Assembly: GCF_900089495.1 (NCBI RefSeq)
Contig: NZ_LT605203.1
Span: forward strand, 3,199,547 to 3,263,546
Direction: 5' to 3'
Length of the DNA: 64,000 nt
From: Thiomonas sp. X19
Lineage (GTDB): Bacteria; Pseudomonadota; Gammaproteobacteria; Burkholderiales; Burkholderiaceae_C
The notes under the pieces were generated by a model. That model ran no database searches. It worked only from the letters and a program-made list of their open reading frames with translations, and had not been told where the DNA came from. Numbering within the stretch: position 1 is the first letter of the stretch; each line of letters starts with the position of its first letter. The position numbers were made by a program, and so were the translations under genes. This document shows, piece after piece, positions 1 to 64,000 of this stretch.

Positions 1-358
1 TCAATTCGCGCGAGGCCTCGGCCGACTGCTTGGCAATCGTGCGCGCCTCGATGGACGTGGTGTCGGTGTTCTGCAGGCGGCGCGCAATTTCGGCCTGCGT
101 GGCATAAAGCCGGCCATCGAGCCACCAGGCCACCACCGCCACCAACAGGAGCAGGGCGACGATGGCCAGCCACACCAGGCGCAGGCCGTGCGCGGCGGCG
201 GGAGGCTGCCCGGGCCATCCGGCGGGCGGCAAGCTTGGCGCGATCGGCGCCTCAGGGGGCGGCGTGCCCGCGAGCGTCGCAGGCTCGCCGGCATTGGAGC
301 CCATGGGCTCGGAGGGCGCCGCAACGCCTGCGGCTTGAGGTGGAATCGGCTCGGACAT
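1..358 (-). CDS. hemX: HemX-like membrane protein, N-terminal part (cut by window edge)
   Basis: The reading frame starts at the ATG at 358 and runs off the window with no stop, giving about 119 residues. It has a Pro/Ala-rich cytoplasmic N-terminus (about residues 1-57), one strong membrane helix rich in Leu/Val/Ala (about 58-80), then the start of a charged helical region (RLYATQAEIARRLQNTD) likely to form a coiled coil. This is the layout of HemX, the membrane protein encoded after hemD in proteobacterial heme operons and annotated as a uroporphyrinogen-III methyltransferase-like protein, although catalysis has not been established for it. It follows hemD on the same strand with about 100 bp between. 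The identification rests on topology and position because most of the protein lies outside the window. Confidence 0.75.
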   Translation of the reverse strand, partial: MSEPIPPQAAGVAAPSEPMGSNAGEPATLAGTPPPEAPIAPSLPPAGWPGQPPAAAHGLRLVWLAIVALLLLVAVVAWWLDGRLYATQAEIARRLQNTDTTSIEARTIAKQSAEASREL

Positions 359-459
359 GCGGCTGATTCTAGGCAAGCTTGAAGTCCGTCTGAAGCCGAG
401 GCCCGGCCCGGCTCATCCCACGGCCCGAAACCGAATGGCCAAGGCCGCGCCCGAGGCCT

Positions 460-1290
460 TCAAGAAACGCGCAAGGCCTGGAGGATGGACGCCGTATCGG
501 GTGTGCACAGGTCGACCCGGCCAAAGCCTATTTCCCGCGCCGACGCCGCAATGCGCGCATGCGTGGCCAGGGCGCGATGTTGCCCCAGCACGCTGGCTTG
601 CAGCCCTGCTGGCGCCAGCAGGTTTTGCAGATTGCGCACGCCTTCGGATGCGGTGAGCAGCCAGGTCGCCCGGCCGGCAGAACCCCCGGAATCCGCCAGC
701 AAGCTGCGCAGCCGGGTGAGCGTGGCCGCGTCGGGCGCGGGCGCCTCGCGGCGGTAGACGCTGACGCGGCACACCCGGGCACCGGCAGCCGTGAGGGTGT
801 CGGCCAACCAGTCGCGCCCTGCGCCGCCACGCAACAGCAGCACGCGCGCATCGGCCCAGCGCTGCTGCGGCAAGCGGGCGCAAAGTCCCTGGAGCGCCAG
901 CCAAAGCCCTTCCGAGTCGGCCGCTTCCGCCGGTGCCGAAATGATGCGCAACGTGTCGGACGACTCGCCGCGTGCGCGCAGCGCCTGCTCGAACGCTGCG
1001 CGGCTGCCGGGGCCGACCAGACCCACCGCGCAGGCTTCAGGCCAGGGGGTGCGCAACATGCCCAGCGCAGCATGTACCGCCGCGGGGCTGACCGGCACGG
1101 CCAGGTCGAAATCGGCCAGGGCAGCGAGTGCCTGCGCCGCCGCTGCCGCATCCCGCGGCGGCAAGATGCGGATGAGTGGAAAGTGGTGCAACACCACGCC
1201 CGCCTGGCGCAACGCCAGGCTGCGCGCATCGTCACCGGCCTCGGCCTGTGGACGCGTCAGGATGAGGCTGGTGGGTGGATTGGCGGGCAT
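460..1290 (-). CDS. hemD: Uroporphyrinogen-III synthase
   Basis: 276 residues. HemD closes and inverts ring D of hydroxymethylbilane to give uroporphyrinogen III, the branch point to heme, siroheme and cobalamin, in the cytoplasm. The N-terminus SLILTRPQAEAGDDARSLAL and the following HHFPLIRILP match the start of the HemD fold. The family is poorly conserved overall, so the call leans on this motif, on length (family about 250-280) and on position 33 bp downstream of hemC on the same strand. A Ser/Thr-rich tail region (SEGVRNLQNLLAP) contains the typical 'TSxEGVRNL' segment of the second domain. It is co-transcribed with hemC and the downstream hemX-like gene. Confidence 0.93.
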   Translation of the reverse strand: MPANPPTSLILTRPQAEAGDDARSLALRQAGVVLHHFPLIRILPPRDAAAAAQALAALADFDLAVPVSPAAVHAALGMLRTPWPEACAVGLVGPGSRAAFEQALRARGESSDTLRIISAPAEAADSEGLWLALQGLCARLPQQRWADARVLLLRGGAGRDWLADTLTAAGARVCRVSVYRREAPAPDAATLTRLRSLLADSGGSAGRATWLLTASEGVRNLQNLLAPAGLQASVLGQHRALATHARIAASAREIGFGRVDLCTPDTASILQALRVS

Positions 1291-1323
1291 GGGCCTTGCC
1301 TCGGGTCGCCTGCCCCCGGCAGC

Positions 1324-2295
1324 TCAGACCGCCTGCAGCTGCTCGAGCATGGCTTGCGCGCCCTGCGCCTGCAAGGCGAGCGCCGCCTCGCGGCCCAGCG
1401 CTTCGGCGGCCTGCAGGGTGCTCACCTCGGCAGCGATGTCGGCGCGCAACATGCGGCTGCCGTCCGGCAGGCCGAGCAAGGCGCGCAGTTGCAGGGTCGA
1501 GCCCGACCAGGTCGCATGCGCCCCAAGCGGCGTGCTGCAACTGCCGCCCAGAACGCGTGCCACGGCGCGCTCGGCAGCGGCGCACAGATGCGTGGGCACA
1601 TGATCCAGCGGCCCCAATGCTGCAGCCACGTCGGCGCGGTCGGCGCGAATTTCGATGCCCAGCGCAGCCTGGCCCACGGCCGGCAGCATCTCCGTGGTGT
1701 CGATCAACGCACGGATGCGGTTCTCCAGACCGAGGCGCTTCAAGCCCGCGGCAGCCAGGACGATGCCCTCGTACTGGCCTGCGTCGAGCTTGCGCAGGCG
1801 GGTGTCGAGGTTGCCGCGCAGCGGCAACACCTTCAAGTCGGGGCGCAGCGCGCGGATCTGCATTTCCCGGCGCAGGCTGGACGTGCCGACCACCGCGCCC
1901 TGCGGCAGCGCGGTGAAATGCGCCGCCTTGCTCGAAACCCAGGCGTCGCGCGGATCTTCGCGCTGCATGATGACCGGCAGGGCAAAGCCCTCGGGCAACA
2001 CCATGGGCACGTCCTTGAGCGAATGCACCGCCAAATCCGCCTCGCCGGCTTCCATCGCCGTTTCCAGTTCTTTCACGAACAGGCCCTTGCCGCCGACCTT
2101 GGACAGGGTCTTGTCCAGAATCTGGTCGCCGCGTGTGGTCATGCCGTTGAGGACGACGGCGCAGCCCGGATGCAGCCCGCGCAACAGGGCCTGTACATGC
2201 TCGGCCTGCCAGAGGGCGAGACGGCTTTCGCGCGTGGCGATGACGAGGCGTGCGGGCACGGGTGAGAGCTGGGCTGGCAAGGTGGCGGAATACAT
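1324..2295 (-). CDS. hemC: Porphobilinogen deaminase (hydroxymethylbilane synthase)
   Basis: 323 residues. It polymerises four porphobilinogen molecules to hydroxymethylbilane using a covalently attached dipyrromethane cofactor. Diagnostic segments are [16 protein letters not shown] near the N-terminus, the [15 protein letters not shown] substrate loop, [19 protein letters not shown], and the cofactor-binding cysteine in [12 protein letters not shown]. The first ATG ([10 protein letters not shown]) places about 15 residues before the conserved core; an internal start would also fit. It is the first gene of the hemC-hemD-hemX unit and is divergent from ppc, with 233 bp between the two starts. 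Confidence 0.97.
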
Positions 2296-2528
2296 GCGGG
2301 AATCGTAGCAGCGGCACCACAGCCCGGCGGCGCAAATTCGCGCCTGCGCAAAGCCTGTTCAGGTCCTGCGCCGCGATGCCGCCGCCCGGCGTGGCGACTG
2401 ATAGCATGAATCGTGCTGGGCTTTTCCTCGATGCTTGCTTGCTTCCGGCTCACTGATTTGCCCCTCCGCAGCCCGCTTGCCGACTCCTCACGACCTTTCC
2501 TTGCTGACGCGCCCACCAGCCCAACGCC
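2296..2528. other. Divergent intergenic region hemC/ppc
   Basis: Non-coding stretch between the divergent starts of hemC and ppc. It must carry the promoters of both units. I see no convincing sigma-70 -35/-10 pair, no terminator hairpin and no small gene here. Confidence 0.5.
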
Positions 2529-5354
2529 ATGCCCGAACGTTCAACCACCAAGCCCTCCGACAACGCCCTGTTCGACGACATTCGCCATCTCGGCCGCCTG
2601 CTCGGCGACGTGATTCGCGAACAGGAGGGGCAGGCCATGTACGACATCGTGGAGAAGGTGCGGCAGCAATCGGTCGCCTTCCACCGCGAAGGCGAGGCGC
2701 AACAACGCCGCGCGCTCGACCGGCTGCTGCAAGGCTTGTCGCGCGATCAGGCCGTCAGCGTGATTCGCGCCTTCAGCTTCTTCTCCATCCTCGCCAACAT
2801 CGCCGAGGACCGGCATGTGCTGCGCCGCCGCCATGCGCATGAGCTGGCCGGCGGCAAACCCCAGCCCGGCAGCGTGCGCGCCGCGCTCGACAAGCTGCGC
2901 AAGGCCGGATTCGAGGCCGCGCAGATCGAGGACTTTTTCGCCCACTCCCTCATCTCGCCCGTACTCACCGCCCACCCCACCGAGGTGCAGCGCAAGAGCC
3001 TGCTCGACGCCGAGCGCGTGATCGCCCGTCTGCTGGCCGAGCGCGACCAGCCGCTGCCGCCGCGCCGCCTGCGCGACATCGACGCCGAACTGCGCGCGCG
3101 CATCACCCAGCTCTGGCAGACCCGGCTGCTGCGCTACACCAAGCTGCGCGTGTCCGACGAGATCAAGAACGCCCTGTCCTACTACGACAGCACCTTTTTC
3201 AGCGAGGTGCCACGCCTGTACATCGAACTGGAGCAGGATCTGGACGAACTCTTTCCGCGCGCGGACGGCCAGCCCTGGCGCCTGCGGCCGTTTTTCCGCA
3301 TGGGCCACTGGGTCGGCGGTGACCGCGACGGCAACCCCTTCGTCACAGCCGAGACCCTGGCCTACGCGCTGCGCCTGCAGGCGCGCACCGCGCTGGAGCA
3401 CTACATCAACCAGGTGCATGCGCTGGGCGCCGAACTGTCGGTGTCGCTCATGCTGGCGTCGAGCAGCCCCGAGCTGCTGGCGCTGGCCGAGGCCTCGCCC
3501 GACAACTCCGAGCACCGCAAGGACGAGCCCTACCGCCGCGCCCTCATCGGCGTGTACGCGCGCCTGGCGGCCACGCTGCGCAAGCTGGGCGGAGCCGAGG
3601 CGCTGCGCCACGAAGTGGGCCAGGCCGACCCCTATCCGGATGCCGAGGCCTTCGCCGCCGACCTGCGCACGGCGCGCGATTCGTTGGCCGGCCACCACGC
3701 CGCGGCGCTGGCCCGCCCGCGCCTGGACCCGCTGATTCGCGCGGTGGAAGTGTTCGGCTTCCATCTGGCTACCGTGGACCTGCGCCAAAGCTCGGACAAG
3801 CACGAGGAGGTGGTGGCCGAGCTGCTGGCCACGGCCCGGCTGTGCGCCGACTACAGCGCGCTGGATGAGGCCGCGCGCATCGACCTGCTGCTGCACACCC
3901 TGCGCGACCCGCGCCCGCTGCGCGTGCCCGACGCGGCCTACTCCGACTGGACGCGCTCCGAACTCGCCGTGTTCGAGCAGGCGCGCCAGGCACGGCGCCT
4001 GCTGGGCGAGGACGCCATCCGCCAGACCATCATCTCGCACACCGAAAGCGTCAGCGACCTGCTCGAAGTGCTGGTGCTGCAGAAGGAATGCGGCCTGCTG
4101 CACGGCACGCTGGGCACCGCGGGAGCAAGCGCCGAGCTGCTGGTGGTGCCGCTGTTCGAGACCATCGACGACCTGCGCAACGCGCCCGACATCATGCGCG
4201 GCTTCTTCGCTCTTCCCGGCATGGCCGAGCTGGTGCAGGAGTCCGGCGCGCTGCAGGAAATCATGCTGGGCTATTCCGACAGCAACAAGGACGGCGGCTT
4301 CTTCACCTCCAACTGGGAACTGCACAAGACTTCGGTGGCCTTGGCCGAACTGTTCGCCCAACTGGGCGCCGACCACGGCATCCGCCTGCGCCTGTTCCAC
4401 GGCCGCGGCGGCAGCGTGGGCCGTGGCGGCGGCCCCAGCTACGAGGCCATCCTCGCCCAGCCGGCCGGCACCGTGGGTGGCAGCATCCGCCTGACCGAGC
4501 AGGGCGAAGTCATCTCCAGCAAATACGCCAACCCCGAAATCGGCCGCCACAACCTGGAGACGCTGGTGGCCGCGACGATGGAAGCCACGCTGCTGTCGTT
4601 CCGCGCCAAGGGTGGCGACGCCCCGCTTCGCCAAGGCGTGCGCACCGGCGCGCCGCAAACCTTCCTGCAGGCAGCGGCGCATTTATCGCAGGTGGCCATC
4701 AACGCCTATCGCGATCTGGTCTATGGCAATCCGCGCTTCATCGACTACTTCTACACCGCCACCCCCATCAGCGAAATTGCCGGCCTCAACATCGGCAGCC
4801 GGCCGGCTTCGCGCAAGGCCAGCCAGAGCATTGCCGACCTGCGCGCCATCCCCTGGAGCTTTTCCTGGGGCCAGTGCCGCGTGGCGCTGCCAGGCTGGTT
4901 CGGCTTCGGCTCGGCGGTGGAGCAGTTCATCGCCGAACACCCGGAAAACGGCGCCGAGCTGCTGGCGCGCATGCACAAGCAATGGCCCTTCTTCCGCGCC
5001 CTGCTGTCCAATATGGACATGGTGCTGGCGAAATCCGACCTGGCCGTGGCCTCGCACTACGCCCAGCTCGTCACCGACACGCGCACGCGCAAGCAGGTGT
5101 TCGCCGCCATCGAGCAGGAATGGCAGCGCACGGTGCAAGCCATGCGGCAGATCACCGGCGAGCAGGAGTTCCTGCAAAGCAACCCCACCCTGGCCCGTTC
5201 CATCCGCGCCCGCTTCCCCTACATCGACCCGCTCAACCACCTGCAGATCGAACTGCTGCGCCGCTTCCGCGAAGGCCAGACCGACGAGCGCACCAAACGC
5301 GGCATCCATCTGAGCATCAACGGCATCGCCGCGGGGCTGCGCAATACGGGTTGA
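2529..5354 (+). CDS. ppc: Phosphoenolpyruvate carboxylase
   Basis: 941 residues, full length for bacterial PEPC (about 880-950). It carboxylates PEP with bicarbonate to oxaloacetate, an anaplerotic cytoplasmic reaction. The catalytic His motif [15 protein letters not shown] lies near residue 148. The second signature [13 protein letters not shown] (Lys near 588) and the glycine loop [19 protein letters not shown] (near 623) are intact. The protein ends in GLRNTG, the usual NTG-type C-terminus used in allosteric and active-site packing. Single gene, divergent from hemC, with no partner downstream on the same strand for 130 bp. No frameshift or missing residue was seen. Confidence 0.98.
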
Positions 5355-5483
5355 GTCCGGGACCGCCGCCGGAACCAGGCCCCGCTAAGAAACCTCTAAG
5401 TCTCCCTGCATAGGCTGCGTCTCACGCCGATCGGGCGGGCCTTGTGGGAGGCGCTGGCGGCTGTCTAGCGTGCCAGCGTCAGG

Positions 5484-6083
5484 GTGCAGATGCTTGCGTT
5501 CAATACTCATGTGTTTCTCTGGCTCAACGCTGCAGCGCATCCCGCGCCCTGGCTGTTGGCCTCGGCGCGGTTCGCGGCGCAAGACCTGATCTTCGCCGCG
5601 CCCCTGCTGCTGGTGGCCGGCTGGTTGTGGCGCCGGCAGGCGCCGCGTGCGGCGCTGGTGCATGCGGCGCTGGCGGCGCTGCTGGGCTTGGGGCTCAACC
5701 AGCTCATCGGCCTGGTCTGGACCGAGCCGCGGCCTTTCGTGCTGGGTATCGGCCACCGGTTCCTTGCCCACGCGGCCGACAGCAGTTTTCCCAGTGACCA
5801 CCTCACCGTCATCTGGGGCGCGGCCTTCGCGCTCTTGTTCCATCGCGACTGGCGCCGTGCCGGGTTTGGCTTGGCCCTGCTCGGCCTGCCGGTGGCCTGG
5901 GCACGCATCTACCTCGGCGTGCACTGGCCGCTGGACATGGTGGGCGCCGCCGCAGTGGGGTTGGCCAGCGCGCTGCTGATCCGGCCCTGGCATGGGCCCG
6001 TAAGCAACCTCACTGCCGCGATGAACCTGGCCTACCACAAGCTTGGCAAGCCGCTGATTTCCAGGCGCTGGATCCAGGCATGA
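5484..6083 (+). CDS. PAP2-family membrane phosphatase (undecaprenyl-diphosphatase-like)
   Basis: 199 residues with about five hydrophobic segments. The PAP2 acid-phosphatase motifs are present in order: the Lys/Arg region LVWTEPRPF (near residue 75), the SFPSDH motif (near 97) with its His, and the third motif ARIYLGVHWPLDMVGA with catalytic His (near 148). Such proteins dephosphorylate C55-PP or other lipid phosphates at the periplasmic membrane face, recycling the carrier for cell-wall synthesis. The size and topology resemble BcrC/YbjG. Start is GTG 5484, or the ATG two codons later. The stop overlaps the ATG at 6080 of the next frame (ATGA), which hints at coupling to the efflux operon, but function is probably independent. 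Confidence 0.88.
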   Translation: MQMLAFNTHVFLWLNAAAHPAPWLLASARFAAQDLIFAAPLLLVAGWLWRRQAPRAALVHAALAALLGLGLNQLIGLVWTEPRPFVLGIGHRFLAHAADSSFPSDHLTVIWGAAFALLFHRDWRRAGFGLALLGLPVAWARIYLGVHWPLDMVGAAAVGLASALLIRPWHGPVSNLTAAMNLAYHKLGKPLISRRWIQA

Positions 6084-6211
6084 CCTCGACGCGAACCATG
6101 AGCAAACGTGCGGCGATCGGAACATTGCTCACCCCCATGGGGGCGCGGCCGCTGCACGGCAAGAGTCCGGAGGCGCCCCCACCCCAGCTCGCAGAGCGCG
6201 GCGCGGCGTCC

Positions 6212-7693
6212 ATGTCAGCTTCGGCGCTGCGCCCGTTCGTCGTTGCCGAGCGCCAGCAGCGCCGCCGCGCCCGCCGCCTGCTGCTCTCGACCAGTCTGGT
6301 CGCCTTGACCCTGGCGCTGGGCGCCTGCGCCAGCTATGCCCCCAAGCCGCTGTCTGAGCAGGCGCGATTGCAGGGCAGTCTTGCCGGCCTGCAGGTGGAT
6401 CGCAGCCGCATTGCCCTGCCGCGGCTGGCCGCGCAAACCATTGATCTGCAAGCCCCGCTGACGCTGGATGCAGTGGCCACCCTGGCGGTGCTCAACAACC
6501 CGCAACTGCAACTGGCGCGCGACCAGGTCGGCATCGCCCAGGCGCAGGCCTTTGCGGCCGGGCTGCTGCCCGACCCGCAGTTTTCCACCACGCAGGACTT
6601 CCCCGGCAACAGCGCGGGAGCCACCAGCAGTGCCTACAACTACTCCCTGAATTTCGACCTCGGCAGTCTCATCACCCGCCCGGCCGCGCTCGCCGCGGCC
6701 ACGGCCCATGTGCGCGACATCGACCTGCAGCTGCTGTGGCAGGAATGGCAGACCGTGGGGCAGGCGCAACTGCTGTTCGTGCAACTGAGCGGCCTGCAGC
6801 AGCGTGACGCCTTGCTCCAGAATGAACGCGACTTGGTGCAGCAAGGCCTGCAACGCACGCGCCAGGCGGTTGCGGCCGGCAACCTGCCGCGCACCAACGC
6901 CGACGCGGCCTTGGTCGAGCTTCAAGCGGTGGAGCAGCGCCTGGCGCGCGACGCGCAGCAGCGCCTCCAGCTCGAATCCAGGCTCCACGCCCTGCTCGGC
7001 CTGGCCCCCGCGGTGCCGTTGCAACTGGCGCCGCTGCCGGCCCTGCCGGCGCACGACGCCGCCGCCACACACGAAGCCCTGGCGCATATCGCCGCCATCC
7101 GCCCCGACCTCATGGCCTTGCGCGCCGGCTACACCAGCCAGGAGCAGAAGTTGCGCGAGGCGGTGCTGGCGCAGTTCCCCTCGTTCAGCGTCGGCCTGAA
7201 CCGGGCGCGCGACACGGCCAACGTCAACACCCTCGGCTTCGGCGTGAGTTTCAGCCTGCCCATGTTCAACGGCAGCCGTGGCGCCATCGCGGTGCAGCGC
7301 GCCACGCGGCAAGAACTGTTCGACGCCTACCAGTTGCGGCTGGACCAGACCCGGGCCGATGTGGCCCAGGCCCTCGCCAACCTCGAGCTGTTGCAGCGCC
7401 AGCGCCTCAACCTGGAAACCGGCCTGCCGCCGCTGGAGAGCGCCGAACGCGCCGCCACCTCGGCGCTGGATGCGGGCGCCATCACCCTGCCTCAGGCCCA
7501 GGCCCAGCGCATGGCCTTGCTGCAGCAGCGCCTGGCCCTGCAGGCGAACCACCAACAAACCACCGAACAGACCGTGGCCCTGGACCTGCTGACGGGCACC
7601 GGGGTTTACCACGCGGCGGCCGTCACGACCACGGCCACGCAGCAGCCCGACACGCCCAAGACAACTTCCGAACTGCGGAGCCCATCCCGATGA
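6212..7693 (+). CDS. Outer-membrane efflux lipoprotein, TolC/NodT-CusC family
   Basis: 493 residues from the ATG at 6212. It forms the outer-membrane channel of the adjacent RND pump. The N-terminus is a lipoprotein signal: an Arg-rich start, the hydrophobic run LLLSTSLVALTLALGAC and lipidation Cys at residue 39. The mature protein shows the two internally repeated long helical blocks of OEP proteins (VATLAVLNNPQLQLARDQVG and the 'ALAHIAAIRPDLMALRAGY' region), rich in Gln/Leu/Ala. The frame stays open back to an ATG at 6080 overlapping the upstream stop, but that extra 44-residue stretch contains a palindromic repeat-like sequence (CCCCCATGGGGG at 6132-6143) and no signal features, so I prefer 6212. 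Followed by the adaptor with a 4-bp overlap. Confidence 0.9.
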   Translation: MSASALRPFVVAERQQRRRARRLLLSTSLVALTLALGACASYAPKPLSEQARLQGSLAGLQVDRSRIALPRLAAQTIDLQAPLTLDAVATLAVLNNPQLQLARDQVGIAQAQAFAAGLLPDPQFSTTQDFPGNSAGATSSAYNYSLNFDLGSLITRPAALAAATAHVRDIDLQLLWQEWQTVGQAQLLFVQLSGLQQRDALLQNERDLVQQGLQRTRQAVAAGNLPRTNADAALVELQAVEQRLARDAQQRLQLESRLHALLGLAPAVPLQLAPLPALPAHDAAATHEALAHIAAIRPDLMALRAGYTSQEQKLREAVLAQFPSFSVGLNRARDTANVNTLGFGVSFSLPMFNGSRGAIAVQRATRQELFDAYQLRLDQTRADVAQALANLELLQRQRLNLETGLPPLESAERAATSALDAGAITLPQAQAQRMALLQQRLALQANHQQTTEQTVALDLLTGTGVYHAAAVTTTATQQPDTPKTTSELRSPSR

Positions 7694-8772
7694 CTTCCCT
7701 CCCCTGCGCGTCACGTCCGGGCCGTCCCATGCGCCGCCTGTTACCGCTGGTCTTGCTCGGCCTGGCGCTCGCTGCCGCTGCGCCAGGCCGCGCCCATGCC
7801 GAGGCCGCGCCGGCGGTGTCGGTCCAGGTGCAAGTGGCGCCGCTGCGCCAGGGGCAGCTCGCGCAGACGGTGCATGCACTCGGCAGCGTCACCACGGCCA
7901 GCAGCCAGAATCTGGCGATCGCATTCCCGCGCCAGGTGCAGGTGCGGCAGGTTCTGGTGCGCATGGGCCAGCGCGTCAAGCAGGGCCAGCCCTTGTTGAC
8001 GGTGCAGACCGCCCCGGGTGCCGATCTGGCCTACACCCAGGCCCAGAACGCCGTGCGCTACGCCCAGGCCGACTTGCTGCGGGTGCAGCAACTGGCCGCG
8101 CAACAACTCGCCACCGAGACGCAGGTGAACGCCGCGCGCAAGACCCTGGCCGATGCCCAGGCGCAACTGGCCGCCGCGCAGCAGCAGGGCATGGGCAGCG
8201 GCGCGCACCAGACGACGGCGCCATTCGCCGGCGTGGTGACTGCGGTGCAGACCACGCCCGGAGCGCTGTTGGCCGCAGGCAGCGCCGCGCTGACGCTGGC
8301 GCCATCGGCGGGTTTGCAAGCCGTCGTTGGCGTGACGCCCGAGGTCGCGGCCGCGCTGGTCGCGGGCCAGCCGGCGCGCTTGCAACCCGTGTTCGACCCC
8401 GACAAGACAGACGCCGCCACGGTGTTGTCCATCGCTGGCGTGGTGGACCCGCAGAGCCACCTCGTGAACGTCACCCTTGCGCTGTCGCCGCAGGCCGCAG
8501 GCTTGCTGCCGGGCCTTGCGGTCCAGGCGCAAATGGACCTGCGCCATTGGCAGGGCTGGGTCGTGCCGCGTCAGGCCGTTCTGCGTGACGCCTCGGGACA
8601 GGCCTATGTGTTCCAGGACGATCACGGCAAGGCGCAGCGCGTGAACGTGCAGATCGAGCTCGATCAAGCCGAGCACACGGGCATCAGCGGGCCGTTGAAC
8701 CCAAGCCTGCCGCTGGTGGTTCTGGGCAACTACGAACTTCGCCCGGGCATGGCCTTGCGGGTGGCGCAATGA
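7690..8772 (+). CDS. RND efflux periplasmic adaptor (membrane fusion protein, HlyD family)
   Basis: 360 residues. It bridges the inner-membrane permease to the outer-membrane channel. The N-terminal signal sequence is RRLLPLVLLGLALAAAAPGRAHA; the split lipoyl/barrel-sandwich motif is seen as VRQVLVRMGQRVKQGQPLLTV (about residues 77-97) and again after a helical hairpin (about 110-165, Gln/Ala-rich coiled coil) as TTAPFAGVVTAV. The C-terminal half is the beta-barrel/membrane-proximal domain. The start overlaps the tolC-like stop (ATGA), with GGAG nine bases upstream; an internal ATG at 7729 just before the hydrophobic core is an alternative. It is shorter than CusB and closer in size to general MFPs, so the substrate is not predictable. 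Confidence 0.92.
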   Translation: MTSLPCASRPGRPMRRLLPLVLLGLALAAAAPGRAHAEAAPAVSVQVQVAPLRQGQLAQTVHALGSVTTASSQNLAIAFPRQVQVRQVLVRMGQRVKQGQPLLTVQTAPGADLAYTQAQNAVRYAQADLLRVQQLAAQQLATETQVNAARKTLADAQAQLAAAQQQGMGSGAHQTTAPFAGVVTAVQTTPGALLAAGSAALTLAPSAGLQAVVGVTPEVAAALVAGQPARLQPVFDPDKTDAATVLSIAGVVDPQSHLVNVTLALSPQAAGLLPGLAVQAQMDLRHWQGWVVPRQAVLRDASGQAYVFQDDHGKAQRVNVQIELDQAEHTGISGPLNPSLPLVVLGNYELRPGMALRVAQ

Positions 8773-8839
8773 AGGTCTCGGCGTGGTTGCAGCGCGGTTC
8801 GTCGCTCCCGGCCGCACGGCGTTTCGCATTGGAAGCCGC

Positions 8840-11800
8840 ATGAACATCTCGCAATGGTTGCAGCGGCATCGCCGCTCGGTGCTGTTTTTGCTTGCGCTGC
8901 TGGCTGCCGGCGGGGTGATGGCGGCGTTCAAGCTGCCGGTGGGGTTGTTCCCCAACGTGGATTTCCCGCGCGTGGTGGTGAGCGCGGACGCCGGTGATCG
9001 GCCTTCGCGCCAGATGATGCTGCAGGTGACCTACCCACTGGAACAAGCGGTGAGGCGGGTGCCCGGGGTGGTCGACGTGCGCTCGACCACCAGCCGTGGC
9101 ACAGCCGATATTTCCGTGAGTTTTCACTGGGGCACGGACATGAATGTGGCCGCCGTGCAGGTGAATGAGGCGGTGACGCAGAAGCTTCCCCAACTGCCGC
9201 CGGGAACGATCCTGTCGAGCAAGCGCATGGACCCGACGGTCGATCCCATCATCGCCTACAGCCTGACGTCGGACACGGTGCCTCTGACCCGTATTTACGA
9301 CCTGGCGCAATTCCAGTTGCGCCCGCTGCTGTCCAGCATCAACGGCGTCGGGCGGGTGCAGGTCCAGGGTGGCGAGCAGGAGGAATACCACGTCATCGTC
9401 AATCCGGCCAAGCTGCAGGGCGATGGCTTGAGTCTGGGCGATGTGGAGCGCACCCTTGCCACCGGCAACGGCGTGCAGGCCGTCGGCAAGCTGGAGGACC
9501 GCTACAAGCTCTTGCTCGCGCTGGCCGACTCGCGCCTGCATGACGCCACGCAAATCGGCAACCTGGTGCTCAGGGCCACGCCCACCGGGGTGGTGCGCGT
9601 GCGCGACGTGGCCGTGGTCACGCGCAGCACGGTTCCGCAGTGGATCCGCGTGACGGCGGATGGCCACAATGCCGTGCTGCTCAACATCTACCAGCAGCCC
9701 GGCGGCAACAGCGTGCAGATCGCGCGCATGGTTCGCCAGGCTCTGGCCAGCTACAAACTGCCCCCGGGCGTGAAGCTGGCGAACTGGTACGACCAGAGCA
9801 CGCTGGTGGTGGCCTCCGCCGCCAGCGTGCGCGACGCCATCCTCATCGGCGTGGTGCTGGCGGGGCTGGTGCTGCTGCTGTTCCTGCGCAGCTTCAAGAT
9901 CACGCTGATTGCGATGATCACCGTGCCCGCGGTGCTGGCCGCCACCGTGGTGCTGCTGTACGCGCTGGGCATGAGCTTCAACATCATGACCCTGGGCGGC
10001 ATGGCCGCTGCGGTGGGGCTGGTGATCGACGACGCCATCGTCATGAGCGAGCACATCGTGCGCCGCCTGGGTATGCCGCCCCCAGGAGACGGCTACGCCA
10101 TCCCCGCCCCCCAAGGGGGTCAAGGAAACTTGGGGCGGCCCGGCATTTCCTTGGCCGCGCCCGGCGCGGTCGAATCCGGCGTGAGTCAGGCGCGCCACAG
10201 CGGGGTGATGCACGCGGCGATGGAGTTCTTCCGCCCGCTGGCCGGGTCGAGCGCCTCCACCGTCATCATCTTCGTGCCGCTGGCCTTTTTGTCGGGCGTG
10301 ACCGGCGCCTTCTTCAAGGCGCTGGCGTTGACCATGGCGGCGGCCCTGGTCATTTCCTTTTTCGTCTCGTGGCTGGCGGTGCCGCTGCTGGCCGACCGCT
10401 TCATCACCCGGCGCGACGTGGAAAAGGAGCAGCAGCGCGAGCATGGCCGGCTGCTGTCGGCCTTCCAGCGCGGCTATGGCCGCCTGCTGCCGGCGTTGCT
10501 GCGCCGGCCGGCGTTGCTGCTGGTGGGGCTGGTGCCATTGCTGCTGGTGGGCTGGATCGCCTATCACCACGTCGGCAGCGGCTTCATGCCGCATATGGAC
10601 GAGGGCGGTTTTATTCTCGACTACCGCAGCCCGCCAGGAACGTCCTTGACGGAAACCAACCGCCTGCTGACGCAAGTCGAGACGATCTTGCGCCAGACGC
10701 CGGAAGTGCAAACCTGGTCGCGGCGCACCGGTGCGCAGTTGGGTGGGGGCATCACCGAAGCGAATGAGGGCGACTTCTTCGTGCGCCTCAAACCCCCGCC
10801 GCGCAGGCCCATCGATCAGGTCATGGAAGCGGTGCGGCAGCGCATCGAAGCGCAGGTGCCGGGGCTGAAGATCGAGATGGCCCAGCTGATGGAGGATCTG
10901 ATCGGCGATCTGACGGCCGTGCCCCAGCCGGTCGAGATCAAGATCTTCGACGACAACCCGCAACAACTCGCGCAGTTGGCCGACAAGACTTCAGCGGCCA
11001 TCGCCAAGATTCCCGGCATCGTCGATGTGAAAAGCGGCATCAAGCCTGCCGGGGACGCCCTCAACATCCGCCTCGACCCCACGCGCATGGCGCTGCAGGG
11101 CGTGGACGCGCGGCAGGTGCAGGCGCAACTGGCGGCGCTCATCGGCGGCAGCGTGGCGACGCAGATCGAGCAGGGGCCGAAAATGGTGGGCGTGCGGGTG
11201 TGGGACGCGCCCGACCTGCGCCAAACGCCCGAGGACATCGCCGCGCTCCCACTGCGCGCGCCCGACGGCCATGTGTTCGCCTTGAGCGAAGTCGCCAACA
11301 TCGACATTCTGACCGGCCAGCCCGAGATCACGCGCGAAAACCTCAAGCGCATGGCGGCGGTGACGGCGCGCATCAGCGGACGCGACCTCGGCTCGACGAT
11401 CGTGGCGGTCAAACGCGTGATCGATGCCCCGAACTATTACCCCGAAGGGGTCTACACCAAGCTCGGCGGCCTGTACAAGCAGCAGCAAATCGCCTTCAAG
11501 GGCTTGCTGCAGGTGCTGGTGGCCGCAGTGCTGCTGGTGTTCTTCCTCCTGCTGTTCCTGTACGAGCGTTTCAAGGTGGCGCTCGCCATTCTCGCCATGC
11601 CACTGGCGGCATTGCCGGCGGTGTTCGTCGGGCTGTGGGTGTCGGGCATCGAGCTCAACATCTCGGCGATGATGGGCATGACCATGATCGTCGGCATCGT
11701 CACCGAAGTGGCCATCTTCTACTTCAGCGAGGTGCAGGAGCTGCAGCAAACGCATCCCGACATCTCGCTCGACGCGGCGCTGGTGCAGGCCGGCATCAAC

Positions 11801-12055
11801 CGCATGCGCCCCATTGCCATGACCACGCTGGCCGCCATGCTGACACTGGCGCCACTGGCGCTGGCCATCGGCCAGGGCTCGGCCATGCAGCAGCCGCTGG
11901 CGGTGGCCATCATCGCCGGTTTGGCGGTGCAACTGCCGCTGGTGCTGCTGCTCATGCCCGCGTTGTTCAAGCTGCTGGGCGGCAGCCTCGCCAGCGAAGA
12001 CAATGACTCCACAACAATCGATGAGGTGACAACCGATGCGCATCCTGCTGGTTGA
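8840..12055 (+). CDS. RND efflux permease with an in-frame repeat insertion
   Basis: 1071 residues from the ATG at 8840 (GGAAG just upstream); a GTG at 8783 would add 19 residues. Proton-driven inner-membrane pump: TM1 at the N-terminus, large periplasmic loop, TM2-TM6, second loop, TM7-TM12. The TM4 proton-relay pair is intact in GLVIDDAIVMSE, and the HAE-type motif SSINGVGRVQVQGG is present. Between TM4 and TM5 (about residues 413-450) the usual short cytoplasmic loop is enlarged by a Gly/Pro/Ala-rich segment (PGDGYAIPAPQGGQG...) encoded by an 80-bp palindromic repeat at 10076-10155; flanking family sequence (IVRRLG, then AMEFFRPLAGSS) is normal. The last 20 bp overlap the response regulator start, so pump and regulator are coupled. 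Substrate unknown; drug or organic-solvent export is as likely as metal. Confidence 0.94.
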   Translation: MNISQWLQRHRRSVLFLLALLAAGGVMAAFKLPVGLFPNVDFPRVVVSADAGDRPSRQMMLQVTYPLEQAVRRVPGVVDVRSTTSRGTADISVSFHWGTDMNVAAVQVNEAVTQKLPQLPPGTILSSKRMDPTVDPIIAYSLTSDTVPLTRIYDLAQFQLRPLLSSINGVGRVQVQGGEQEEYHVIVNPAKLQGDGLSLGDVERTLATGNGVQAVGKLEDRYKLLLALADSRLHDATQIGNLVLRATPTGVVRVRDVAVVTRSTVPQWIRVTADGHNAVLLNIYQQPGGNSVQIARMVRQALASYKLPPGVKLANWYDQSTLVVASAASVRDAILIGVVLAGLVLLLFLRSFKITLIAMITVPAVLAATVVLLYALGMSFNIMTLGGMAAAVGLVIDDAIVMSEHIVRRLGMPPPGDGYAIPAPQGGQGNLGRPGISLAAPGAVESGVSQARHSGVMHAAMEFFRPLAGSSASTVIIFVPLAFLSGVTGAFFKALALTMAAALVISFFVSWLAVPLLADRFITRRDVEKEQQREHGRLLSAFQRGYGRLLPALLRRPALLLVGLVPLLLVGWIAYHHVGSGFMPHMDEGGFILDYRSPPGTSLTETNRLLTQVETILRQTPEVQTWSRRTGAQLGGGITEANEGDFFVRLKPPPRRPIDQVMEAVRQRIEAQVPGLKIEMAQLMEDLIGDLTAVPQPVEIKIFDDNPQQLAQLADKTSAAIAKIPGIVDVKSGIKPAGDALNIRLDPTRMALQGVDARQVQAQLAALIGGSVATQIEQGPKMVGVRVWDAPDLRQTPEDIAALPLRAPDGHVFALSEVANIDILTGQPEITRENLKRMAAVTARISGRDLGSTIVAVKRVIDAPNYYPEGVYTKLGGLYKQQQIAFKGLLQVLVAAVLLVFFLLLFLYERFKVALAILAMPLAALPAVFVGLWVSGIELNISAMMGMTMIVGIVTEVAIFYFSEVQELQQTHPDISLDAALVQAGINRMRPIAMTTLAAMLTLAPLALAIGQGSAMQQPLAVAIIAGLAVQLPLVLLLMPALFKLLGGSLASEDNDSTTIDEVTTDAHPAG
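10076..10155 (+). repeat. 80-bp palindrome-rich repeat, copy inside RND permease
   Basis: The segment contains CCGCCCCCAGG, then CCCGCCCCCCAAGGGGG, then AAGGAAACTTGGGGCGGCC and TTTCCTTGG. The same ordered blocks occur on the opposite strand at 56043-56122 at the end of ispG. Blocks pair internally (CCCCC/GGGGG; CAAGGAAA/TTTCCTTG), so the element can fold. It is read through in frame here, adding a low-complexity loop to the permease. Confidence 0.8.
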
Positions 12056-12749
12056 AGACGATCGCATGCTGGGCGCCGCCACGCAGCAGTCGCTGCGCGA
12101 CGCCGCCCACGCGGTGGACTGGGTGCTGGACGGCGAATCGGCACTGACCGCCGTCAAGTCCACGCCCTATGAGGCCATGCTGCTCGACCTGGGGCTGCCC
12201 AAGCGCGACGGTCTGAGCGTGCTGCAGACGCTGCGCCAGGGCGGCAACAATCTGCCGGTCATCATCGTCACAGCTCGTGATGGCGTGGACGACCGCATTC
12301 GCGGCCTCGACCTCGGCGCCGACGATTACCTCATCAAGCCCTTCGAGTCGGGCGAACTTCTGGCGCGGCTGCGCGCCGTGGCGCGGCGCAAAGGCGGCCA
12401 GGGCCAGCCGGTGCTCAGCAACGGCAGCCTGAGCTTGGACCCGGCCACGCGCGAGGCCAGCGTCGGCAGCGACGCTGGCACCACCAGCGCCCGCCTCTCG
12501 GCGCGCGAATACGCGCTGCTGCACGCGCTGCTGCTGCGTCCGGGCGCCATTCTCTCGCGCAGCGAACTCGAGGAGCGCATCTACGGCTGGAATGAAGAGG
12601 TGGAGAGCAATGCGGTGGAGTTCCTCATTCACGGCATTCGCAAGAAACTTGGTCAGACCTCGATCAAGAACGTGCGCGGCGTGGGCTGGATGGTCGACCG
12701 CGAAGGCCCGGCGCCGCCCGGCCCGCAGGCGGAGCGGCAACCGGATTGA
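12036..12749 (+). CDS. OmpR/PhoB-type response regulator
   Basis: 237 residues. An N-terminal receiver domain (MRILLVEDDRMLG; phosphoacceptor Asp in AMLLDLGLPKRDG near residue 51; Thr in VIIVTARD; Lys in DDYLIKPFESGELLARLRAV near 101) is followed by a winged-helix DNA-binding domain (about 125-225, with LSAREYALLHALLLRPGAIL and VESNAVEFLIHGIRKKLG). It resembles the QseB/PmrA/TctD group. A GAGGTGA ribosome site precedes the ATG, which lies inside the 3' end of the RND permease gene. The adjacent sensor kinase is the expected partner, and the pump genes are the obvious target (inference). Confidence 0.96.
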   Translation: MRILLVEDDRMLGAATQQSLRDAAHAVDWVLDGESALTAVKSTPYEAMLLDLGLPKRDGLSVLQTLRQGGNNLPVIIVTARDGVDDRIRGLDLGADDYLIKPFESGELLARLRAVARRKGGQGQPVLSNGSLSLDPATREASVGSDAGTTSARLSAREYALLHALLLRPGAILSRSELEERIYGWNEEVESNAVEFLIHGIRKKLGQTSIKNVRGVGWMVDREGPAPPGPQAERQPD

Positions 12750-12787
12750 GCGGCGCCCGACCAGCGCCGCCTCCACTTCACAACCCG

Positions 12788-14242
12788 ATGCGCCTGAACC
12801 CCATCCCCCTGCTGCGCCACTGGGCGGCACAGTCCTTGCGCCGTCGCCTGTGGCTGTGGATGACCATCATCGTCGCCGTCGCCGGACTGAGCACCGGTGC
12901 GGCGTCCTACATCTTCGGCTATCAGGAGGCGAACGAGTTGCAGGACGCGCAGCTGCGCCAGATCGCCAGCCTGGTGCACCGCTACGGCCTGAAACCGAGC
13001 AGCGTGATCGAGCCCCACGGCGCCGACGCCGACCGCGACGCCCGCTTCATCATCGAGCGCCTGCGCGCATCCGGCACCCGCACGCTGGCGAACGGGCTGG
13101 CGCTGCCGAGCAGGCTCACGCCGGGCATGCACACCATCGAGGCCGGCGCGCATTCCTGGCGCGTGTTCGTGCGGCAAGATTCGAGCGGGGATATCGCCGT
13201 GGCCCAGCGCACCAGCGTGCGCAACGAGGCTGCCGTCGACAGCGGCCTGCGCACCCTCGTGCCCATGCTGACCCTGGTGCCCTTGCTGGTGCTGCTGGTG
13301 AGCTGGGTGGTGCGCCGCGCACTGCGGCCCGTGCGCCGCCTCGCCAGCCTGGTGGACGCGCGCGACGACCATCGCCTCGACCCCTTGCCGCTGGACGAAG
13401 TCCCGCTCGAACTGCGCCCATTCCTCGCCTCCATCAACAGCCTGCTGGCGCGGGTGGCGAGCATGCTCGAACGCGAACGCCGCTTCGTCGCCGACGCCGC
13501 GCACGAGCTTCGCACCCCCATCGCTGCCTTGACCCTGCAGGCCGAGAACCTGGATCACACCGCGCTGCCCACCGCAACCCGCAGCCGCCTGCACAGCCTG
13601 CAGCAAGGCCTGACGCGCACCCGTGCCGTGGTCGAGCAGTTGCTGAGCCTGGCCCGGGTGCAGACCGGCCCGGCCAGCACGCTGCAACGCATCGATCCTG
13701 CCCAGGTGGTGCGCCACGTCCTCGAAGACCTGATGCCGCTTGCCGAGCAACGCCGTATCGACCTCGGCCTGGAACGCCAGGACGGCGCCCCCATCCTGGC
13801 CGATTCCACCCAGCTCTACACCTTGTTGCGCAACGGCCTCGACAACGCCCTGCGCTACACCCCCGAGGGCGGGCGTGTCGACCTCGCGCTCAGCACCGAA
13901 AGCGCGCGTGACGGCAGATCCTGGGTGCACATCGACATTGCCGACACCGGCCCAGGCATCGCAGCGCAAGACATGGACCGCGCCTTCCAACCTTTCGAGC
14001 GGCTGGACCGCGCCGTCGAGACCACCGGCAGTGGACTGGGGCTGGCCATCATGCGCAACATCGCGCAAAACCTGGGAGGCCAGATCACCCTCGACAACCG
14101 CCCCGAAGGCGGTCTGCGCCTGCGCTACAGCCAACTGGCGCAACCATCCACGGCCACTGCACCAGCCGTCACGCAAGGCACACCATCGTCCCATCCGCTC
14201 ACGCAAGACAACGGCCGGCCCGGACCGCGAACTGTGGAATAA
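12788..14242 (+). CDS. Sensor histidine kinase (QseC/TctE-like)
   Basis: 484 residues from the ATG at 12788; a TTG at 12746 overlapping the regulator stop would add 14. TM1 (WLWMTIIVAVAGLSTGAAS) and TM2 (LVPMLTLVPLLVLLVSWVV) enclose a periplasmic sensor of about 130 residues. It continues into a HAMP-like linker, the H-box with the phosphoacceptor in FVADAAHELRTPIAALTLQA, the N-box LRNGLDNALRYTPEGG, and the G1/G2 boxes DTGPGIAAQDMDRAFQPF and GSGLGLAIM. All catalytic boxes are intact. The C-terminal 30 residues are a Thr/Pro-rich tail. It phosphorylates the upstream regulator in the standard scheme; the signal is unknown. Confidence 0.95.
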   Translation: MRLNPIPLLRHWAAQSLRRRLWLWMTIIVAVAGLSTGAASYIFGYQEANELQDAQLRQIASLVHRYGLKPSSVIEPHGADADRDARFIIERLRASGTRTLANGLALPSRLTPGMHTIEAGAHSWRVFVRQDSSGDIAVAQRTSVRNEAAVDSGLRTLVPMLTLVPLLVLLVSWVVRRALRPVRRLASLVDARDDHRLDPLPLDEVPLELRPFLASINSLLARVASMLERERRFVADAAHELRTPIAALTLQAENLDHTALPTATRSRLHSLQQGLTRTRAVVEQLLSLARVQTGPASTLQRIDPAQVVRHVLEDLMPLAEQRRIDLGLERQDGAPILADSTQLYTLLRNGLDNALRYTPEGGRVDLALSTESARDGRSWVHIDIADTGPGIAAQDMDRAFQPFERLDRAVETTGSGLGLAIMRNIAQNLGGQITLDNRPEGGLRLRYSQLAQPSTATAPAVTQGTPSSHPLTQDNGRPGPRTVE

Positions 14243-14253
14243 TTGCGCGTTTC

Positions 14254-14340
14254 GCCGGGATGGCGGAATCGGTAGACGCAGCGGACTCAAAATCCGCCGC
14301 CCTTAAAAGCGTGGGGGTTCGAGTCCCCCTCCCGGCACCA
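14254..14340 (+). tRNA. tRNA-Leu (anticodon CAA)
   Basis: 87 nt with encoded CCA. The acceptor stem GCCGGGA pairs with TCCCGGC; the anticodon stem GCGGA/TCCGC encloses loop CTCAAAA, giving anticodon CAA (reads UUG). The long variable arm (CGCCCTTAAAAGCGT region) is the class II form expected for leucine, and the T-arm GGGGGTTCGAGTCCCCC is perfect. It begins 11 bp after the kinase stop. Confidence 0.97.
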
Positions 14341-14348
14341 GTCTATTC

Positions 14349-14383
14349 AAGGGCTTACAGCGAAAGTTGTAGGCCCTTTTTCT
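14349..14383 (+). terminator. Rho-independent terminator after tRNA-Leu
   Basis: AAGGGCTTACAGC and GTTGTAGGCCCTT pair (two G-T wobbles) around a GAAA tetraloop and are followed by a run of T. It lies 9 bp past the tRNA CCA and would end the tRNA transcript and any read-through from the pump operon. Confidence 0.85.
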
Positions 14384-14711
14384 ATTTGCGCTGCTGAGGT
14401 TGGTTCACTTCAGGTTCATTCGGCAACACGCTCAACCCCCGAGTCGAACCAAGGAACTGAACCATGCGAGCTTCCAAAAACGTGCTGGCGCGTGGCGTGC
14501 GCCGATCCGACGCGGGCCATTCCAAGCCGACGCACAAAAAAGAAGGGCTCGCCGCGTGGGGGACGCCTCGAGCCCTAAGGGATGCTGACTCCATCAAAGG
14601 GAGGAGACTTGTCAGCATTCAGGTCAGGATGATGCCAGCCGCCGCCATGCAAGTCTGTACGCTAAGGCACACAGCGCGAGGCGAACGTCCAGCCCGTTCG
14701 ACGCAGACCTC
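14384..14711. other. Gap between tRNA-Leu terminator and Crp/Fnr gene, with a stable hairpin
   Basis: No convincing gene. The stretch includes a two-part hairpin at about 14544-14576: AGGGCTCG and CGAGCCCT form the outer stem, GCGT and ACGC the inner stem, with a G-rich loop and no T-run after it. It could terminate or stabilise transcripts arriving from either side. Short open frames here have no recognisable protein features. Confidence 0.45.
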
Positions 14712-15473
14712 TCATAGGGTCATCGTTTTCAGCAGCAATCGGTCGTACTCCTTCTTGACCACGGCGTAGCACTCGCAAGTGCGTCGTTCCAGGCCCCGAC
14801 GGTCGAGCACGGTGATGTGTCCTCGCGAATAGGAGATCAAGCCGGCGCTTTGCAGCTTGAGGGCTGCCTCGGTCACACCCTCGCGGCGCACGCCAATCAT
14901 GTTGGCGATCAGGTCCTGCGTCATCACCAGTTCATCGCCCTGCAGGCGGTCAAGTCGCATGAGCAGCCAACGGCACATTTGCTGGTCGAGCACATGGTGC
15001 CGGTTGCAAACGGCTGTTTGCGTCATTTGCGTGATCAGCGCCTGCGTGTAAAGCAGCAGCAAGCGCATGACGGCCGCGGAGTTGGTGAACTCTTCTCGCA
15101 GTGTTTGCGCTTTCAGTCGAAAGCCCACCCCCGCGCTTTGCACCACCCCACGGCTGGGTGTGGAGCCTCCGCCCATGAACAGGGGCACGCCGAGAATGCC
15201 TTCGTTGCCCACGACGGCGATTTCGTTCGATGCGCCATCCTCGGTCGCATACAACAACGAGATGATCGCGGTGGTTGGGAAGTAGGCGTGGCTCAACGTC
15301 ATGCCTGACTCATACAGCGCCTGGCCCAGCGGCATCTCAACCCGCTCCAATTGCGGTAACCAACGCTGAAACACGGCGTCGGGCAATGCAGCCAGCAGTT
15401 GGTTCATCCTCGGGTCGCCAGCATCGGCCATCCGATCGCCATGCGGCAGGTGTGAATGCCGGATGGAGGTCAC
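14712..15473 (-). CDS. Crp/Fnr-family transcriptional regulator
   Basis: 253 residues from a GTG that overlaps the upstream stop; the ATG at 15431 (MADAGDPRMNQLL) may be the true start. An N-terminal cyclic-nucleotide-binding-like beta-roll (QALYESGMTLSHAYFPTTAI, EIAVVGNEGILGVPLFMGG) is followed by a dimer helix and a C-terminal Crp-type winged helix (MTQDLIANMIGVRREGVTEA about residues 185-205). The canonical cAMP pocket (RxS motif) is not evident and there is no FNR cysteine cluster, so the ligand is unknown. It is the last gene of the KaiC-like operon, so it may be the output regulator of that signalling set (inference). Confidence 0.92.
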   Translation of the reverse strand: MTSIRHSHLPHGDRMADAGDPRMNQLLAALPDAVFQRWLPQLERVEMPLGQALYESGMTLSHAYFPTTAIISLLYATEDGASNEIAVVGNEGILGVPLFMGGGSTPSRGVVQSAGVGFRLKAQTLREEFTNSAAVMRLLLLYTQALITQMTQTAVCNRHHVLDQQMCRWLLMRLDRLQGDELVMTQDLIANMIGVRREGVTEAALKLQSAGLISYSRGHITVLDRRGLERRTCECYAVVKKEYDRLLLKTMTL

Positions 15474-16969
15474 TGCTCTGGCTCCTGGCTGCCCGCACCG
15501 GCATCTTCGTCCGGGTGAGGGCTTGAGCTTGCCTTGAGAGGAAGCGTGACGACGAACTGGCTGCCCAGCCCACGACCTGCGCTGCGCGCCACAACCCGCC
15601 CACCATGCGCCTCGACCAGCGCACGCACCACGGTGAGCCCGATGCCGATGCCCATGCCCATGCCGTTGTGGCCGATGGACTGCGGATCCTGCACGAAGGG
15701 CTCGAAAATGTTGAGCAGCGAGGAGGCGCCAATTCCGCAGCCGTTGTCGGATACCGTCAGAACGATGTCCTCGTTGCGCCTCGAGACCGACACATCGATC
15801 TCGCCGCCATCCGGCGCAAATCTAGAGGCGTTGTCGATGAGGTTGGTGAGGATCTGCACAAGGCGATCCGGATCCCCGGTCATCCGGTGCGAACCCAATG
15901 ACATGTGGACTTTGAACTGCTGCAGGCGCGCGTCCATGGCGGGTCGGCAGGCGCTGACCGCGGCGTCAACGACGCTGACCATGTCCACAACCTGGAGCCG
16001 GAGCTTCAACTCGCCGCGATGCATTTGCGTCATATCGTCCAGACGGGACGCCAGGCTTGCGATTTTGGCGACCTGCTGCTCGATCATGGATTGCGCTCGC
16101 GCGAGAAGGGGCTCGTCCGCACGCACGCGTCCCAGCATGGCCGTTGCGATGCGAATGGGCGCCAACGGACTGCGCAGCTCCTGCGCCACGGCTTCGATGA
16201 ACTCGGCCTGACGACGCTGCGCATGCACGGCCGCCTCCTGAAGCTCTTGGGCATTGGCTGCAGCGAGCACGAGATGCTCATTCGCCTCGCGCAATTCGGC
16301 ATGCCAACGCTCCTGCTTGTCCAAGGTCGGCTCACCCGCAGCCACAGGCTGCTGCAGCGCGGCAAGTCGCGGCTGGTGCAATGTCTCTGCGGCGAGCGAA
16401 GGCTCATCGCAGAAGACATAGCTGCCGTGCCGCTGCCATTTCGCGCGGTACATGGCGGCATCGGCACGATCGATCAGCGCATCGGCGTCGTCGGCGTCAT
16501 CGGGATAGAGACTGATGCCGATGCTCGACGCCAAGCGCACCACATGATCGCCTGCGCGACAGGGAACATTGAGGGCGGCAATGACCTTGTCAGCGATCGC
16601 GGCCACGTCGGAAGGCTGAGCGATGTCGGCGAGCAGGATCAGAAACTCGTCACCCCCAAAGCGCCCCACCAGGTCTTCCTCGCGCAGGGTGTGGCGCAGG
16701 CGCGTTGCGATCAGCTTGAGCACTTCATCACCCGTGGCGTGACCCAGCGTATCGTTGACTTGCTTGAAGTTGTCGAGGTCCAAGAACAGCAACGCCAGGC
16801 GCGTGCCGTGCCGCTTGGCGTGGGCGATGGCCAGCGCGATCTGTTCGAGCATCAATCCGCGACCTGGCAATTGCGTCAGTGGGTCGATACCCGCGGAGCG
16901 GGCGGCTGCGCTCAGCGCGTGCGCTGCATCTTCGGCTTCCGTCTGCGCGCGCAGTGCGGCCAGAACCAA
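15470..16969 (-). pseudogene. GGDEF / degenerate histidine kinase protein, C-terminal part, split by IS
   Basis: About 500 residues of a two-domain signalling protein cut by the insertion at 16970-18277. A GGDEF domain comes first (DPLTQLPGRGLMLEQIALAI, DLDNFKQVNDTLGHATGD, active site FGGDEF intact). A linker helix and a kinase-like module follow: the segment FIEAVAQELRSPLAPIRIA aligns to the H-box but has Gln where the phosphorylated His should be. The ATPase N-box NLIDNASRFAPDGG and G-boxes VSDNGCGIGASSL and GMGMGIGIGLTVVRAL are well kept. The frame stays open about 30 codons into the IS, so a truncated product starting inside the IS, lacking only the N-terminal coiled coil, is possible. 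Rejoined sequence across the IS reads EANEQLVLAALRAQTEAE. Confidence 0.85.
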
Positions 16970-18277
16970 GGCGTCGTTAGGAAATAACTTGTTCAGTTTC
17001 CTCGAGTCGGTTAGGCTTGCGGTCCATGCAAGCCGATTCGCCGATTGGGCAGCGCTGGGCACTGATGCGAGATCGCCTCGACGAGCGGCAGCGCCGGGCG
17101 CTGGCCGCCGCCGAAGCCAAGGTGATTGGGCGCGGAGGCACTTCGCAGGTTGCGGCGGCCACCGGCCTGGCTCGCGGCACGATCGCCGCGGGCATGCTGG
17201 AGTTGGAGGGCACGGACAACGAGTTCATGGCTGGCGCGCAGTTGGCGCCCCCTTCGGCGACGCGGCGCCCCGGCGGCGGGCGCAAGCCGCTGACGCACAA
17301 GGATCCGACGCTCGTGGCGGACCTGCTCGCACTTGTCGAGCCGACCACGCGCGGCGATCCCGAGTCGCCATTGCGCTGGAGCTGCAAGAGCCTTCGCGTG
17401 TTGGCCGAGCAACTCCAGCAGCAGGGTCACGCTGTCAGTCATGTGGTGGTGGGCCAACTGCTGAAGGCCCAGGGCTTCAGCCTGCAGGGCAACGCCAAGG
17501 TGATCGAGGGCAACCAGAGCCCCGACCGCAATGCACAGTTCGAGCACATCAACGCGACTGTCAGCGCCGCGCTTGCGCGCGGGCAGCCCGTCATCTCGGT
17601 GGACACCAAGAAGAAGGAACTGGTCGGCCAGTTCAGGAACGGCGGCAAGGAGTGGAGCCCCGTGGGCGAGCCGGCGCAGGTGAAGGTGCACGACTTCGTG
17701 GACCCGGAACTCGGCCGAGCCAGCCCCTACGGGGTCTACGACATCGGAGCCGACCAAGGCTGGGTGAGCGTTGGAACGGATCACGACACCGCCACGTTTG
17801 CGGTGCAAACTATCCGGCGCTGGTGGTACGCGATGGGCAAGCCGCGCTACCCCAAGGCGCGCGAGCTCACGATCACCGCCGACGGCGGCGGCAGCAACGG
17901 CCACCGGGTGCGGCTGTGGAAACTCGAACTGGGCCGCTTCGCCCAAGAGGCTGGGCTGAACATCCGCGTGTGCCACTTCCCGCCTGGCACGAGCAAGTGG
18001 AACAAGATCGAGCACCGCATGTTCTCCTTCATCACGATGAACTGGCGGGCGCAGCCCTTGGTCAGCCACGAAGTGATCGTCAATCTCATTGCCGGCACCA
18101 AGACCAGAAGCGGGCTCACCGTGCATGCCGAACTGGACACCAACTCGTATCCGAAGGGTGTCGTCGTCACCGATGCAGCCTTGGCCACCATTCGCATCGA
18201 ACCGAACAAGTTCCACGGCGATTGGAACTACTGCATCCGCTCAGGGTAGATCAATCAAGTTATTTCTGAACGACGCC
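16970..18277 (+). mobile_element. ISAzo13-family insertion sequence
   Basis: 1308-bp element with 22-bp imperfect terminal inverted repeats: GGCGTCGTTAGGAAATAACTTG at 16970-16991 and, on the minus strand, GGCGTCGTTCAGAAATAACTTG at 18277-18256. It holds one transposase gene. Removing the element and one copy of a 2-bp AA flank (16968-16969 / 18279-18280) restores a continuous reading frame in the host gene, so the ends and a 2-bp duplication are well supported. Inverted repeats and transposase are intact, so the copy may still be mobile. Confidence 0.92.
17026..18249 (+). CDS. ISAzo13-family transposase
   Basis: 407 residues from ATG 17026 (in-frame alternatives lie a few codons upstream). 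The N-terminal half has a helix-turn-helix-like region (GRGGTSQVAAATGLARGTIA) and GGGRKPLTHKDP. The catalytic half shows the likely DDE triad: Asp in VISVDTKKKELVGQF, Asp in ELTITADGGGSNGHR and Glu in TSKWNKIEHRMFSF. These are hallmark segments of the ISAzo13/Rhodopirellula-type transposase family. Transcription is opposite to the interrupted host gene. No frameshift is visible. Confidence 0.93.
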   Translation: MQADSPIGQRWALMRDRLDERQRRALAAAEAKVIGRGGTSQVAAATGLARGTIAAGMLELEGTDNEFMAGAQLAPPSATRRPGGGRKPLTHKDPTLVADLLALVEPTTRGDPESPLRWSCKSLRVLAEQLQQQGHAVSHVVVGQLLKAQGFSLQGNAKVIEGNQSPDRNAQFEHINATVSAALARGQPVISVDTKKKELVGQFRNGGKEWSPVGEPAQVKVHDFVDPELGRASPYGVYDIGADQGWVSVGTDHDTATFAVQTIRRWWYAMGKPRYPKARELTITADGGGSNGHRVRLWKLELGRFAQEAGLNIRVCHFPPGTSKWNKIEHRMFSFITMNWRAQPLVSHEVIVNLIAGTKTRSGLTVHAELDTNSYPKGVVVTDAALATIRIEPNKFHGDWNYCIRSG

Positions 18278-18278
18278 T

Positions 18279-18463
18279 AACTGCTCGTTGGCCTCGACGA
18301 TGCGGGACGTCTGCGCCGTGGCCAAACTGCTTTCGGCCACGACCACCTCCATCAGCAATCGCTTGAGCACCCCGCGCACGGCTTCGGCCTGCTCTTGCAA
18401 CTGAGCAAGCTCTTGCACAGATTGTTCAGAAGCTGTCGAGTGCGGGTCCTGTGTCTGGCTCAC
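18279..18463 (-). pseudogene. GGDEF/kinase-like protein, N-terminal fragment (upstream of IS)
   Basis: The first 62 codons of the gene whose rest lies at 15470-16969. The sequence (LAQLQEQAEAVRGVLKRLL, then VVVAESSLATAQTSRIVEAN) is a heptad-like amphipathic helix, the coiled-coil start common to KaiC-associated kinases. After the insertion point the frame reads five codons into the IS inverted repeat and stops. It starts 37 bp after the kaiC-like stop and is the third gene of that operon. Confidence 0.8.
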
Positions 18464-18500
18464 GGTGGCAGCCCCGGTTGGGTCCGTTCAGCTTGGAGGG

Positions 18501-19982
18501 TCAAGGACGATTTGCCGCTGGCGGATTGCCGGCAGCTTCGGCCTTGCGTGTTGGTCGCCCTCCCAGCAGCCCCTCCTGCTGGGGCAGCATCTCGCCGAGG
18601 TGGATGCCGTCGGCATCAATGTTGAATTCGCGCAATGCGCTCGAGTGCGCGCTTGCCCGCACCTTGATGACGGCCATGACGCGCAACAGGCGGCTGTCGA
18701 CTTCGATGTATCGCTGCACGATGATGGCATCGGTCATGAAGGCGGCCCCGTAGGGACTGAAGCGCAGATCGGTATAGCGGTCTTCGAGCTCGGAAGTCAT
18801 CAGCACGGTGACCCCGGCATACGACAAGGTGGTGACCATGCGCAGAAGGGATGCACGGAAATCGTCCTTGAAGGTCGGCGCCAGCGCCAGCTCGAAACCC
18901 GATAGGGAATCAATCACGACCCGGCTTGCTTTCAGGCGTCGAACCTCGCTCATGAGCATCTGAACGATTTCATCAATCGAAAGATCCGGCGCATGGTTAT
19001 TCACCAGACCCACCTGATCGCGTTTGATGAGTTCCATGAGCGCGGGGTTGTTCGAACGGCTGGGGTGCTGCTCGAAGGTCGCAATCACGCCCGTCTCACC
19101 GCACCGCGCCCCTTCCATCAAGAACGCCGAAGAAAGCGTACTTTTGCCGGAGCCCGAAGGGCCCGCGACCAGCAGTGAATACCCGCGCGGGAGGCCGCCA
19201 CCCAGCATCTCGTCCAGGCCCGGAACGCCGAGCTTGAGTCGGAAACTCAGCGCCGAGGTGGCGTCCTTGTGGGGCCGGCGCGCTGGGGGACGCGTATCGG
19301 ACGACGGGAACACATGGAGGCCGGCGCTGCTGATGCGAAAGGTGTGCAACCCCGGCTGCGTCGGCTGGCCGCGCATCTTCATGATCTCCATTTTGCGGAC
19401 CATCGAGTTGCGGTGCAGGCTCTGGCGTAGCCAGATCAGGCCATCGGCCACGGTGAAGACCGGGTTGGCGTCGGTCTCGGTGAAGTATTCGCCGAGCAGG
19501 AAGGTTGTCGCTTGCCAGCTCGTCATCAACATCCCGAGTTGTTGGACGAATTGCTGCAGACTGTTGTGCTGGCTGCCCTCGGATTCGCTGGCAAGCACAA
19601 CCGATCGGAATGAATCCACGAAAACGAGCGCCGGGCTGTGCTCTTGAACCAAGGCCACGATGCGCCGCAGCACGAGGTCAAGATCCCCCGCCATCGCGTC
19701 CTCGGAGAGGTTGAAGAAATAGATCCCCCGATTGATCCGCGCGCCGTCGAAGAACTCGTACTGCTGCTGGTAGCGCAGCATTTTCAGCGGGGGCTCACCC
19801 AGCACCGTGAAATACAGGGCCGGGCGCTCCGGGGTGGCGAGCGCAAACATCATCTGGTGCGCCAGGGTCGTCTTGCCACATCCGGGAGGGCCGGCGATGA
19901 GGTTGAAGGAAAACTCCGGCAAACCCCCGCCCAACACTTCGTCCAAACCGGGAACGCCGGTGACCAAACGTTTAATCGTCAT
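18501..19982 (-). CDS. KaiC-family double-domain RecA-like ATPase
   Basis: 493 residues with two RecA/KaiC domains in tandem. Domain 1: VTGVPGLDEVLGGGLPEFS, Walker A GPPGCGKTT (31-39), Walker B ALVFVDSF. Domain 2: LGVPGLDEMLGGGLPRGYS, Walker A GPSGSGKST (near 277), Walker B RVVIDSLSGFEL. By hand alignment to cyanobacterial KaiC the phosphorylation pair Ser431/Thr432 falls on Ala-Phe in YGAAFMTDAII (near 412), and one of the two catalytic Glu in domain 2 is Gln (TFEQHPS). No kaiA or kaiB is nearby, so this is unlikely to be a circadian oscillator. It is more likely an ATP-driven signalling switch acting with the downstream GGDEF/kinase protein and Crp/Fnr regulator. The start overlaps the end of the small upstream gene. 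Confidence 0.92.
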   Translation of the reverse strand: MTIKRLVTGVPGLDEVLGGGLPEFSFNLIAGPPGCGKTTLAHQMMFALATPERPALYFTVLGEPPLKMLRYQQQYEFFDGARINRGIYFFNLSEDAMAGDLDLVLRRIVALVQEHSPALVFVDSFRSVVLASESEGSQHNSLQQFVQQLGMLMTSWQATTFLLGEYFTETDANPVFTVADGLIWLRQSLHRNSMVRKMEIMKMRGQPTQPGLHTFRISSAGLHVFPSSDTRPPARRPHKDATSALSFRLKLGVPGLDEMLGGGLPRGYSLLVAGPSGSGKSTLSSAFLMEGARCGETGVIATFEQHPSRSNNPALMELIKRDQVGLVNNHAPDLSIDEIVQMLMSEVRRLKASRVVIDSLSGFELALAPTFKDDFRASLLRMVTTLSYAGVTVLMTSELEDRYTDLRFSPYGAAFMTDAIIVQRYIEVDSRLLRVMAVIKVRASAHSSALREFNIDADGIHLGEMLPQQEGLLGGRPTRKAEAAGNPPAANRP

Positions 19983-20398
19983 TTTGGGGTGCTCGCCGGT
20001 TGTCTTGCCCCGTCGGGGCGCTCAAAAAATTGGTCTGCACGGGCTCCAGCAAACGACCTGTCAACGCGGCTCCGATGAGGCTCGAGAGCAGCGCATAGAA
20101 CGTGTCGAGATGGGTTGTGGCGCCGGCAGAAGCATCGGCCCTGCCTTGCTGCGCGATGGCAGATTTCAGGATGTCCAGATCGATGGCTGCCGCCACGTCA
20201 TGGTGCGCCATGATCAGCCAGGGATGGTCTTCGCTGGCGAGCCGCAGACTGCGCTGGAATAAAGCGGAGACTCCACGCTGCCCGATGATCGGGCTGAGCG
20301 CGGCATCGATCTGCTCCCAGATGGAGATCACGGCCGCAGCGATTTGCGCCGAATCAGCATCGACGCCCCCCCCCCCAGCGCGAGAACTCCACGTTCAT
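19972..20398 (-). CDS. KaiC-operon small protein with frame break at a poly-G tract
   Basis: The main frame (119 residues from GTG 20331) is predicted helical, with WEQIDAALSPIIGQRGVSAL and HLDTFYALLSSLIGAALTGR as conserved-looking blocks. Coding character continues upstream of that GTG (DADSAQIAAAV), and a good ATG with AGGGGA nine bases before it lies at 20398 (MNVEFSRWGGG). The two parts are in different frames, separated by an 11-G run at 20366-20376. With 10 or 13 G they would join into one protein of about 141 residues. Function is unknown; the position as first gene, overlapping the KaiC-like start by 11 bp, suggests an operon-specific partner. The frame break may be phase variation, a mutation or a sequencing error. 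Confidence 0.7.
20366..20376 (-). repeat. 11-base G homopolymer within KaiC-operon first gene
   Basis: Eleven C on the plus strand (G on the coding strand), 8 codons after the ATG at 20398. It is out of frame with the downstream body; loss of one G restores the frame. Homopolymers of this length are prone to slippage. Confidence 0.85.
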
Positions 20399-20827
20399 TG
20401 GATGCTGTCCCCTGCGTTCGATATGGTGACCCGTTGCGTGATGCTGCTGCCGGCGTTGTGGGTCGGCCGGACCATGGGATTGCGTGCAGCCCCTTGAAGC
20501 TCAAAATCAGCGAAGTCCTCGATGACGGCTGGTGCTGGCCAAACTTGAACCGCTGACAGAAACGACCATGGTTCAGTGCTTTGGCACCCAACCGGCCCCA
20601 GCGTTCTGGTTTTCAATTTTTTCGACCTGCCCAGTGTACGCTGGAAGGGATTTCATGGCGTTCGCTAACGCACAAAGCGGCAGACGAAGTTGAGGGCCCG
20701 ATTCCATGTCGACATCCAGCCTGGACACCGCGGTCATGACTGGGTGCGGCAGCGTACAGACATACTGGGTGCTGTCTGCCATAGTTTCCACATCGCCATT
20801 TCAATGGTATCTCGACAAGGAGTCATC
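20399..20827. other. Divergent intergenic region, KaiC-like operon / collagen-like lipoprotein
   Basis: About 430 bp between two divergent units, presumably holding both promoters. Several short frames exist on both strands but none has a ribosome site with convincing protein features. No clear -35/-10 pair, operator or terminator was recognised. Confidence 0.4.
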
Positions 20828-21123
<296 letters not shown>

Positions 21124-21128
21124 TCAGC

Positions 21129-22661
21129 TCAGCGGTTCAGCCATGCTCGCAGCAACCGGCCAATGGGATGGGACGGCCGCGTGCGCATATAGGCATCTGC
21201 CGCCATTTTGATGGCCTCGGCCTGGGTCGGATAGGCATGGACCACCCCGGCCAGCGTGCTCAGGCCAATTCCCGCAGCCATCGCCAGTGAAATGCTGTTG
21301 ATCATTTCACCCGCGTGCCGGGCGACGATGGTGGCGCCGAGGACGGCATCCGTGCCTTCTCGCACGTGGATTTTCACGAAACCGTTTTCCTCGCCGTCGG
21401 TGATGGCGCGGTCGACATCATGCATCGGGACCGTGAAGGTCTTGACCGGGATGTTGCGCTCGCGTGCCTGCCGCACATACATGCCGACGTGGGCGATTTC
21501 GGGGTCGGTGTAGGTACACCACGGAATCGTCAAGGCACTCATGCGCTTGCGTCCGAAGAACAGGGCGTTTTGAACCGCGAGGCGCGCCGATGCTTCGGCC
21601 ACATTGCTGTACTTGTGGTCGAGGCAGACGTCTCCGGCGGCGTAAATGCGTGGATTGCTGGTGCGCAAGAAGTCATCAACGTGGATCCCGGCTTCAGGGT
21701 CGTATGCGACGCCGGCGGCTTCCAACTCGAGCGCCCGTACCGCGGGCGTGTGGCCGATTCCGGTCAAAATTGCCTCGACCTCGACAGTCACGACATTGCC
21801 GTCATTGACCAACTCGACGAGCTTGCGGCCGCGTTCCACGCGAACGCTGATGGCCTCGCTATTGAGGTGGATCTCGACACCGTCACGGGCCAGCGCGTCG
21901 GAGACCATCTGCGCGGCGTCGCGTTCTTCCTTCGGCAGGAACAAGGGGGCATCGTGGGCGATGATGGTTTGCACGCCGAAGCGGCTGAAGGCCTGCGCCA
22001 ATTCGCAGCCGAGGGGGCCGCCGCCGATGACGAGCAAGCTGCGTGGCAGCGCCGTCAGGTCGAATACCGATTCGTTGGTCAGATAGCCGGCTTCGGCCAG
22101 GCCCGGAATCTCGGGCAGGATGGATCGCGATCCGGTGGCAATCAGCGCCTTCCTGAAGCGCAAACGCGCACCGCCGACTTCGACCGCGTCGGCGCCGACG
22201 AAGTGCGCCACGCCGAAATACAGATCGATCCCGTCGGCGATCAGCCTCGCGGCCGAATCGACGCGGCTGATGCGGGCACGGATGCGCCGCACCCGCTGCA
22301 TCACCGCCTGAAAATCGACCTCGATCGCCGGGGGCGGCCCAGCGCCGAAGTTGGGCGCGTCGCGCATCTCGGCATACAGTCGCGAACTTCGAATCATCGC
22401 CTTCGAAGGCACGCAGCCGTAGTTCAGTGAGCTGCCGCCAAGCCGGTGGCGTTCGATCAATGCCACGTTCATTCCAAGCCCCGCTGCGGCGCGTGCGGCT
22501 GCCAACCCGCCCGGCCCCGCACCGATGATGAGCAAGTGGTAGACGCCGGGTGGCGTCGGATTGACCCAGCCGGATGGGCAGACGTTGGCTAAAAGCTCCC
22601 GCTCATGGGCGCTGTCGCGCGAGGCTGCACCTGGGGTCGCGAGGGTCGGCATCGGCCTCAT
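21129..22661 (-). CDS. MerA-like FAD/NAD(P) disulfide oxidoreductase lacking one redox Cys
   Basis: 510 residues from ATG 22661 (a TTG four codons earlier is possible). Class I flavin reductase fold: FAD P-loop LLIIGAGPGGLAAARAAAG, NAD(P) loop LLVIGGGPLGCELAQAF, second FAD motif RIYAAGDVCL, and a C-terminal dimer domain. The active-site motif, normally GGxCxNxGCxPSK, reads GGSSLNYGCVPSK: the first redox Cys is Ser. The C-terminal active-site motif is HAYPTQAEA rather than HxHPT. There is no HMA domain or C-terminal Cys pair, so it is not a working mercuric reductase. It is the last gene of the carbohydrate operon, 12 bp after the glucanase-like gene; perhaps it uses NADPH made by Zwf/Gnd (inference). 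Confidence 0.88.
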   Translation of the reverse strand: MRPMPTLATPGAASRDSAHERELLANVCPSGWVNPTPPGVYHLLIIGAGPGGLAAARAAAGLGMNVALIERHRLGGSSLNYGCVPSKAMIRSSRLYAEMRDAPNFGAGPPPAIEVDFQAVMQRVRRIRARISRVDSAARLIADGIDLYFGVAHFVGADAVEVGGARLRFRKALIATGSRSILPEIPGLAEAGYLTNESVFDLTALPRSLLVIGGGPLGCELAQAFSRFGVQTIIAHDAPLFLPKEERDAAQMVSDALARDGVEIHLNSEAISVRVERGRKLVELVNDGNVVTVEVEAILTGIGHTPAVRALELEAAGVAYDPEAGIHVDDFLRTSNPRIYAAGDVCLDHKYSNVAEASARLAVQNALFFGRKRMSALTIPWCTYTDPEIAHVGMYVRQARERNIPVKTFTVPMHDVDRAITDGEENGFVKIHVREGTDAVLGATIVARHAGEMINSISLAMAAGIGLSTLAGVVHAYPTQAEAIKMAADAYMRTRPSHPIGRLLRAWLNR

Positions 22662-22673
22662 GGTGCGCGGCAA

Positions 22674-24056
22674 CTACAGCCAGCCGCCCGTGAACCCGGC
22701 GCGGCGCAAGCCCGTCTGGATGATGCCGGAGCTTCGGCCCAGTTGCCACGGCAGGCCGGTACGGTAGTTCTCGATCATCAGCGCGATCATGCCTTGATCG
22801 AGTCCGAACTTGCCCTCGGAGATCCAGACTTCGGCGGCGGGTTCGTTGAAGCTTGCATTGATTCCGCTGGAACGCAGCGCATCGTCCTGTTGGCGCGCGC
22901 CATAGGCATCGAGGTTCCGGACCGCGGGCAGCACGATTTCTGGCGCAAACACCAGCGATGCCAGGGTCGATGAGCCCGCAATGGTGCCGTCGTCGGGTCC
23001 GTACGGCACGCCGCGCGCGGCATAGCCGTAGAACCTCTGCAGCCGGCCGGTCATGAGCCGTGGTTCGGCCAACGGACCTTCACCCGCGGAGAGGCCCCAG
23101 CAGTTGTCGGCATAGCCAGTGAAACTGTGCGGATTGCGAATGGCATATTCGCGCTGCACATAGGTGGCACGACGGCTGTTCTCGAAATAGTCGCAGTTCT
23201 TTTCACGCATGAAACGGTCGCGGATACCGCGAAAGTCAATCCACGCATGGGAGAACTGGTGAATGAAAAGCGGACCAGCATAGAGGAAGTCGTAGCCGTA
23301 AAGGTTCTCCCATTGGTAGGTCACGGTCCACGCCTGAAAGCTTGCTTCGGTGAACGGATGCGTCGGTGAACCCAGGCCCAAGACATAGAGCAAGATGGCC
23401 TCGTTATAGCCCTCCCAGCCATAGTGCAGAAAACCGCATTCAGGCTTCCAGCCCTGGGCAACCGTGGCGCCGTCATATTGAGCCCAGCGCCAGTCAACCC
23501 TGCGGTACAAATGCCCGGCCAGTTCGCGCAGTTCGATTTCGGCTGGCGTGCTGGCATCGAAGTAGGTGGCGGCCGTCAGCATCCCGGCCATCAACAAGGC
23601 CGTGTCGATCAGAGACAGCTCGGACTGCCACATCCGAGCGCCGGTCTCCATGTCGAGAAAATGAAAGTAAAAACCGCGGTAGCCGGTGGCGCTCGGGTTT
23701 CCCGTCTGGTCGCTGGCCCAAAAAAAACGCATGCAAGCGAGGCAGGCTTGCACTGCTGCGGCGCGCTCGATCCAACCATGTTCCACCGCGATGGGATACG
23801 CCGACAGCGCGAAACCCATCACCGCGATGCTTGCCGGCGAGCCGTCCCGCGTGGTGTCGGCGACCAAGCCGTTTCGCGCGTTCGTCGCCTTCGGAAAATA
23901 GTCGAAGGCCGCCTGTTGCAGCCGATCGAGCATGGCCTCGTCGGACCACTGTGCTGCCTTCCCCGAGGCCGCCGCATCGGGTTTTGGCGGCGCTTTTGCC
24001 CGCATGTCATCAGGGGGCGGGCTTGAGGTCGGCGTGGGTGCGGCTGTCGGCATCAT
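22674..24056 (-). CDS. PF10091 'glycoamylase' domain protein (GH144-like glucanase)
   Basis: 460 residues. After a Pro/Ala-rich N-terminus of about 35 residues that does not look like a signal peptide, the whole protein is one (alpha/alpha)6-type domain: FDYFPKATNARNGLVADTT, SIAVMGFALSAYPIAVEHGW, GFYFHFLDMETGAR, GWEGYNEAILLYVLGLGSP, PLFIHQFSHAWIDFRG, NSRRATYVQREYAIRNP. These match the domain found alone in GH144 endo-beta-1,2-glucanases and as the middle domain of cyclic beta-1,2-glucan synthase NdvB. It likely cleaves or trims a beta-glucan in the cytosol. The ATG directly follows the pgm stop (TGA-ATG-ATG). Exact linkage specificity cannot be read from the sequence. Confidence 0.85.
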   Translation of the reverse strand: MMPTAAPTPTSSPPPDDMRAKAPPKPDAAASGKAAQWSDEAMLDRLQQAAFDYFPKATNARNGLVADTTRDGSPASIAVMGFALSAYPIAVEHGWIERAAAVQACLACMRFFWASDQTGNPSATGYRGFYFHFLDMETGARMWQSELSLIDTALLMAGMLTAATYFDASTPAEIELRELAGHLYRRVDWRWAQYDGATVAQGWKPECGFLHYGWEGYNEAILLYVLGLGSPTHPFTEASFQAWTVTYQWENLYGYDFLYAGPLFIHQFSHAWIDFRGIRDRFMREKNCDYFENSRRATYVQREYAIRNPHSFTGYADNCWGLSAGEGPLAEPRLMTGRLQRFYGYAARGVPYGPDDGTIAGSSTLASLVFAPEIVLPAVRNLDAYGARQQDDALRSSGINASFNEPAAEVWISEGKFGLDQGMIALMIENYRTGLPWQLGRSSGIIQTGLRRAGFTGGWL

Positions 24057-25772
24057 TCATCCGGCTTTGCTGCGCCCGGCTGGGCGCTCTGAGGCCACAG
24101 CCGCGGCCGGCGATGAAGTCGCTGGCGCGATGGCGGCATCAACAAGGGTTTGTGCCTCCTTGAGGATGCGCTGCAGGTGCTCGGCCCCCTTGATGCTCTC
24201 GGCATAGATTTTGTAAATGTCTTCAGTGCCCGATGGCCGCGCCGCGAACCAGCCGCTGCTGGCGACGACCTTGATCCCGCCAATGGGCGCGTCATTGCCA
24301 GGCGCCTTGTTGAGGACGCTCTCGATCTTCTCCCCGGCCAACTCAGTCGATGCGATCTGTTGCGGCGTCAACGCCGCCAACTGCTTTTTCTGCTGCGCAG
24401 TCGCAGGCGCTTCGACCCTGTCGGCCACTGGAGGATTGCCGAATGCTTTGGCCAAGTCCAGATACAGAGCGCCAGGATCGTGCCCGGTGCGCGCGGTGAT
24501 CTCGGCCGAAAGCAGCGCGGCGGTGATGCCGTCCTTGTCGGTGGTCCAGACCGCGCCGTCGCGGCGCAAAAAAGCCGCGCCCGCGCTTTCTTCTCCGGCG
24601 AACCCGAGCGTGCCGTCCAGCAACCCTTTGGAGAACCACTTGAAACCGACCGGAACTTCGTCGAGGCAGCGGCCGAGTCGGGCAGCGACCTGGTCGATCA
24701 AGCGCGTACTGACAACGGTCTTGCCAACAGCGGCCCGTGCGCCCCATTGCGGCCGATGCCGAAACAGGTAGTCGATGGCGACCGCAAGATAGTGGTTCGG
24801 CGCCAGCAAGCCGGCGGCGGGAGTGACGATGCCGTGGCGGTCGTGATCGGTATCGCAGGCGAAGGCGATATCGAAGCGGTCCTTGATGTCGAGCAAGCGC
24901 TGCATCGCGTACTTCGAAGAGGGGTCCATGCGGATCTGCCCGTCCCAGTCGAGCGTCATGAAGCGAAAGGTCGGGTCGACGACATCGCTGACGACTTGAA
25001 GATCGAGCCGGTAGTGCTCCGCGATGCGCGCCCAGTAGTGCACGCCAGCGCCCCCCAGAGGGTCGACTCCCATGCGGATCTTGGCGCTGCGAATCGCGTC
25101 CATATCGATCACGCTGCCAAGATCGCCGACATAGGCGCCGAGGAAATCATGGCGGTGCGTTGTCGCTGCGCCGAGGGCCTTCGGGTGGGACACGCGCTTG
25201 ACGCCATCGAGGTTTTTTTCGAGAAGGCGGTTGGCGGTGGCGCCGATCCAGTCGGTGATGTCCTGGTCGGCGGGGCCGCCATTGGGCGGGTTGTATTTGA
25301 AGCCGCCATCGCGCGGCGGGTTGTGCGACGGCGTCACGACAATGCCGTCGGACAGCCGTTTGCGGCGGCCATGGTTGTGCGTCAGGATGGCGTGCGAGAT
25401 TGCCGGGGTCGGGGTGTATTCATCGTTCAAGGCCAGCATCACATCGACGCCATTGGCTGCGAGCACTTCGAGCGCGCTCGCGCATGCCGGCTCCGACAGC
25501 GCATGCGTGTCGATGCCCAGAAACAGCGGCCCGTCGATGCCATGCTTCCTGCGGTATTGGCATATGGCTTGCGTGATGGCGAGCACATGCCTTTCGTTGA
25601 ATGAACCGTCCAAGGCCGAACCACGGTGCCCCGATGTGCCGAACGCAACGCGCTGCGCTGCGACTGTCGGGTCGGGCACATTGACGTAGTACGCCGTGAC
25701 GAGCTTGGCCACATCGACCAGCAGCGCCACGGGCGCCGGCTTGCCCGCGAGCGGGCTGATCCGCGTGCTCAC
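24057..25772 (-). CDS. pgm: Phosphoglucomutase (alpha-D-glucose-specific)
   Basis: 571 residues from a GTG overlapping the transketolase stop; bacterial Pgm is usually about 545, and the extra length is an Ala/Pro-rich tail after [13 protein letters not shown]. It interconverts glucose-1-phosphate and glucose-6-phosphate. The four-domain signature is complete: [18 protein letters not shown], the phosphoserine loop [17 protein letters not shown], the metal loop [15 protein letters not shown] (DxDxD), the sugar-binding [12 protein letters not shown], and the phosphate loop [16 protein letters not shown]. In this operon it is the natural link between a GH94 product (glucose-1-phosphate) and Zwf/Pgi. 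Confidence 0.97.
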
Positions 25773-27937
25773 GGTCGTGCTCCCTGCCGAGTCGATGGCT
25801 GGCGGGCCAGTTGCTGCTTTGCTGCGGCGACGACATGCGCCGCATCCAATCCGAAATGCGCTTCAACGACCTTGCCCGGCGCCGACAAGCCAAACGTGCG
25901 CATGCCGAGGATGGCGCCGTGCTGCCCGACATAGCGCTCCCAGCCCAGGGGCGACGCGGCCTCGACCGAGACGCGCGCCGTCACGGCTGGCGGCAGCACG
26001 CTGTCGCGGTAGGCCTGGCTCTCGCGCTCGAACAACTCCCACGACGGCATGCTGATGACGCGGGCCTTGATGCCTGCGCGCATCAGTTCTTCGCGAGCGG
26101 CGACGCACAGCGCCACTTCGCTGCCCGTCGCCAGCAGCAGCACGTCGGGCTGGCCATCGGCCGCGTCGGCCAGCACATAGGCGCCGCGCGCGAGGCCCGT
26201 GGCGCTGGCGTAGATGCTGCGGTCGAGCGTGGGCAGCGCCTGGCGTGTCAGCACCAGGCTGACCGGCCGGTCCGTGATCCGCATGATGACCTTCCACGCC
26301 TCCATCACTTCATTCGCATCGGCCGGGCGCAGCAGCACCATGCCGGGCATCGCCCGAAACGATGCGAGCTGCTCGATCGGCTGGTGCGTCGGCCCGTCTT
26401 CTCCCATGCTGATGGAGTCGTGGGTCCAGAGATAGATCACCGGAATGCCCATCATGGCGCTGAGTCGGATGGCGCCTCGGCAGTAGTCGGTGAAGACGAG
26501 GAAGCTGGCGGCGAAGGGGCGAAGTTTCGACAAGGACAGCCCGTTGGCAACGGCGCACATCGCATGCTCCCGAACGCCGAAATGAAGGTTGCGGCCCGCA
26601 TAGGCATGGGCCCTGTCGGTGTGATCGGAGGGGGGCTCGAGGTCGCCGGCGAAGTCGAAAGTCAGATGGGTTTTTGTCGATGGCGCCAGGTCAGCCGCAC
26701 CGCCGAGCAACCAGGGCATGTGTGCGGCGATGGCGTTCAACACCTTGCCCGAGGCGTCACGCGTGGCGATGCCCTTGGGGTCGGCCGCGAAACTCGGCAG
26801 GGCGCGGTTCCAGCCGTCGGGCAAGGCGCGGCGCTGCATCTGCGCGATTTGCAGCGCAAGGTCGGGGTACTGCGCCCGATAGGCCTCGAACTGCGCCGTC
26901 CAGCGGGCATGGGCGCTCGCGCCACGCTCGCCGAATTGCGCACCGAAGTGCGCCTGCACGCCGTCCGGAACGGCGAACTGCACGGTCGGATCGAAGCCGA
27001 AGAACTCCTTGGCGAGCCGCACTTCTTCGATCCCGAGCGGCTCGCCGTGAGCCTCCTTGGTGTCTTGCTTGTGCGGCGCCCCGTAACCAATATGGCTTTG
27101 CACGATGACGAGTGTCGGCCGGTCGTCGGTGTCGATAAAGCTCTGGAAACTGCGTGTCAGAGCATCGAGGTCGTTCGCGTCGGCAACGCGAACGACCTGC
27201 CAGCCGTAGGCCTCGAAGCGCGCGCCGACATCCTCCGTGAAGGTGATCGAGGTCGAGCCTTCGATGCTGATGTGGTTGTCGTCGTAGATCCAGCACAGAT
27301 TGGCGAGCTTCAGATGGCCGGCGAGTGATGCCGCCTCGCTGCTGATGCCTTCCATCATGTCGCCATCGCCGCACAAGGCGTACACGTTGTGATCGAACAG
27401 CGCAAAGCCGGGGCGGTTGTAGGTGGCGGCGAGCCAGGCCGAAGCCATCGCCATGCCGACGCTGGTGGCTGCCCCCTGGCCGAGTGGTCCGGTGGTGGTC
27501 TCGACGCCCGCAGCCGCGCCAAATTCCGGGTGGCCGGTGCAGCAACTACCCGCCTGGCGAAACCGCTGTAGCTCGGCCATCGTGACGGCCTGCCCGTCAG
27601 GCTCTGCGTCCGTCGGGTCATCGCTCCCCGCCCTCGCCTTCACGCTGCACAGGAACAAGAGGCTGTAGAGCAAGGCCGAGGCGTGGCCGGCCGACAGCAC
27701 GAAACGGTCGCGGTTCGGCCAGTCCGGCGCGTTCGGGTCATAGCGTAGAAAGCGCTGCCACAGGCAGTAGGCGACGGGCGCTGCATCCAGCGGCGTGCCG
27801 GGGTGGCCGGAGTTCGCCTTCTGCACGGCGTCAATCGACAGCGTGCGCAGCGTGTTGATGCATCGCTGGTCGAGCTGCGCCGCGCCGCTCGCATCGTTGA
27901 CCTCGGCGCCGTGTTCACCCTGCGTGTGGCGGTTCAT
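25769..27937 (-). CDS. tkt: Transketolase
   Basis: 722 residues from ATG 27937 (GGAGAGG upstream, ATGA overlap with the preceding gene); the frame is open further upstream but family similarity starts here. Thiamine-diphosphate enzyme of the non-oxidative pentose phosphate path. N-terminal block [20 protein letters not shown]; ThDP motif begins [10 protein letters not shown] and continues to [15 protein letters not shown]; active-site blocks [40 protein letters not shown] and [10 protein letters not shown] are present. Length is slightly above the usual 660-690 owing to N-terminal and interdomain insertions. Translationally coupled to both neighbours. Confidence 0.97.
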
Positions 27938-28887
27938 GGGGCCTCTCCGGCAATGGCATCGGTGCCGGCGACGCGCGCCGATCGCCCTCGCTCGAAGATG
28001 TCGATCCACGCGCGCAAGCGCCCGGCAATCTGCGCGGCCGCTTCAGCACGAGTCAGGGTCTGCCCCCGGTAACCAGCGACAGCATCCCAAAAGCTCGTGC
28101 GGCCCACGGCGAAGCCAATGAACCCTGGAACGCTGGCGGCGGTTACGAGCCAGCTTCGCACACTGGCTTCATCGGCGCCACGGCCCAGCACGATGCAGCC
28201 GACCGCGTCGCGTCCATCGCGCCGCACCGTTTCAACCATCCGTACGCAATCGCCACGATCGGCGAGGCCCTCGATCTTCCAGACGTCGGGTTCAATCCCC
28301 GCGTCCTGCAAGGCGCGGATGGACTCGACCATGAGCTGCGGGCGCATGTTCAAGTCGTAGGCCGCCCGGTCACCGTTCAGGCCGGCGAGTTGCTGCTCGG
28401 TGGCCGGCACAAGCAGTTCGAACATGAATCGGCGACCGCTTGTTTGACAGACATCCGAGAGCTGCTTCAAGCGCGCGACCTGGCGCAAGTTCATCGCGCG
28501 GTCGCCCTGCGGGTTGTAGCGGACCAGCACTTTGGCGAAAGTCGGGTCGAAGACATCGATATGGCTGGCGAAGTCGGCTCCGTATTCAAACTTGAATTCG
28601 TCCGATCCGCTGCGCTCGGTTGAAAGCGCCGTGGTGAAGCCGCGCCGGTGCGCGTCTCGCAGAATGTTGGCGCCGAACTCTTCGTCGACCAGGAGACCCG
28701 CCGATCCGCTTGGCACGCCGGCCTCCAATGCAAGCTGGAAGCCCTCATAAATGAGCTGTTTGCTGTCGCAGACTTGGTCGCGCTGGAGTGCGGACAGCGG
28801 CGGTTCGAAGTGGAACATCCCTGTGACGTAGGAATGACGATGGTCGAATGGCAGCAGATAGAGCGCTTTGTCGTAGCCGGGTTTCAT
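27934..28887 (-). CDS. DUF2090-family aldolase-like protein (IolC C-terminal type)
   Basis: 317 residues from ATG 28887, which overlaps the pgi stop and has AAGGAG eight bases upstream. The opening [20 protein letters not shown] and the later [22 protein letters not shown]-type strands and [18 protein letters not shown] match DUF2090, a TIM-barrel family related to class I aldolases. It is known as the second half of some 5-dehydro-2-deoxygluconokinase proteins and as 2-deoxy-5-keto-gluconate-6-phosphate aldolase. The kinase half is absent and no inositol genes are nearby. In a pentose-phosphate operon it may act on another phosphorylated sugar acid or ketose; substrate unknown. Confidence 0.82.
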
Positions 28888-30569
28888 GACGACTCCTTGC
28901 GTTGGCGTTGGTAGCGGCGCATCAATGCGTTGGTCGAGCTGTCGTGGGTGAGCGGCGCGTTGCTGGTGTCGGCCAATTCCGTCACGATGCGCTGCGCCAG
29001 AACCTTGCCCAGCTCGACGCCCCACTGGTCGAACGAATCAATGTTCCAGATGATTCCCTGCGTGAAGACGCTGTGCTCGTACAGCGCCACCAGGGCTCCA
29101 AGTGTGTGCGGAGTCAGCCGCTCGGCCAGCAGGGTATTGCTCGGGTGGTTGCCCTCGCACACGCGCTGCGCGACCTGCGCCTCGGCCACGCCCTCGGCCT
29201 TCAGCGCTTGTTCCGTCTTGCCGAACGCAAGGGCCTCGGTCTGGGCAAACAGGTTGGCCATCAACAAGTCGTGCTGATGGCCCCGTGGATTTTGGCTGTG
29301 GACAAAGCCGATGAAGTCGCACGCCACCAGCCGCGTGCCCTGGTGCAGCAACTGGAAGAACGAGTGCTGGCCATTGGTGCCGGGTTCGCCCCAGACGATG
29401 GGCGAGGTCGCCGTGCTGACCTGCTGTCCAGCGGCCGTGACATGCTTGCCGTTGCTCTCCATGGTCAATTGTTGCAGGTAGGCGGGTAAGCGTTTGAGAT
29501 CGTGGTCGTAGGGCAGCACGGCCAGCGTCTCGGCACCGAGGAAGTTGTTGTTCCAAATGGCCAGCAGGCCCAGCAGCACGGGCATATTGCGGGCAAGCGG
29601 GGTGCGTTGGAAATGCTCGTCCATGGCGCGGAATCCAGCCAGCATGGCGCGAAAATGTTCCGGCCCGATCGCAATCATGGTGACGAGGCCGATGGCTGAA
29701 TCCATCGAGTAGCGGCCACCGACCCAATCCCAAAGCGCGAACATATGCGCAGGGTCAATGCCGAAAGCCGCAACCGCCTCGGCGTTGCTCGAGACGGCGA
29801 CGAAATGGCTGGCAACTGCACGCTCGTCTCCGATCTGGCCCAGGCTCCAGGCACGCGCGGCATGCGCATTGGTCAGCGTGTCGAAGGTGCGAAAGCTCTT
29901 GGAGCAGACGATGAAGACGGTTTCAGCGGCATCGAGGCCGCATGTCGCTTCGGCCAGGTCGTTGGGATCGATATTGGAGACGAAGCGCATGCGCAGTCCA
30001 GCCTGGCTGTAGTGTCGCAGCGCTTCGCAGGCCATCACCGGGCCGAGATCGGAGCCGCCAATGCCGATGTTGATCACATTGCGAATGGGTTTGCCCGTGT
30101 GGCCGAGCCACTGGCCGCTGCGAATCCGGTCCGCGAAGGCCGCCATGCGGTCGAGCACGGCATGGACTTCGGGCACGACATTGACGCCGTCGACGACGAT
30201 GCGCTCGCCGGCCGGAGCGCGCAGCGCCGTATGCAGCGCGGCGCGCTTCTCGGTCGCGTTGACCGGATCGCCACGGAACATTGCATCCATGCGCCCGCGC
30301 AGGCCGCAGCGTTGGGCCAACTCGACCAGCAGCTCAAGCGTCTCGTCGGTCATCCGGTTTTTCGAGTAGTCGAGGTAAAGCCCTGCCGCTTCGACATGCA
30401 GGCGTTCGCCGCGCTGCGGGTCATCGGCGAAATACTGGCGCAGATGCCGCTCGCCAAGGGTGTGATGGTGCTCGACGAGTGCCTGCCAAGCGGGAAGCTG
30501 GGTCAGCGGTTGCGCCGGTGGCCGTGCTTGCAGCGGCGCCGATGGCATGGGAAGCTCGGCGCGGCTCAT
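28884..30569 (-). CDS. pgi: Glucose-6-phosphate isomerase
   Basis: 561 residues from ATG 30569, coupled to the transaldolase stop (ATGA). Interconverts glucose-6-phosphate and fructose-6-phosphate. Family signatures: [18 protein letters not shown], the phosphate-binding [35 protein letters not shown], catalytic Glu in [20 protein letters not shown], and the C-terminal Lys region with [13 protein letters not shown]. Full length with about 30 extra Pro/Ala-rich N-terminal residues. With Zwf it allows fructose-6-phosphate made by Tal/Tkt to be recycled, i.e. a cyclic pentose phosphate route. Confidence 0.97.
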
Positions 30570-31657
30570 GGCGCGCTGGCCTGCGTGAGCTGCGCCGTCT
30601 TGGTGCTGATGGCTTGCAACAGTTGACGCCACGAGGCGGCAAACGCCTCGGCGCCTTCACGCTGCAGGCGCTCGGCCAGGGCATCGGGGTCGATGCCTTG
30701 GCGGCCGCAGTCCGCAAGCACGGCTTCGGCGTCGCCTCCATCCGGCGGCAGCATGTGCCTGACTTGGCCGTGATCGGCAAAAGCGAGCAGGGTTTTTTCG
30801 GGCATGGTGTTGATGGTGCGCGGGGCAGCCAGAGCCTCGACATACAAGGTATCGGGCGCCGCCGGGTCTTTTGTTCCGGTGCTGGCCCACAACAAGCGCT
30901 GCGCGCGCGCTCCGGCGCCCGCCAGCTTTTGCCAGCGGGGTGAGGCTAGCAATGCGCAGTAGGCTTGATAGGTTTGCATCGCCACGGCGATGCCGAGGCG
31001 GTTGCGCAGCTGCGGCGGGATCGTGTCTTTCACCGCGACATCCCAGCGGCTGATGAAGAGCGACGCGACCGAGCCGACGTTCGGGTCGAGCCCGGCCTGG
31101 ATGCGCCGCTCGACGCCGCGCAGGTAGGCCTCGGCCGCAGCCAGGTACTGCTTGCACGAGAACAGCAGCGTGACGTTCACCGCAAGACCGGCAAAGATGG
31201 ACGCTTCGATTGCCGCAAGGCCTTCGATGGTCCCCGGGATCTTGATGAACAGATTGGGGCGATCGGCGCGCGCATGCAGTTCTGCCGCTTGCTCGATGGT
31301 GTTCGCGGCGTCGTGGGCCAGCAGTGGCGACACCTCCAGCGAGACCCAGCCGTCAACACCCGCGCTTGCGTCAAAGATGGGACGGAACAGGTCGGCCGCT
31401 TGCGTCAGGTCTTCGAGCGCCAATGCAAAAAACAGGCTGTCGTCCGATTGACCCTTGCGGGCCCCGCTGCGAATGGCCTCGTCGTAGGCGGTGGAGTGGC
31501 CGATGGCATGCTCGAAAATCGTCGGGTTCGAAGTCAGTCCGGTCACGGCCAAGTCGCGGATATAGCGTGCCAATGTGCCGCTGCGGAGAAGCTCGCGCGT
31601 GATGTTGTCGAGCCAGAGGCTTTGGCCGAGATCGTGCAGTTTTTGGGTGGGGTTCAT
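30566..31657 (-). CDS. tal: Transaldolase
   Basis: 363 residues, the longer transaldolase subfamily found beside pgi, zwf and gnd in many bacteria and cyanobacteria. N-terminal [53 protein letters not shown], and the Schiff-base lysine in [17 protein letters not shown] (Lys near residue 138). The following strands VNVTLLFSC and [10 protein letters not shown] are typical. AGGAG precedes the ATG, which overlaps the HAD gene stop by 4 bp. It transfers a dihydroxyacetone unit between sedoheptulose-7-phosphate and glyceraldehyde-3-phosphate. Confidence 0.97.
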
Positions 31658-32367
31658 GGTGACTCCTGTTCTGTGCTGCCGGCTGGTTTTGGCTCCAGTA
31701 GCGCGGTGAGATCGACGGCCAGCAAATCACCGATGCAATCCAGGCTGATGTCAGCCTTCGGATAGTTCGCGATGTTGTCGGGGTCGTTGGCGTAATGGCC
31801 CTGGCGCGGAAAAACGGTTGTCAGGCGTTCGCCAAGGCTTTGCTTCATGGTCGCGAGGATGCGCAGCTTGTCATCGACCATCACGTAGTGCTGCGCCGGG
31901 TAGCGCTGTTGCACGGCGTCGAGCATGAGCTCCTTGTGGAGATAGATCAGCACGCGGCCCTCCACGGCGTGCCACAAGCCGGAGCGCTGCACCTTGCGCG
32001 GTTGGAACACGACATCGCCATCCGTCAGTAGCACGGTCGGGCCGAAACGTTGCAGCCGTTCGATGACGCGCAGCGCGCCGGCATAGAGCCGGTCGGCGAA
32101 TGGGTAATCGATCAGGAAGGTGGACATTTCCAGCAGCCGCGGATCGCTCAATGCATCCCGCAGCTCATCCATGCGGTAGCGCTGCAAGGCACCCAGGTAA
32201 TCGGCATAGCCCAGTTCACTGCGCAACTGCTCGAAGAGAACCCAGTAGCGTTCGGCGCTGACGCGGCCGAACGTGCGCTCCAGGTGCTGCCGGAGATCGT
32301 CGATGACACGGTCGTTGTCGAGCAGCGTGTTGTCGACATCCAGCAGAAAAACGACGTCATGGTCCAT
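31654..32367 (-). CDS. HAD-superfamily hydrolase
   Basis: 237 residues. Motif I is FLLDVDNTLLDND at the very N-terminus (nucleophile Asp, then Asp+2 replaced in spacing as DxDNT), motif II Thr in VLLTDGDVVF, motif III Lys region IYLHKELMLDAV, motif IV VMVDDKLRILATM. A helical cap lies between motifs I and II, as in class I phosphatases of the phosphoglycolate or beta-phosphoglucomutase type. It sits between zwf and tal with overlaps of 4 bp or gaps of 4 bp, so it most likely acts on a sugar phosphate of the same pathway (inference). Nothing in it resembles 6-phosphogluconolactonase. Confidence 0.85.
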   Translation of the reverse strand: MDHDVVFLLDVDNTLLDNDRVIDDLRQHLERTFGRVSAERYWVLFEQLRSELGYADYLGALQRYRMDELRDALSDPRLLEMSTFLIDYPFADRLYAGALRVIERLQRFGPTVLLTDGDVVFQPRKVQRSGLWHAVEGRVLIYLHKELMLDAVQQRYPAQHYVMVDDKLRILATMKQSLGERLTTVFPRQGHYANDPDNIANYPKADISLDCIGDLLAVDLTALLEPKPAGSTEQESP

Positions 32368-32371
32368 GGCA

Positions 32372-33781
32372 TCAACCCTCGGCTTCAGGGTTGTGCCAGC
32401 CGCCGTCGGCCGCGATCAGGCGGTCGGCCTCTCGCGGTCCCCAGCTGCCGGGCGGGTAGGCGATGGCGCGCGGATGCTTGATGAGCACCGGCTCGACCAC
32501 TGCCCAGGCTGCCTCGACAGCCTCTTCGCTGGTGAACAGCGCGTTGTCGCCGGCCATGGCGCCGGTGAGCAGGCGCTCATAGGGCGTTTCTTCGCCCGCC
32601 TCATCTTCGACGAGGATCAGTTCGTGCTGCTCTCCCACATCATCCTTGCCAGGGCGTTTGACGCGGGCGGCCAGGGCAATCAGCGAGGTTGGCGACAGCC
32701 GAAAGCGCAGATGGTTGGTCTGCGCGCCCGTGGCCACGGCGTCCGCGAACAGCGCCAGGGACGGCGGTTGCAGCCTGACCAGCACCTCGCAGCTGGTCAC
32801 TGGCAGTTGCTTGCCCGCACGCAAATACCAGGGCACGCCCGCCCATCGCTTGACGTTGATGTGCAGGCGCATCGCGCAATAGGTTTCGACATCCGAATCT
32901 TTCGCGACCTGCGGCTCATCGCGGTAAGTCGCGTACTGGCCACGCACCATGTCGGCCGGGCGCAAGGGCCGCATCGCCTTGAAAACCTTGAGCTTCTCGC
33001 TGTTGACGGCCGCGAAGTCGCGTCGCGCCGGGGGTTCCATGGCGAGCAGCGCGGCGATCTGGAAGAGATGGTTCTGAATGACGTCGCGCAGGCAGCCGGC
33101 GCTCTCGTAAAAACGACCGCGCCCAAGCACGCCGAAATCCTCGGCAAGCGTGATCTGCACGCTCGCCACATGCTTGCGGTTCCAGATGGGTTCGAGGAAG
33201 GAATTGGCGAAGCGCAGGTAGAGAATGTTCATGATCGCTTCCTTGCCCAGGAAGTGATCGATGCGAAAGATGGCATCGCTGGAAAAGGCGTCGGCCGCGA
33301 CGCGGTTGAGTTCGCGCGCGGAGGCCAGGTCGCGGCCGAATGGCTTCTCGACGATGACGCGCCCCTGTGCCGCCAGCCCTGCTTTGCTCAGGCCACGGAT
33401 GACGGTGGAGAACAGCGTGGGTGGAATGGCCAGGTAGTGCGTGGGCCGCTGGGACGCTCCGAGCGCGAGCTTGAGTTGGGCATAGGTACCGGCGTCGTTG
33501 TAGTCGCCGCTGACGTACTGCAGTTGCGACAACAACTGGGCGAGCGCTGACGCGTCGTCCACGGCGCCGGCGCGCTCGATGCTTTGCTGTGCACGGGCGC
33601 GCAGCTGCCCGATGGTCGAAGGCGAGGAGGCGACGCCGATCACCGGCCCATTCAGCGCGCCGCTCTTGCGCATGGCATAGAGCGCCGGAAAAATCATTTT
33701 GTCGGCGAGATCGCCAGTCACGCCGAAAACGACCAGCGCATCCGACGGCAGGGCTGCAGCGCGAGAAGAATCGTCATGCAT
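32372..33781 (-). CDS. zwf: Glucose-6-phosphate 1-dehydrogenase
   Basis: 469 residues from ATG 33781, one base after the gnd stop; the frame is open 34 codons further but lacks family sequence. Oxidises glucose-6-phosphate to 6-phosphogluconolactone with NAD(P)+. The dinucleotide loop is [18 protein letters not shown] (the family more often has GASGDL), [11 protein letters not shown] gives the substrate/cofactor Lys, and the active-site signature [14 protein letters not shown] is intact. Slightly shorter than the E. coli enzyme (491). Cofactor preference cannot be told from the loop alone. Confidence 0.96.
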
Positions 33782-33782
33782 A

Positions 33783-34817
33783 TCAGGGCTTCGGCTTGGG
33801 CTCGCCGGAGGTGGGTTCGACATGGCCGCCGAATTCATGCCGCATGGATGACAGCACGCGGTTGGCGAAATCGGCTTGATCACGCGAGCTGAAACGTGCG
33901 TAGAGCGCAGCGCTCAGCACCGGCGCTGGCACCGCCTCGTCGATGGCAGCCTGAATCGTCCAGCGGCCTTCGCCGGAGTCGGAGACATGGCCCTGAAAGC
34001 TCGACAGCGCAGGATCTGCGGCCAGCGCTGCGGCGGTGAGGTCAAGCAGCCACGAACCGATGACGCTGCCGCGCCGCCAAACCTCGGCGATCTCCGGCAG
34101 GTCCATGTCGAACTGGTACATGGCGGGATTGCGCAGCGGGGTCGTCTCGGCATCGACAGCGTCGGGGCGTTTGCCGACATTGGCGTTGTGCAAAATATTC
34201 AGCCCTTCGGCATACGCGGCCATGATGCCGTATTCAATGCCGTTGTGAACCATCTTGACGAAATGCCCGGCGCCATGGGAGCCGCAGTGCAAATAGCCCT
34301 GTTCGGCGCTGCCTGCGCCTGGACTGCGCCCCGGGGTCGGGACGGCGGTGCCGACTCCGGGCGCCAGCGCCACGAACAACGGGTCGAGGTGCTGGACGGT
34401 GGCTGTCTCGCCACCGATCATCAGGCAATAGCCCCGGTCCAGCCCGGCAATGCCGCCACTGGTGCCCACGTCCACATAGTGCAAGCCAAGGGCACGCAGT
34501 GTGGCGGCGCGACGGATGTCGTCGCGGTAATAGGAATTGCCGCCGTCGATGACGATGTCGTGCCTGTCGAGCAGCGGCGTCAGCGCTGCCAGGGTCGCGT
34601 CGACCCCCGCTGCGGGCACCATCAGCCAGATCGTGCGCGGCGTGGATAGCGCCTGGACGAACTGCTGCATCGTCCCCGCGCCCTGGGCGCCCTCGCCCAT
34701 CAGTGGCTCGATGGCGGCAGCTTGCGTGTCGTGGACGACGCATGCGTGGCCCGCGCGCATCAGCCGGCGCGTCATATTGGCGCCCATGCGCCCAAGTCCA
34801 ATCATGCCGATTTGCAT
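33783..34817 (-). CDS. gnd: 6-phosphogluconate dehydrogenase, short (GndA/YqeC-type)
   Basis: 344 residues, the short, usually NAD-preferring class (about 300-350) as opposed to the 470-residue form. [20 protein letters not shown] is the Rossmann loop; [35 protein letters not shown] and the catalytic [20 protein letters not shown] (Lys and Asn) are all present. AAGGAA lies eight bases before the ATG. It oxidatively decarboxylates 6-phosphogluconate to ribulose-5-phosphate. The gene follows the GH94 gene by 18 bp. A gene for 6-phosphogluconolactonase is missing between zwf and gnd. Confidence 0.96.
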
Positions 34818-34835
34818 CGCAACATTCCTTGTTTT

Positions 34836-37800
34836 TCAGTTCGGTTCTTGTCGAGCTGGATACCGCACTTCGATCGCGTGCTCCAGACCGTCGTCAATCA
34901 ATGCAATGGCCGGCCCCGCCAGTTCGACACCATCCAGCGTCAGCCTCGGCTCAGCGTCAGTTGCGGCCGTTTGCTGCACGGTGATGTGGTAGGTGGTCTC
35001 CAGGTGGCGGTAATGCATCTGGAATGAAGTCCAGTCCCGAGGAATGCATGGGACGAGGCGCAGTTGGTCGCCGATGCGCTGCAGACCCAGCAAGGACTCG
35101 AGGATGAAGCGGTACATCCAGCCGGCCGAACCGGTGTACCAAGTCCAGCCGCCGCGGCCGGCATGCGGCGCGAATGCGTAGACGTCGGAGGCCATCACAT
35201 AAGGCTCTGTTTTGTAGACCGCAATGGCCTCGGGCGAGTCGGCGTGCCGAATCGGATTGAGCATGTTGAACAGATCCCAGGCACGTGCGGCATCACCAAG
35301 CGCCGCGAACGCCATGGCCACCCAAACGGCGCCGTGGGTGTACTGGCCGCCGTTCTCGCGGACGCCGCTGACGTAGCCCTGGATGTAGCCGGGGCTCGGA
35401 TCGGAGTGGTTGAAGGGCGGGGCCAGCAGCTCGATCAGCGCGGCGTCGCGGCGCACGAGCCGGGTATCGACAGCGCGCATGGCGCGGCGTGCGCGCGTTG
35501 CTTCAGCGGCGCCGGACAATACGGCCCAACTCTGGGCGATGGAGTCGATCTGACACTCGGTATTGCTCGACGTGCCAAGCGGCGAGCCATCGTCGAACCA
35601 ACCGCGACGGTACCAGTCGCCATCCCAGCAGCTTTGTTCGATGGCGTTGCGCAGGCGAGTGGCCTCGCTTGTGCAACGCTCGACGAAGACAACATCGCCA
35701 CGTTGCCGCGCCAGTTCGCCGAACTGTGTGAGAACGCCATGCAGGAAGAAACCAAGCCAGACGCTTTCCCCTTTGCCTCCCACGCCGACCAGGTTCATGC
35801 CGTCGTTCCAGTCGCCCGAGCCCATCAGCGGCAAGCCATGCTCGCCGAAGCGCAAACCATGCTCGATGGCGCGCACGCAATGTGCGTAAAGACTTGCGGT
35901 CTGCCTGGACGTTGTGGGCAAGGCGTAGTCGGACACCGCATCGGCCTTGAGGGCGGCGCCGTCGATGAAAGGCACGGTTTCATCGAGTACACCGGCGTCG
36001 CCGGTGACACCGACATAGCGGCATGTCGCCAACGGCAGCCACAGGTAGTCGTCCGAGCAGCGCGTACGGATGCCGCGACCCGACGGCGGATGCCACCAGT
36101 GCTGAACGTCGCCTTCGGGAAACTGGCGTGACGCACTGCGGAGCAAATGCGCGCGCACCAAATCCGGTGTGGCATGGACCAGCGCCATCACATCCTGCAA
36201 CTGATCGCGAAAACCGAAGGCGCCACTCGATTGATAGAACGCCGTGCGCGCCCAGAGCCGACACGAAAGAATCTGATAGACGAGCCAGCCGTTGGTCAGC
36301 ACGTCGAGCGCCCGGTCCGGCGTTTCGACCTGCACGGCACCAAGCGTCTGCGCCCAGTACTGCTTCACGGCGTCGAGTGCGCCTTGTGCTGGCGCGGATC
36401 CGCGCCAGCGCTGCACGAGGCTGGCTGCAGCCGCTTCGCCTTGCGCTGCGCCGAGTCGAAAGATCAGCTCGCCCGTCTGGCCCGCCGCCAAGGTGATCGG
36501 CATCCGGACGGCGGCACAGGGATCGAGCGCAACGCCGACGACACCCGAGAGCAGCGTCTGCGACATCGCGGCTGGATGACGCAGCGTGCCGTTGCGCCCG
36601 AGGAAGGCCAGGCGGTCACCGCACACGCTGGCGTTGGCGATGCCGTCCACATCCAGCATGGCCACCCGGCCGGCGAAGTCGGCGTTGTAGGGGTTGCGGG
36701 CGAATACGGCGCCGCTGCTGGCGTCAATCTCCGTTCTCACCTGCATGCAGGTCTTGGCGCGCTCATCGCCAAGCACCCATTCCACATAGGCCGTGACCGA
36801 AAGCCGGCGTGCGTCGGCCGAAGCATTGTGCAACTTCAGCACGGCAAATTTGACTGGCGCGTCGATCGCCACGTACACACTGAGAACCGAGTCAATGCTG
36901 TTTTCGCTGTGCTCGAACACGCTGTAGCCAAAACCGTGCCGTGTCACATATGGCGTGGCGCCTGCCGTCGGCAGCAGTGTGGGCGACCAGAACTGGCCGC
37001 TGTCCTCGTCGCGGATGTAATACGCCTCGGTATTGGCATCACCAACCGGATCGTTCGACCACGGTGTGAGGCGAAACGCTTGCGCGTTCTCGCTCCAGGT
37101 GTTCGCGCTGCCGCTCTCCGAAATGAGACTGCCGAATGACGGATTGGCCAACACATTGATCCAGGGCGCAGGCGTCATCTGCCCCGGCGTGATCGTGATC
37201 ACGTACTCGCGTCCATCGGGGCTGAACCCGCCCAAGCCGCAGTCCAACAACAAATCGCGCGCAGGCGTCTGCATGGGCGGCGCCACTGGCGCCGGGCGCA
37301 AGGACTTGGTCGCGTTGTCGGCATTGCCCGCGAGGCGATCTGCAGCGGCTGGCGGCGGGGCTTCGGCCGCGCACCGGCTGGCGAGTTGCTGCGACAAGGA
37401 GCCTTCGCCATCGCGCATCACGACGCGCGATGCCGTTTGCAGAAGAATGAGGTCGGACGGCGCCACTTTGTCGGCGTCGCGCATCCATAGCCCACCCGGC
37501 TGATCCATCAGTTCAGCCGTGTTGCATGCCTTGCTCGAACGCAGGAGCAGCGCGTGCAGATCAGCCAGGTTCGCGGTGTGACCGTCGCCTTCACACAGAA
37601 AGAGCGTATCCACCTTCAAGCCGTGCCACCGCCAATACGCATGCGCCCGGACGAACTCCCTGACCAAATCGCAATGGGTCGGGCACCTCACCTGCAGCAG
37701 CGCGATCGGTAAATCACCCGAAATCGAATACGCCCATAATCCCGATTGCCCCTGGTTGTTGCGCGCGATGATGTCCGGGCCGGCACGCATGGATGCGTTG

Positions 37801-38780
37801 GCGTAAATCAGGGAACTGGCAAGCTCTGCATACAACTGCACGTCGGCTTCGCTTGCATCCAGCCGATGCAGGGTTTCTTGTCCACGCCTCGTCGCATCGG
37901 CAAGAATTGGGTCCGCAGCTGCGCCACTTCGATACCGCTCGATGATTTGCAGGCAGGCTTTGCGTGTTTGCGCCACGCCGCAGAGCCAACGCACGACCAC
38001 GGTTTCGCCGGGATCAAGCTCGATCGGATAACGAATCGACACGGCCGCATCGAGCACCGAACCGGAGCGGCCGGAAAGCGTCGCGCCATGGTCCATGGCT
38101 TGCGGATGCTCCACAGTCCGCCCACGTCCGATGAAATCCGCGCGATCCGTGTTGTAAGACAGGTCCCCCAACGCCGGTTTCGATGCCTGCAGCAGGTGAA
38201 ACGTCGAGGCTGGCTGGTCCCTGGCATCGCTCACCCGGCGGGTGCACAAGATGGCCTGCTGTGCGGGCAAGATCTCCGTTTCCACAAACAGCTTTTCAAA
38301 TGCAGGATGTGTGGAATCGGCAGCGTTCGATGCAAGCACGATTTCCGCATAACTCGTGACTTCAATCGCTCTCTTGCCGAACGATTGGTTGCTGATTCTG
38401 ATTCTGCGGAGTTCGACATCATCGAACGGCGAGACGGCAATTTCCGTTTCGATCCGTATACCGTGGTCAAGGCGGCGAATGATCGCCTGCCCTTCCGAGA
38501 ACACAGTTTCGTAGACATCCCCTCGCTGCAACGTCGGCTGATACGTCGTCGACCATACCTGTCCACTCGCAAGATCGCGGATATAGCAAAACGATCCCCA
38601 ATTATTGCAGGTCGCATCGTCACGCCAGCGCGTGACGGCAATATCTTTCCATCGGCCGTACCCACCGCCAGCGCTAGTGAGCATGATGTGGTATTCATCA
38701 TTCGACAGCAAATGCGCGTCTGGGCGCAAATGACTCAAGTCACGGCATAAATCTGCCTGGACGGTCCGCGAGGCTCTCAT
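34836..38780 (-). CDS. GH94-family phosphorylase-like protein (NdvB C-terminal type)
   Basis: 1314 residues, no signal peptide or membrane helix. Two related beta-sandwich units: residues about 19-300 (YHIMLTSAGGGYGRWKDIAV, WGSFCYIRDLASGQVWS) and about 520-800 (GREYVITITPGQMTPAPWIN, EAYYIRDEDSGQFWSPT). A helical catalytic GH94 domain follows, with the general-acid Asp in LPLMGSGDWNDGMNLVGVGG (near 988) and the downstream PPFNHSDPSPGYIQGYVSGV and GWTWYTGSAGWMYRFILE blocks. This equals the last half of cyclic beta-1,2-glucan synthase (about 2800 residues) without its GT84 and glucanase parts, and is close in size to 1,2-beta-oligoglucan phosphorylase. Likely reaction: phosphorolysis of a beta-glucan to glucose-1-phosphate, or the reverse. 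First complete gene of the operon; GAGGCAG before the ATG. Confidence 0.88.
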   Translation of the reverse strand: MRASRTVQADLCRDLSHLRPDAHLLSNDEYHIMLTSAGGGYGRWKDIAVTRWRDDATCNNWGSFCYIRDLASGQVWSTTYQPTLQRGDVYETVFSEGQAIIRRLDHGIRIETEIAVSPFDDVELRRIRISNQSFGKRAIEVTSYAEIVLASNAADSTHPAFEKLFVETEILPAQQAILCTRRVSDARDQPASTFHLLQASKPALGDLSYNTDRADFIGRGRTVEHPQAMDHGATLSGRSGSVLDAAVSIRYPIELDPGETVVVRWLCGVAQTRKACLQIIERYRSGAAADPILADATRRGQETLHRLDASEADVQLYAELASSLIYANASMRAGPDIIARNNQGQSGLWAYSISGDLPIALLQVRCPTHCDLVREFVRAHAYWRWHGLKVDTLFLCEGDGHTANLADLHALLLRSSKACNTAELMDQPGGLWMRDADKVAPSDLILLQTASRVVMRDGEGSLSQQLASRCAAEAPPPAAADRLAGNADNATKSLRPAPVAPPMQTPARDLLLDCGLGGFSPDGREYVITITPGQMTPAPWINVLANPSFGSLISESGSANTWSENAQAFRLTPWSNDPVGDANTEAYYIRDEDSGQFWSPTLLPTAGATPYVTRHGFGYSVFEHSENSIDSVLSVYVAIDAPVKFAVLKLHNASADARRLSVTAYVEWVLGDERAKTCMQVRTEIDASSGAVFARNPYNADFAGRVAMLDVDGIANASVCGDRLAFLGRNGTLRHPAAMSQTLLSGVVGVALDPCAAVRMPITLAAGQTGELIFRLGAAQGEAAAASLVQRWRGSAPAQGALDAVKQYWAQTLGAVQVETPDRALDVLTNGWLVYQILSCRLWARTAFYQSSGAFGFRDQLQDVMALVHATPDLVRAHLLRSASRQFPEGDVQHWWHPPSGRGIRTRCSDDYLWLPLATCRYVGVTGDAGVLDETVPFIDGAALKADAVSDYALPTTSRQTASLYAHCVRAIEHGLRFGEHGLPLMGSGDWNDGMNLVGVGGKGESVWLGFFLHGVLTQFGELARQRGDVVFVERCTSEATRLRNAIEQSCWDGDWYRRGWFDDGSPLGTSSNTECQIDSIAQSWAVLSGAAEATRARRAMRAVDTRLVRRDAALIELLAPPFNHSDPSPGYIQGYVSGVRENGGQYTHGAVWVAMAFAALGDAARAWDLFNMLNPIRHADSPEAIAVYKTEPYVMASDVYAFAPHAGRGGWTWYTGSAGWMYRFILESLLGLQRIGDQLRLVPCIPRDWTSFQMHYRHLETTYHITVQQTAATDAEPRLTLDGVELAGPAIALIDDGLEHAIEVRYPARQEPN

Positions 38781-38789
38781 TGGCTGCCT

Positions 38790-39318
38790 CTACATGGCTT
38801 CAGTGAGCATGTTGGAATAGGCGCGCATCGACAGCCTCGCATATTGTCGACGTTGTTCCTTGATAGCACAGCCGGAAAGCAAGGACTGCAAACCAGAAGG
38901 ATTGATCATGCATAGATTGCGTTTATTCACCTCAAGCAACTCGGTCTGATGGAACTCCGACATGATTTTGCTGACTTTTTCTAGGCGCAGCCCCAGATAA
39001 CTGCCAATCTCCTCCCGGCTCATGCTCGACGCCAGCACATCGGATATCGACAACCGAGACAACACTGCATTCAAACGCCATCACATCGGTCAAATAATGA
39101 CGACACGCAAAGCCTTCCAAGCCAATCGAGTCACCTATAATATGATAATCCACGACTTGCTGTCTACCATCGCGACTGATCATGGCCGATTTGAACGATC
39201 CCGAACGCACCAGGTAAAGCGCACTCATTGGCTGTCCCGCCTCAAATAAAAATTTCCCCTTTTTCTGAGGTACCAAGGCCCTCGCGCAATGAAATGAACA
39301 ATCCAAGATTTCTTGCAT
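38790..39318 (-). pseudogene. Decayed Crp/Fnr-family regulator (frameshift and internal deletion)
   Basis: The upstream frame (39318 and above) encodes the beta-roll of an FNR-like sensor domain (KGKFLFEAGQPMSALYLVRS, DYHIIGDSIGLEGFACRHYL, AFECSVVSV). The next frame encodes the DNA-binding end (ASSMSREEIGSYLGLRLEKV, then SKIMSEFHQTELLEV). The two overlap at about 39010-39080 in different frames, and about 60-80 residues of the dimer helix expected between them are missing, so no intact regulator can be made. The stop is only 9 bp before the GH94 gene on the same strand, so the gene once headed the carbohydrate operon. AT-richer than the operon it precedes. Confidence 0.85.
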
Positions 39319-39539
39319 GGAATGAAATCCGTTACGGATTTTTTGATTCTGGCGTACCGCGTCCAATCCAAAATAATCGTTGCACGTCAAACTGGCATCA
39401 CCCCGGAATACGCCTGCTGCATGGTAAACTGCGGGCAATGAAAGACGAAAGACACATGCAAAACTGTCTGCTCGCGATGAGGTGATCGTAGGCACAATAT
39501 CGTGCTTTCAAGACACCGGATATGACGAATATCGGGATA

Positions 39540-40334
39540 TCAATCCAATCTTCCCTCCGCGGCAATTGTTCCGGCAGCGGTGGGTTTTCCTTTGAGGATC
39601 CATTCGAATCCCACTGCAATCATCGCACCGATGATGGGGCCAACAATGTAAATCCAGCTTGTACTCAAATTGCCGCGTATCAGGTCAGGAGCAAACGAAC
39701 GGACTGGATTCATCGAGGCACCGCTGATTGGTGCCGCCCAAAGTCCTGCCAAGGCGATGTAACCACCGATCGCGAGTGCCGCGTTGGAACCAACATTTCG
39801 CGCTCCTGAGGCCGTGCCGAGTATGGTGCTAACCAGGCCTGTCGTTAACAGAACTTCCATGACAAGCGCCTTGAAATCGCTAATTCCTTGTCCAGGAACC
39901 GTGGCACCCAATAGGCCTACCGCGCCGAACATCGCCCTTAAGAATAGAGCTGCGGCAATACCTCCAACGAACTGTGCGACAATATATCCAGGAACCCGGT
40001 TCCAAGGGAAGTTGCGGCGCACCGCAAATGCAAGGGTGACTGCCGGATTCAGGTGCGCACCGCCGACAGTCCCCATGAAATAGATGATGGCCATGACCAT
40101 CAAGCCCGGCGCGGTGACCATCATGCTCAGCGATATAGCGCCATCACTCCGGGCGCCAACAACAACAGAGCCGGCTGCAACGACCACAAGAAGAAACGTA
40201 CCCCAGACCTCGGAAAAAAGACGTCGCCATTCTTGCGATGACTCCTCGAAGTCAGGCGGTACAGGGGCATGCAGCATGCGCCGCACGGGTGCCGATCCAA
40301 TATCCCGAGGATGTTCCTTGGCCATCGCGCTCAT
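39540..40334 (-). CDS. Aquaporin (MIP family)
   Basis: 264 residues with six membrane helices. The first pore motif is GGAHLNPAVTLAFA (NPA); the second is GASMNPVRSFAPDL, with Val in place of Ala (NPV). A hydrophilic N-terminal tail of about 35 residues (HAPVPPDFEESSQEWRRLFS) precedes TM1, which is longer than in AqpZ. It conducts water or small neutral solutes across the inner membrane; the altered second box makes substrate assignment uncertain. It follows the ParB-like gene by 6 bp. The region is AT-rich relative to the rest of the window. Confidence 0.93.
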   Translation of the reverse strand: MSAMAKEHPRDIGSAPVRRMLHAPVPPDFEESSQEWRRLFSEVWGTFLLVVVAAGSVVVGARSDGAISLSMMVTAPGLMVMAIIYFMGTVGGAHLNPAVTLAFAVRRNFPWNRVPGYIVAQFVGGIAAALFLRAMFGAVGLLGATVPGQGISDFKALVMEVLLTTGLVSTILGTASGARNVGSNAALAIGGYIALAGLWAAPISGASMNPVRSFAPDLIRGNLSTSWIYIVGPIIGAMIAVGFEWILKGKPTAAGTIAAEGRLD

Positions 40335-40340
40335 CTCGAC

Positions 40341-40706
40341 TCAGACAATTTTACAGGGAATCATGGCATCTTCATCAAATTTATAAACGGCGCAGAGTCT
40401 GTGATAGCCATCTGCAATAATCAATTTGCCACTCACTCTGTCTCTATAAAGCAATAAAGGTGATAATTTTTTGCCACGAATAATCTGCGCCGTATCTTGC
40501 TCGACATGGCTGTTGCTGACCCCAAGAAACGATAATCCTGAAGCTCTGAAAATATCCTTTGCTGCAAATTCAGTCATATCAGCCAGCTTCAATTCGCCTG
40601 CGATCGCCTCCGCTTCGTCGCGGCTCTTTGTCAAATTTAGATAGGAGGCGGCAGCCGGGTAATCATGTTTCTGCGGCTTATCAAACCATTTTATTTTCAT
40701 TGACAT
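40341..40706 (-). CDS. Small ParB/Srx-fold-like protein
   Basis: 121 residues, function unknown. The C-terminal half LLYRDRVSGKLIIADGYHRL followed by CAVYKFDEDAMIPCKIV matches the core of the ParB/sulfiredoxin nuclease-like fold (strand, then a D/E-G-x-H-R loop). There is no helix-turn-helix and no ParA partner, so it is not a partition protein. Two ATG codons (40706, 40700) are possible starts; GAAGAA lies upstream of the first. Probably co-transcribed with the aquaporin. Confidence 0.75.
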   Translation of the reverse strand: MSMKIKWFDKPQKHDYPAAASYLNLTKSRDEAEAIAGELKLADMTEFAAKDIFRASGLSFLGVSNSHVEQDTAQIIRGKKLSPLLLYRDRVSGKLIIADGYHRLCAVYKFDEDAMIPCKIV

Positions 40707-40915
40707 TTCTTCAGACTATACAGGGAACCAGTTCCCGTCAAAAAATAAAATGGCGCGGGCAAATTGCTGCATGACAACAGGCCAATTTTTCATTTTTGAA
40801 ATGATGTTATACCCGTCACGCGGCTTGAGATAAACGGACAAGTCAACGTGACAGCCCCGATACGAAAGAAAATTGCTGGCTTAGATATACACAATCATGA
40901 AGAGGGGCTAATATT
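40707..40915. other. AT-rich intergenic region
   Basis: 209 bp between the ParB-like and BON-domain genes, both on the minus strand. It presumably holds the promoter of the ParB-like/aquaporin pair. No gene or clear regulatory motif is seen. Confidence 0.4.
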
Positions 40916-41311
40916 TTATTTCTTCGTTTTCTGTTGCAATTCGTTTTTAACCATTTTCACACCTTCGACGGCAGATGCGATACGAACAGCGCGTTCAGAC
41001 TCTTTCATGTTTTTGACGGTCCCACTCAAAGTCACCACATCTTGCTTCGTATCGACGTGGATATCCAAGCTCTTGAGCATTTCATCTTTCATCAACATGG
41101 CTTTCACTTTGGCCGTAATGACTGCATTGTCCATGTAACTGCCTGCACTACCATCTTTCGATGACATTTGATTCTGTTGTGCCATGGTTGAAGGTTGTGA
41201 CGCTGCCGCCCCGTAACCACTCGCTTGCGCATTGGTTACGGCTGTGACTGTTAAAAACAAAAAACAACCGACAAGGGGAATCCATTTCTTGTACGAAATA
41301 TTAGTAGGCAT
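40916..41311 (-). CDS. Periplasmic BON-domain protein (OsmY-like)
   Basis: 131 residues. A Sec signal peptide (KWIPLVGCFLFLTVTAVTNAQA) is followed by a Ser/Gln-rich linker and one BON domain (about 58-128: DNAVITAKVKAMLMKDEMLK, DIHVDTKQDVVTLSGTVKNM, AVRIASAVEGVKMVKNELQ). BON domains bind phospholipid or stabilise the envelope; OsmY-type proteins are periplasmic stress proteins, often osmotically induced. OsmY has two BON domains, this protein one. Together with the aquaporin it hints at an osmotic-stress theme (inference). Confidence 0.9.
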   Translation of the reverse strand: MPTNISYKKWIPLVGCFLFLTVTAVTNAQASGYGAAASQPSTMAQQNQMSSKDGSAGSYMDNAVITAKVKAMLMKDEMLKSLDIHVDTKQDVVTLSGTVKNMKESERAVRIASAVEGVKMVKNELQQKTKK

Positions 41312-41542
41312 GATATGATCCTTGATTTATGCAATAAAATGACAGGTTAAATAAAAAAACAAATCATTATTTTTACGCCAAAATAACGCAAAAGAAGCTT
41401 CCAACCATTAATATTAAAATCCGCAAAGTACCGAAAAATTCTAAACTATTTGACATTAGAATTCGACAGCGCTTCAACCGTGGCATCCGTGGCATCCGTG
41501 GCGCACAATAACCGCAACTTCCTCTCCCGCCCGGAAAATCAA
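41312..41542. other. AT-rich intergenic region
   Basis: 231 bp upstream of the BON gene and downstream of the DUF3309 gene. Strongly AT-rich, with runs of A/T near 41340-41440 that could include the BON promoter. No gene recognised. Confidence 0.4.
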
Positions 41543-41701
41543 TCAGACAAGTCCTAACACCAAGAGGACGACTAGAATCAAAACGATAAAGCCCAGAGTT
41601 CCACTCGGGTAATAACCCCAACTCCTGCTGTGGGGCCAAGTTGGAATGGTACTGATGAACATGATGACCAGAACAATCAATAACAGGCTTATCAGTGACA
41701 T
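41543..41701 (-). CDS. DUF3309-type small membrane protein
   Basis: 52 residues, ATG at 41701, stop at 41543-41545. Two hydrophobic stretches: MSLISLLLIVLVIMFISTIP and, after a short polar turn with TWPHSRSWGYYPSG, TLGFIVLILVVLLVLGLV. The 'P-x-W-x-H-S-x-x-W-G-Y-x-P-S' turn is characteristic of the DUF3309 family of tiny membrane proteins with no known function. Such genes are often near stress and envelope genes, as here beside the BON protein. Too short for most gene finders. Confidence 0.85.
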   Translation of the reverse strand: MSLISLLLIVLVIMFISTIPTWPHSRSWGYYPSGTLGFIVLILVVLLVLGLV

Positions 41702-41992
41702 GTCAGATTCCCGATGAATGTGCTGCTTGCCGAGGCGATTTCTGATGCGAGAATTGATCTATTTTGTTCAACCCATTGCCCAGACACTTCGCACAATTGG
41801 CATAATTGACACACGACGCAAGTATCCGTTGCCTCAAGGCTATATTGAACTCCTACGGTTGTTTTAACGCTTCTTGCTTGGTTGACGATCGTTACCCTGT
41901 CATTGTTTTCGACATGATGGATTCGTTTTTGTTGTTTAGGCGATACTTGATTGTCCATATAATACGACTTGAAACCCGTTTTGAGTTGTTAA

Positions 41993-42163
41993 CAGGTTGC
42001 TGAAATACCTCGCGTCACGGCTGTGCGCCATAGAAAAAACCCATGACCAGTCGATAAAGGCGGCCTTTTCTGCCTCTTTGCCGGCCTTCAAGCGCTCCCG
42101 AGTGCCATGGCGATAGGTTCAAGCGATAGCTCGAAGTCCCGAAAACAGTATTTCAACAACCTG
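41993..42163 (-). mobile_element. MITE-like element, copy 1
   Basis: 171 bp bounded by inverted repeats CAGGTTGCTGAAATAC (41993-42008) and GTATTTCAACAACCTG (42148-42163). It is a near-identical inverted copy of 43447-43616. Flanking TAA/TAG bases are compatible with a TA-type target. No transposase gene; internal sequence carries a short open frame common to both copies. Confidence 0.8.
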
Positions 42164-42273
42164 CTAGGCAACTACGCCGCAGGCTTACCACTTATGTGCC
42201 GCTGGTCACCATCAACATGCACGCCGTCGGCTGAAAGCAGGGCGGCCTTGTTCAGGATGGACTTCCGAACTCA

Positions 42274-42654
42274 TCAATTACCAGGTTTCAAACTACTGAA
42301 GAAGGCTGCCAAGTCTGCAATGACCTGAGAGTCGAGCGGCGAAGCCATGGCGACCATCGTTGGATTCAAACGCATACCGTTCTTATATTCGTGCATTGCA
42401 TTGATGAGATAGGTTTCCTTCTGTCCCGCCAGATTAGGGTAGATCTGCTCGGTACTAATACCATGTGCTCCGTGGCAACTCATGCACAACGGCGCCCAAT
42501 TCTGTCCTCTGGCCACATCACCCACAGCGGCTGTCGCCAGCGGTTTTTGCTGTGCTGCTTGTGATTTCAAAATAGGCTGTGCAACGGCCACACCAATGCT
42601 GAACAATAGCCAAACCGGGGCGGTTAAAATCATCGAATTTCGATTAAAAAACAC
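42274..42654 (-). CDS. c-type cytochrome (class I, c553-like), periplasmic
   Basis: 126 residues. GTG start at 42654 is supported by AAGGAG eight bases upstream. Signal peptide LTAPVWLLFSIGVAVAQP; heme-binding CMSCH near residue 58 in RGQNWAPLCMSCHGAHGIST; PNLAGQKETYLINAM; axial Met probably in MRLNPTMVAMA. Single-heme electron carrier of the periplasm, similar to the c553-type domains that serve oxidases or dehydrogenases. Lies with the next cytochrome between two inverted MITE copies. Confidence 0.92.
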   Translation of the reverse strand: MFFNRNSMILTAPVWLLFSIGVAVAQPILKSQAAQQKPLATAAVGDVARGQNWAPLCMSCHGAHGISTEQIYPNLAGQKETYLINAMHEYKNGMRLNPTMVAMASPLDSQVIADLAAFFSSLKPGN

Positions 42655-42802
42655 TCGCCTTCTCCTTATTGCAGATATAGATAGAATTGCTTAATCCAAT
42701 CCGACGCCAGTCACAAAATCGGAAAACATCAGCATCGGTTATGGCGCCCTTTATCAAGCGATAAATTTCTGAGTGTCTCTAATAAATATTTGTATATCGC
42801 CA

Positions 42803-43324
42803 TCATTTATTTTGAAATGCGCTACTTTGATTATCGAATGGAAGATTATTCATGAAGGCGACTAACGCCCAGAGCTGGTCATCACTCATGCTCGGGCTCC
42901 AGGCCGGCATACCAGTCATACGAATCCCATTTTTAATAACCCAAAACAACTCTTGCGGGTTCAACTGAAGATCGGATCTATGTGAAAATTTCGGTGGCCT
43001 CGGATTGAGCCCTTCACGGACGAAATTTGATGGTCGCAGCCCGGGACCTCCATGGCAAATCATGCACGAACGTACATAGATATTGAAACCAGATCGGATC
43101 AGCTTTGGATCATGGAAATCCATCCCGTTAGGAATTCGAATATTAGCCGCACGCCTTTCAATTGAATGTATTCGCACCGCTTTGAAAATCGCATACACAG
43201 GTGCTGGGTCACTCCAGAGTGCCGAGATATTAAAAATCCCAAAATAAACAAACATGATGCCCATAACGGAGATCAGAGCAGTCTCGACCAATAAGAAAAT
43301 AATTGCGATTTTGATGGGGCGCAT
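42803..43324 (-). CDS. Membrane-anchored c-type cytochrome
   Basis: 173 residues. N-terminal uncleaved-looking helix IAIIFLLVETALISVMGIMF anchors the protein; heme motif CMICH near residue 88 in NIYVRSCMICHGGPGLRPSN; probable Met ligand in IRMTGMPAWSPSMSDDQLWA. The region from VREGLNPRPPKFS to the end matches class I cytochromes that act next to quinone-linked dehydrogenases or oxidases. Partner enzyme is not in the window. It is 148 bp upstream of the c553-like gene on the same strand, so the two may form a small electron-transfer unit. Confidence 0.9.
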   Translation of the reverse strand: MRPIKIAIIFLLVETALISVMGIMFVYFGIFNISALWSDPAPVYAIFKAVRIHSIERRAANIRIPNGMDFHDPKLIRSGFNIYVRSCMICHGGPGLRPSNFVREGLNPRPPKFSHRSDLQLNPQELFWVIKNGIRMTGMPAWSPSMSDDQLWALVAFMNNLPFDNQSSAFQNK

Positions 43325-43446
43325 CGAACGATCTGCTCAACCCAAATAAGATAATTAATTTTATGGGAATCCGGATATTTATTTGTCAAATCTGATCGAG
43401 TGATCCCTATGGCCGATGATCACAAAAACAATTTGCAATACATTAG

Positions 43447-43616
43447 CAGGTTGTTGAAATACTGTTTCGGGACTTCGAGCTATCGCTTGAACCTATCGCC
43501 GTGGCACTCGGGAGCGCTTGAAGGCCGGCAAAGAGGCAGAAAAGGCCGCCTTTATCGGCTCGTTATGGGCTTTTTCTATGGCGCACAGCCGTGACGCGAG
43601 GTATTTCAACAACCTG
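43447..43616 (+). mobile_element. MITE-like element, copy 2 (inverted relative to copy 1)
   Basis: 170 bp bounded by CAGGTTGTTGAAATAC (43447-43462) and GTATTTCAACAACCTG (43601-43616), flanked by TTAG on both sides. Differs from the reverse complement of copy 1 at only a handful of positions. The two copies bracket the cytochrome pair (about 1.3 kb). Confidence 0.8.
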
Positions 43617-44355
43617 TTAGACAGGCATCATGTACAAAGTACGGCAGAAAAGTTGTTAGAACAGTGCGCTACCGTACACAAGACATATTTTTTTACGCAT
43701 ATCGCATTCAACATTCAATCTTGGCTCCTGCTGCAGGCTCGGTGCCATTCACGACCCGCATGCTCCGCATGCGGGCTTGTCACTTGACGGCTGCTCGCGT
43801 CTGTGCAGGCAGGTGGCACGGCCCAGGAGTTCGACAGTCACGCTTCCAAGCCGACGATACTGATACTGCTTGAGCAAGGATCGAAACGTGCCCCCACACG
43901 AAAGGGCGGCCAAGTTCGGCTTCATGACGCGGTACAGGGCCAGAGCAGCAGATCAGCAAATCAGCGCATGGACGAGGATGTGCTCGGGCAGGCGGCGAAA
44001 GACGGGGGCGATCTCAATCTCGGACTTCAGCACCCGGGAGCCGTGCTCGATGCCGGTCAAGTCCTTGTGGCGCTGGGGGACTTCTGCTGGCAAGAGGCCC
44101 TGGGTGTTCGTCGCATGAATGGAAAATGAGTCGCCATTCGATACAAACGCGCCACCGCAAGCACTTCGGCTTCCATCACCCGCAAGTCCGCACCATGTCC
44201 AGCGCCATCGATTGAGCCCATTTTCGGACGCGAGCTGCCGAACTCGGGTGCACTGGACGTCAATGAAAACCGCGGTGATTGCGGTTTTTTCTTGTGCCGC
44301 AGCGCATTGCAAGGCATGCGCGGGCATCGGCAACTGGCGTGTCTCGCCAGTTGCT
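43617..44355. other. Gene-poor stretch with a transposase relic
   Basis: About 740 bp between the second MITE copy and the phosphoribosyltransferase gene. It contains the decayed transposase listed separately and no intact gene. Confidence 0.5.
43795..44100 (-). pseudogene. IS4/IS1634-type transposase remnant
   Basis: On the minus strand one frame reads IEHGSRVLKSEIEIAPVFRR, then LPEHILVHALIC, a stop, then SAALALYRVMKPNLAAL. This is the conserved C-terminal block of IS1634/IS4-like transposases (family pattern: RVLKSEIEI-PVxHRLPERIxAH). It is broken by an in-frame stop and lacks the N-terminal two-thirds, so it is a dead fragment. Sequence further upstream is too degraded to assign. Confidence 0.65.
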
Positions 44356-44880
44356 TCAGATCTTCCAGCGCTCGGCCAATTTGGATGGCCGCAAGGTGTC
44401 GTACTCCTCGAACGGCTGATGAATCCAGGGGCTGGAAGGCAGCATGTCGACGTAGTAGTCGGGCAGAACCGTTGAAATGCCCTTCACCCAGATCACGGCG
44501 CTGCGCATCTCGCTGATCTTGAGCGGGCTGTGCAGGAGGCGATCGGCCACGGCCTTGAGGGTTTCACCCGAATCGGCCAAGTCATCCACCAGCAAGACAC
44601 GGCCTTCGAGTTCGCCGCGCGGCAGCGTGATGTAGTTGGCAATGTCCAAACGCCCCTGCTTGGTGCCCGCAGCTTCTCGGTAAGAACTGGTGGACATGAT
44701 GGCCAGGGGTTTGTCAAACACACGCGACAGGATGTCGCCGGGTCTGGCGCCGCCGCGTGCGAGGCACAGAATCTGATCGAACTCCCAGCCCGACTTGTAG
44801 ACTTTGAGCGCGAGTTTTTCGATCAGGGCGTGGTATTCGTCCCAGGACACATACATGTGCTTGCCGTCTTCGCTGAGCAT
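44356..44880 (-). CDS. Purine/xanthine-type phosphoribosyltransferase
   Basis: 174 residues from ATG 44880; a GTG at 44934 would add 18. Type I PRT fold with the PRPP-binding motif RVLLVDDLADSGETLKAVA intact, a PP-loop CLARGGARPGDILSRVF, and the hood start MYVSWDEYHALIEKLA. Betaproteobacteria regularly encode this protein just after purA; it is annotated as a hypoxanthine/xanthine phosphoribosyltransferase, but the base has not been fixed by sequence. Salvages a purine base with PRPP to the nucleotide. 57 bp after purA on the same strand. Confidence 0.9.
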   Translation of the reverse strand: MLSEDGKHMYVSWDEYHALIEKLALKVYKSGWEFDQILCLARGGARPGDILSRVFDKPLAIMSTSSYREAAGTKQGRLDIANYITLPRGELEGRVLLVDDLADSGETLKAVADRLLHSPLKISEMRSAVIWVKGISTVLPDYYVDMLPSSPWIHQPFEEYDTLRPSKLAERWKI

Positions 44881-44937
44881 GATGGATAGGGCCGGTGAGA
44901 GGATAGGAGTGGATGAACGGAGAGCGGGCTGCACGGC

Positions 44938-46305
<1,368 letters not shown>

Positions 46306-47469
46306 TCAACCGGGGGAATAGGAAAGCACCTGCCACTGGCCATCGGTGCAGGTCAGTCGGCGGTCGAACATGAATTGTTTGCCTTCGAGCGCAGCGCCCT
46401 CAGGCAGCTCGATCACGGTATGCCCATGCTGCCGCAGATCGTGGACAGCCTGGCTGTAGCCGCTGCGTTGCGACCATTCGGCCCTGATGGCCGGCGTCGG
46501 CGCCTGCGCCTGCGCGTGACGCACCAACTCACGCAAATCCAGCGAAAACCCGGTGGCAGGCCGCGGACGGCCAAAGGTCGCGCCGATTTCGTCATAGCGC
46601 CCTCCCCTGGCCAAGGCATCCGGCTGGCCCTGCGCATACAGGCCGAAAATGACCCCGCTGTGGTAGTTGTAGCCGCGCAGATCGGCCAGGTCGATTTGCA
46701 CATCGACCCCGGCGTGCACATGCGTGGCGGCCAGGCGCGCCAGATCGGCCAGCGCCTCACGAATCAACGGGCGATCCGGCAGGGCCTTGGCGGCCTGCTG
46801 CAGGATTGCGGCATCACCGAACAGGTCGGGCAAAGCCAGAATGGCATCGCGTTGTGCAGGCGCTGCGGCATGCGTCAGCTCCAGCAGCCGCGCATGATCC
46901 TTGCGCGACAGGGCCTCGAGGATCTCGCCCAGTTGCTGCGGCCCCGCGACCATGCCGGCAAGCACGCCACGAACGATGCGAACGTCGGACAAGGTCAAGG
47001 TCATGCGCCGCACATCGCCCAATTGCAGGCCGCGCACGGCCAGCTGCTGCACCTCGAGATCGGCGTCCAGCCCAGCATGACCGTAGAATTCGGCGCCGAA
47101 CTGCAGTGGCTCGCGCGTGGCAAACACGCCTTGGGCCCGCGTATGCACAACGCTGCCGCAGTAGCACAAGCGGACGATGCCCCGACGATTGAGCAGATGC
47201 GCGTCGATGCGGGTGGCTTGCGGCGTCATGTCGGCACGCAGTCCGAGCGTGCGTCCGGACATCTGGTCGACCAGCTTGAAGGTCTGCAGATCGAGATCCT
47301 GGCCCGTGCCGGAAAGCAGCGAATCCACATACTCGACCAGCGGCGGAATGACCAACTCATAGCCATAGCCACGCGCGGCATCCAACAAAGTGCGGCGCAG
47401 CTGTTCAATCGCGCGCGCCTCGGTTGGCAGCACGTCGGAAAATTGCTCGGGCAGGAGCCAGGCAGTCAT
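46306..47469 (-). CDS. hisZ: ATP phosphoribosyltransferase regulatory subunit
   Basis: 387 residues from ATG 47469 (the open frame extends to a TTG at 47502). HisS-like paralogue without synthetase activity that forms a complex with short HisG. WLLPEQFSDVLPTEARAIEQ, TFKLVDQMSGRTLGLRADMT, then PQATRIDAH, and the degenerate second motif DLRGYNYHSGVIFGLYAQGQ identify it. The histidyl-adenylate motifs of true HisRS are partly lost. The location between hflC and purA is the conserved betaproteobacterial context. No hisG in the window. Confidence 0.95.
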   Translation of the reverse strand: MTAWLLPEQFSDVLPTEARAIEQLRRTLLDAARGYGYELVIPPLVEYVDSLLSGTGQDLDLQTFKLVDQMSGRTLGLRADMTPQATRIDAHLLNRRGIVRLCYCGSVVHTRAQGVFATREPLQFGAEFYGHAGLDADLEVQQLAVRGLQLGDVRRMTLTLSDVRIVRGVLAGMVAGPQQLGEILEALSRKDHARLLELTHAAAPAQRDAILALPDLFGDAAILQQAAKALPDRPLIREALADLARLAATHVHAGVDVQIDLADLRGYNYHSGVIFGLYAQGQPDALARGGRYDEIGATFGRPRPATGFSLDLRELVRHAQAQAPTPAIRAEWSQRSGYSQAVHDLRQHGHTVIELPEGAALEGKQFMFDRRLTCTDGQWQVLSYSPG

Positions 47470-47635
47470 GAGCGATGGGAGATTGATGCTTGCTGAAATC
47501 AAACCGGCATTCTAGGTCGCGGGCCATGCAGACCAAACGGTCGTGCAGCACCGGGATGCTCATCTGCAGGGTCGGCAAAGGCGCTGCGGCTGGCTTGCAG
47601 GCACGGCCCCGCGCGCAGCGGCGCCATGCCTGCGC

Positions 47636-48538
47636 TCAACGTCTGGCTGGACTTGCTTTCGTTGAGGCGTCGCCGTTTGGATTGCGGAAGAAGCGGAAAA
47701 AATCGGAGGATGGGTCGAGGACGACGACGTCGCTGCGGCTGTTGAAGCTCGCGCGATAAGCCTCCAGGCTGCGATAGAACTCGGCGAACTGCGGGTTCTG
47801 GCCAAAGGCCTTGGCGTAAATCTCGGATGCCTTGGCGTCACCCTCGCCCTTGATGGTCTGGGCGCGGCTGTAGGCATCCGCAACGAGGATCTCACGCTGC
47901 TTGTCGGCTTCAGCCCGAATTTTTTCGGCCTCGGCCTGGCCGGTGGAACGCAGCTCATTGGCCACGCGCTTGCGCTCGGCGGCCATGCGGCGATACACGG
48001 ACTGCGTGATGTCGGCCACGAAATCGACCCGCGTCAGGCGCATGTCCACGATCTGCAGGCCAGTGCCGCTGACAGATTGCGTGATGACCTTCTGCACATC
48101 GGTCATGATCTTGTCGCGCTCGGAAGCCAGGACCTGACCCACCGTGCGACGCGTGATCTGTTCGTTCAGCGCTGCCTTCACGATCTGGTAGAGCCGATCG
48201 TTGGCGCGCTGCTCATTGCCGCCGTAACTACGAATGAATTCGGTGGGGTTGACGATGCGCCATTTCAGATACCAGTCGACCACCACGTTCTTCTTCTCGG
48301 CGGTGATGAAGCGGTCGGTTTCCGGGCTTTGCAGCGTCAGCACGCGCTTGTCCAGAAACACCACGTTCTCCAATGGCGCAGGCCACTTGAAGTACAGCCC
48401 GGGCGACTTGATCACCCGCTTGATTTCGCCCAGTGCGAAGACCGCGGCATATTGGCGCTGATCGACGACGAACATGGAGGACGCGAGGATGCCCAGGACG
48501 ACGACCAGGGCGACGATGGCAAGAATGATTCGATTCAT
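47636..48538 (-). CDS. hflC: HflC, SPFH/band-7 modulator of FtsH
   Basis: 300 residues. One N-terminal membrane helix (IILAIVALVVVLGILASSMF), the band-7 domain (VVDQRQYAAVFALGEIKRVI, PGLYFKWPAPLENVVFLDKR) and a long charged helix (RMAAERKRVANELRSTGQAE, then AEKIRAEADKQREIL), with an Ala/Ser-rich end. With HflK it forms the periplasmic cage around FtsH protease that limits degradation of membrane proteins. Nine bp after hflK. The DUF2065 gene often found between hflC and hisZ is absent; the 166-bp gap holds no gene. Confidence 0.97.
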   Translation of the reverse strand: MNRIILAIVALVVVLGILASSMFVVDQRQYAAVFALGEIKRVIKSPGLYFKWPAPLENVVFLDKRVLTLQSPETDRFITAEKKNVVVDWYLKWRIVNPTEFIRSYGGNEQRANDRLYQIVKAALNEQITRRTVGQVLASERDKIMTDVQKVITQSVSGTGLQIVDMRLTRVDFVADITQSVYRRMAAERKRVANELRSTGQAEAEKIRAEADKQREILVADAYSRAQTIKGEGDAKASEIYAKAFGQNPQFAEFYRSLEAYRASFNSRSDVVVLDPSSDFFRFFRNPNGDASTKASPARR

Positions 48539-48547
48539 GGCTGGACC

Positions 48548-49957
48548 TCAGCGGGAGTTGCGCTCGCGCAGGCTGTCGCGCGAACTGCTGTCTGAGGCGT
48601 TGGCAACGGGGCTGGAACTCACCAATGCGGCTGCGCTGTCGGTGGCTGCGGCTGCGGAGGCGGGCAAACTCGGCAATGGCAGGCCTGCCGCTGCCGAGCG
48701 CGACGGCGTCGCCGGCTGTGGCGCTGCGCTTTGTTGCAGGAGCTTGTCGAGCGGCAGATACAGCAGGTTATTCGAGCCGCGCGACTCCACCATCACCTTG
48801 CTCACGTTCGACAAAATTTGCTGCATGGTTTCCAGATACATGCGCTCACGCGTCACCTGCGGAGCTTTTTCGTACTGCTGCAAGATGAGGTCGAAGCGCG
48901 AGGTATCGCCCTGCGCTTCCGCCACGACCCGAGCCTTGTAGCCCTCGGCCTCCTGGATCAGCCGCGAAGCGGTGCCCTTGGCGCGCGGCACCACGTCGTT
49001 GGCGTAGGCCTCGGCCTCGTTCTTCAATCGCTCGCGGTCCTGGCCGGCCTTGATGGCATCGTTGAAGGCCGATTGCACCTGCTCCGGCGGTTGCACGCTT
49101 TGCAGGGTGACGTTGGTCACCAGAATGCCGGTCTTGTAGCGATCCAGAATGGACTGGATCAAATCCTGCACCTTGATGGCGACTTCCGCACGGCCCTCGT
49201 ACAGCACATAGTCCAGGGTCTTGTTGCCGACCACTTCGCGGATTGCGGTTTCGGCAGCTTGCGTCACCACGTCGTCGGGGCTGCGGTTGCTGTAGAGGTA
49301 GTTCACCACATTGCTGATGCGGTACTGCACGGCAAAGCGGATGTCGACGATGTTCTCGTCCTCCGTCAACATGGCCGAAGCCGGCAGGCCGGTGGTGCGG
49401 ATTTCCCCACCACGGCCGATTTCGACCGAGCGTACTTGCGAAACGTTGACGATTTCCTCGGACTCGATGGGATAAGGCAAACGCCAATGAAAACCCGCCT
49501 CTTCGATGTAAGCCAGCTTGCCGAAGCGCGTGACGACGGCCTGCTGACCTTCCTGCACGATGAAAAAGCCGGAGCCGAGCCAACCCAGTACCAGAACGGC
49601 AACCAGGATGATGAGCCCCATGCCAGCAATCTTGGGCGAGGCCTGGAAATCCGGCCGCCGCGGAGGTTTGAAGCCGCCGCCACCGCCGCCCTTGCGGCCA
49701 AACAGGCCATTGAGCTTGCGATTGAAGTCGCGCCACAGTTCGTCGAGATCCGGCGGACCACCGCCTTGACCCGGACGCTTGCCGTCCTGACCCGGGCGCT
49801 TGTCACCTTGACCCGTACCGTTGCCGTTCTTGGGATCGGGGCTTTGGGGTTGTTGGTCCGAACCGCCTCGCCCCCAGTTGGGATCGTTCAAATTCAGGCT
49901 GGCTTCGGGCGGTGCGGAAGCGGCAGAGGCTGCCGCTCGGGGCCACTTGAGTTGCAT
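48548..49957 (-). CDS. hflK: HflK, SPFH/band-7 modulator of FtsH
   Basis: 469 residues from ATG 49957; a TTG seven codons earlier is less likely. Gly/Pro/Gln-rich cytoplasmic tail with repeated GQDGKRPGQGG-type sequence and NDPNWGRGG, then PPDLDELWRDFNRKLNGLFG, a membrane helix (GMGLIILVAVLVLGWLGSGF), the band-7 domain (FFIVQEGQQAVVTRFGKLAY, GFHWRLPYPIESEEIVNVSQ) and a helical C-terminus ending in a Ser/Ala-rich tail. Partner of HflC in the FtsH-regulating complex. 17 bp after hflX. Confidence 0.97.
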   Translation of the reverse strand: MQLKWPRAAASAASAPPEASLNLNDPNWGRGGSDQQPQSPDPKNGNGTGQGDKRPGQDGKRPGQGGGPPDLDELWRDFNRKLNGLFGRKGGGGGGFKPPRRPDFQASPKIAGMGLIILVAVLVLGWLGSGFFIVQEGQQAVVTRFGKLAYIEEAGFHWRLPYPIESEEIVNVSQVRSVEIGRGGEIRTTGLPASAMLTEDENIVDIRFAVQYRISNVVNYLYSNRSPDDVVTQAAETAIREVVGNKTLDYVLYEGRAEVAIKVQDLIQSILDRYKTGILVTNVTLQSVQPPEQVQSAFNDAIKAGQDRERLKNEAEAYANDVVPRAKGTASRLIQEAEGYKARVVAEAQGDTSRFDLILQQYEKAPQVTRERMYLETMQQILSNVSKVMVESRGSNNLLYLPLDKLLQQSAAPQPATPSRSAAAGLPLPSLPASAAAATDSAAALVSSSPVANASDSSSRDSLRERNSR

Positions 49958-49974
49958 GGTGGAGGCGTTGGATG

Positions 49975-51132
49975 TCAAATATGAAAGGTGGGGTTGGTGT
50001 CGGCTTCGCTGCGAGCGACCAAGCCCGCCAGATACGCCCGCACCGTATCGAGTCCCGCGCCTGTCAAGGCGCTGACGTCAAAGCTTTTGATGCTATCACG
50101 ACCACCAAAACCGGCATGCGCGCCGTAACGATCTGTAAACGGGACGGGGGCTTGGAGCTTGTCAATTTTGTTGTAAATCAAAATCTGCGGGATGTCCTTG
50201 GCGCCGATCTCCGCCAATACGCTATTCACTTGCTCGATCTGCTGCTCGCGCTGCTCATTCGATAAGTCGACCACATGCAGCAAGACATCGGCCTCCACGG
50301 TTTCATCCAGCGTGGCCTTGAAAGCATCAACCAGCGAGTGCGGCAAATCGCGGATAAAACCCACGGTGTCGGATACCACCGCAAAACTTCCGGGCGCGAG
50401 AAAAACGCGGCGCGTAGTCGTGTCCAGCGTGGCAAACAACTGGTCGGCAACATAGCCATGGGCATGCGTGAGCGCATTGAACAGGGTGCTCTTGCCGGCA
50501 TTGGTGTAGCCGACGATGGAAACGCGCAGTTGTCCGGCCCGGGCGCGGGCGCGCCGCTGGGTGGATCGCTGGCGTTCGAGCTTGTGCAGCCGCACCTGCA
50601 GGATCTTGATCTTGTCTTCCAGCATGCGGCGGTCGAGTTCGATCTGCTTTTCACCCGGACCGCCGCGCAGGCCAATGCCGCCTTGCTGGCGCTCGAGGTG
50701 CGTCCAGCCACGCACCAGGCGGGTTGCAGCATGACGCAGTCGCGCCAATTCGACTTGCAATTTGCCTTCGCCGCTGCGCGCGCGGCGCGCGAAAATTTCC
50801 AGGATCAGTGCCGTTCGGTCCCAGACGGAAACGCCAAGTTCACGCTCGAGGTTGCGTTGCTGCACCGGGGACAAGGGGTTGTCGAAGAGCACGCAAGAGG
50901 CCTGGCTGTCCAGCACCTGCTGCTTGAGTTCGGCCACCTTCCCGGACCCGATATACAGCGCAGGGTCGAGGCGGCGCCGGGCGCTCCACAGACTGGCGGA
51001 CGGCAGGAGGCCCGCCGAGAGCGCCAGTTCACGCAACTCGCCAAGCGTGGAATCGGGGTGTGGCTGGCCGGTGTCGACCCCGACGAGCACTGCGCCGGGG
51101 GCAGCCTCAGGCCGCGTCTGACTCAGACTCAC
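49975..51132 (-). CDS. hflX: GTPase HflX
   Basis: 385 residues from a GTG that overlaps the hfq 3' end by 26 bp. N-terminal HflX domain ([54 protein letters not shown]), a Gly-rich linker ([20 protein letters not shown]), and a GTPase domain with G1 [10 protein letters not shown]3 DTVGF and G4 NKID. It binds and splits stalled 70S ribosomes, as in heat shock. G2 lies in [13 protein letters not shown]. No later Met precedes the conserved core, so the GTG is favoured. Confidence 0.97.
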
Positions 51133-51352
51133 CGACGTTGAAACTCACGGGACGGGCTGGCACAACGGTGGAAATGGCATGCTTGTAAACCATCTGTGTC
51201 ACGGTATTGCGCAGCAGGACCACGTATTGGTCGAACGATTCGATATGGCCTTGCAGCTTGATGCCGTTGACCAGATAAATCGAAACCTGAACATGCTCCT
51301 TGCGCAGCAGGTTCAGAAAGGGGTCTTGTAGCAACTGCCCTTTATTGCTCAT
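51107..51352 (-). CDS. hfq: RNA chaperone Hfq
   Basis: 81 residues, usual length for betaproteobacteria. Sm1 motif [20 protein letters not shown] and Sm2 motif [10 protein letters not shown] intact, with the N-terminal [13 protein letters not shown] that forms the proximal sRNA-binding face. GGAG eight bases before the ATG. The C-terminal tail is short and acidic (GESESDAA). Hexameric chaperone for sRNA-mRNA pairing. A 124-bp gap separates it from der, so it probably has its own promoter. Confidence 0.98.
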
Positions 51353-51476
51353 GGAAAACTCCGGTTGGGATTGTTATGCGAAAACTGCGAATTGCTGGTT
51401 GAACATAGCACAAACCCTTGTCATCGCGGGCTCGTCAAATGATCGGGACTTTCCGGCAAGAAGGCCGTCCGCAGCC

Positions 51477-52895
51477 TTACCAGCGCTCCGTTTTGTAGGG
51501 ATTGTTGGAGGACCGATATTCCACCCGCAGCGGGGTGCCGCTGAGCTTGAAAGCCTTGGAAAAACGTGATTCCAGATAGCGCGTGTAGCTGTTGGGCACC
51601 CGGTCCAGGGCATTGCCGTGAATGACGATGACGGGGGGGTTCTGGCCACCCTGGTGGGCATAGCGCAATTTGGGCCTGACCGTGCCGGCGCGCGGTGGCT
51701 GCTGGAAGGCGACCGCCTCCTGCAAGGCACGCGTGAGCTTGGGGGTGGACATCTTGGCGAATGCCGCCTTGTAAGCCTCGTTCACCGACTTGAGCACCGC
51801 CGACAGCCCCTTGCGCGACAAGGCGGAAATCTCGTGCTGGCGGGCGAAACTGAGAAACGGCAGGCGCTCGATGAGGGCGTTGTTGAACTGATGCCGTTGG
51901 TATTCGTCAACCATGTCCCACTTGTTCGACGCCACCACCACCGCACGGCCCGACTCCACGGCAAAGCCGGCAATATGCGCGTCCTGATCGGACACGCCTT
52001 CGCTGGCGTCGAGCAAGAGAACGACGACGTTGGCGGATTCGATCGCCTGCAGCGTTTTCAGCACCGAGAATTTCTCGATGGTCTCGAACACCTTGCCTTT
52101 GCGCCGCAGACCTGCGGTATCGATCAGGGTGTACTCCACCCCGTCGCGGCTGAAAGGCACTTCGATCGCGTCGCGGGTGGTGCCCGGCTGGTCGAACGCA
52201 ATCACGCGCTCTTCACCCACCAGGGCGTTGATCAGCGTCGATTTCCCCACATTGGGCCGGCCCACGATCGCCAATTTGATGGCGCGCGGTTCGAGGCTGA
52301 ACGCGAGGCTCTCGGGTGTGACGCCATCGGGCAAAACGGATTCAGCCTCGGGCGCATGCGTGGCGTCAACGACGGAATCTTCCTCGGCGAGCGGCGGCGC
52401 GGGGGGACGAAGATGGTCGCCAATGGCATCGAGCAGTGTGCCGACGCCACTGCCGTGCGCCGCGCTGACCGGCAAGGGTTCGCCCAGCCCCAGTTCATGA
52501 AACTCGGCCATGGCCGTCGGCGGCAGGCCTTCGGCCTTGTTCACAGCCAGCAACACCGACTTGCCGGTCTTGCGCAGATAGGCGGCAATGCGCTGATCCT
52601 GCGGAGCCAGCCCGGTTCGGGCATCGGTCAGAAAGACCACGACATCCGATTCGGCGATGGCCTGCTTGGTCTGCTTGGCCATCTCGGCCACGATTCCGCT
52701 ATCCACCACGGGCTCGAAGCCGCCCGTATCGACCACGAGGAAGGACTGGCCCTCCCACTGCGTCTTGGCGTAATGACGGTCGCGCGTGAGGCCGGGAATA
52801 TTGGCGACGATGGCGTCGCGCGAACGCGTGATGCGATTGAACAACGTGGACTTGCCCACATTGGGGCGGCCCACCAGGGCAACGACGGGGATCAT
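51477..52895 (-). CDS. der: Ribosome-assembly GTPase Der (EngA)
   Basis: 472 residues from ATG 52895; the longer open frame upstream overlaps bamB and is not family sequence. Two G domains in tandem: G1 GRPNVGKST at residues 9-17 and again mid-protein ([20 protein letters not shown]); G3 DTGGF and DTAGL; G4 NKAEG and NKWD. A C-terminal KH-like domain ([28 protein letters not shown] end). Needed for 50S subunit maturation. 25 bp after bamB. Confidence 0.98.
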
Positions 52896-52920
52896 GTGGG
52901 GGCAGTTGCCAGGGTCATGC

Positions 52921-54048
52921 TCATTGCGGCAGGAAACCAAAAACACCGCCATCAGAAGTGACGGCCACGATGGTGTTGCCGGAGATGACGAGCGGCGAGC
53001 GAATGGCCGCCCCATCGGTGCTGACGCGCCCGATGAGCTTGCCGTCCTTGGCTGAAAGAAAGGTGATGTAGCCCTGGTAGTCGCCAACCGCAACCGTGAC
53101 GCCCACCAGCAGCGGTGCGCTCAGCTTGCGGTACTTGAGTTGGTCATTGCTCCAGCGCTTGGCGCCATCCACGGCACTGTAAGCCTGCACCACGCCATCG
53201 CCCTGGGTGGCCAACAGCAGATCGCCGTTCTGGCTGATCCCGGTATCGCCGTCGGCCTTGTCGGCCCAGAGCAAGCGTCCGGTATCGAGATCGGCGCAAC
53301 CCACGACCGATTGGTAGGCGCGGGCGCAGACCATGGACGCCGCGACCGATGGCGCCCCGGTGATGCCCACCACGCGCTCGACCTCGGTGATGCCGCGCGG
53401 CCGCGCGAGCGTGGCTTGCCACTGAACAGCGCCCGTCGCAGCGGAGATGGATTCGATCCGTCCCAAGGCCGTGCCCACCAGCAGGCTGCCCGCCTGCGGG
53501 GTGATGCCGGAAGCCTGCTGCAACAGCAGCGCGGGGGCACGTGAATCAGCGGTCCAGAGCTTTTGCCCGTTCGCTGCATTGAATGCCCATAGGCGCTGGT
53601 CAGCGCCTTGCACGGCAATGGTTCCGTCCACCACCGCCGGCGCGGTGATCACACTCGTGGGCAGTTGGTACAGCCACAGCACCTGGCCTTGCGGTCCGAG
53701 GGACACGACCTGATTGTGCGAATTGACCACTGCCGTGAACGTGCCATCGCTGCCAGTGCCGGCGGTAATGCCACCGGCAATTTTGCTGCGCCAGATGGTG
53801 CGCCCGGTGTTGGCATCCAGGCGCTCCACCGTGCCGTCGCTCGAGGCCACGACCACGCTGCCGGCAGCAACGGCGGTCGAGAACGTGGCAGGAACCGGAC
53901 CAATACTCGTTTTCCAGGCCGTTTTCGCTTGCAGGATGGACGCCACCGGAGTCAGCGGAGTGGGGTCGGGAAGCTTCGGCCCGGAGGCGCAGGACGCAAG
54001 CAACAAGACGGAGCTTGCCGCAAGCACAACAGCCAAGGCGCGCATCAT
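52921..54048 (-). CDS. bamB: Outer-membrane assembly lipoprotein BamB
   Basis: 375 residues. Lipoprotein signal [17 protein letters not shown] with lipidation Cys near 20. The rest is an eight-bladed PQQ/WD-like beta-propeller, each blade with a [24 protein letters not shown] repeat (also [57 protein letters not shown]). It is the BamA partner that helps fold outer-membrane proteins. The start overlaps the yfgM-like stop by 4 bp, the standard arrangement. Confidence 0.96.
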
Positions 54049-54683
54049 GATGCCAGGCCCCCAACGCTCTGCAGCTTGATTTGCACCAGTTGGCGGTAGC
54101 TGGAATTCGGCGGCAGTAGCCGCATCGCATCCTCATAGGCCTTGCGTGCTTCTTGGGGCTTGCCCAGCAGCGCTTCGATGTCGCCGCGGCGGGTGGCGAA
54201 GAGCGCGTCGAACGCCGGGGCGGGAGACTGCTTCACCGTGGCAAGCGCTGCCTGCAGCTGCTTGGCATCGACCTGCAGGGCTGACAGATTGAGTAGGGCG
54301 GTGGCGCGGTAGGACTTGCTTTCGGCATGCTCGGAGGTCCAACGCAGCAAGGCTTCGGCGTCCGCCGTCTTGCCTGCATCGGCATAGGCCTTGGCCATGG
54401 TCAGGCCACCCATTTGGGCGTAGGGGCTGGTGGAAAATTTGTTCTGCAAATCGGTCCAAGCGGGAACTGCTTTTTGCAAATCACCAGCCTGAAGCTCCTT
54501 GCTGATCTGGGCGAACAGGGCGGATGCCTCGGTGGTTTGGCGGACTTGCCACCATTGCCAGCCGGCATAACCGGCCCAGGCAAGGGCGACGACGAGCACG
54601 AGAGACGAAATCAGCGTCCCCCAGCGGCTCCAAAAGTCGCGCAGGCTTTCTATCTGGTCTTGCTCTTCGAGGTTGTAGCTCAT
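54045..54683 (-). CDS. YfgM-like TPR membrane protein
   Basis: 212 residues from ATG 54683 (another ATG at 54695). MSYNLEEQDQIESLRDFWSR leads into one membrane helix (LISSLVLVVALAWAGYAGWQ), then periplasmic TPR-like helices (ISKELQAGDLQKAVPAWTDL, PYAQMGGLTMAKAYADAGKT, RGDIEALLGKPQEARKAYED). YfgM is an ancillary partner of the SecYEG translocon and periplasmic chaperones; the gene between hisS and bamB is conserved in proteobacteria. Confidence 0.92.
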   Translation of the reverse strand: MSYNLEEQDQIESLRDFWSRWGTLISSLVLVVALAWAGYAGWQWWQVRQTTEASALFAQISKELQAGDLQKAVPAWTDLQNKFSTSPYAQMGGLTMAKAYADAGKTADAEALLRWTSEHAESKSYRATALLNLSALQVDAKQLQAALATVKQSPAPAFDALFATRRGDIEALLGKPQEARKAYEDAMRLLPPNSSYRQLVQIKLQSVGGLAS

Positions 54684-54713
54684 GGATGGTGGCATTCAGT
54701 GCGGCCAGCCATT

Positions 54714-56018
54714 CTAGGGGGCCAAGGCCGGCGGCGCGGAGGCAGCAAGCTGTTCGATCAGAACCTCCAGCGACTGGAGCGACACGAGGCGTTGCTGGCC
54801 GGCTTCTCCCTGGCCTTGACGCAAGGACTTGACCGTCACGGCACCAGCGGCGAACTCGTCCTCGCCGAAGATGAGCGCATGGCGCGCAGCGCTGGCGTCG
54901 GCTTTTTTCATTTGTGACTTCATGCCGCCGCTGCCAGCATGCAGCACGACATGCAGGCCCGCTGCACGCAGACGCTCTGCGGTTTGCATCGCGACGGCCA
55001 AGGCAGGCGCGTGCGCCAGAACGATATAGGCGTGCGGCTCCAGGGCGGGAGTCTGCATGCCACCCTGCTCCAGCAAATCGAGGACCCGCTCAACCCCCAG
55101 CGCCCAGCCGCAGGCTGGCGCCGGCTTGCCGCCGATCTGCTCGATCAATCCGTCGTAGCGCCCACCGGCGCACACCGTGCCCTGCGCGCCCAGGCGGTCG
55201 GTGACCCACTCGAACACCGTGAGGTTGTAGTAGTCCAGCCCCCGCACCAGACGCGGGTTGACGGTGTAGTCCTGCCCGGCGGCAAGCAGCAAGGCTTGCA
55301 CGCCCTCGAAGTGCGCCAGCGACGCCTCGCCGAGTTCGTCGATCAGGCGCGGCGCGGCATTCACCAGCGCCTGCATCTGCGGATTCTTCGTGTCGAGAAT
55401 ACGCAGCGGATTGCGGTGCAGCCGGCGGCGCGCATCTTCATCCAGCTCATTCTGATGTTGCTCGAAATAGGCGATGAGCTTGAGCCGGTGGCGCTGACGC
55501 TCCTCGGGCTGACCCAGGCAGTTGAGTTCCAGGCGCACGTCGCTCAAACCCAGCATCTGCCACAAGCGGCGCGCCATCAAAATGAGCTCGGCATCCACAT
55601 CCGGCCCGGCGAAACCCAAGGTTTCGGCACCCACCTGATGGAACTGGCGGTAGCGGCCGCGCTGCGGGCGCTCGTGGCGGAACATCGGCCCGGTGTACCA
55701 AAGGCGCTTGCCGCCGTCGTACAGCAGGTTGTGTTCGATGCAGGCGCGCACCACAGCGGCGGTGTTCTCCGGACGCAAGGTGAGTTGCTCGCCATTGAGC
55801 GCGTCGGTGAAGCTGTACATCTCTTTCTCGACGATGTCGGTCACTTCGCCGATGCCGCGCACGAACAGCGCCGTGGGCTCGACGATGGGGGTGCGGATGT
55901 TGCGATAGCCGTAGGCGCGCATGAGTTCGCGCACCTGGGACTCGAACCATTCCCAGACTGCCGATTGCGGCGGCAGCAGATCATTCATGCCTTTGACGGC
56001 ATTGAGTTTTGCATTCAT
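54714..56018 (-). CDS. hisS: Histidyl-tRNA synthetase
   Basis: 434 residues from ATG 56018. Class II synthetase: motif 1 region [20 protein letters not shown], motif 2 [20 protein letters not shown] with flanking HQVGAE, histidine motifs [16 protein letters not shown] and [15 protein letters not shown], motif 3 [13 protein letters not shown], and a C-terminal anticodon domain (about 335-425). Charges tRNA-His with histidine. The longer open frame to 56078 adds only sequence shared with the ispG-end repeat and is rejected. Confidence 0.98.
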
Positions 56019-56025
56019 GCGGAGA

Positions 56026-57390
56026 TTAATTCGCGTGGGCCTGATGAGGAAACGCACGGCCGCCCGAAGTTTCCTCATCCCCCTCGGGGGGCGGCTGCTG
56101 CGCAGCAGCAGCCTGGGGGCGGTCTAAGCCCCAACGCTGTTGGATATAGCTGTTGACGATGTCGAGAAATTGTTCGGCGATGCCGCCGCCACGCAGGGTG
56201 TAGCGTTTTTCGCCGTCGATGAAAACTGGGGCGGAAGGCTGTTCGCCCGTTCCCGGCAGACTGATGCCGATGTCGGCGTGGCGGCTTTCACCCGGGCCGT
56301 TGACGATGCAGCCCATCACCGCCAGGCGCAAGGTTTCAACGCCGGGATATTGCGCCCGCCAAACCGGCATTTGCGCCCGCAGGTGGCGGTCGATGTCTTG
56401 CGCCAACTCCTGGAACACACTGCTCGTGGTGCGCCCGCACCCCGGACAAGCCGTGACGCTGGGGACGAAGCTGCGCAAGCCCAAAGCCTGGAGGATTTCC
56501 AGCGCGACCACCACCTCCTGGGTGCGCGCCTCGCCCGGCGCCGGGGTGAGCGAGACACGAATGGTGTCGCCGATGCCTTCCTGCAGCAGGACCGACAGGG
56601 CCGCGGCCGATGCCACGGTGCCCTTGGTGCCCATGCCGGCTTCGGTCAGGCCGAGGTGCAGGGCATAGTCGCTGCGGCGCGAAAGCTCGCGGTACACGGC
56701 GATGAGGTCGCGCACGCCCGAGACTTTGCACGACAGCAGGATTTGGTGGCCGGGAAGGCCCAGTTCCTCGGCGCGCTCGGCCGACTGCAAGGCCGATGCA
56801 ATCAGCGCTTCGTACATCACCTGTTGCGCGTCACGCGGCTGGGGCTGCTTCGCGTTGGTGTCCATCAAGTCGGCGAGCAGTTCCTGGTCCAGGCTGCCCC
56901 AGTTCACGCCAATGCGCACCGGTTTGTTCCAACGCGCGGCAACCTCGATCATCTGGGAGAACTGGCGGTCTTTCTTGTCACCCTTGCCGACGTTGCCGGG
57001 GTTGATGCGGTACTTGGACAGAGCCTGCGCGCAATCCGGATATTGCGTCAGCAGCACATGGCCGTTGTAGTGGAAGTCGCCGATCAGGGGGACATCCACA
57101 CCCATGCGGTCGAGCTGCTCCCGAATAACCGGCACAGCCGCGGCAGCCTCGGGGGTGTTGACCGTGATGCGCACCAGCTCGGACCCGGCTTGCGCCAATT
57201 CCTTCACCTGAATGGCCGTGCCAATGGCATCCACCGTGTCGGTGTTGGTCATGGACTGCACCCGCACCGGCGCATCGCCGCCGATGGCAATCGTGTTCCC
57301 CCCCCAGCTCACGAGTGCCTGGCGCGTCGCCCGCCGCTGCGGCACGGCATCTGGAATCAAGACCGCATCTGGCATGAAAACCTTTTGCAT
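56026..57390 (-). CDS. ispG: 4-hydroxy-3-methylbut-2-enyl diphosphate synthase
   Basis: 454 residues from ATG 57390, which shares a base with the rodZ-like stop. Iron-sulfur enzyme of the non-mevalonate isoprenoid path. TIM-barrel motifs [69 protein letters not shown], and the cluster cysteines in [12 protein letters not shown] and [13 protein letters not shown]. The family core ends near [11 protein letters not shown]; the last 32 residues ([20 protein letters not shown] and onward) come from the 80-bp repeat at 56043-56122, which has replaced the original stop region. They are Gln/Pro/Ala-rich and probably disordered. Confidence 0.97.
56043..56122 (-). repeat. 80-bp palindrome-rich repeat, copy at ispG 3' end
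   Basis: On the minus strand: CCGCCCCCAGG, a CTGCTGCTGCGCAGCAG palindrome, CCGCCCCCCGAGGGGG, GAGGAAACTTCGGGCGGCC and GCGTTTCCTCATC. Same order and spacing as at 10076-10155. It supplies the last coding part of ispG and lies just before hisS. Confidence 0.8.
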
Positions 57391-58322
57391 CACGGTTTGG
57401 GGATGGTCAAGCGGGCGACGTTGTTGTTGGTCCTGGGGGTCAGATCGACAGGCTTGCCGTCGAGGCTCACCTGGGTTTGAGCTGCATTGCCCACCACGAG
57501 TTGCAGCGGAAAATCTTGCTGGGACAGAGCGATGCTTTGCTGGCCTGCAGCAGCAACAAGGCCCGAAAACAAGACGGTGCCCTGGCTGCTGGTCACCTGA
57601 ACCCAGCTCTCGGCGGCGGCCTGAATGCTGAGTGCTGGTCCGGCGGCTGCGGCCACCGGGCTGCTGGATGCTGCGGCCGGCTGCGGGAATTGCCGTGAGC
57701 CGGCACCGGAATCGGTCGCGGCAGGAGCCGCTGCCGCCGATGCCGAAGCGATGGCCAACGGGTTGGCGCTCGGCATCTTCGCCATGATCGATGGCGTAGC
57801 CGAGGGCAATACAGGCGACGAACTCGCTTGCGCCAACACAGCGGAAGCCGGCTTCGCGGGCATGGTCTGGGGCAGCCACTTCGCCAGATCCTCCGCATGG
57901 GGCAGAAAGAACACCAGCAGCGCAGCGATGACAAGTCCCGCCACCGCCAGCCACCAGAGCTTGCGCGCACCATGTCCCCCCCCTGCAGGAGCCGCGGGCA
58001 CGGGCTTGCCGGAACTCGTGGCTGTTGGTCGGGTCGGGATGGTTTTGGCATGCGGCAGCGGCGGCAGCACCTGCATGATGGCCTCGGTGTCGGCCTTTAG
58101 CGCCTTGCTCGCGGCGCGAAGCAGGCCGCGAGCGAAGGCCGTGTCTGGCAGGCGCTCCCAATCTCCAGCCTCGAGCGCCAGGATCTTGTCGGACGACACC
58201 TTGAGCTGAGTTGCGAGTTCGCTGGCGCTTTTACCCGCGGCCTCACGTGCGGCACGCAGCATGCCACCCGCCTGGGCACGCGCTGCGCGCTGCGCATCAG
58301 CCTGTGAATTGGAGCTTGTCAT
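57390..58322 (-). CDS. RodZ-like helix-turn-helix membrane protein
   Basis: 310 residues. Cytoplasmic HTH ([40 protein letters not shown]), Pro-rich linker, one membrane helix ([20 protein letters not shown] near 120-140), a long Ala/Ser/Pro periplasmic spacer, and a C-terminal DUF4115 beta domain ([37 protein letters not shown]). This is the RodZ layout, linking MreB filaments to the elongation machinery. Located between pilW and ispG, the usual site of rodZ. Confidence 0.92.
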
Positions 58323-58331
58323 CGGCTGAAA

Positions 58332-59183
58332 TCAGCGGGGAAGCAGGCTTGGGTCGTCAAACCTGCCCTGCTGGACGGCAATGGCCTCGCGCGAATCTGG
58401 AAAGCGCTGCTCCAGTTGCGTGGTCCAGCTGCTGGCATCCAGCGCATCGCCCGAGCGCCGCGCGATGAGAACACCCACCCAGAGCGATTGCGCGCTGGCG
58501 TACTTGCCGGAGTTGACGCGCTGGATATAGAACAGCGCATCCTTGAATTTGTTCTGGCGGTAAAGCACCAAAGCCAGATTGGTGGACAGCGCGGGGTTGG
58601 CTGGGTCGAGCGCGAAGCCGGCACGCAGCGTTTTCTCGGCCCCGGCAAGATCACCATCGCGGTACTGGCAAACACCGTAGGCCAGATCGGTGCGTTCCGG
58701 ATAACGGTAGCCGGGAACTGCCAAGGCGCGCTGGAACATGGTGAACGACTCGGCATAACGTCGATTGGTGCACAGGAACCAGCCATAGTTGTGCAGCGCA
58801 TCGGCATTGTTCGGCGCGATGGACAGCGCCTTGCGGAAGCTCTGTTCGGCCTGCGGGTTCTGGCCCAGGCTCATTTGAATCAGCGCCTGCATGGTGTAAG
58901 CCGGCACGTAGTCGGGAGCCTGGTCCAGCGCTTTGCCCACCTCGGAGAGTGCCACCTCGGCCTGACCGCGCTGGTAATAACCTTCGGCCAACTCCAGGCG
59001 GATTTGCGCGTTCTTGTCGGCCTCGGCGCTGCCCGTGCTGGGCGTCGCGCTCGTCGAGCCATTGCTTTGGGCTGGATGGCTGGCGCAGCCGCCGAGTTGC
59101 AACAAGGCAAAACCCAGCACCAGGATGGCGGGCGGCAGCGATGCGAAACAACCACGGTCAGTCCATCGGGTTTGCTTGTTCAT
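58332..59183 (-). CDS. pilW: Type IV pilus biogenesis lipoprotein PilW/PilF
   Basis: 283 residues. Lipoprotein signal PAILVLGFALLQLGGC, then at least five TPR units (IRLELAEGYYQRGQAEVALS, DYVPAYTMQALIQMSLGQNP, ADALHNYGWFLCTNRRYAES, GVCQYRDGDLAGAEKTLRAG, NLALVLYRQNKFKDALFYIQ). PilW/PilF helps the PilQ secretin assemble in the outer membrane. Placed directly between rlmN and rodZ, as is standard. Nine bp gaps on both sides. Confidence 0.93.
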   Translation of the reverse strand: MNKQTRWTDRGCFASLPPAILVLGFALLQLGGCASHPAQSNGSTSATPSTGSAEADKNAQIRLELAEGYYQRGQAEVALSEVGKALDQAPDYVPAYTMQALIQMSLGQNPQAEQSFRKALSIAPNNADALHNYGWFLCTNRRYAESFTMFQRALAVPGYRYPERTDLAYGVCQYRDGDLAGAEKTLRAGFALDPANPALSTNLALVLYRQNKFKDALFYIQRVNSGKYASAQSLWVGVLIARRSGDALDASSWTTQLEQRFPDSREAIAVQQGRFDDPSLLPR

Positions 59184-59192
59184 GGCATCAGT

Positions 59193-60356
59193 TCAGGTTG
59201 GACAAGCGGGCGGGCTCGCGGCCTCGACCCGAATGGGGATGACGGGCCGTGGCGGCACCGCGGATGACGTGCTTGCACGCGCTGGCTTGCGACTGGTGCG
59301 ATCTTGCACATCGCCAGCCAGTTGGCCGCAGGCGGCATCGATGTCGTCGCCGCGCGTCTTGCGCACCGTGGTGACGAAGCCCGCGTCCACCAGGATCTGC
59401 GCGAACGCAGCAATGCGCCCGGCAGGCGACCTTGCAAGGCCGGACTGCGGGAAAGGATTGAACGGGATGAGGTTGAACTTGCACGGAAAGCGGTTGTGCA
59501 ACAGACGGACCAACTGCCGGGCATGTTCGGGAGCGTCGTTCACACGGTCGAGCATGCAGTATTCGAAGGTGATGAAGTCGCGCGGGGCATGCGCCAGATA
59601 GCGCTCGCAGGCGCCCAGAAGCTCGGCCAGCGGGTATTTGCGATTGAGCGGGACGAGATCGTCACGCAGAGCGTCGTTCGGCGCGTGCAGGGAAACCGCG
59701 AGCGCGACGGGACAATCGGCCGCGAGCCGGTCGATCATCGGCACCACGCCCGAGGTGGACACGGTCACGCGGCGACGCGACAAACCATAGCCGTCGTCAT
59801 CGAGCATGGCCCGCAACGCTGGGATGAGCGCGCTGTAATTCTGCAGCGGCTCGCCCATGCCCATCATCACCACATTGGAGATGGCGCGCTCGCCGGCCGC
59901 CAGGCCGAGGGATTCGCGCATGCTGAACTCGGCGTGCCAGAGCTGCGCCAGGATTTCGGCCGTAGTCAGGTTGCGGCTGAAGCCCTGCGCTCCGGTGGAA
60001 CAGAAGCGGCAGGCCATGGCGCATCCCGCTTGCGACGAAACACACAGGGTGTTGCGCTGCGCCTCGGGAATGAACACGGTTTCCACGGCGTCGCCCGCAC
60101 CCACGTCGAACAGCCACTTCACCGTACCGTCACGCGAGCGCTGCTCGGTGAGCACCGGCAGGGATTCGATCCGGGCTGCGCCCTGCAACCAGGCCCGCAG
60201 AGGCTTGGCCAGATCGCTCATGCCGGCAAATTCGGCCACGCCCTTCTGGTGCATCCAGCGGAACACCTGGCGGGCGCGGAAGGGTTTTTCGCCATGCGCG
60301 GCGAACCAGTCCACCAGACCGGCACGGTCGAACTGAAGCAGGTTGGTGGTGGACAT
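59193..60356 (-). CDS. rlmN: 23S rRNA/tRNA m2A methyltransferase RlmN
   Basis: 387 residues from ATG 60356. Radical-SAM enzyme that methylates C2 of A2503 in 23S rRNA and A37 in some tRNAs. The cluster motif [11 protein letters not shown] is present, with SSQAGC just before; [40 protein letters not shown] and the catalytic Cys in [12 protein letters not shown] (family Cys355 equivalent) are intact. The C-terminal 35 residues are an Arg/Ser/Pro tail beyond the family end. 16 bp after ndk. Confidence 0.97.
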
Positions 60357-60372
60357 GGCCGCGCAGCGGGAA

Positions 60373-60792
60373 TCAGCGAGTGAACACCCAGTTCGGCGGA
60401 AAGAAAAAGGCGATTTCGGTTGCCGCGTTCTCCGCACTGTCCGAACCATGCACGGCATTGGCGTCGATGCTGTCGGCGAAATCGGCGCGAATGGTGCCAG
60501 GGGCAGCCTTCTTCGGGTCGGTCGCACCCATCAGCTCACGGTTCTTGGCAACGGCATTGCTGCCTTCCAGAACCTGCACCAGCACGGGGCCGGAAACCAT
60601 GAAATCGACCAGATCCTTGAAGAAAGGACGATCCTTGTGCACGGCGTAAAAGCCTTCGGCCTCGGCGCGGGAAAGATGCATCATGCGAACGGCGGCGACC
60701 TTGAGGCCGGCAGTCTCGAAGCGGTCGATGATCTTGCCGATACAGTTCTTGGCGACAGCGTCGGGCTTGATGATTGAGAGCGTGCGCTCCAT
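60373..60792 (-). CDS. ndk: Nucleoside diphosphate kinase
   Basis: 139 residues. Balances NTP pools by phosphate transfer through a His intermediate. [15 protein letters not shown] start, the Kpn-loop region, [20 protein letters not shown] and catalytic His in [16 protein letters not shown] are all present. GGAG before the ATG. It heads the ndk-rlmN-pilW-rodZ-ispG run after a 187-bp non-coding gap. Confidence 0.98.
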
Positions 60793-60979
60793 AAGGTTTT
60801 TTCTCCAGAAATCAAGTGATTAAAAATGAATTGTAAGGCGCTCACTCATGGCGAATGATGAACCTCCCAACCCTGAATTCAGCGCATCACCGGCCATTGC
60901 CGGGCCGCGCCAGGGCCACCCCAAGCTTGGCCTGCACACTCGCGGGGAGGAGTCCTCTTGCGAATGTCCCGGGGCAATT

Positions 60980-62929
60980 TCAACGCGGGAAGTTGCGTCG
61001 TTTGCCGCCCGGCCCCGGGCCCGCACGCGGACCCTGGCCGAACCCTTGCCCCAGGGCTGAACGCATCGGGTCAGGCTGGCCGCCGGAACCACCTTTCTTG
61101 CCACCACGGGCCGAGCGTGGCTTGTTGTTGCCACCATGGCCGCCGGCACCTTTGCCGAACAAGGCATCGACAGCGCTCATGGCATAGCTGTTGGGTCCCG
61201 GCTCGCGTTCAGGAAGCTGTCGGTCGTCGTGCTCATGACGCGGAGCCGCGCGACGTGCTTCGCGGGTGGCCCGGCCGAAGAGCGCATCCACCGCGCTCAT
61301 GGCGTAGCTGTTGGGGCCCGGCTCGCGCTCGCCGCTCGGGCCGCCACGCTCAGCATTGCCACGGCCGCCGGGGGGGCCTTCCGGCCGATCTTGATTGCGG
61401 CCATCGTTGCGTCCGGCTTGGCCACGCGATTCCTGCCGCTTGTCATTGCGTCCACCAGGCTTGCGCTGGGACTGGCCATTGACGCCATTGGCGCCATTGC
61501 CGCCCGGCTTCTGGCCCTTGGACCGGTCATCCAAACCCTGAACCGTGCCGGAATGGTTCATCATGGCCTTGACGTCTTCGCGCTCGATTTCCGCGAAATC
61601 GCCACGGCGCAAACCGGCGGGCAAGGCGATGGAGCCATAGCGCACGCGAATCAGGCGGCTGACCGTGAGGCCCACGGCCTCGAACAGGCGGCGCACTTCG
61701 CGGTTGCGCCCTTCGGCGATGATGACCCGATACCAGCGATTGGCGCCCTCGCCACCGGCTTCTTCCAGGCTCATGAAACGTGCGGGACCGTCGCTCAGGT
61801 CCACACCCCCCAGCAATTTCTGGCGTGCCGGGTCATCCACCTGCCCCAGCACACGCACCGCGTACTCGCGCTCGACGCCCTGGCTGGGGTGCATGAGCTT
61901 GTTGGCCAGTTCGCCCGAGGTGGTGAACAGCAGCAGACCTTCGGTGTTGATGTCGAGCCGGCCGATCGCCGTCCACTTCGCGTTCTGCACCCGCGGCAGG
62001 TTGCGGAACACCGTGGGACGGCCTTCCGGATCCTTGAAGGTCACGACCTCGCCCACTGGCTTGTGATAGACCAGCACCCGCGCTGGTGGCGGGCTGATGC
62101 GGAATTTGAGCGGCTTGCCATTGACGCGGATCTGGTCGCCAGGCTGAATGCGCTGGCCCAGATGCGCCGGCTCGCCGTTGACGGACACCAGGCCATCGAC
62201 GATGAGTTGTTCCATTTCGCGGCGCGACCCCACCCCGGCCTGGGCCAGGACCTTGTGCAGTTTCGGCGCTTCGGGTGATGGCGGCAGCACACGGCGGGCA
62301 CCGGGCTCGGCGGCTTCGGCGATTTCGACGGCACGGTCGAAATCGCCGGAAATGACCTCTTCGATGCGCACCGCGGGGACGTTTTTGGCCGGGCCGCGCA
62401 ACGGCGAGTTGTGCTTCTTTTTGCGCTGGTTCTGGTTTTGACGCGGACGATCGGGCCGGTTCGGGCGATCGGCACGCGCGGAACGCTCGGGCTGTGCCTG
62501 GTTGCCGTCAGCATCGTGTTGCGCTTCAGCCGGCGCGGTTTGCTGCGCCTCCGGCACGACAGATCCGGTTGGCCGGGTTTCGGTCTCTGCCAGGCTGGGC
62601 CCGGGGGCTTTGCGCTTGCGGCGCCGCGGCGCATCGCGCGGCGTCATGTCGTCGCCTGCGGTCTGCCCGGCTTGCGGGCTCGTGCCTTCGGCAGACCCTT
62701 CAGCGGCAACCGGATCGACGCTGGGCGCCGCGTTGCCCGGCGACGCGATCGAGTGCGGCTCGGAGCGGGCTGACTGCGTGCTTTCACCTTCATCGTGCGC
62801 CGGGGCTGCTGCTTCGACTGCCACGGCCTTGCGCCGCCGCGCCGGGCGCTGCGGTGCCGGTTCGGCAACCACCGGGGTGGCAGGGTTGGAGCTGGCGTCA
62901 GCGTCGGAGATGGATTCGTCGTGTTGCAT
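60980..62929 (-). CDS. rluB: Pseudouridine synthase RluB with long low-complexity extensions
   Basis: 649 residues, more than twice the catalytic core. Residues about 1-210 are Ala/Pro/Glu/Arg-rich and probably disordered. The S4 domain ([40 protein letters not shown]) and RsuA-type catalytic domain ([20 protein letters not shown] with catalytic Asp, [20 protein letters not shown]) run from about 220 to 455. The tail is Gly/Arg/Gln-rich and holds two copies of [19 protein letters not shown]. Modifies U2605-type positions in 23S rRNA. 34 bp after scpB, as in many bacteria. Confidence 0.95.
61154..61330 (-). repeat. Tandemly placed 57-bp duplication in the rluB tail
   Basis: Two near-identical segments (61154-61211 and 61274-61330), 120 bp apart, encode [19 protein letters not shown] twice. 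The peptide is kept while the DNA differs at several third positions. Confidence 0.85.
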
Positions 62930-62963
62930 GGAGTCGGTGGTGTGGGGTACGGGTCAGGCCTGT

Positions 62964-63713
62964 TCAGGCGGCTGGCAGGGGATCGGACGCGGCAATGCTG
63001 TCGGAAGCCGCCGATTCGGATGGAACTGGGAATGTGGGGGATGGGAGCCATGCGGCAGCGTCTGCAGTGGCAGCGGGGGAAGATTCGGCGGCTTCGACGC
63101 CGTCGCCTGCCGCCGCTTGACTGACGGACGAAGGCTCGAACATGTCTTCAATCTCGCCGCCCAAGGGCAACAGATCGATTTGCTGCGGGTCGGCGCTGGC
63201 GACCTCGGCTTGCATCGCGGGAAGTTCGCCAATCGTGGCCACGCCGAGATCGTCGAGAAACTGGCGTGTGGTGGCGAACAGCACCGGCCGCCCCGGCCCT
63301 TCGCGATGGCCGATGGCCTCGATCCAGCCACGATCTTCCAACTGGCGCAGGATCTGCGCATTGACCGCCACGCCGCGAATGTCCTCGATATCGCCGCGCG
63401 TCACGGGTTGCCGGTGGGCGATGATGGCCAGCGTTTCCTGCACTGCGCGGGAGTAGCGCGGCGGCTTTTCGGGATTGAGTCGCTGCAGATAAGGCTGCAT
63501 GTCCTCACGGCTTTGCATGCGCCAGCCGCCAGCCACGGCGCGCAACTCCACGCCGCGCTCGCGCCAGTCGTGGCGCAAGTCGTCGAGCAGCAAGCGCAGG
63601 GTGTCGGCGCCGACCTGTTCGTCGAACAGGCTGCGCAGACGCTCAAGGCTCAAAGGTTGGGTGGCACACATCAGCGCGGTCTCGACGACCCGCTTGGCCA
63701 GTGCAATATTCAT
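62964..63713 (-). CDS. scpB: Segregation and condensation protein ScpB
   Basis: 249 residues. Two winged-helix domains: MNIALAKRVVETALMCATQP with LSLERLRSLF, then YSRAVQETLAIIAHRQPVTR, GDIEDIRGVAVNAQILRQLE and GRPVLFATTRQFLDDLGV. The last 70 residues are an Ala/Ser/Pro-rich tail. ScpB binds ScpA and SMC to form bacterial condensin. scpA is not adjacent in the window. 138 bp downstream of the partial gene at the window edge. Confidence 0.95.
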   Translation of the reverse strand: MNIALAKRVVETALMCATQPLSLERLRSLFDEQVGADTLRLLLDDLRHDWRERGVELRAVAGGWRMQSREDMQPYLQRLNPEKPPRYSRAVQETLAIIAHRQPVTRGDIEDIRGVAVNAQILRQLEDRGWIEAIGHREGPGRPVLFATTRQFLDDLGVATIGELPAMQAEVASADPQQIDLLPLGGEIEDMFEPSSVSQAAAGDGVEAAESSPAATADAAAWLPSPTFPVPSESAASDSIAASDPLPAA

Positions 63714-63851
63714 GCGTGTCAGGAATCGTGCGCCGATGGTGGGTTGCCGGAATGGGACTTCGGCAAGCGGGTTGCGTGAACCCTGGAAAACTGCTGCGGC
63801 GCGACGTGGGATCTATTTTAGCCCAGTCCGTCAGGCCAGGGCCACCTGCAT

Positions 63852-64000
63852 TCAGGTCGCGTCTGCTTGCTGTGCCGGATGTGCATTGACGAATGCCGGC
63901 AACTGCATGCAGGCGTCGAACAAGCGCATGAGGTCGGGAACGGCTTGCAGATCGCATTTGAAGCGCTGTGCGTTGCAGATCTGCGGAATCAGGCAGCAGT
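63852..64000 (-). CDS. Maleylacetoacetate isomerase-like (zeta GST), C-terminal end
   Basis: Only the last 48 codons are in the window: CCLIPQICNAQRFKCDLQAV, then PDLMRLFDACMQLPAFVNA and a stop at 63852-63854. The CxxPQxxNAxRFxxDL pattern followed by an 'ACxxLPAFxxAxPxxQPDA'-type end is that of MaiA, the glutathione-dependent enzyme of tyrosine breakdown. The start and catalytic N-terminus lie outside the window, so substrate class is inferred from this end only. Confidence 0.75.
   Translation of the reverse strand, partial: CCLIPQICNAQRFKCDLQAVPDLMRLFDACMQLPAFVNAHPAQQADAT

Follow-up and report, generated by a model that had tools for sequence, protein, structure and literature searches.

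A Thiomonas operon that may link the breakdown of cytosolic beta-1,2-glucan to a second set of pentose phosphate genes

The window analyzed here, a 64,000-nucleotide stretch of the Thiomonas sp. X19 genome (contig NZ_LT605203.1, positions 3,199,547 to 3,263,546), contains eleven minus-strand open reading frames between positions 21129 and 38780 of the window. Their Pfam and NCBIfam matches agree with the gene families named in the original prediction, which described the genes as an operon joining beta-glucan enzymes to a full pentose phosphate cycle. From upstream to downstream, and including the regulator-like gene that precedes them, they are as follows:

38790..39495, minus strand, Fnr/CRP-type regulator in two overlapping frames just upstream of GH94 (cNMP domain; Fnr HTH fragment, 30 bits)
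34836..38780, minus strand, GH94 protein (P0001, 1314 aa; Pfam supersandwich in two stretches and catalytic domain)
33783..34817, minus strand, gnd, short NAD-type 6-phosphogluconate dehydrogenase (TIGR00872, 405 bits, cut-off 297)
32372..33781, minus strand, zwf, glucose-6-phosphate dehydrogenase, the second in the genome (TIGR00871, 455 bits, cut-off 400.6)
31654..32367, minus strand, HAD-family phosphatase-like protein (PF00702)
30566..31657, minus strand, tal, transaldolase (NF002881/PRK03343, 469 bits, cut-off 367)
28884..30569, minus strand, pgi, glucose-6-phosphate isomerase (NF001211/PRK00179, 815 bits, cut-off 492)
27934..28887, minus strand, DUF2090 class I aldolase-like protein (PF09863)
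25769..27937, minus strand, tkt, transketolase (TIGR00232, 774 bits, cut-off 682)
24057..25772, minus strand, pgm, phosphoglucomutase (TIGR01132, 856 bits, cut-off 778)
22674..24056, minus strand, SGL, putative GH144-type endo-beta-1,2-glucanase (P0002, 460 aa; PF10091)
21129..22673, minus strand, FAD pyridine-nucleotide oxidoreductase (P0003; NF004991, 723 bits, cut-off 620)

Adjacent genes either overlap by 4 bp or are separated by at most 18 bp. The spacing is +18 bp for GH94-gnd, +1 for gnd-zwf, +4 for zwf-HAD, -4 for each of the junctions HAD-tal, tal-pgi, pgi-DUF2090, DUF2090-tkt and tkt-pgm, and 0 for both pgm-SGL and SGL-flavoprotein. Gene starts were refined by codon usage, with that of pgi taken from a reading of the tal/pgi junction, where an ATGA overlap places the start at 30569 (the longest ORF would give -67 bp). 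This spacing of -4 to +18 bp, together with an order that is conserved elsewhere, bears out the treatment of the eleven genes as one unit. The word "full" is too strong for the pentose phosphate cycle, as no 6-phosphogluconolactonase, rpe or rpi gene was detected among the eleven with Pfam and NCBIfam. Between positions 20600 and 40400, promoter-like sites (4, compared to 3.7 in shuffled sequence) and terminator-like sites (16, compared to 14.2) occur at the shuffle level, and so support neither a single transcript nor internal promoters. The Fnr/CRP-type gene is a possible candidate regulator. When 19 upstream regions were scanned (10 of GH94 genes, 5 of cyclic glucan synthase [CGS] genes and 4 of other window genes), no consistent Fnr box was found upstream of GH94 or CGS: the best sites matched at 8 of 10 positions, in seven regions, and for these seven the best score was equalled in 13 to 79 of 300 shuffles. 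An aquaporin-family gene is also located upstream in the window, as it is in a second operon-carrying genome (G001).

P0001 aligns with the C-terminal half of Agrobacterium tumefaciens Cgs (987 bits, E-value 1e-295, chain residues 1541-2790). P0001 D859 and D993 align with Cgs D2393 and D2528, the two Asp that are mutated in an inactive Cgs. The protein has the supersandwich, the catalytic domain and both aspartates of a CGS-type GH94 phosphorylase. In contrast to Cgs, it is free-standing (1314 aa, with Pfam matches to GH94 only), lacks a glycosyltransferase or membrane part, belongs to a clade of its own and shares its operon with glucanase and pentose phosphate genes. The chain of 5h3z, which we take to be LpSOGP, an SOGP-type chain, is a distant relative (E-value 2.5e-7, compared to 1e-295 for Cgs), although P0001 may work like SOGP despite this distance. 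In a midpoint-rooted tree of 25 of the 32 collected GH94 rows (seven duplicate or edge-cut rows having been dropped), eleven free-standing GH94 proteins form one clade (support 99/99) beside 10 of 11 CGS phosphorylase domains. This clade includes all tested operon copies outside Dyella; the free copies of Dyella and Sinorhizobium branch elsewhere, and the main CGS clade does not include the CGS of Acidiphilium. The support for a clade of eleven free-standing copies led us to reject the idea that the GH94 gene is a mere CGS fragment.

The PF10091 protein, P0002, looks like a GH144-type endo-beta-1,2-glucanase (SGL) with intact catalytic residues. Its best solved relative in a PDB search is XCC2207/XcSGL (8xul, 379 bits). 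When the two proteins are aligned, their numbering differs by 14 residues; with this offset, the residues given as defining GH144 in section 3.1 of PMC12102758 correspond in P0002 to E219 (acid catalyst), F264 and Y345. The two proteins share these residues as well as the base candidate, D151 in P0002. E219, D151, F264 and Y345 are conserved in 44, 43, 44 and 40, respectively, of 44 distinct homologues, with the Variovorax operon SGL carrying Ala at the D151 place. As XcSGL is described as narrow for beta-1,2-glucan (PMC12102758), we infer by analogy that P0002 has the same specificity; it differs from XcSGL in sitting beside a phosphorylase and oxidative pentose phosphate genes. Two other identities were rejected for P0002. 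First, it is not a GH189 cyclization domain: the PDB search ranks XcSGL first and returned no Cgs or 8wy1 chain (the latter used as the CGS-type domain reference) at an E-value ≤ 0.001. Second, it is not part of a split CGS, as it resembles GH144 and is unlike the CGS middle domain. The PF10091 score is 247-249 bits for P0002 and 72 bits for the host's own CGS. No export signal was seen in P0002, and the characterized relatives PgSGL1 and PgSGL2 are likewise described as lacking one (PMC12102758). The first 45 residues of both glucan enzymes lack a hydrophobic stretch (12-residue hydropathy means reach at most -0.09 in SGL and 0.37 in GH94), as had been claimed, and this points to a cytosolic glucan.

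The gene families also uphold the proposed chemistry, in which GH94 provides glucose-1-phosphate, Pgm converts this to glucose-6-phosphate and Zwf and Gnd follow. The genome contains two zwf and three pgi genes, with those of the operon being extra copies. NADPH, the product originally proposed, is doubtful, because Gnd is of the NAD type by model and the operon Zwf lacks the NADP-binding Arg. Gnd passes the NAD(+)-dependent model TIGR00872 (405 bits, cut-off 297), although it also passes NF007161, a subfamily named NADP-dependent (455 bits, cut-off 271); an Asp ends its presumed second strand (VVHD). The operon Zwf aligns Thr and Ser with E. coli K18 and R50 (residue context read from primers in PMC4807051) and so lacks the pair that serves the 2'-phosphate in the NADP-specific E. 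coli enzyme, while the host's housekeeping Zwf retains Arg at the Arg50 place. These two residues alone do not decide cofactor use (PMC4807051). NAD+ is more likely than NADP+ to be the cofactor of the operon pair.

The HAD protein has a DxDxT motif that is invariant in eight aligned homologues and an AlphaFold model with a mean pLDDT of 83; the model of the DUF2090 protein is poor (mean pLDDT 61.5) and was set aside. The flavoprotein, which had been labelled MerA-like, falls below the MerA equivalog TIGR02053 (383 bits, cut-off 454) and passes the "FAD-containing oxidoreductase" subfamily NF004991. Mercuric reductase was rejected for P0003 on this score and because the redox Cys pair is not conserved, the first Cys being Ser.

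The same gene order was sought in other genomes, and the core order was found again in several genera. It recurs in other Burkholderiales-type metagenome-assembled genomes (MAGs); one Salinisphaera MAG shows it in large part, two Dyella have it in rearranged form, and a Variovorax plasmid also carries it. In a tblastn survey of the window proteins against 29 named loci (collected via SGL), SGL is followed by the flavoprotein gene in 20 loci, pgm lies immediately ahead of SGL in 11, and a long block that begins with gnd or zwf and continues as HAD-tal-pgi-pgm-SGL-flavoprotein is found in seven. One of the seven (L018) has HAD in two pieces and only a fragment of pgi; in three further loci (L013, L014 and L017) the block is entered at a contig end. 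Such conservation argues for coupling of these genes beyond chance. The DUF2090 gene is also present in the other operons of Thiomonas, in a MAG of Ramlibacter and at a plasmid locus of Polaromonas. The Polaromonas plasmid block also contains a gene annotated as encoding a NAGGN amidotransferase.

Beta-1,2-glucan, synthesized by the CGS of the host itself, is the most likely identity of the glucan. Among 60 relatives, CGS is present in all seven SGL genomes and in 15 genomes overall (own genome included; hypergeometric p = 2e-5, the genomes being related rather than independent). In an even draw of 203 genomes across the class, CGS is present in 4 of 6 SGL-type genomes, and absent from the other two, compared to 18 of 203 overall (own genome included; p = 0.005 with it removed). 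CGS was not found in 4 of 17 other named genomes with the SGL-flavoprotein pair (L013, L014, L028 and L033, all MAGs). It is about as frequent in SGL genomes without the pair (6 of 9), and the pair itself thus adds no enrichment. Linkage varies. In two Dyella, CGS is directly followed by zwf-HAD-tal-pgi-pgm-tkt; in T. delicata, zwf directly follows CGS; in the Salinisphaera MAG, operon and CGS share one contig; in G042, CGS is near gnd-pgm-SGL; and on Acidiphilium pACRY01, it adjoins SGL-flavoprotein. In the genome studied here, about 3 Mb of the contig separates CGS from the operon, and the two are also unlinked in G011 and G021. No ChvA, the canonical exporter of the CGS product, exceeded the TIGR01192 cut-off in the 60 relatives (best in own genome 299.8 bits, cut-off 585.4); the positive control, S. 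americanum, scored 1155.6 bits, and two Dyella genomes reached the cut-off. It is possible that the CGS product has an exporter of an unrecognized kind.

With confidence slightly above even, we propose that the operon forms a mobile module with which the cell breaks down cytosolic beta-1,2-glucan of its own making, feeding a dedicated second oxidative pentose phosphate set. This mechanism draws on the protein families with their intact active-site residues, on genes that are tightly packed in a conserved order, and on the co-occurrence and occasional linkage with CGS. In it, the synthase encoded elsewhere in the genome would make beta-1,2-glucan on the cytoplasmic face, and the GH144-type endo-glucanase would open and shorten it. 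The free-standing GH94 would then convert the oligosaccharides to glucose-1-phosphate by phosphorolysis, without ATP cost, and Pgm would convert this to glucose-6-phosphate. The second Zwf/Gnd pair would oxidize glucose-6-phosphate, more likely with NAD+ than NADP+, and Tkt, Tal and Pgi would return carbon to it. The phosphatase-like HAD and aldolase-like DUF2090 proteins may aid in recombining triose phosphates, and the flavoprotein may transfer or re-oxidize electrons. In glycogen mobilization, GlgP phosphorolyzes an internal glucan to glucose-1-phosphate, which then passes to Pgm. The operon is similar by analogy but differs in its beta-1,2 linkage and enzyme families. Listeria innocua lin1838-1843 likewise uses GH94 phosphorolysis of beta-1,2-glucan chains to give glucose-1-phosphate, but has a proposed importer and beta-glucosidase and no CGS, with no pentose phosphate genes mentioned in the passages of PMC3960220 on it. 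Full-text literature searches returned no paper describing beta-1,2-glucan/pentose phosphate coupling by title and abstract.

More tentatively, scattered Proteobacteria may store beta-1,2-glucan inside the cell as a reserve of carbon and energy, with CGS as its synthase, GH144 and GH94 mobilizing it, a dedicated NAD-linked oxidative pentose phosphate set burning it and the whole cycle moving between species on islands and plasmids. This glucan would not be the sole reserve of the genus, as glycogen genes are reported in a Thiomonas genome paper (PMC2829063). No GlgA exceeded the cut-off in the genome studied here, but glgA is present in only 2 of 18 genus genomes examined, one of them the operon carrier G001, and its absence therefore does not single out operon carriers.

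An unlikely alternative is that the operon serves osmoregulatory glucan turnover or quality control: the CGS glucan would be periplasmic or exported, as in rhizobia, the operon would recycle surplus or misprocessed cytosolic chains upon changes in osmolarity, and the pentose phosphate genes would ride along for redox defence. In systems that are already known, the products of CGS are tied to osmotic adaptation (PMC10901819), and both the upstream aquaporin-family gene of the window and G001 and the NAGGN annotation of the Polaromonas block would fit. However, ChvA is over the cut-off in none of the 60 relatives, and an entire second pentose phosphate set with CGS-zwf arrangements would seem to exceed the needs of recycling.

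We consider it rather improbable that the locus is an accessory stress or low-oxygen central-carbon island with a pentose phosphate or phosphoketolase core, to which GH94, GH15 and glgP are interchangeable feeders. Plasmid SGL genes do lie near varying sets of phosphoketolase, acetate kinase, universal stress protein, PRPP synthetase and metal-resistance genes, and GH15 (Variovorax) or glgP (Criblamydia) is found beside some SGL modules. In addition to the Fnr-type fragment upstream in the window, GH94 and gnd of the Salinisphaera MAG are separated by genes for a Crp-type regulator and universal stress proteins, and acetate kinase lies near its CGS, where a partial pgm and an Orn/Lys/Arg decarboxylase are also found. 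Against this, Fnr boxes upstream of GH94 or CGS are not consistent, SGL is common to the loci (which were found by SGL) and its nearest characterized relative is beta-1,2-specific. This explanation is compatible with a beta-1,2-glucan module rather than exclusive of it. Least probable is the scavenging of imported sophoro-oligosaccharides of other bacteria, for which the Listeria arrangement of GH94, glucosidase and ABC importer, proposed for exogenous 1,2-beta-glucan (PMC3960220), is a precedent, since none of the eleven operon genes encodes a transporter or porin by Pfam and most examined carriers have their own CGS, while L. innocua as described there has none.

If the operon does mobilize the cell's own beta-1,2-glucan, the recurring link between CGS, a cytosolic glucanase and phosphorylase and a private oxidative pentose phosphate set would make this polymer a metabolic reserve, in addition to the part that cyclic beta-1,2-glucan is known to play in osmotic adaptation and host interaction. 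The same reading would suggest a purpose for plasmid-borne "glucoamylase family" genes. In the operon copy on the Variovorax plasmid, both the GH94 and SGL frames are open.

The original prediction placed an eleven-gene operon at 21129-38780, and the open reading frames of the window confirm it. All eleven genes lie on the minus strand, profile searches assigned each of them to the family first named, and with starts refined every junction either overlaps by 4 bp or leaves 0 to 18 bp between the genes. The operon as observed is therefore solid. Its best explanation, which we hold to be slightly likelier right than wrong, is a mobile module that consumes the cell's own cytosolic beta-1,2-glucan. 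Degradation of this glucan is known; the operon would be a new variant of it, linked to cyclic glucan synthase (CGS), a link that was absent from the literature searched. Features around the operon are:

14712-19982, same (minus) strand, past the operon's end: genes for a CRP-like regulator, a GGDEF-histidine kinase and a KaiC-like ATPase
20690-21061, plus strand, just beyond the operon's end: short frame with collagen-like repeat PF01391
38790-39495, directly upstream of the operon: Fnr/CRP-type gene in two overlapping frames, an HTH part and a cNMP part
41990-43619: 155-nt inverted repeat (96%) flanking two cytochrome c genes

Because its HTH and cNMP parts fall in separate overlapping frames, the Fnr/CRP-type gene may be broken or may bear a sequencing frameshift. 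GC is low (47%) at 40-44 kb of the window, where the repeat and cytochrome c genes lie, and the repeat and low GC look like mobile-element remains. The trio past the operon's end is also found downstream at L011, a locus of metagenome-assembled genome (MAG) G001.

The nearest solved relative of the PF10091 protein (P0002, here SGL) in a PDB search is XcSGL (8xul, 379 bits), described as a GH144 enzyme with narrow specificity for beta-1,2-glucan (PMC12102758); its structure in complex was solved with the E239Q mutant. The alignment of the two proteins gives a 14-residue offset, by which E219 of P0002 is the counterpart of the XcSGL clan residue E239, F264 that of F286 and Y345 that of Y367, and D151 takes the place of the base candidate. 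An alignment of 53 rows comprises 44 distinct homologues: all 44 conserve E219 and F264, 43 conserve D151 and 40 conserve Y345. The four rows that lack the tyrosine (L037 twice, L038 and L039) are the most divergent ones, and D151 is replaced only in the SGL of a Variovorax operon. Named records include copies 83% identical in T. delicata DSM 16361 and 89% identical in a MAG filed as Burkholderiales, from which the host is judged to be a Thiomonas. The operon's substrate can now be named more specifically, most likely as beta-1,2-glucan.

The GH94 protein aligns to residues 1541-2790 of the A. tumefaciens CGS, Cgs (987 bits), and its D859 and D993 correspond to Cgs D2393 and D2528, the residues reported as mutated in the inactive phosphorylase (PMC10901819). 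As predicted, neither SGL nor GH94 has a hydrophobic N-terminal stretch by a simple hydropathy window, which is not a signal-peptide program. The soluble domains of CGS are described as oriented toward the cytoplasm (PMC10901819). The exporter ChvA was above cut-off in none of 60 genomes of relatives; in eight named genomes Sinorhizobium americanum, the positive control, scored 1156 bits, two Dyella were just at the cut-off and five others below. Another exporter of the CGS product is possible.

The 4.67 Mb genome holding the window encodes, elsewhere, a CGS of ~2900 aa with GH94 and PF10091 parts above cut-off and a family-2 glycosyltransferase match slightly below it (24.1 vs 27 bits). In the 60 relatives (own genome included) SGL occurs in 7 and CGS in 15, among them all seven SGL genomes. 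Across 28 genomes of the genus, the carriers of SGL (6) and of free-standing GH94 (5) are always a subset of the CGS carriers (8; p 7e-5 and 6e-4, uncorrected for kinship). A class-wide draw of 203 genomes gave 6 with SGL-type PF10091, 18 with CGS-type (two having frames of only ~700 aa) and 4 with both (p 0.005 without the own genome). CGS is present in 19 of 26 named genomes reached via loci: 13 of the 17 with SGL adjacent to the flavoprotein gene, versus 6 of the 9 without this pair, so the enrichment tracks SGL and not the pair, and the similar frequency without the pair slightly lowers confidence in the explanation above. CGS and SGL share a contig in two Dyella, Salinisphaera, G042, MAG G001 (~35 kb apart), G190 (domain matches ~7 kb apart) and Acidiphilium pACRY01; they are distant or on different contigs in the own genome, T. 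delicata, G020 and G021. T. delicata has two zwf matches, neither of the housekeeping kind, one within the operon and one right after CGS; the latter shares 74% and 69% identity with the Dyella copies, compared with 55% for its own operon copy. Another genome of the genus (G016) carries two tandem SGL genes (L009, L010) on a short contig, C56, with CGS on another contig and no free-standing GH94. Genes beside the Salinisphaera CGS (L082) encode acetate kinase, an Orn/Lys/Arg decarboxylase and a partial phosphoglucomutase of which only domains III-IV are present.

A search for the same gene order elsewhere, by tblastn of window proteins against 29 named loci, found the core order in several genera: in Thiomonas-like genomes and in Ramlibacter, Polaromonas, proteobacterial and Salinisphaera MAGs, the last with ~4 kb, including Crp-type regulator and universal stress protein genes, between GH94 and gnd. 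SGL adjoins the flavoprotein gene at 20 loci and pgm at 11, and the long block (gnd or zwf through HAD-tal-pgi-pgm-SGL-flavoprotein) occurs at 7. Blocks outside Thiomonas-like genomes lack the DUF2090-tkt pair in their middle; tkt, where found, is beyond GH94 or after the flavoprotein gene (L016). Two Dyella genomes carry the genes as three blocks (GH94; SGL-flavoprotein-gnd; CGS-zwf-HAD-tal-pgi-pgm-tkt). A Variovorax plasmid typed as mobilizable has GH94-gnd-zwf-GH15-HAD-tal-tkt-pgm-SGL-flavoprotein; its GH94 and SGL frames read open but have no entries in its incomplete gene table. In trees, Salinisphaera GH94 groups with the Polaromonas copy (support 100/99) and Dyella CGS nests among otherwise Thiomonas CGS (100/100), a sign of horizontal transfer.

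The pathway chemistry originally proposed is largely right, with its NADPH product weakened. Zwf is encoded twice and Pgi three times in the own genome, with one copy of each in the operon. Operon Gnd passes an NAD-dependent short model and also an NADP-dependent-named subfamily. K18 and R50 of E. coli Zwf are reported to hold the NADP 2'-phosphate, and discrimination is abolished without both, although these positions alone do not settle cofactor use (PMC4807051). E. coli Zwf was placed in the alignment by eye, using the primers printed for it. All nine aligned Zwfs from operons or from Dyella have Thr or Ser at the K18 position, and at the R50 position seven have Ser and two Tyr; Arg occupies the latter both in housekeeping Zwf and in the T. 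delicata Zwf linked to CGS. Given these residues and the Gnd model, NADH would be the likelier product.

A bolder reading, that the glucan is an intracellular reserve, we consider less likely than not. The GlgA score of the own genome, 58.6 bits, falls short of the cut-off of 328, but so do those of 16 of the 18 genus members examined, this genome counted, and glycogen genes are said to be present in a published Thiomonas genome (PMC2829063); a reserve is thus plausible but not forced. At plasmid SGL loci, genes for phosphoketolase, acetate kinase, stress and metal functions occur in varied combinations, along with GH15 or glgP, which suggests that SGL modules serve survival metabolism with an interchangeable feeding enzyme. 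None of these genes was found at the S. meliloti pSymB SGL locus.

Plasmid SGL genes of Polaromonas, Sinorhizobium (pSinB) and Criblamydia (L098-L100) have metal-related genes nearby, with phosphoketolase and acetate kinase, or PRPP synthetase with thymidine phosphorylase. A plasmid search also found GH94 relatives (~47% identity) in Pantoea, Rahnella, Serratia, Klebsiella and E. coli, mostly annotated as "glucoamylase family protein"; at the one locus opened, the Rahnella relative is an 8.4-kb CGS-sized gene adjoining a GH1 gene. On Mesorhizobium and Acidiphilium plasmids (L104, L096) another glycosyl hydrolase gene precedes the SGL-flavoprotein pair, and SDR, GMC oxidoreductase, DoxX and cupin genes are close by; this is a second recurring setting for the pair.
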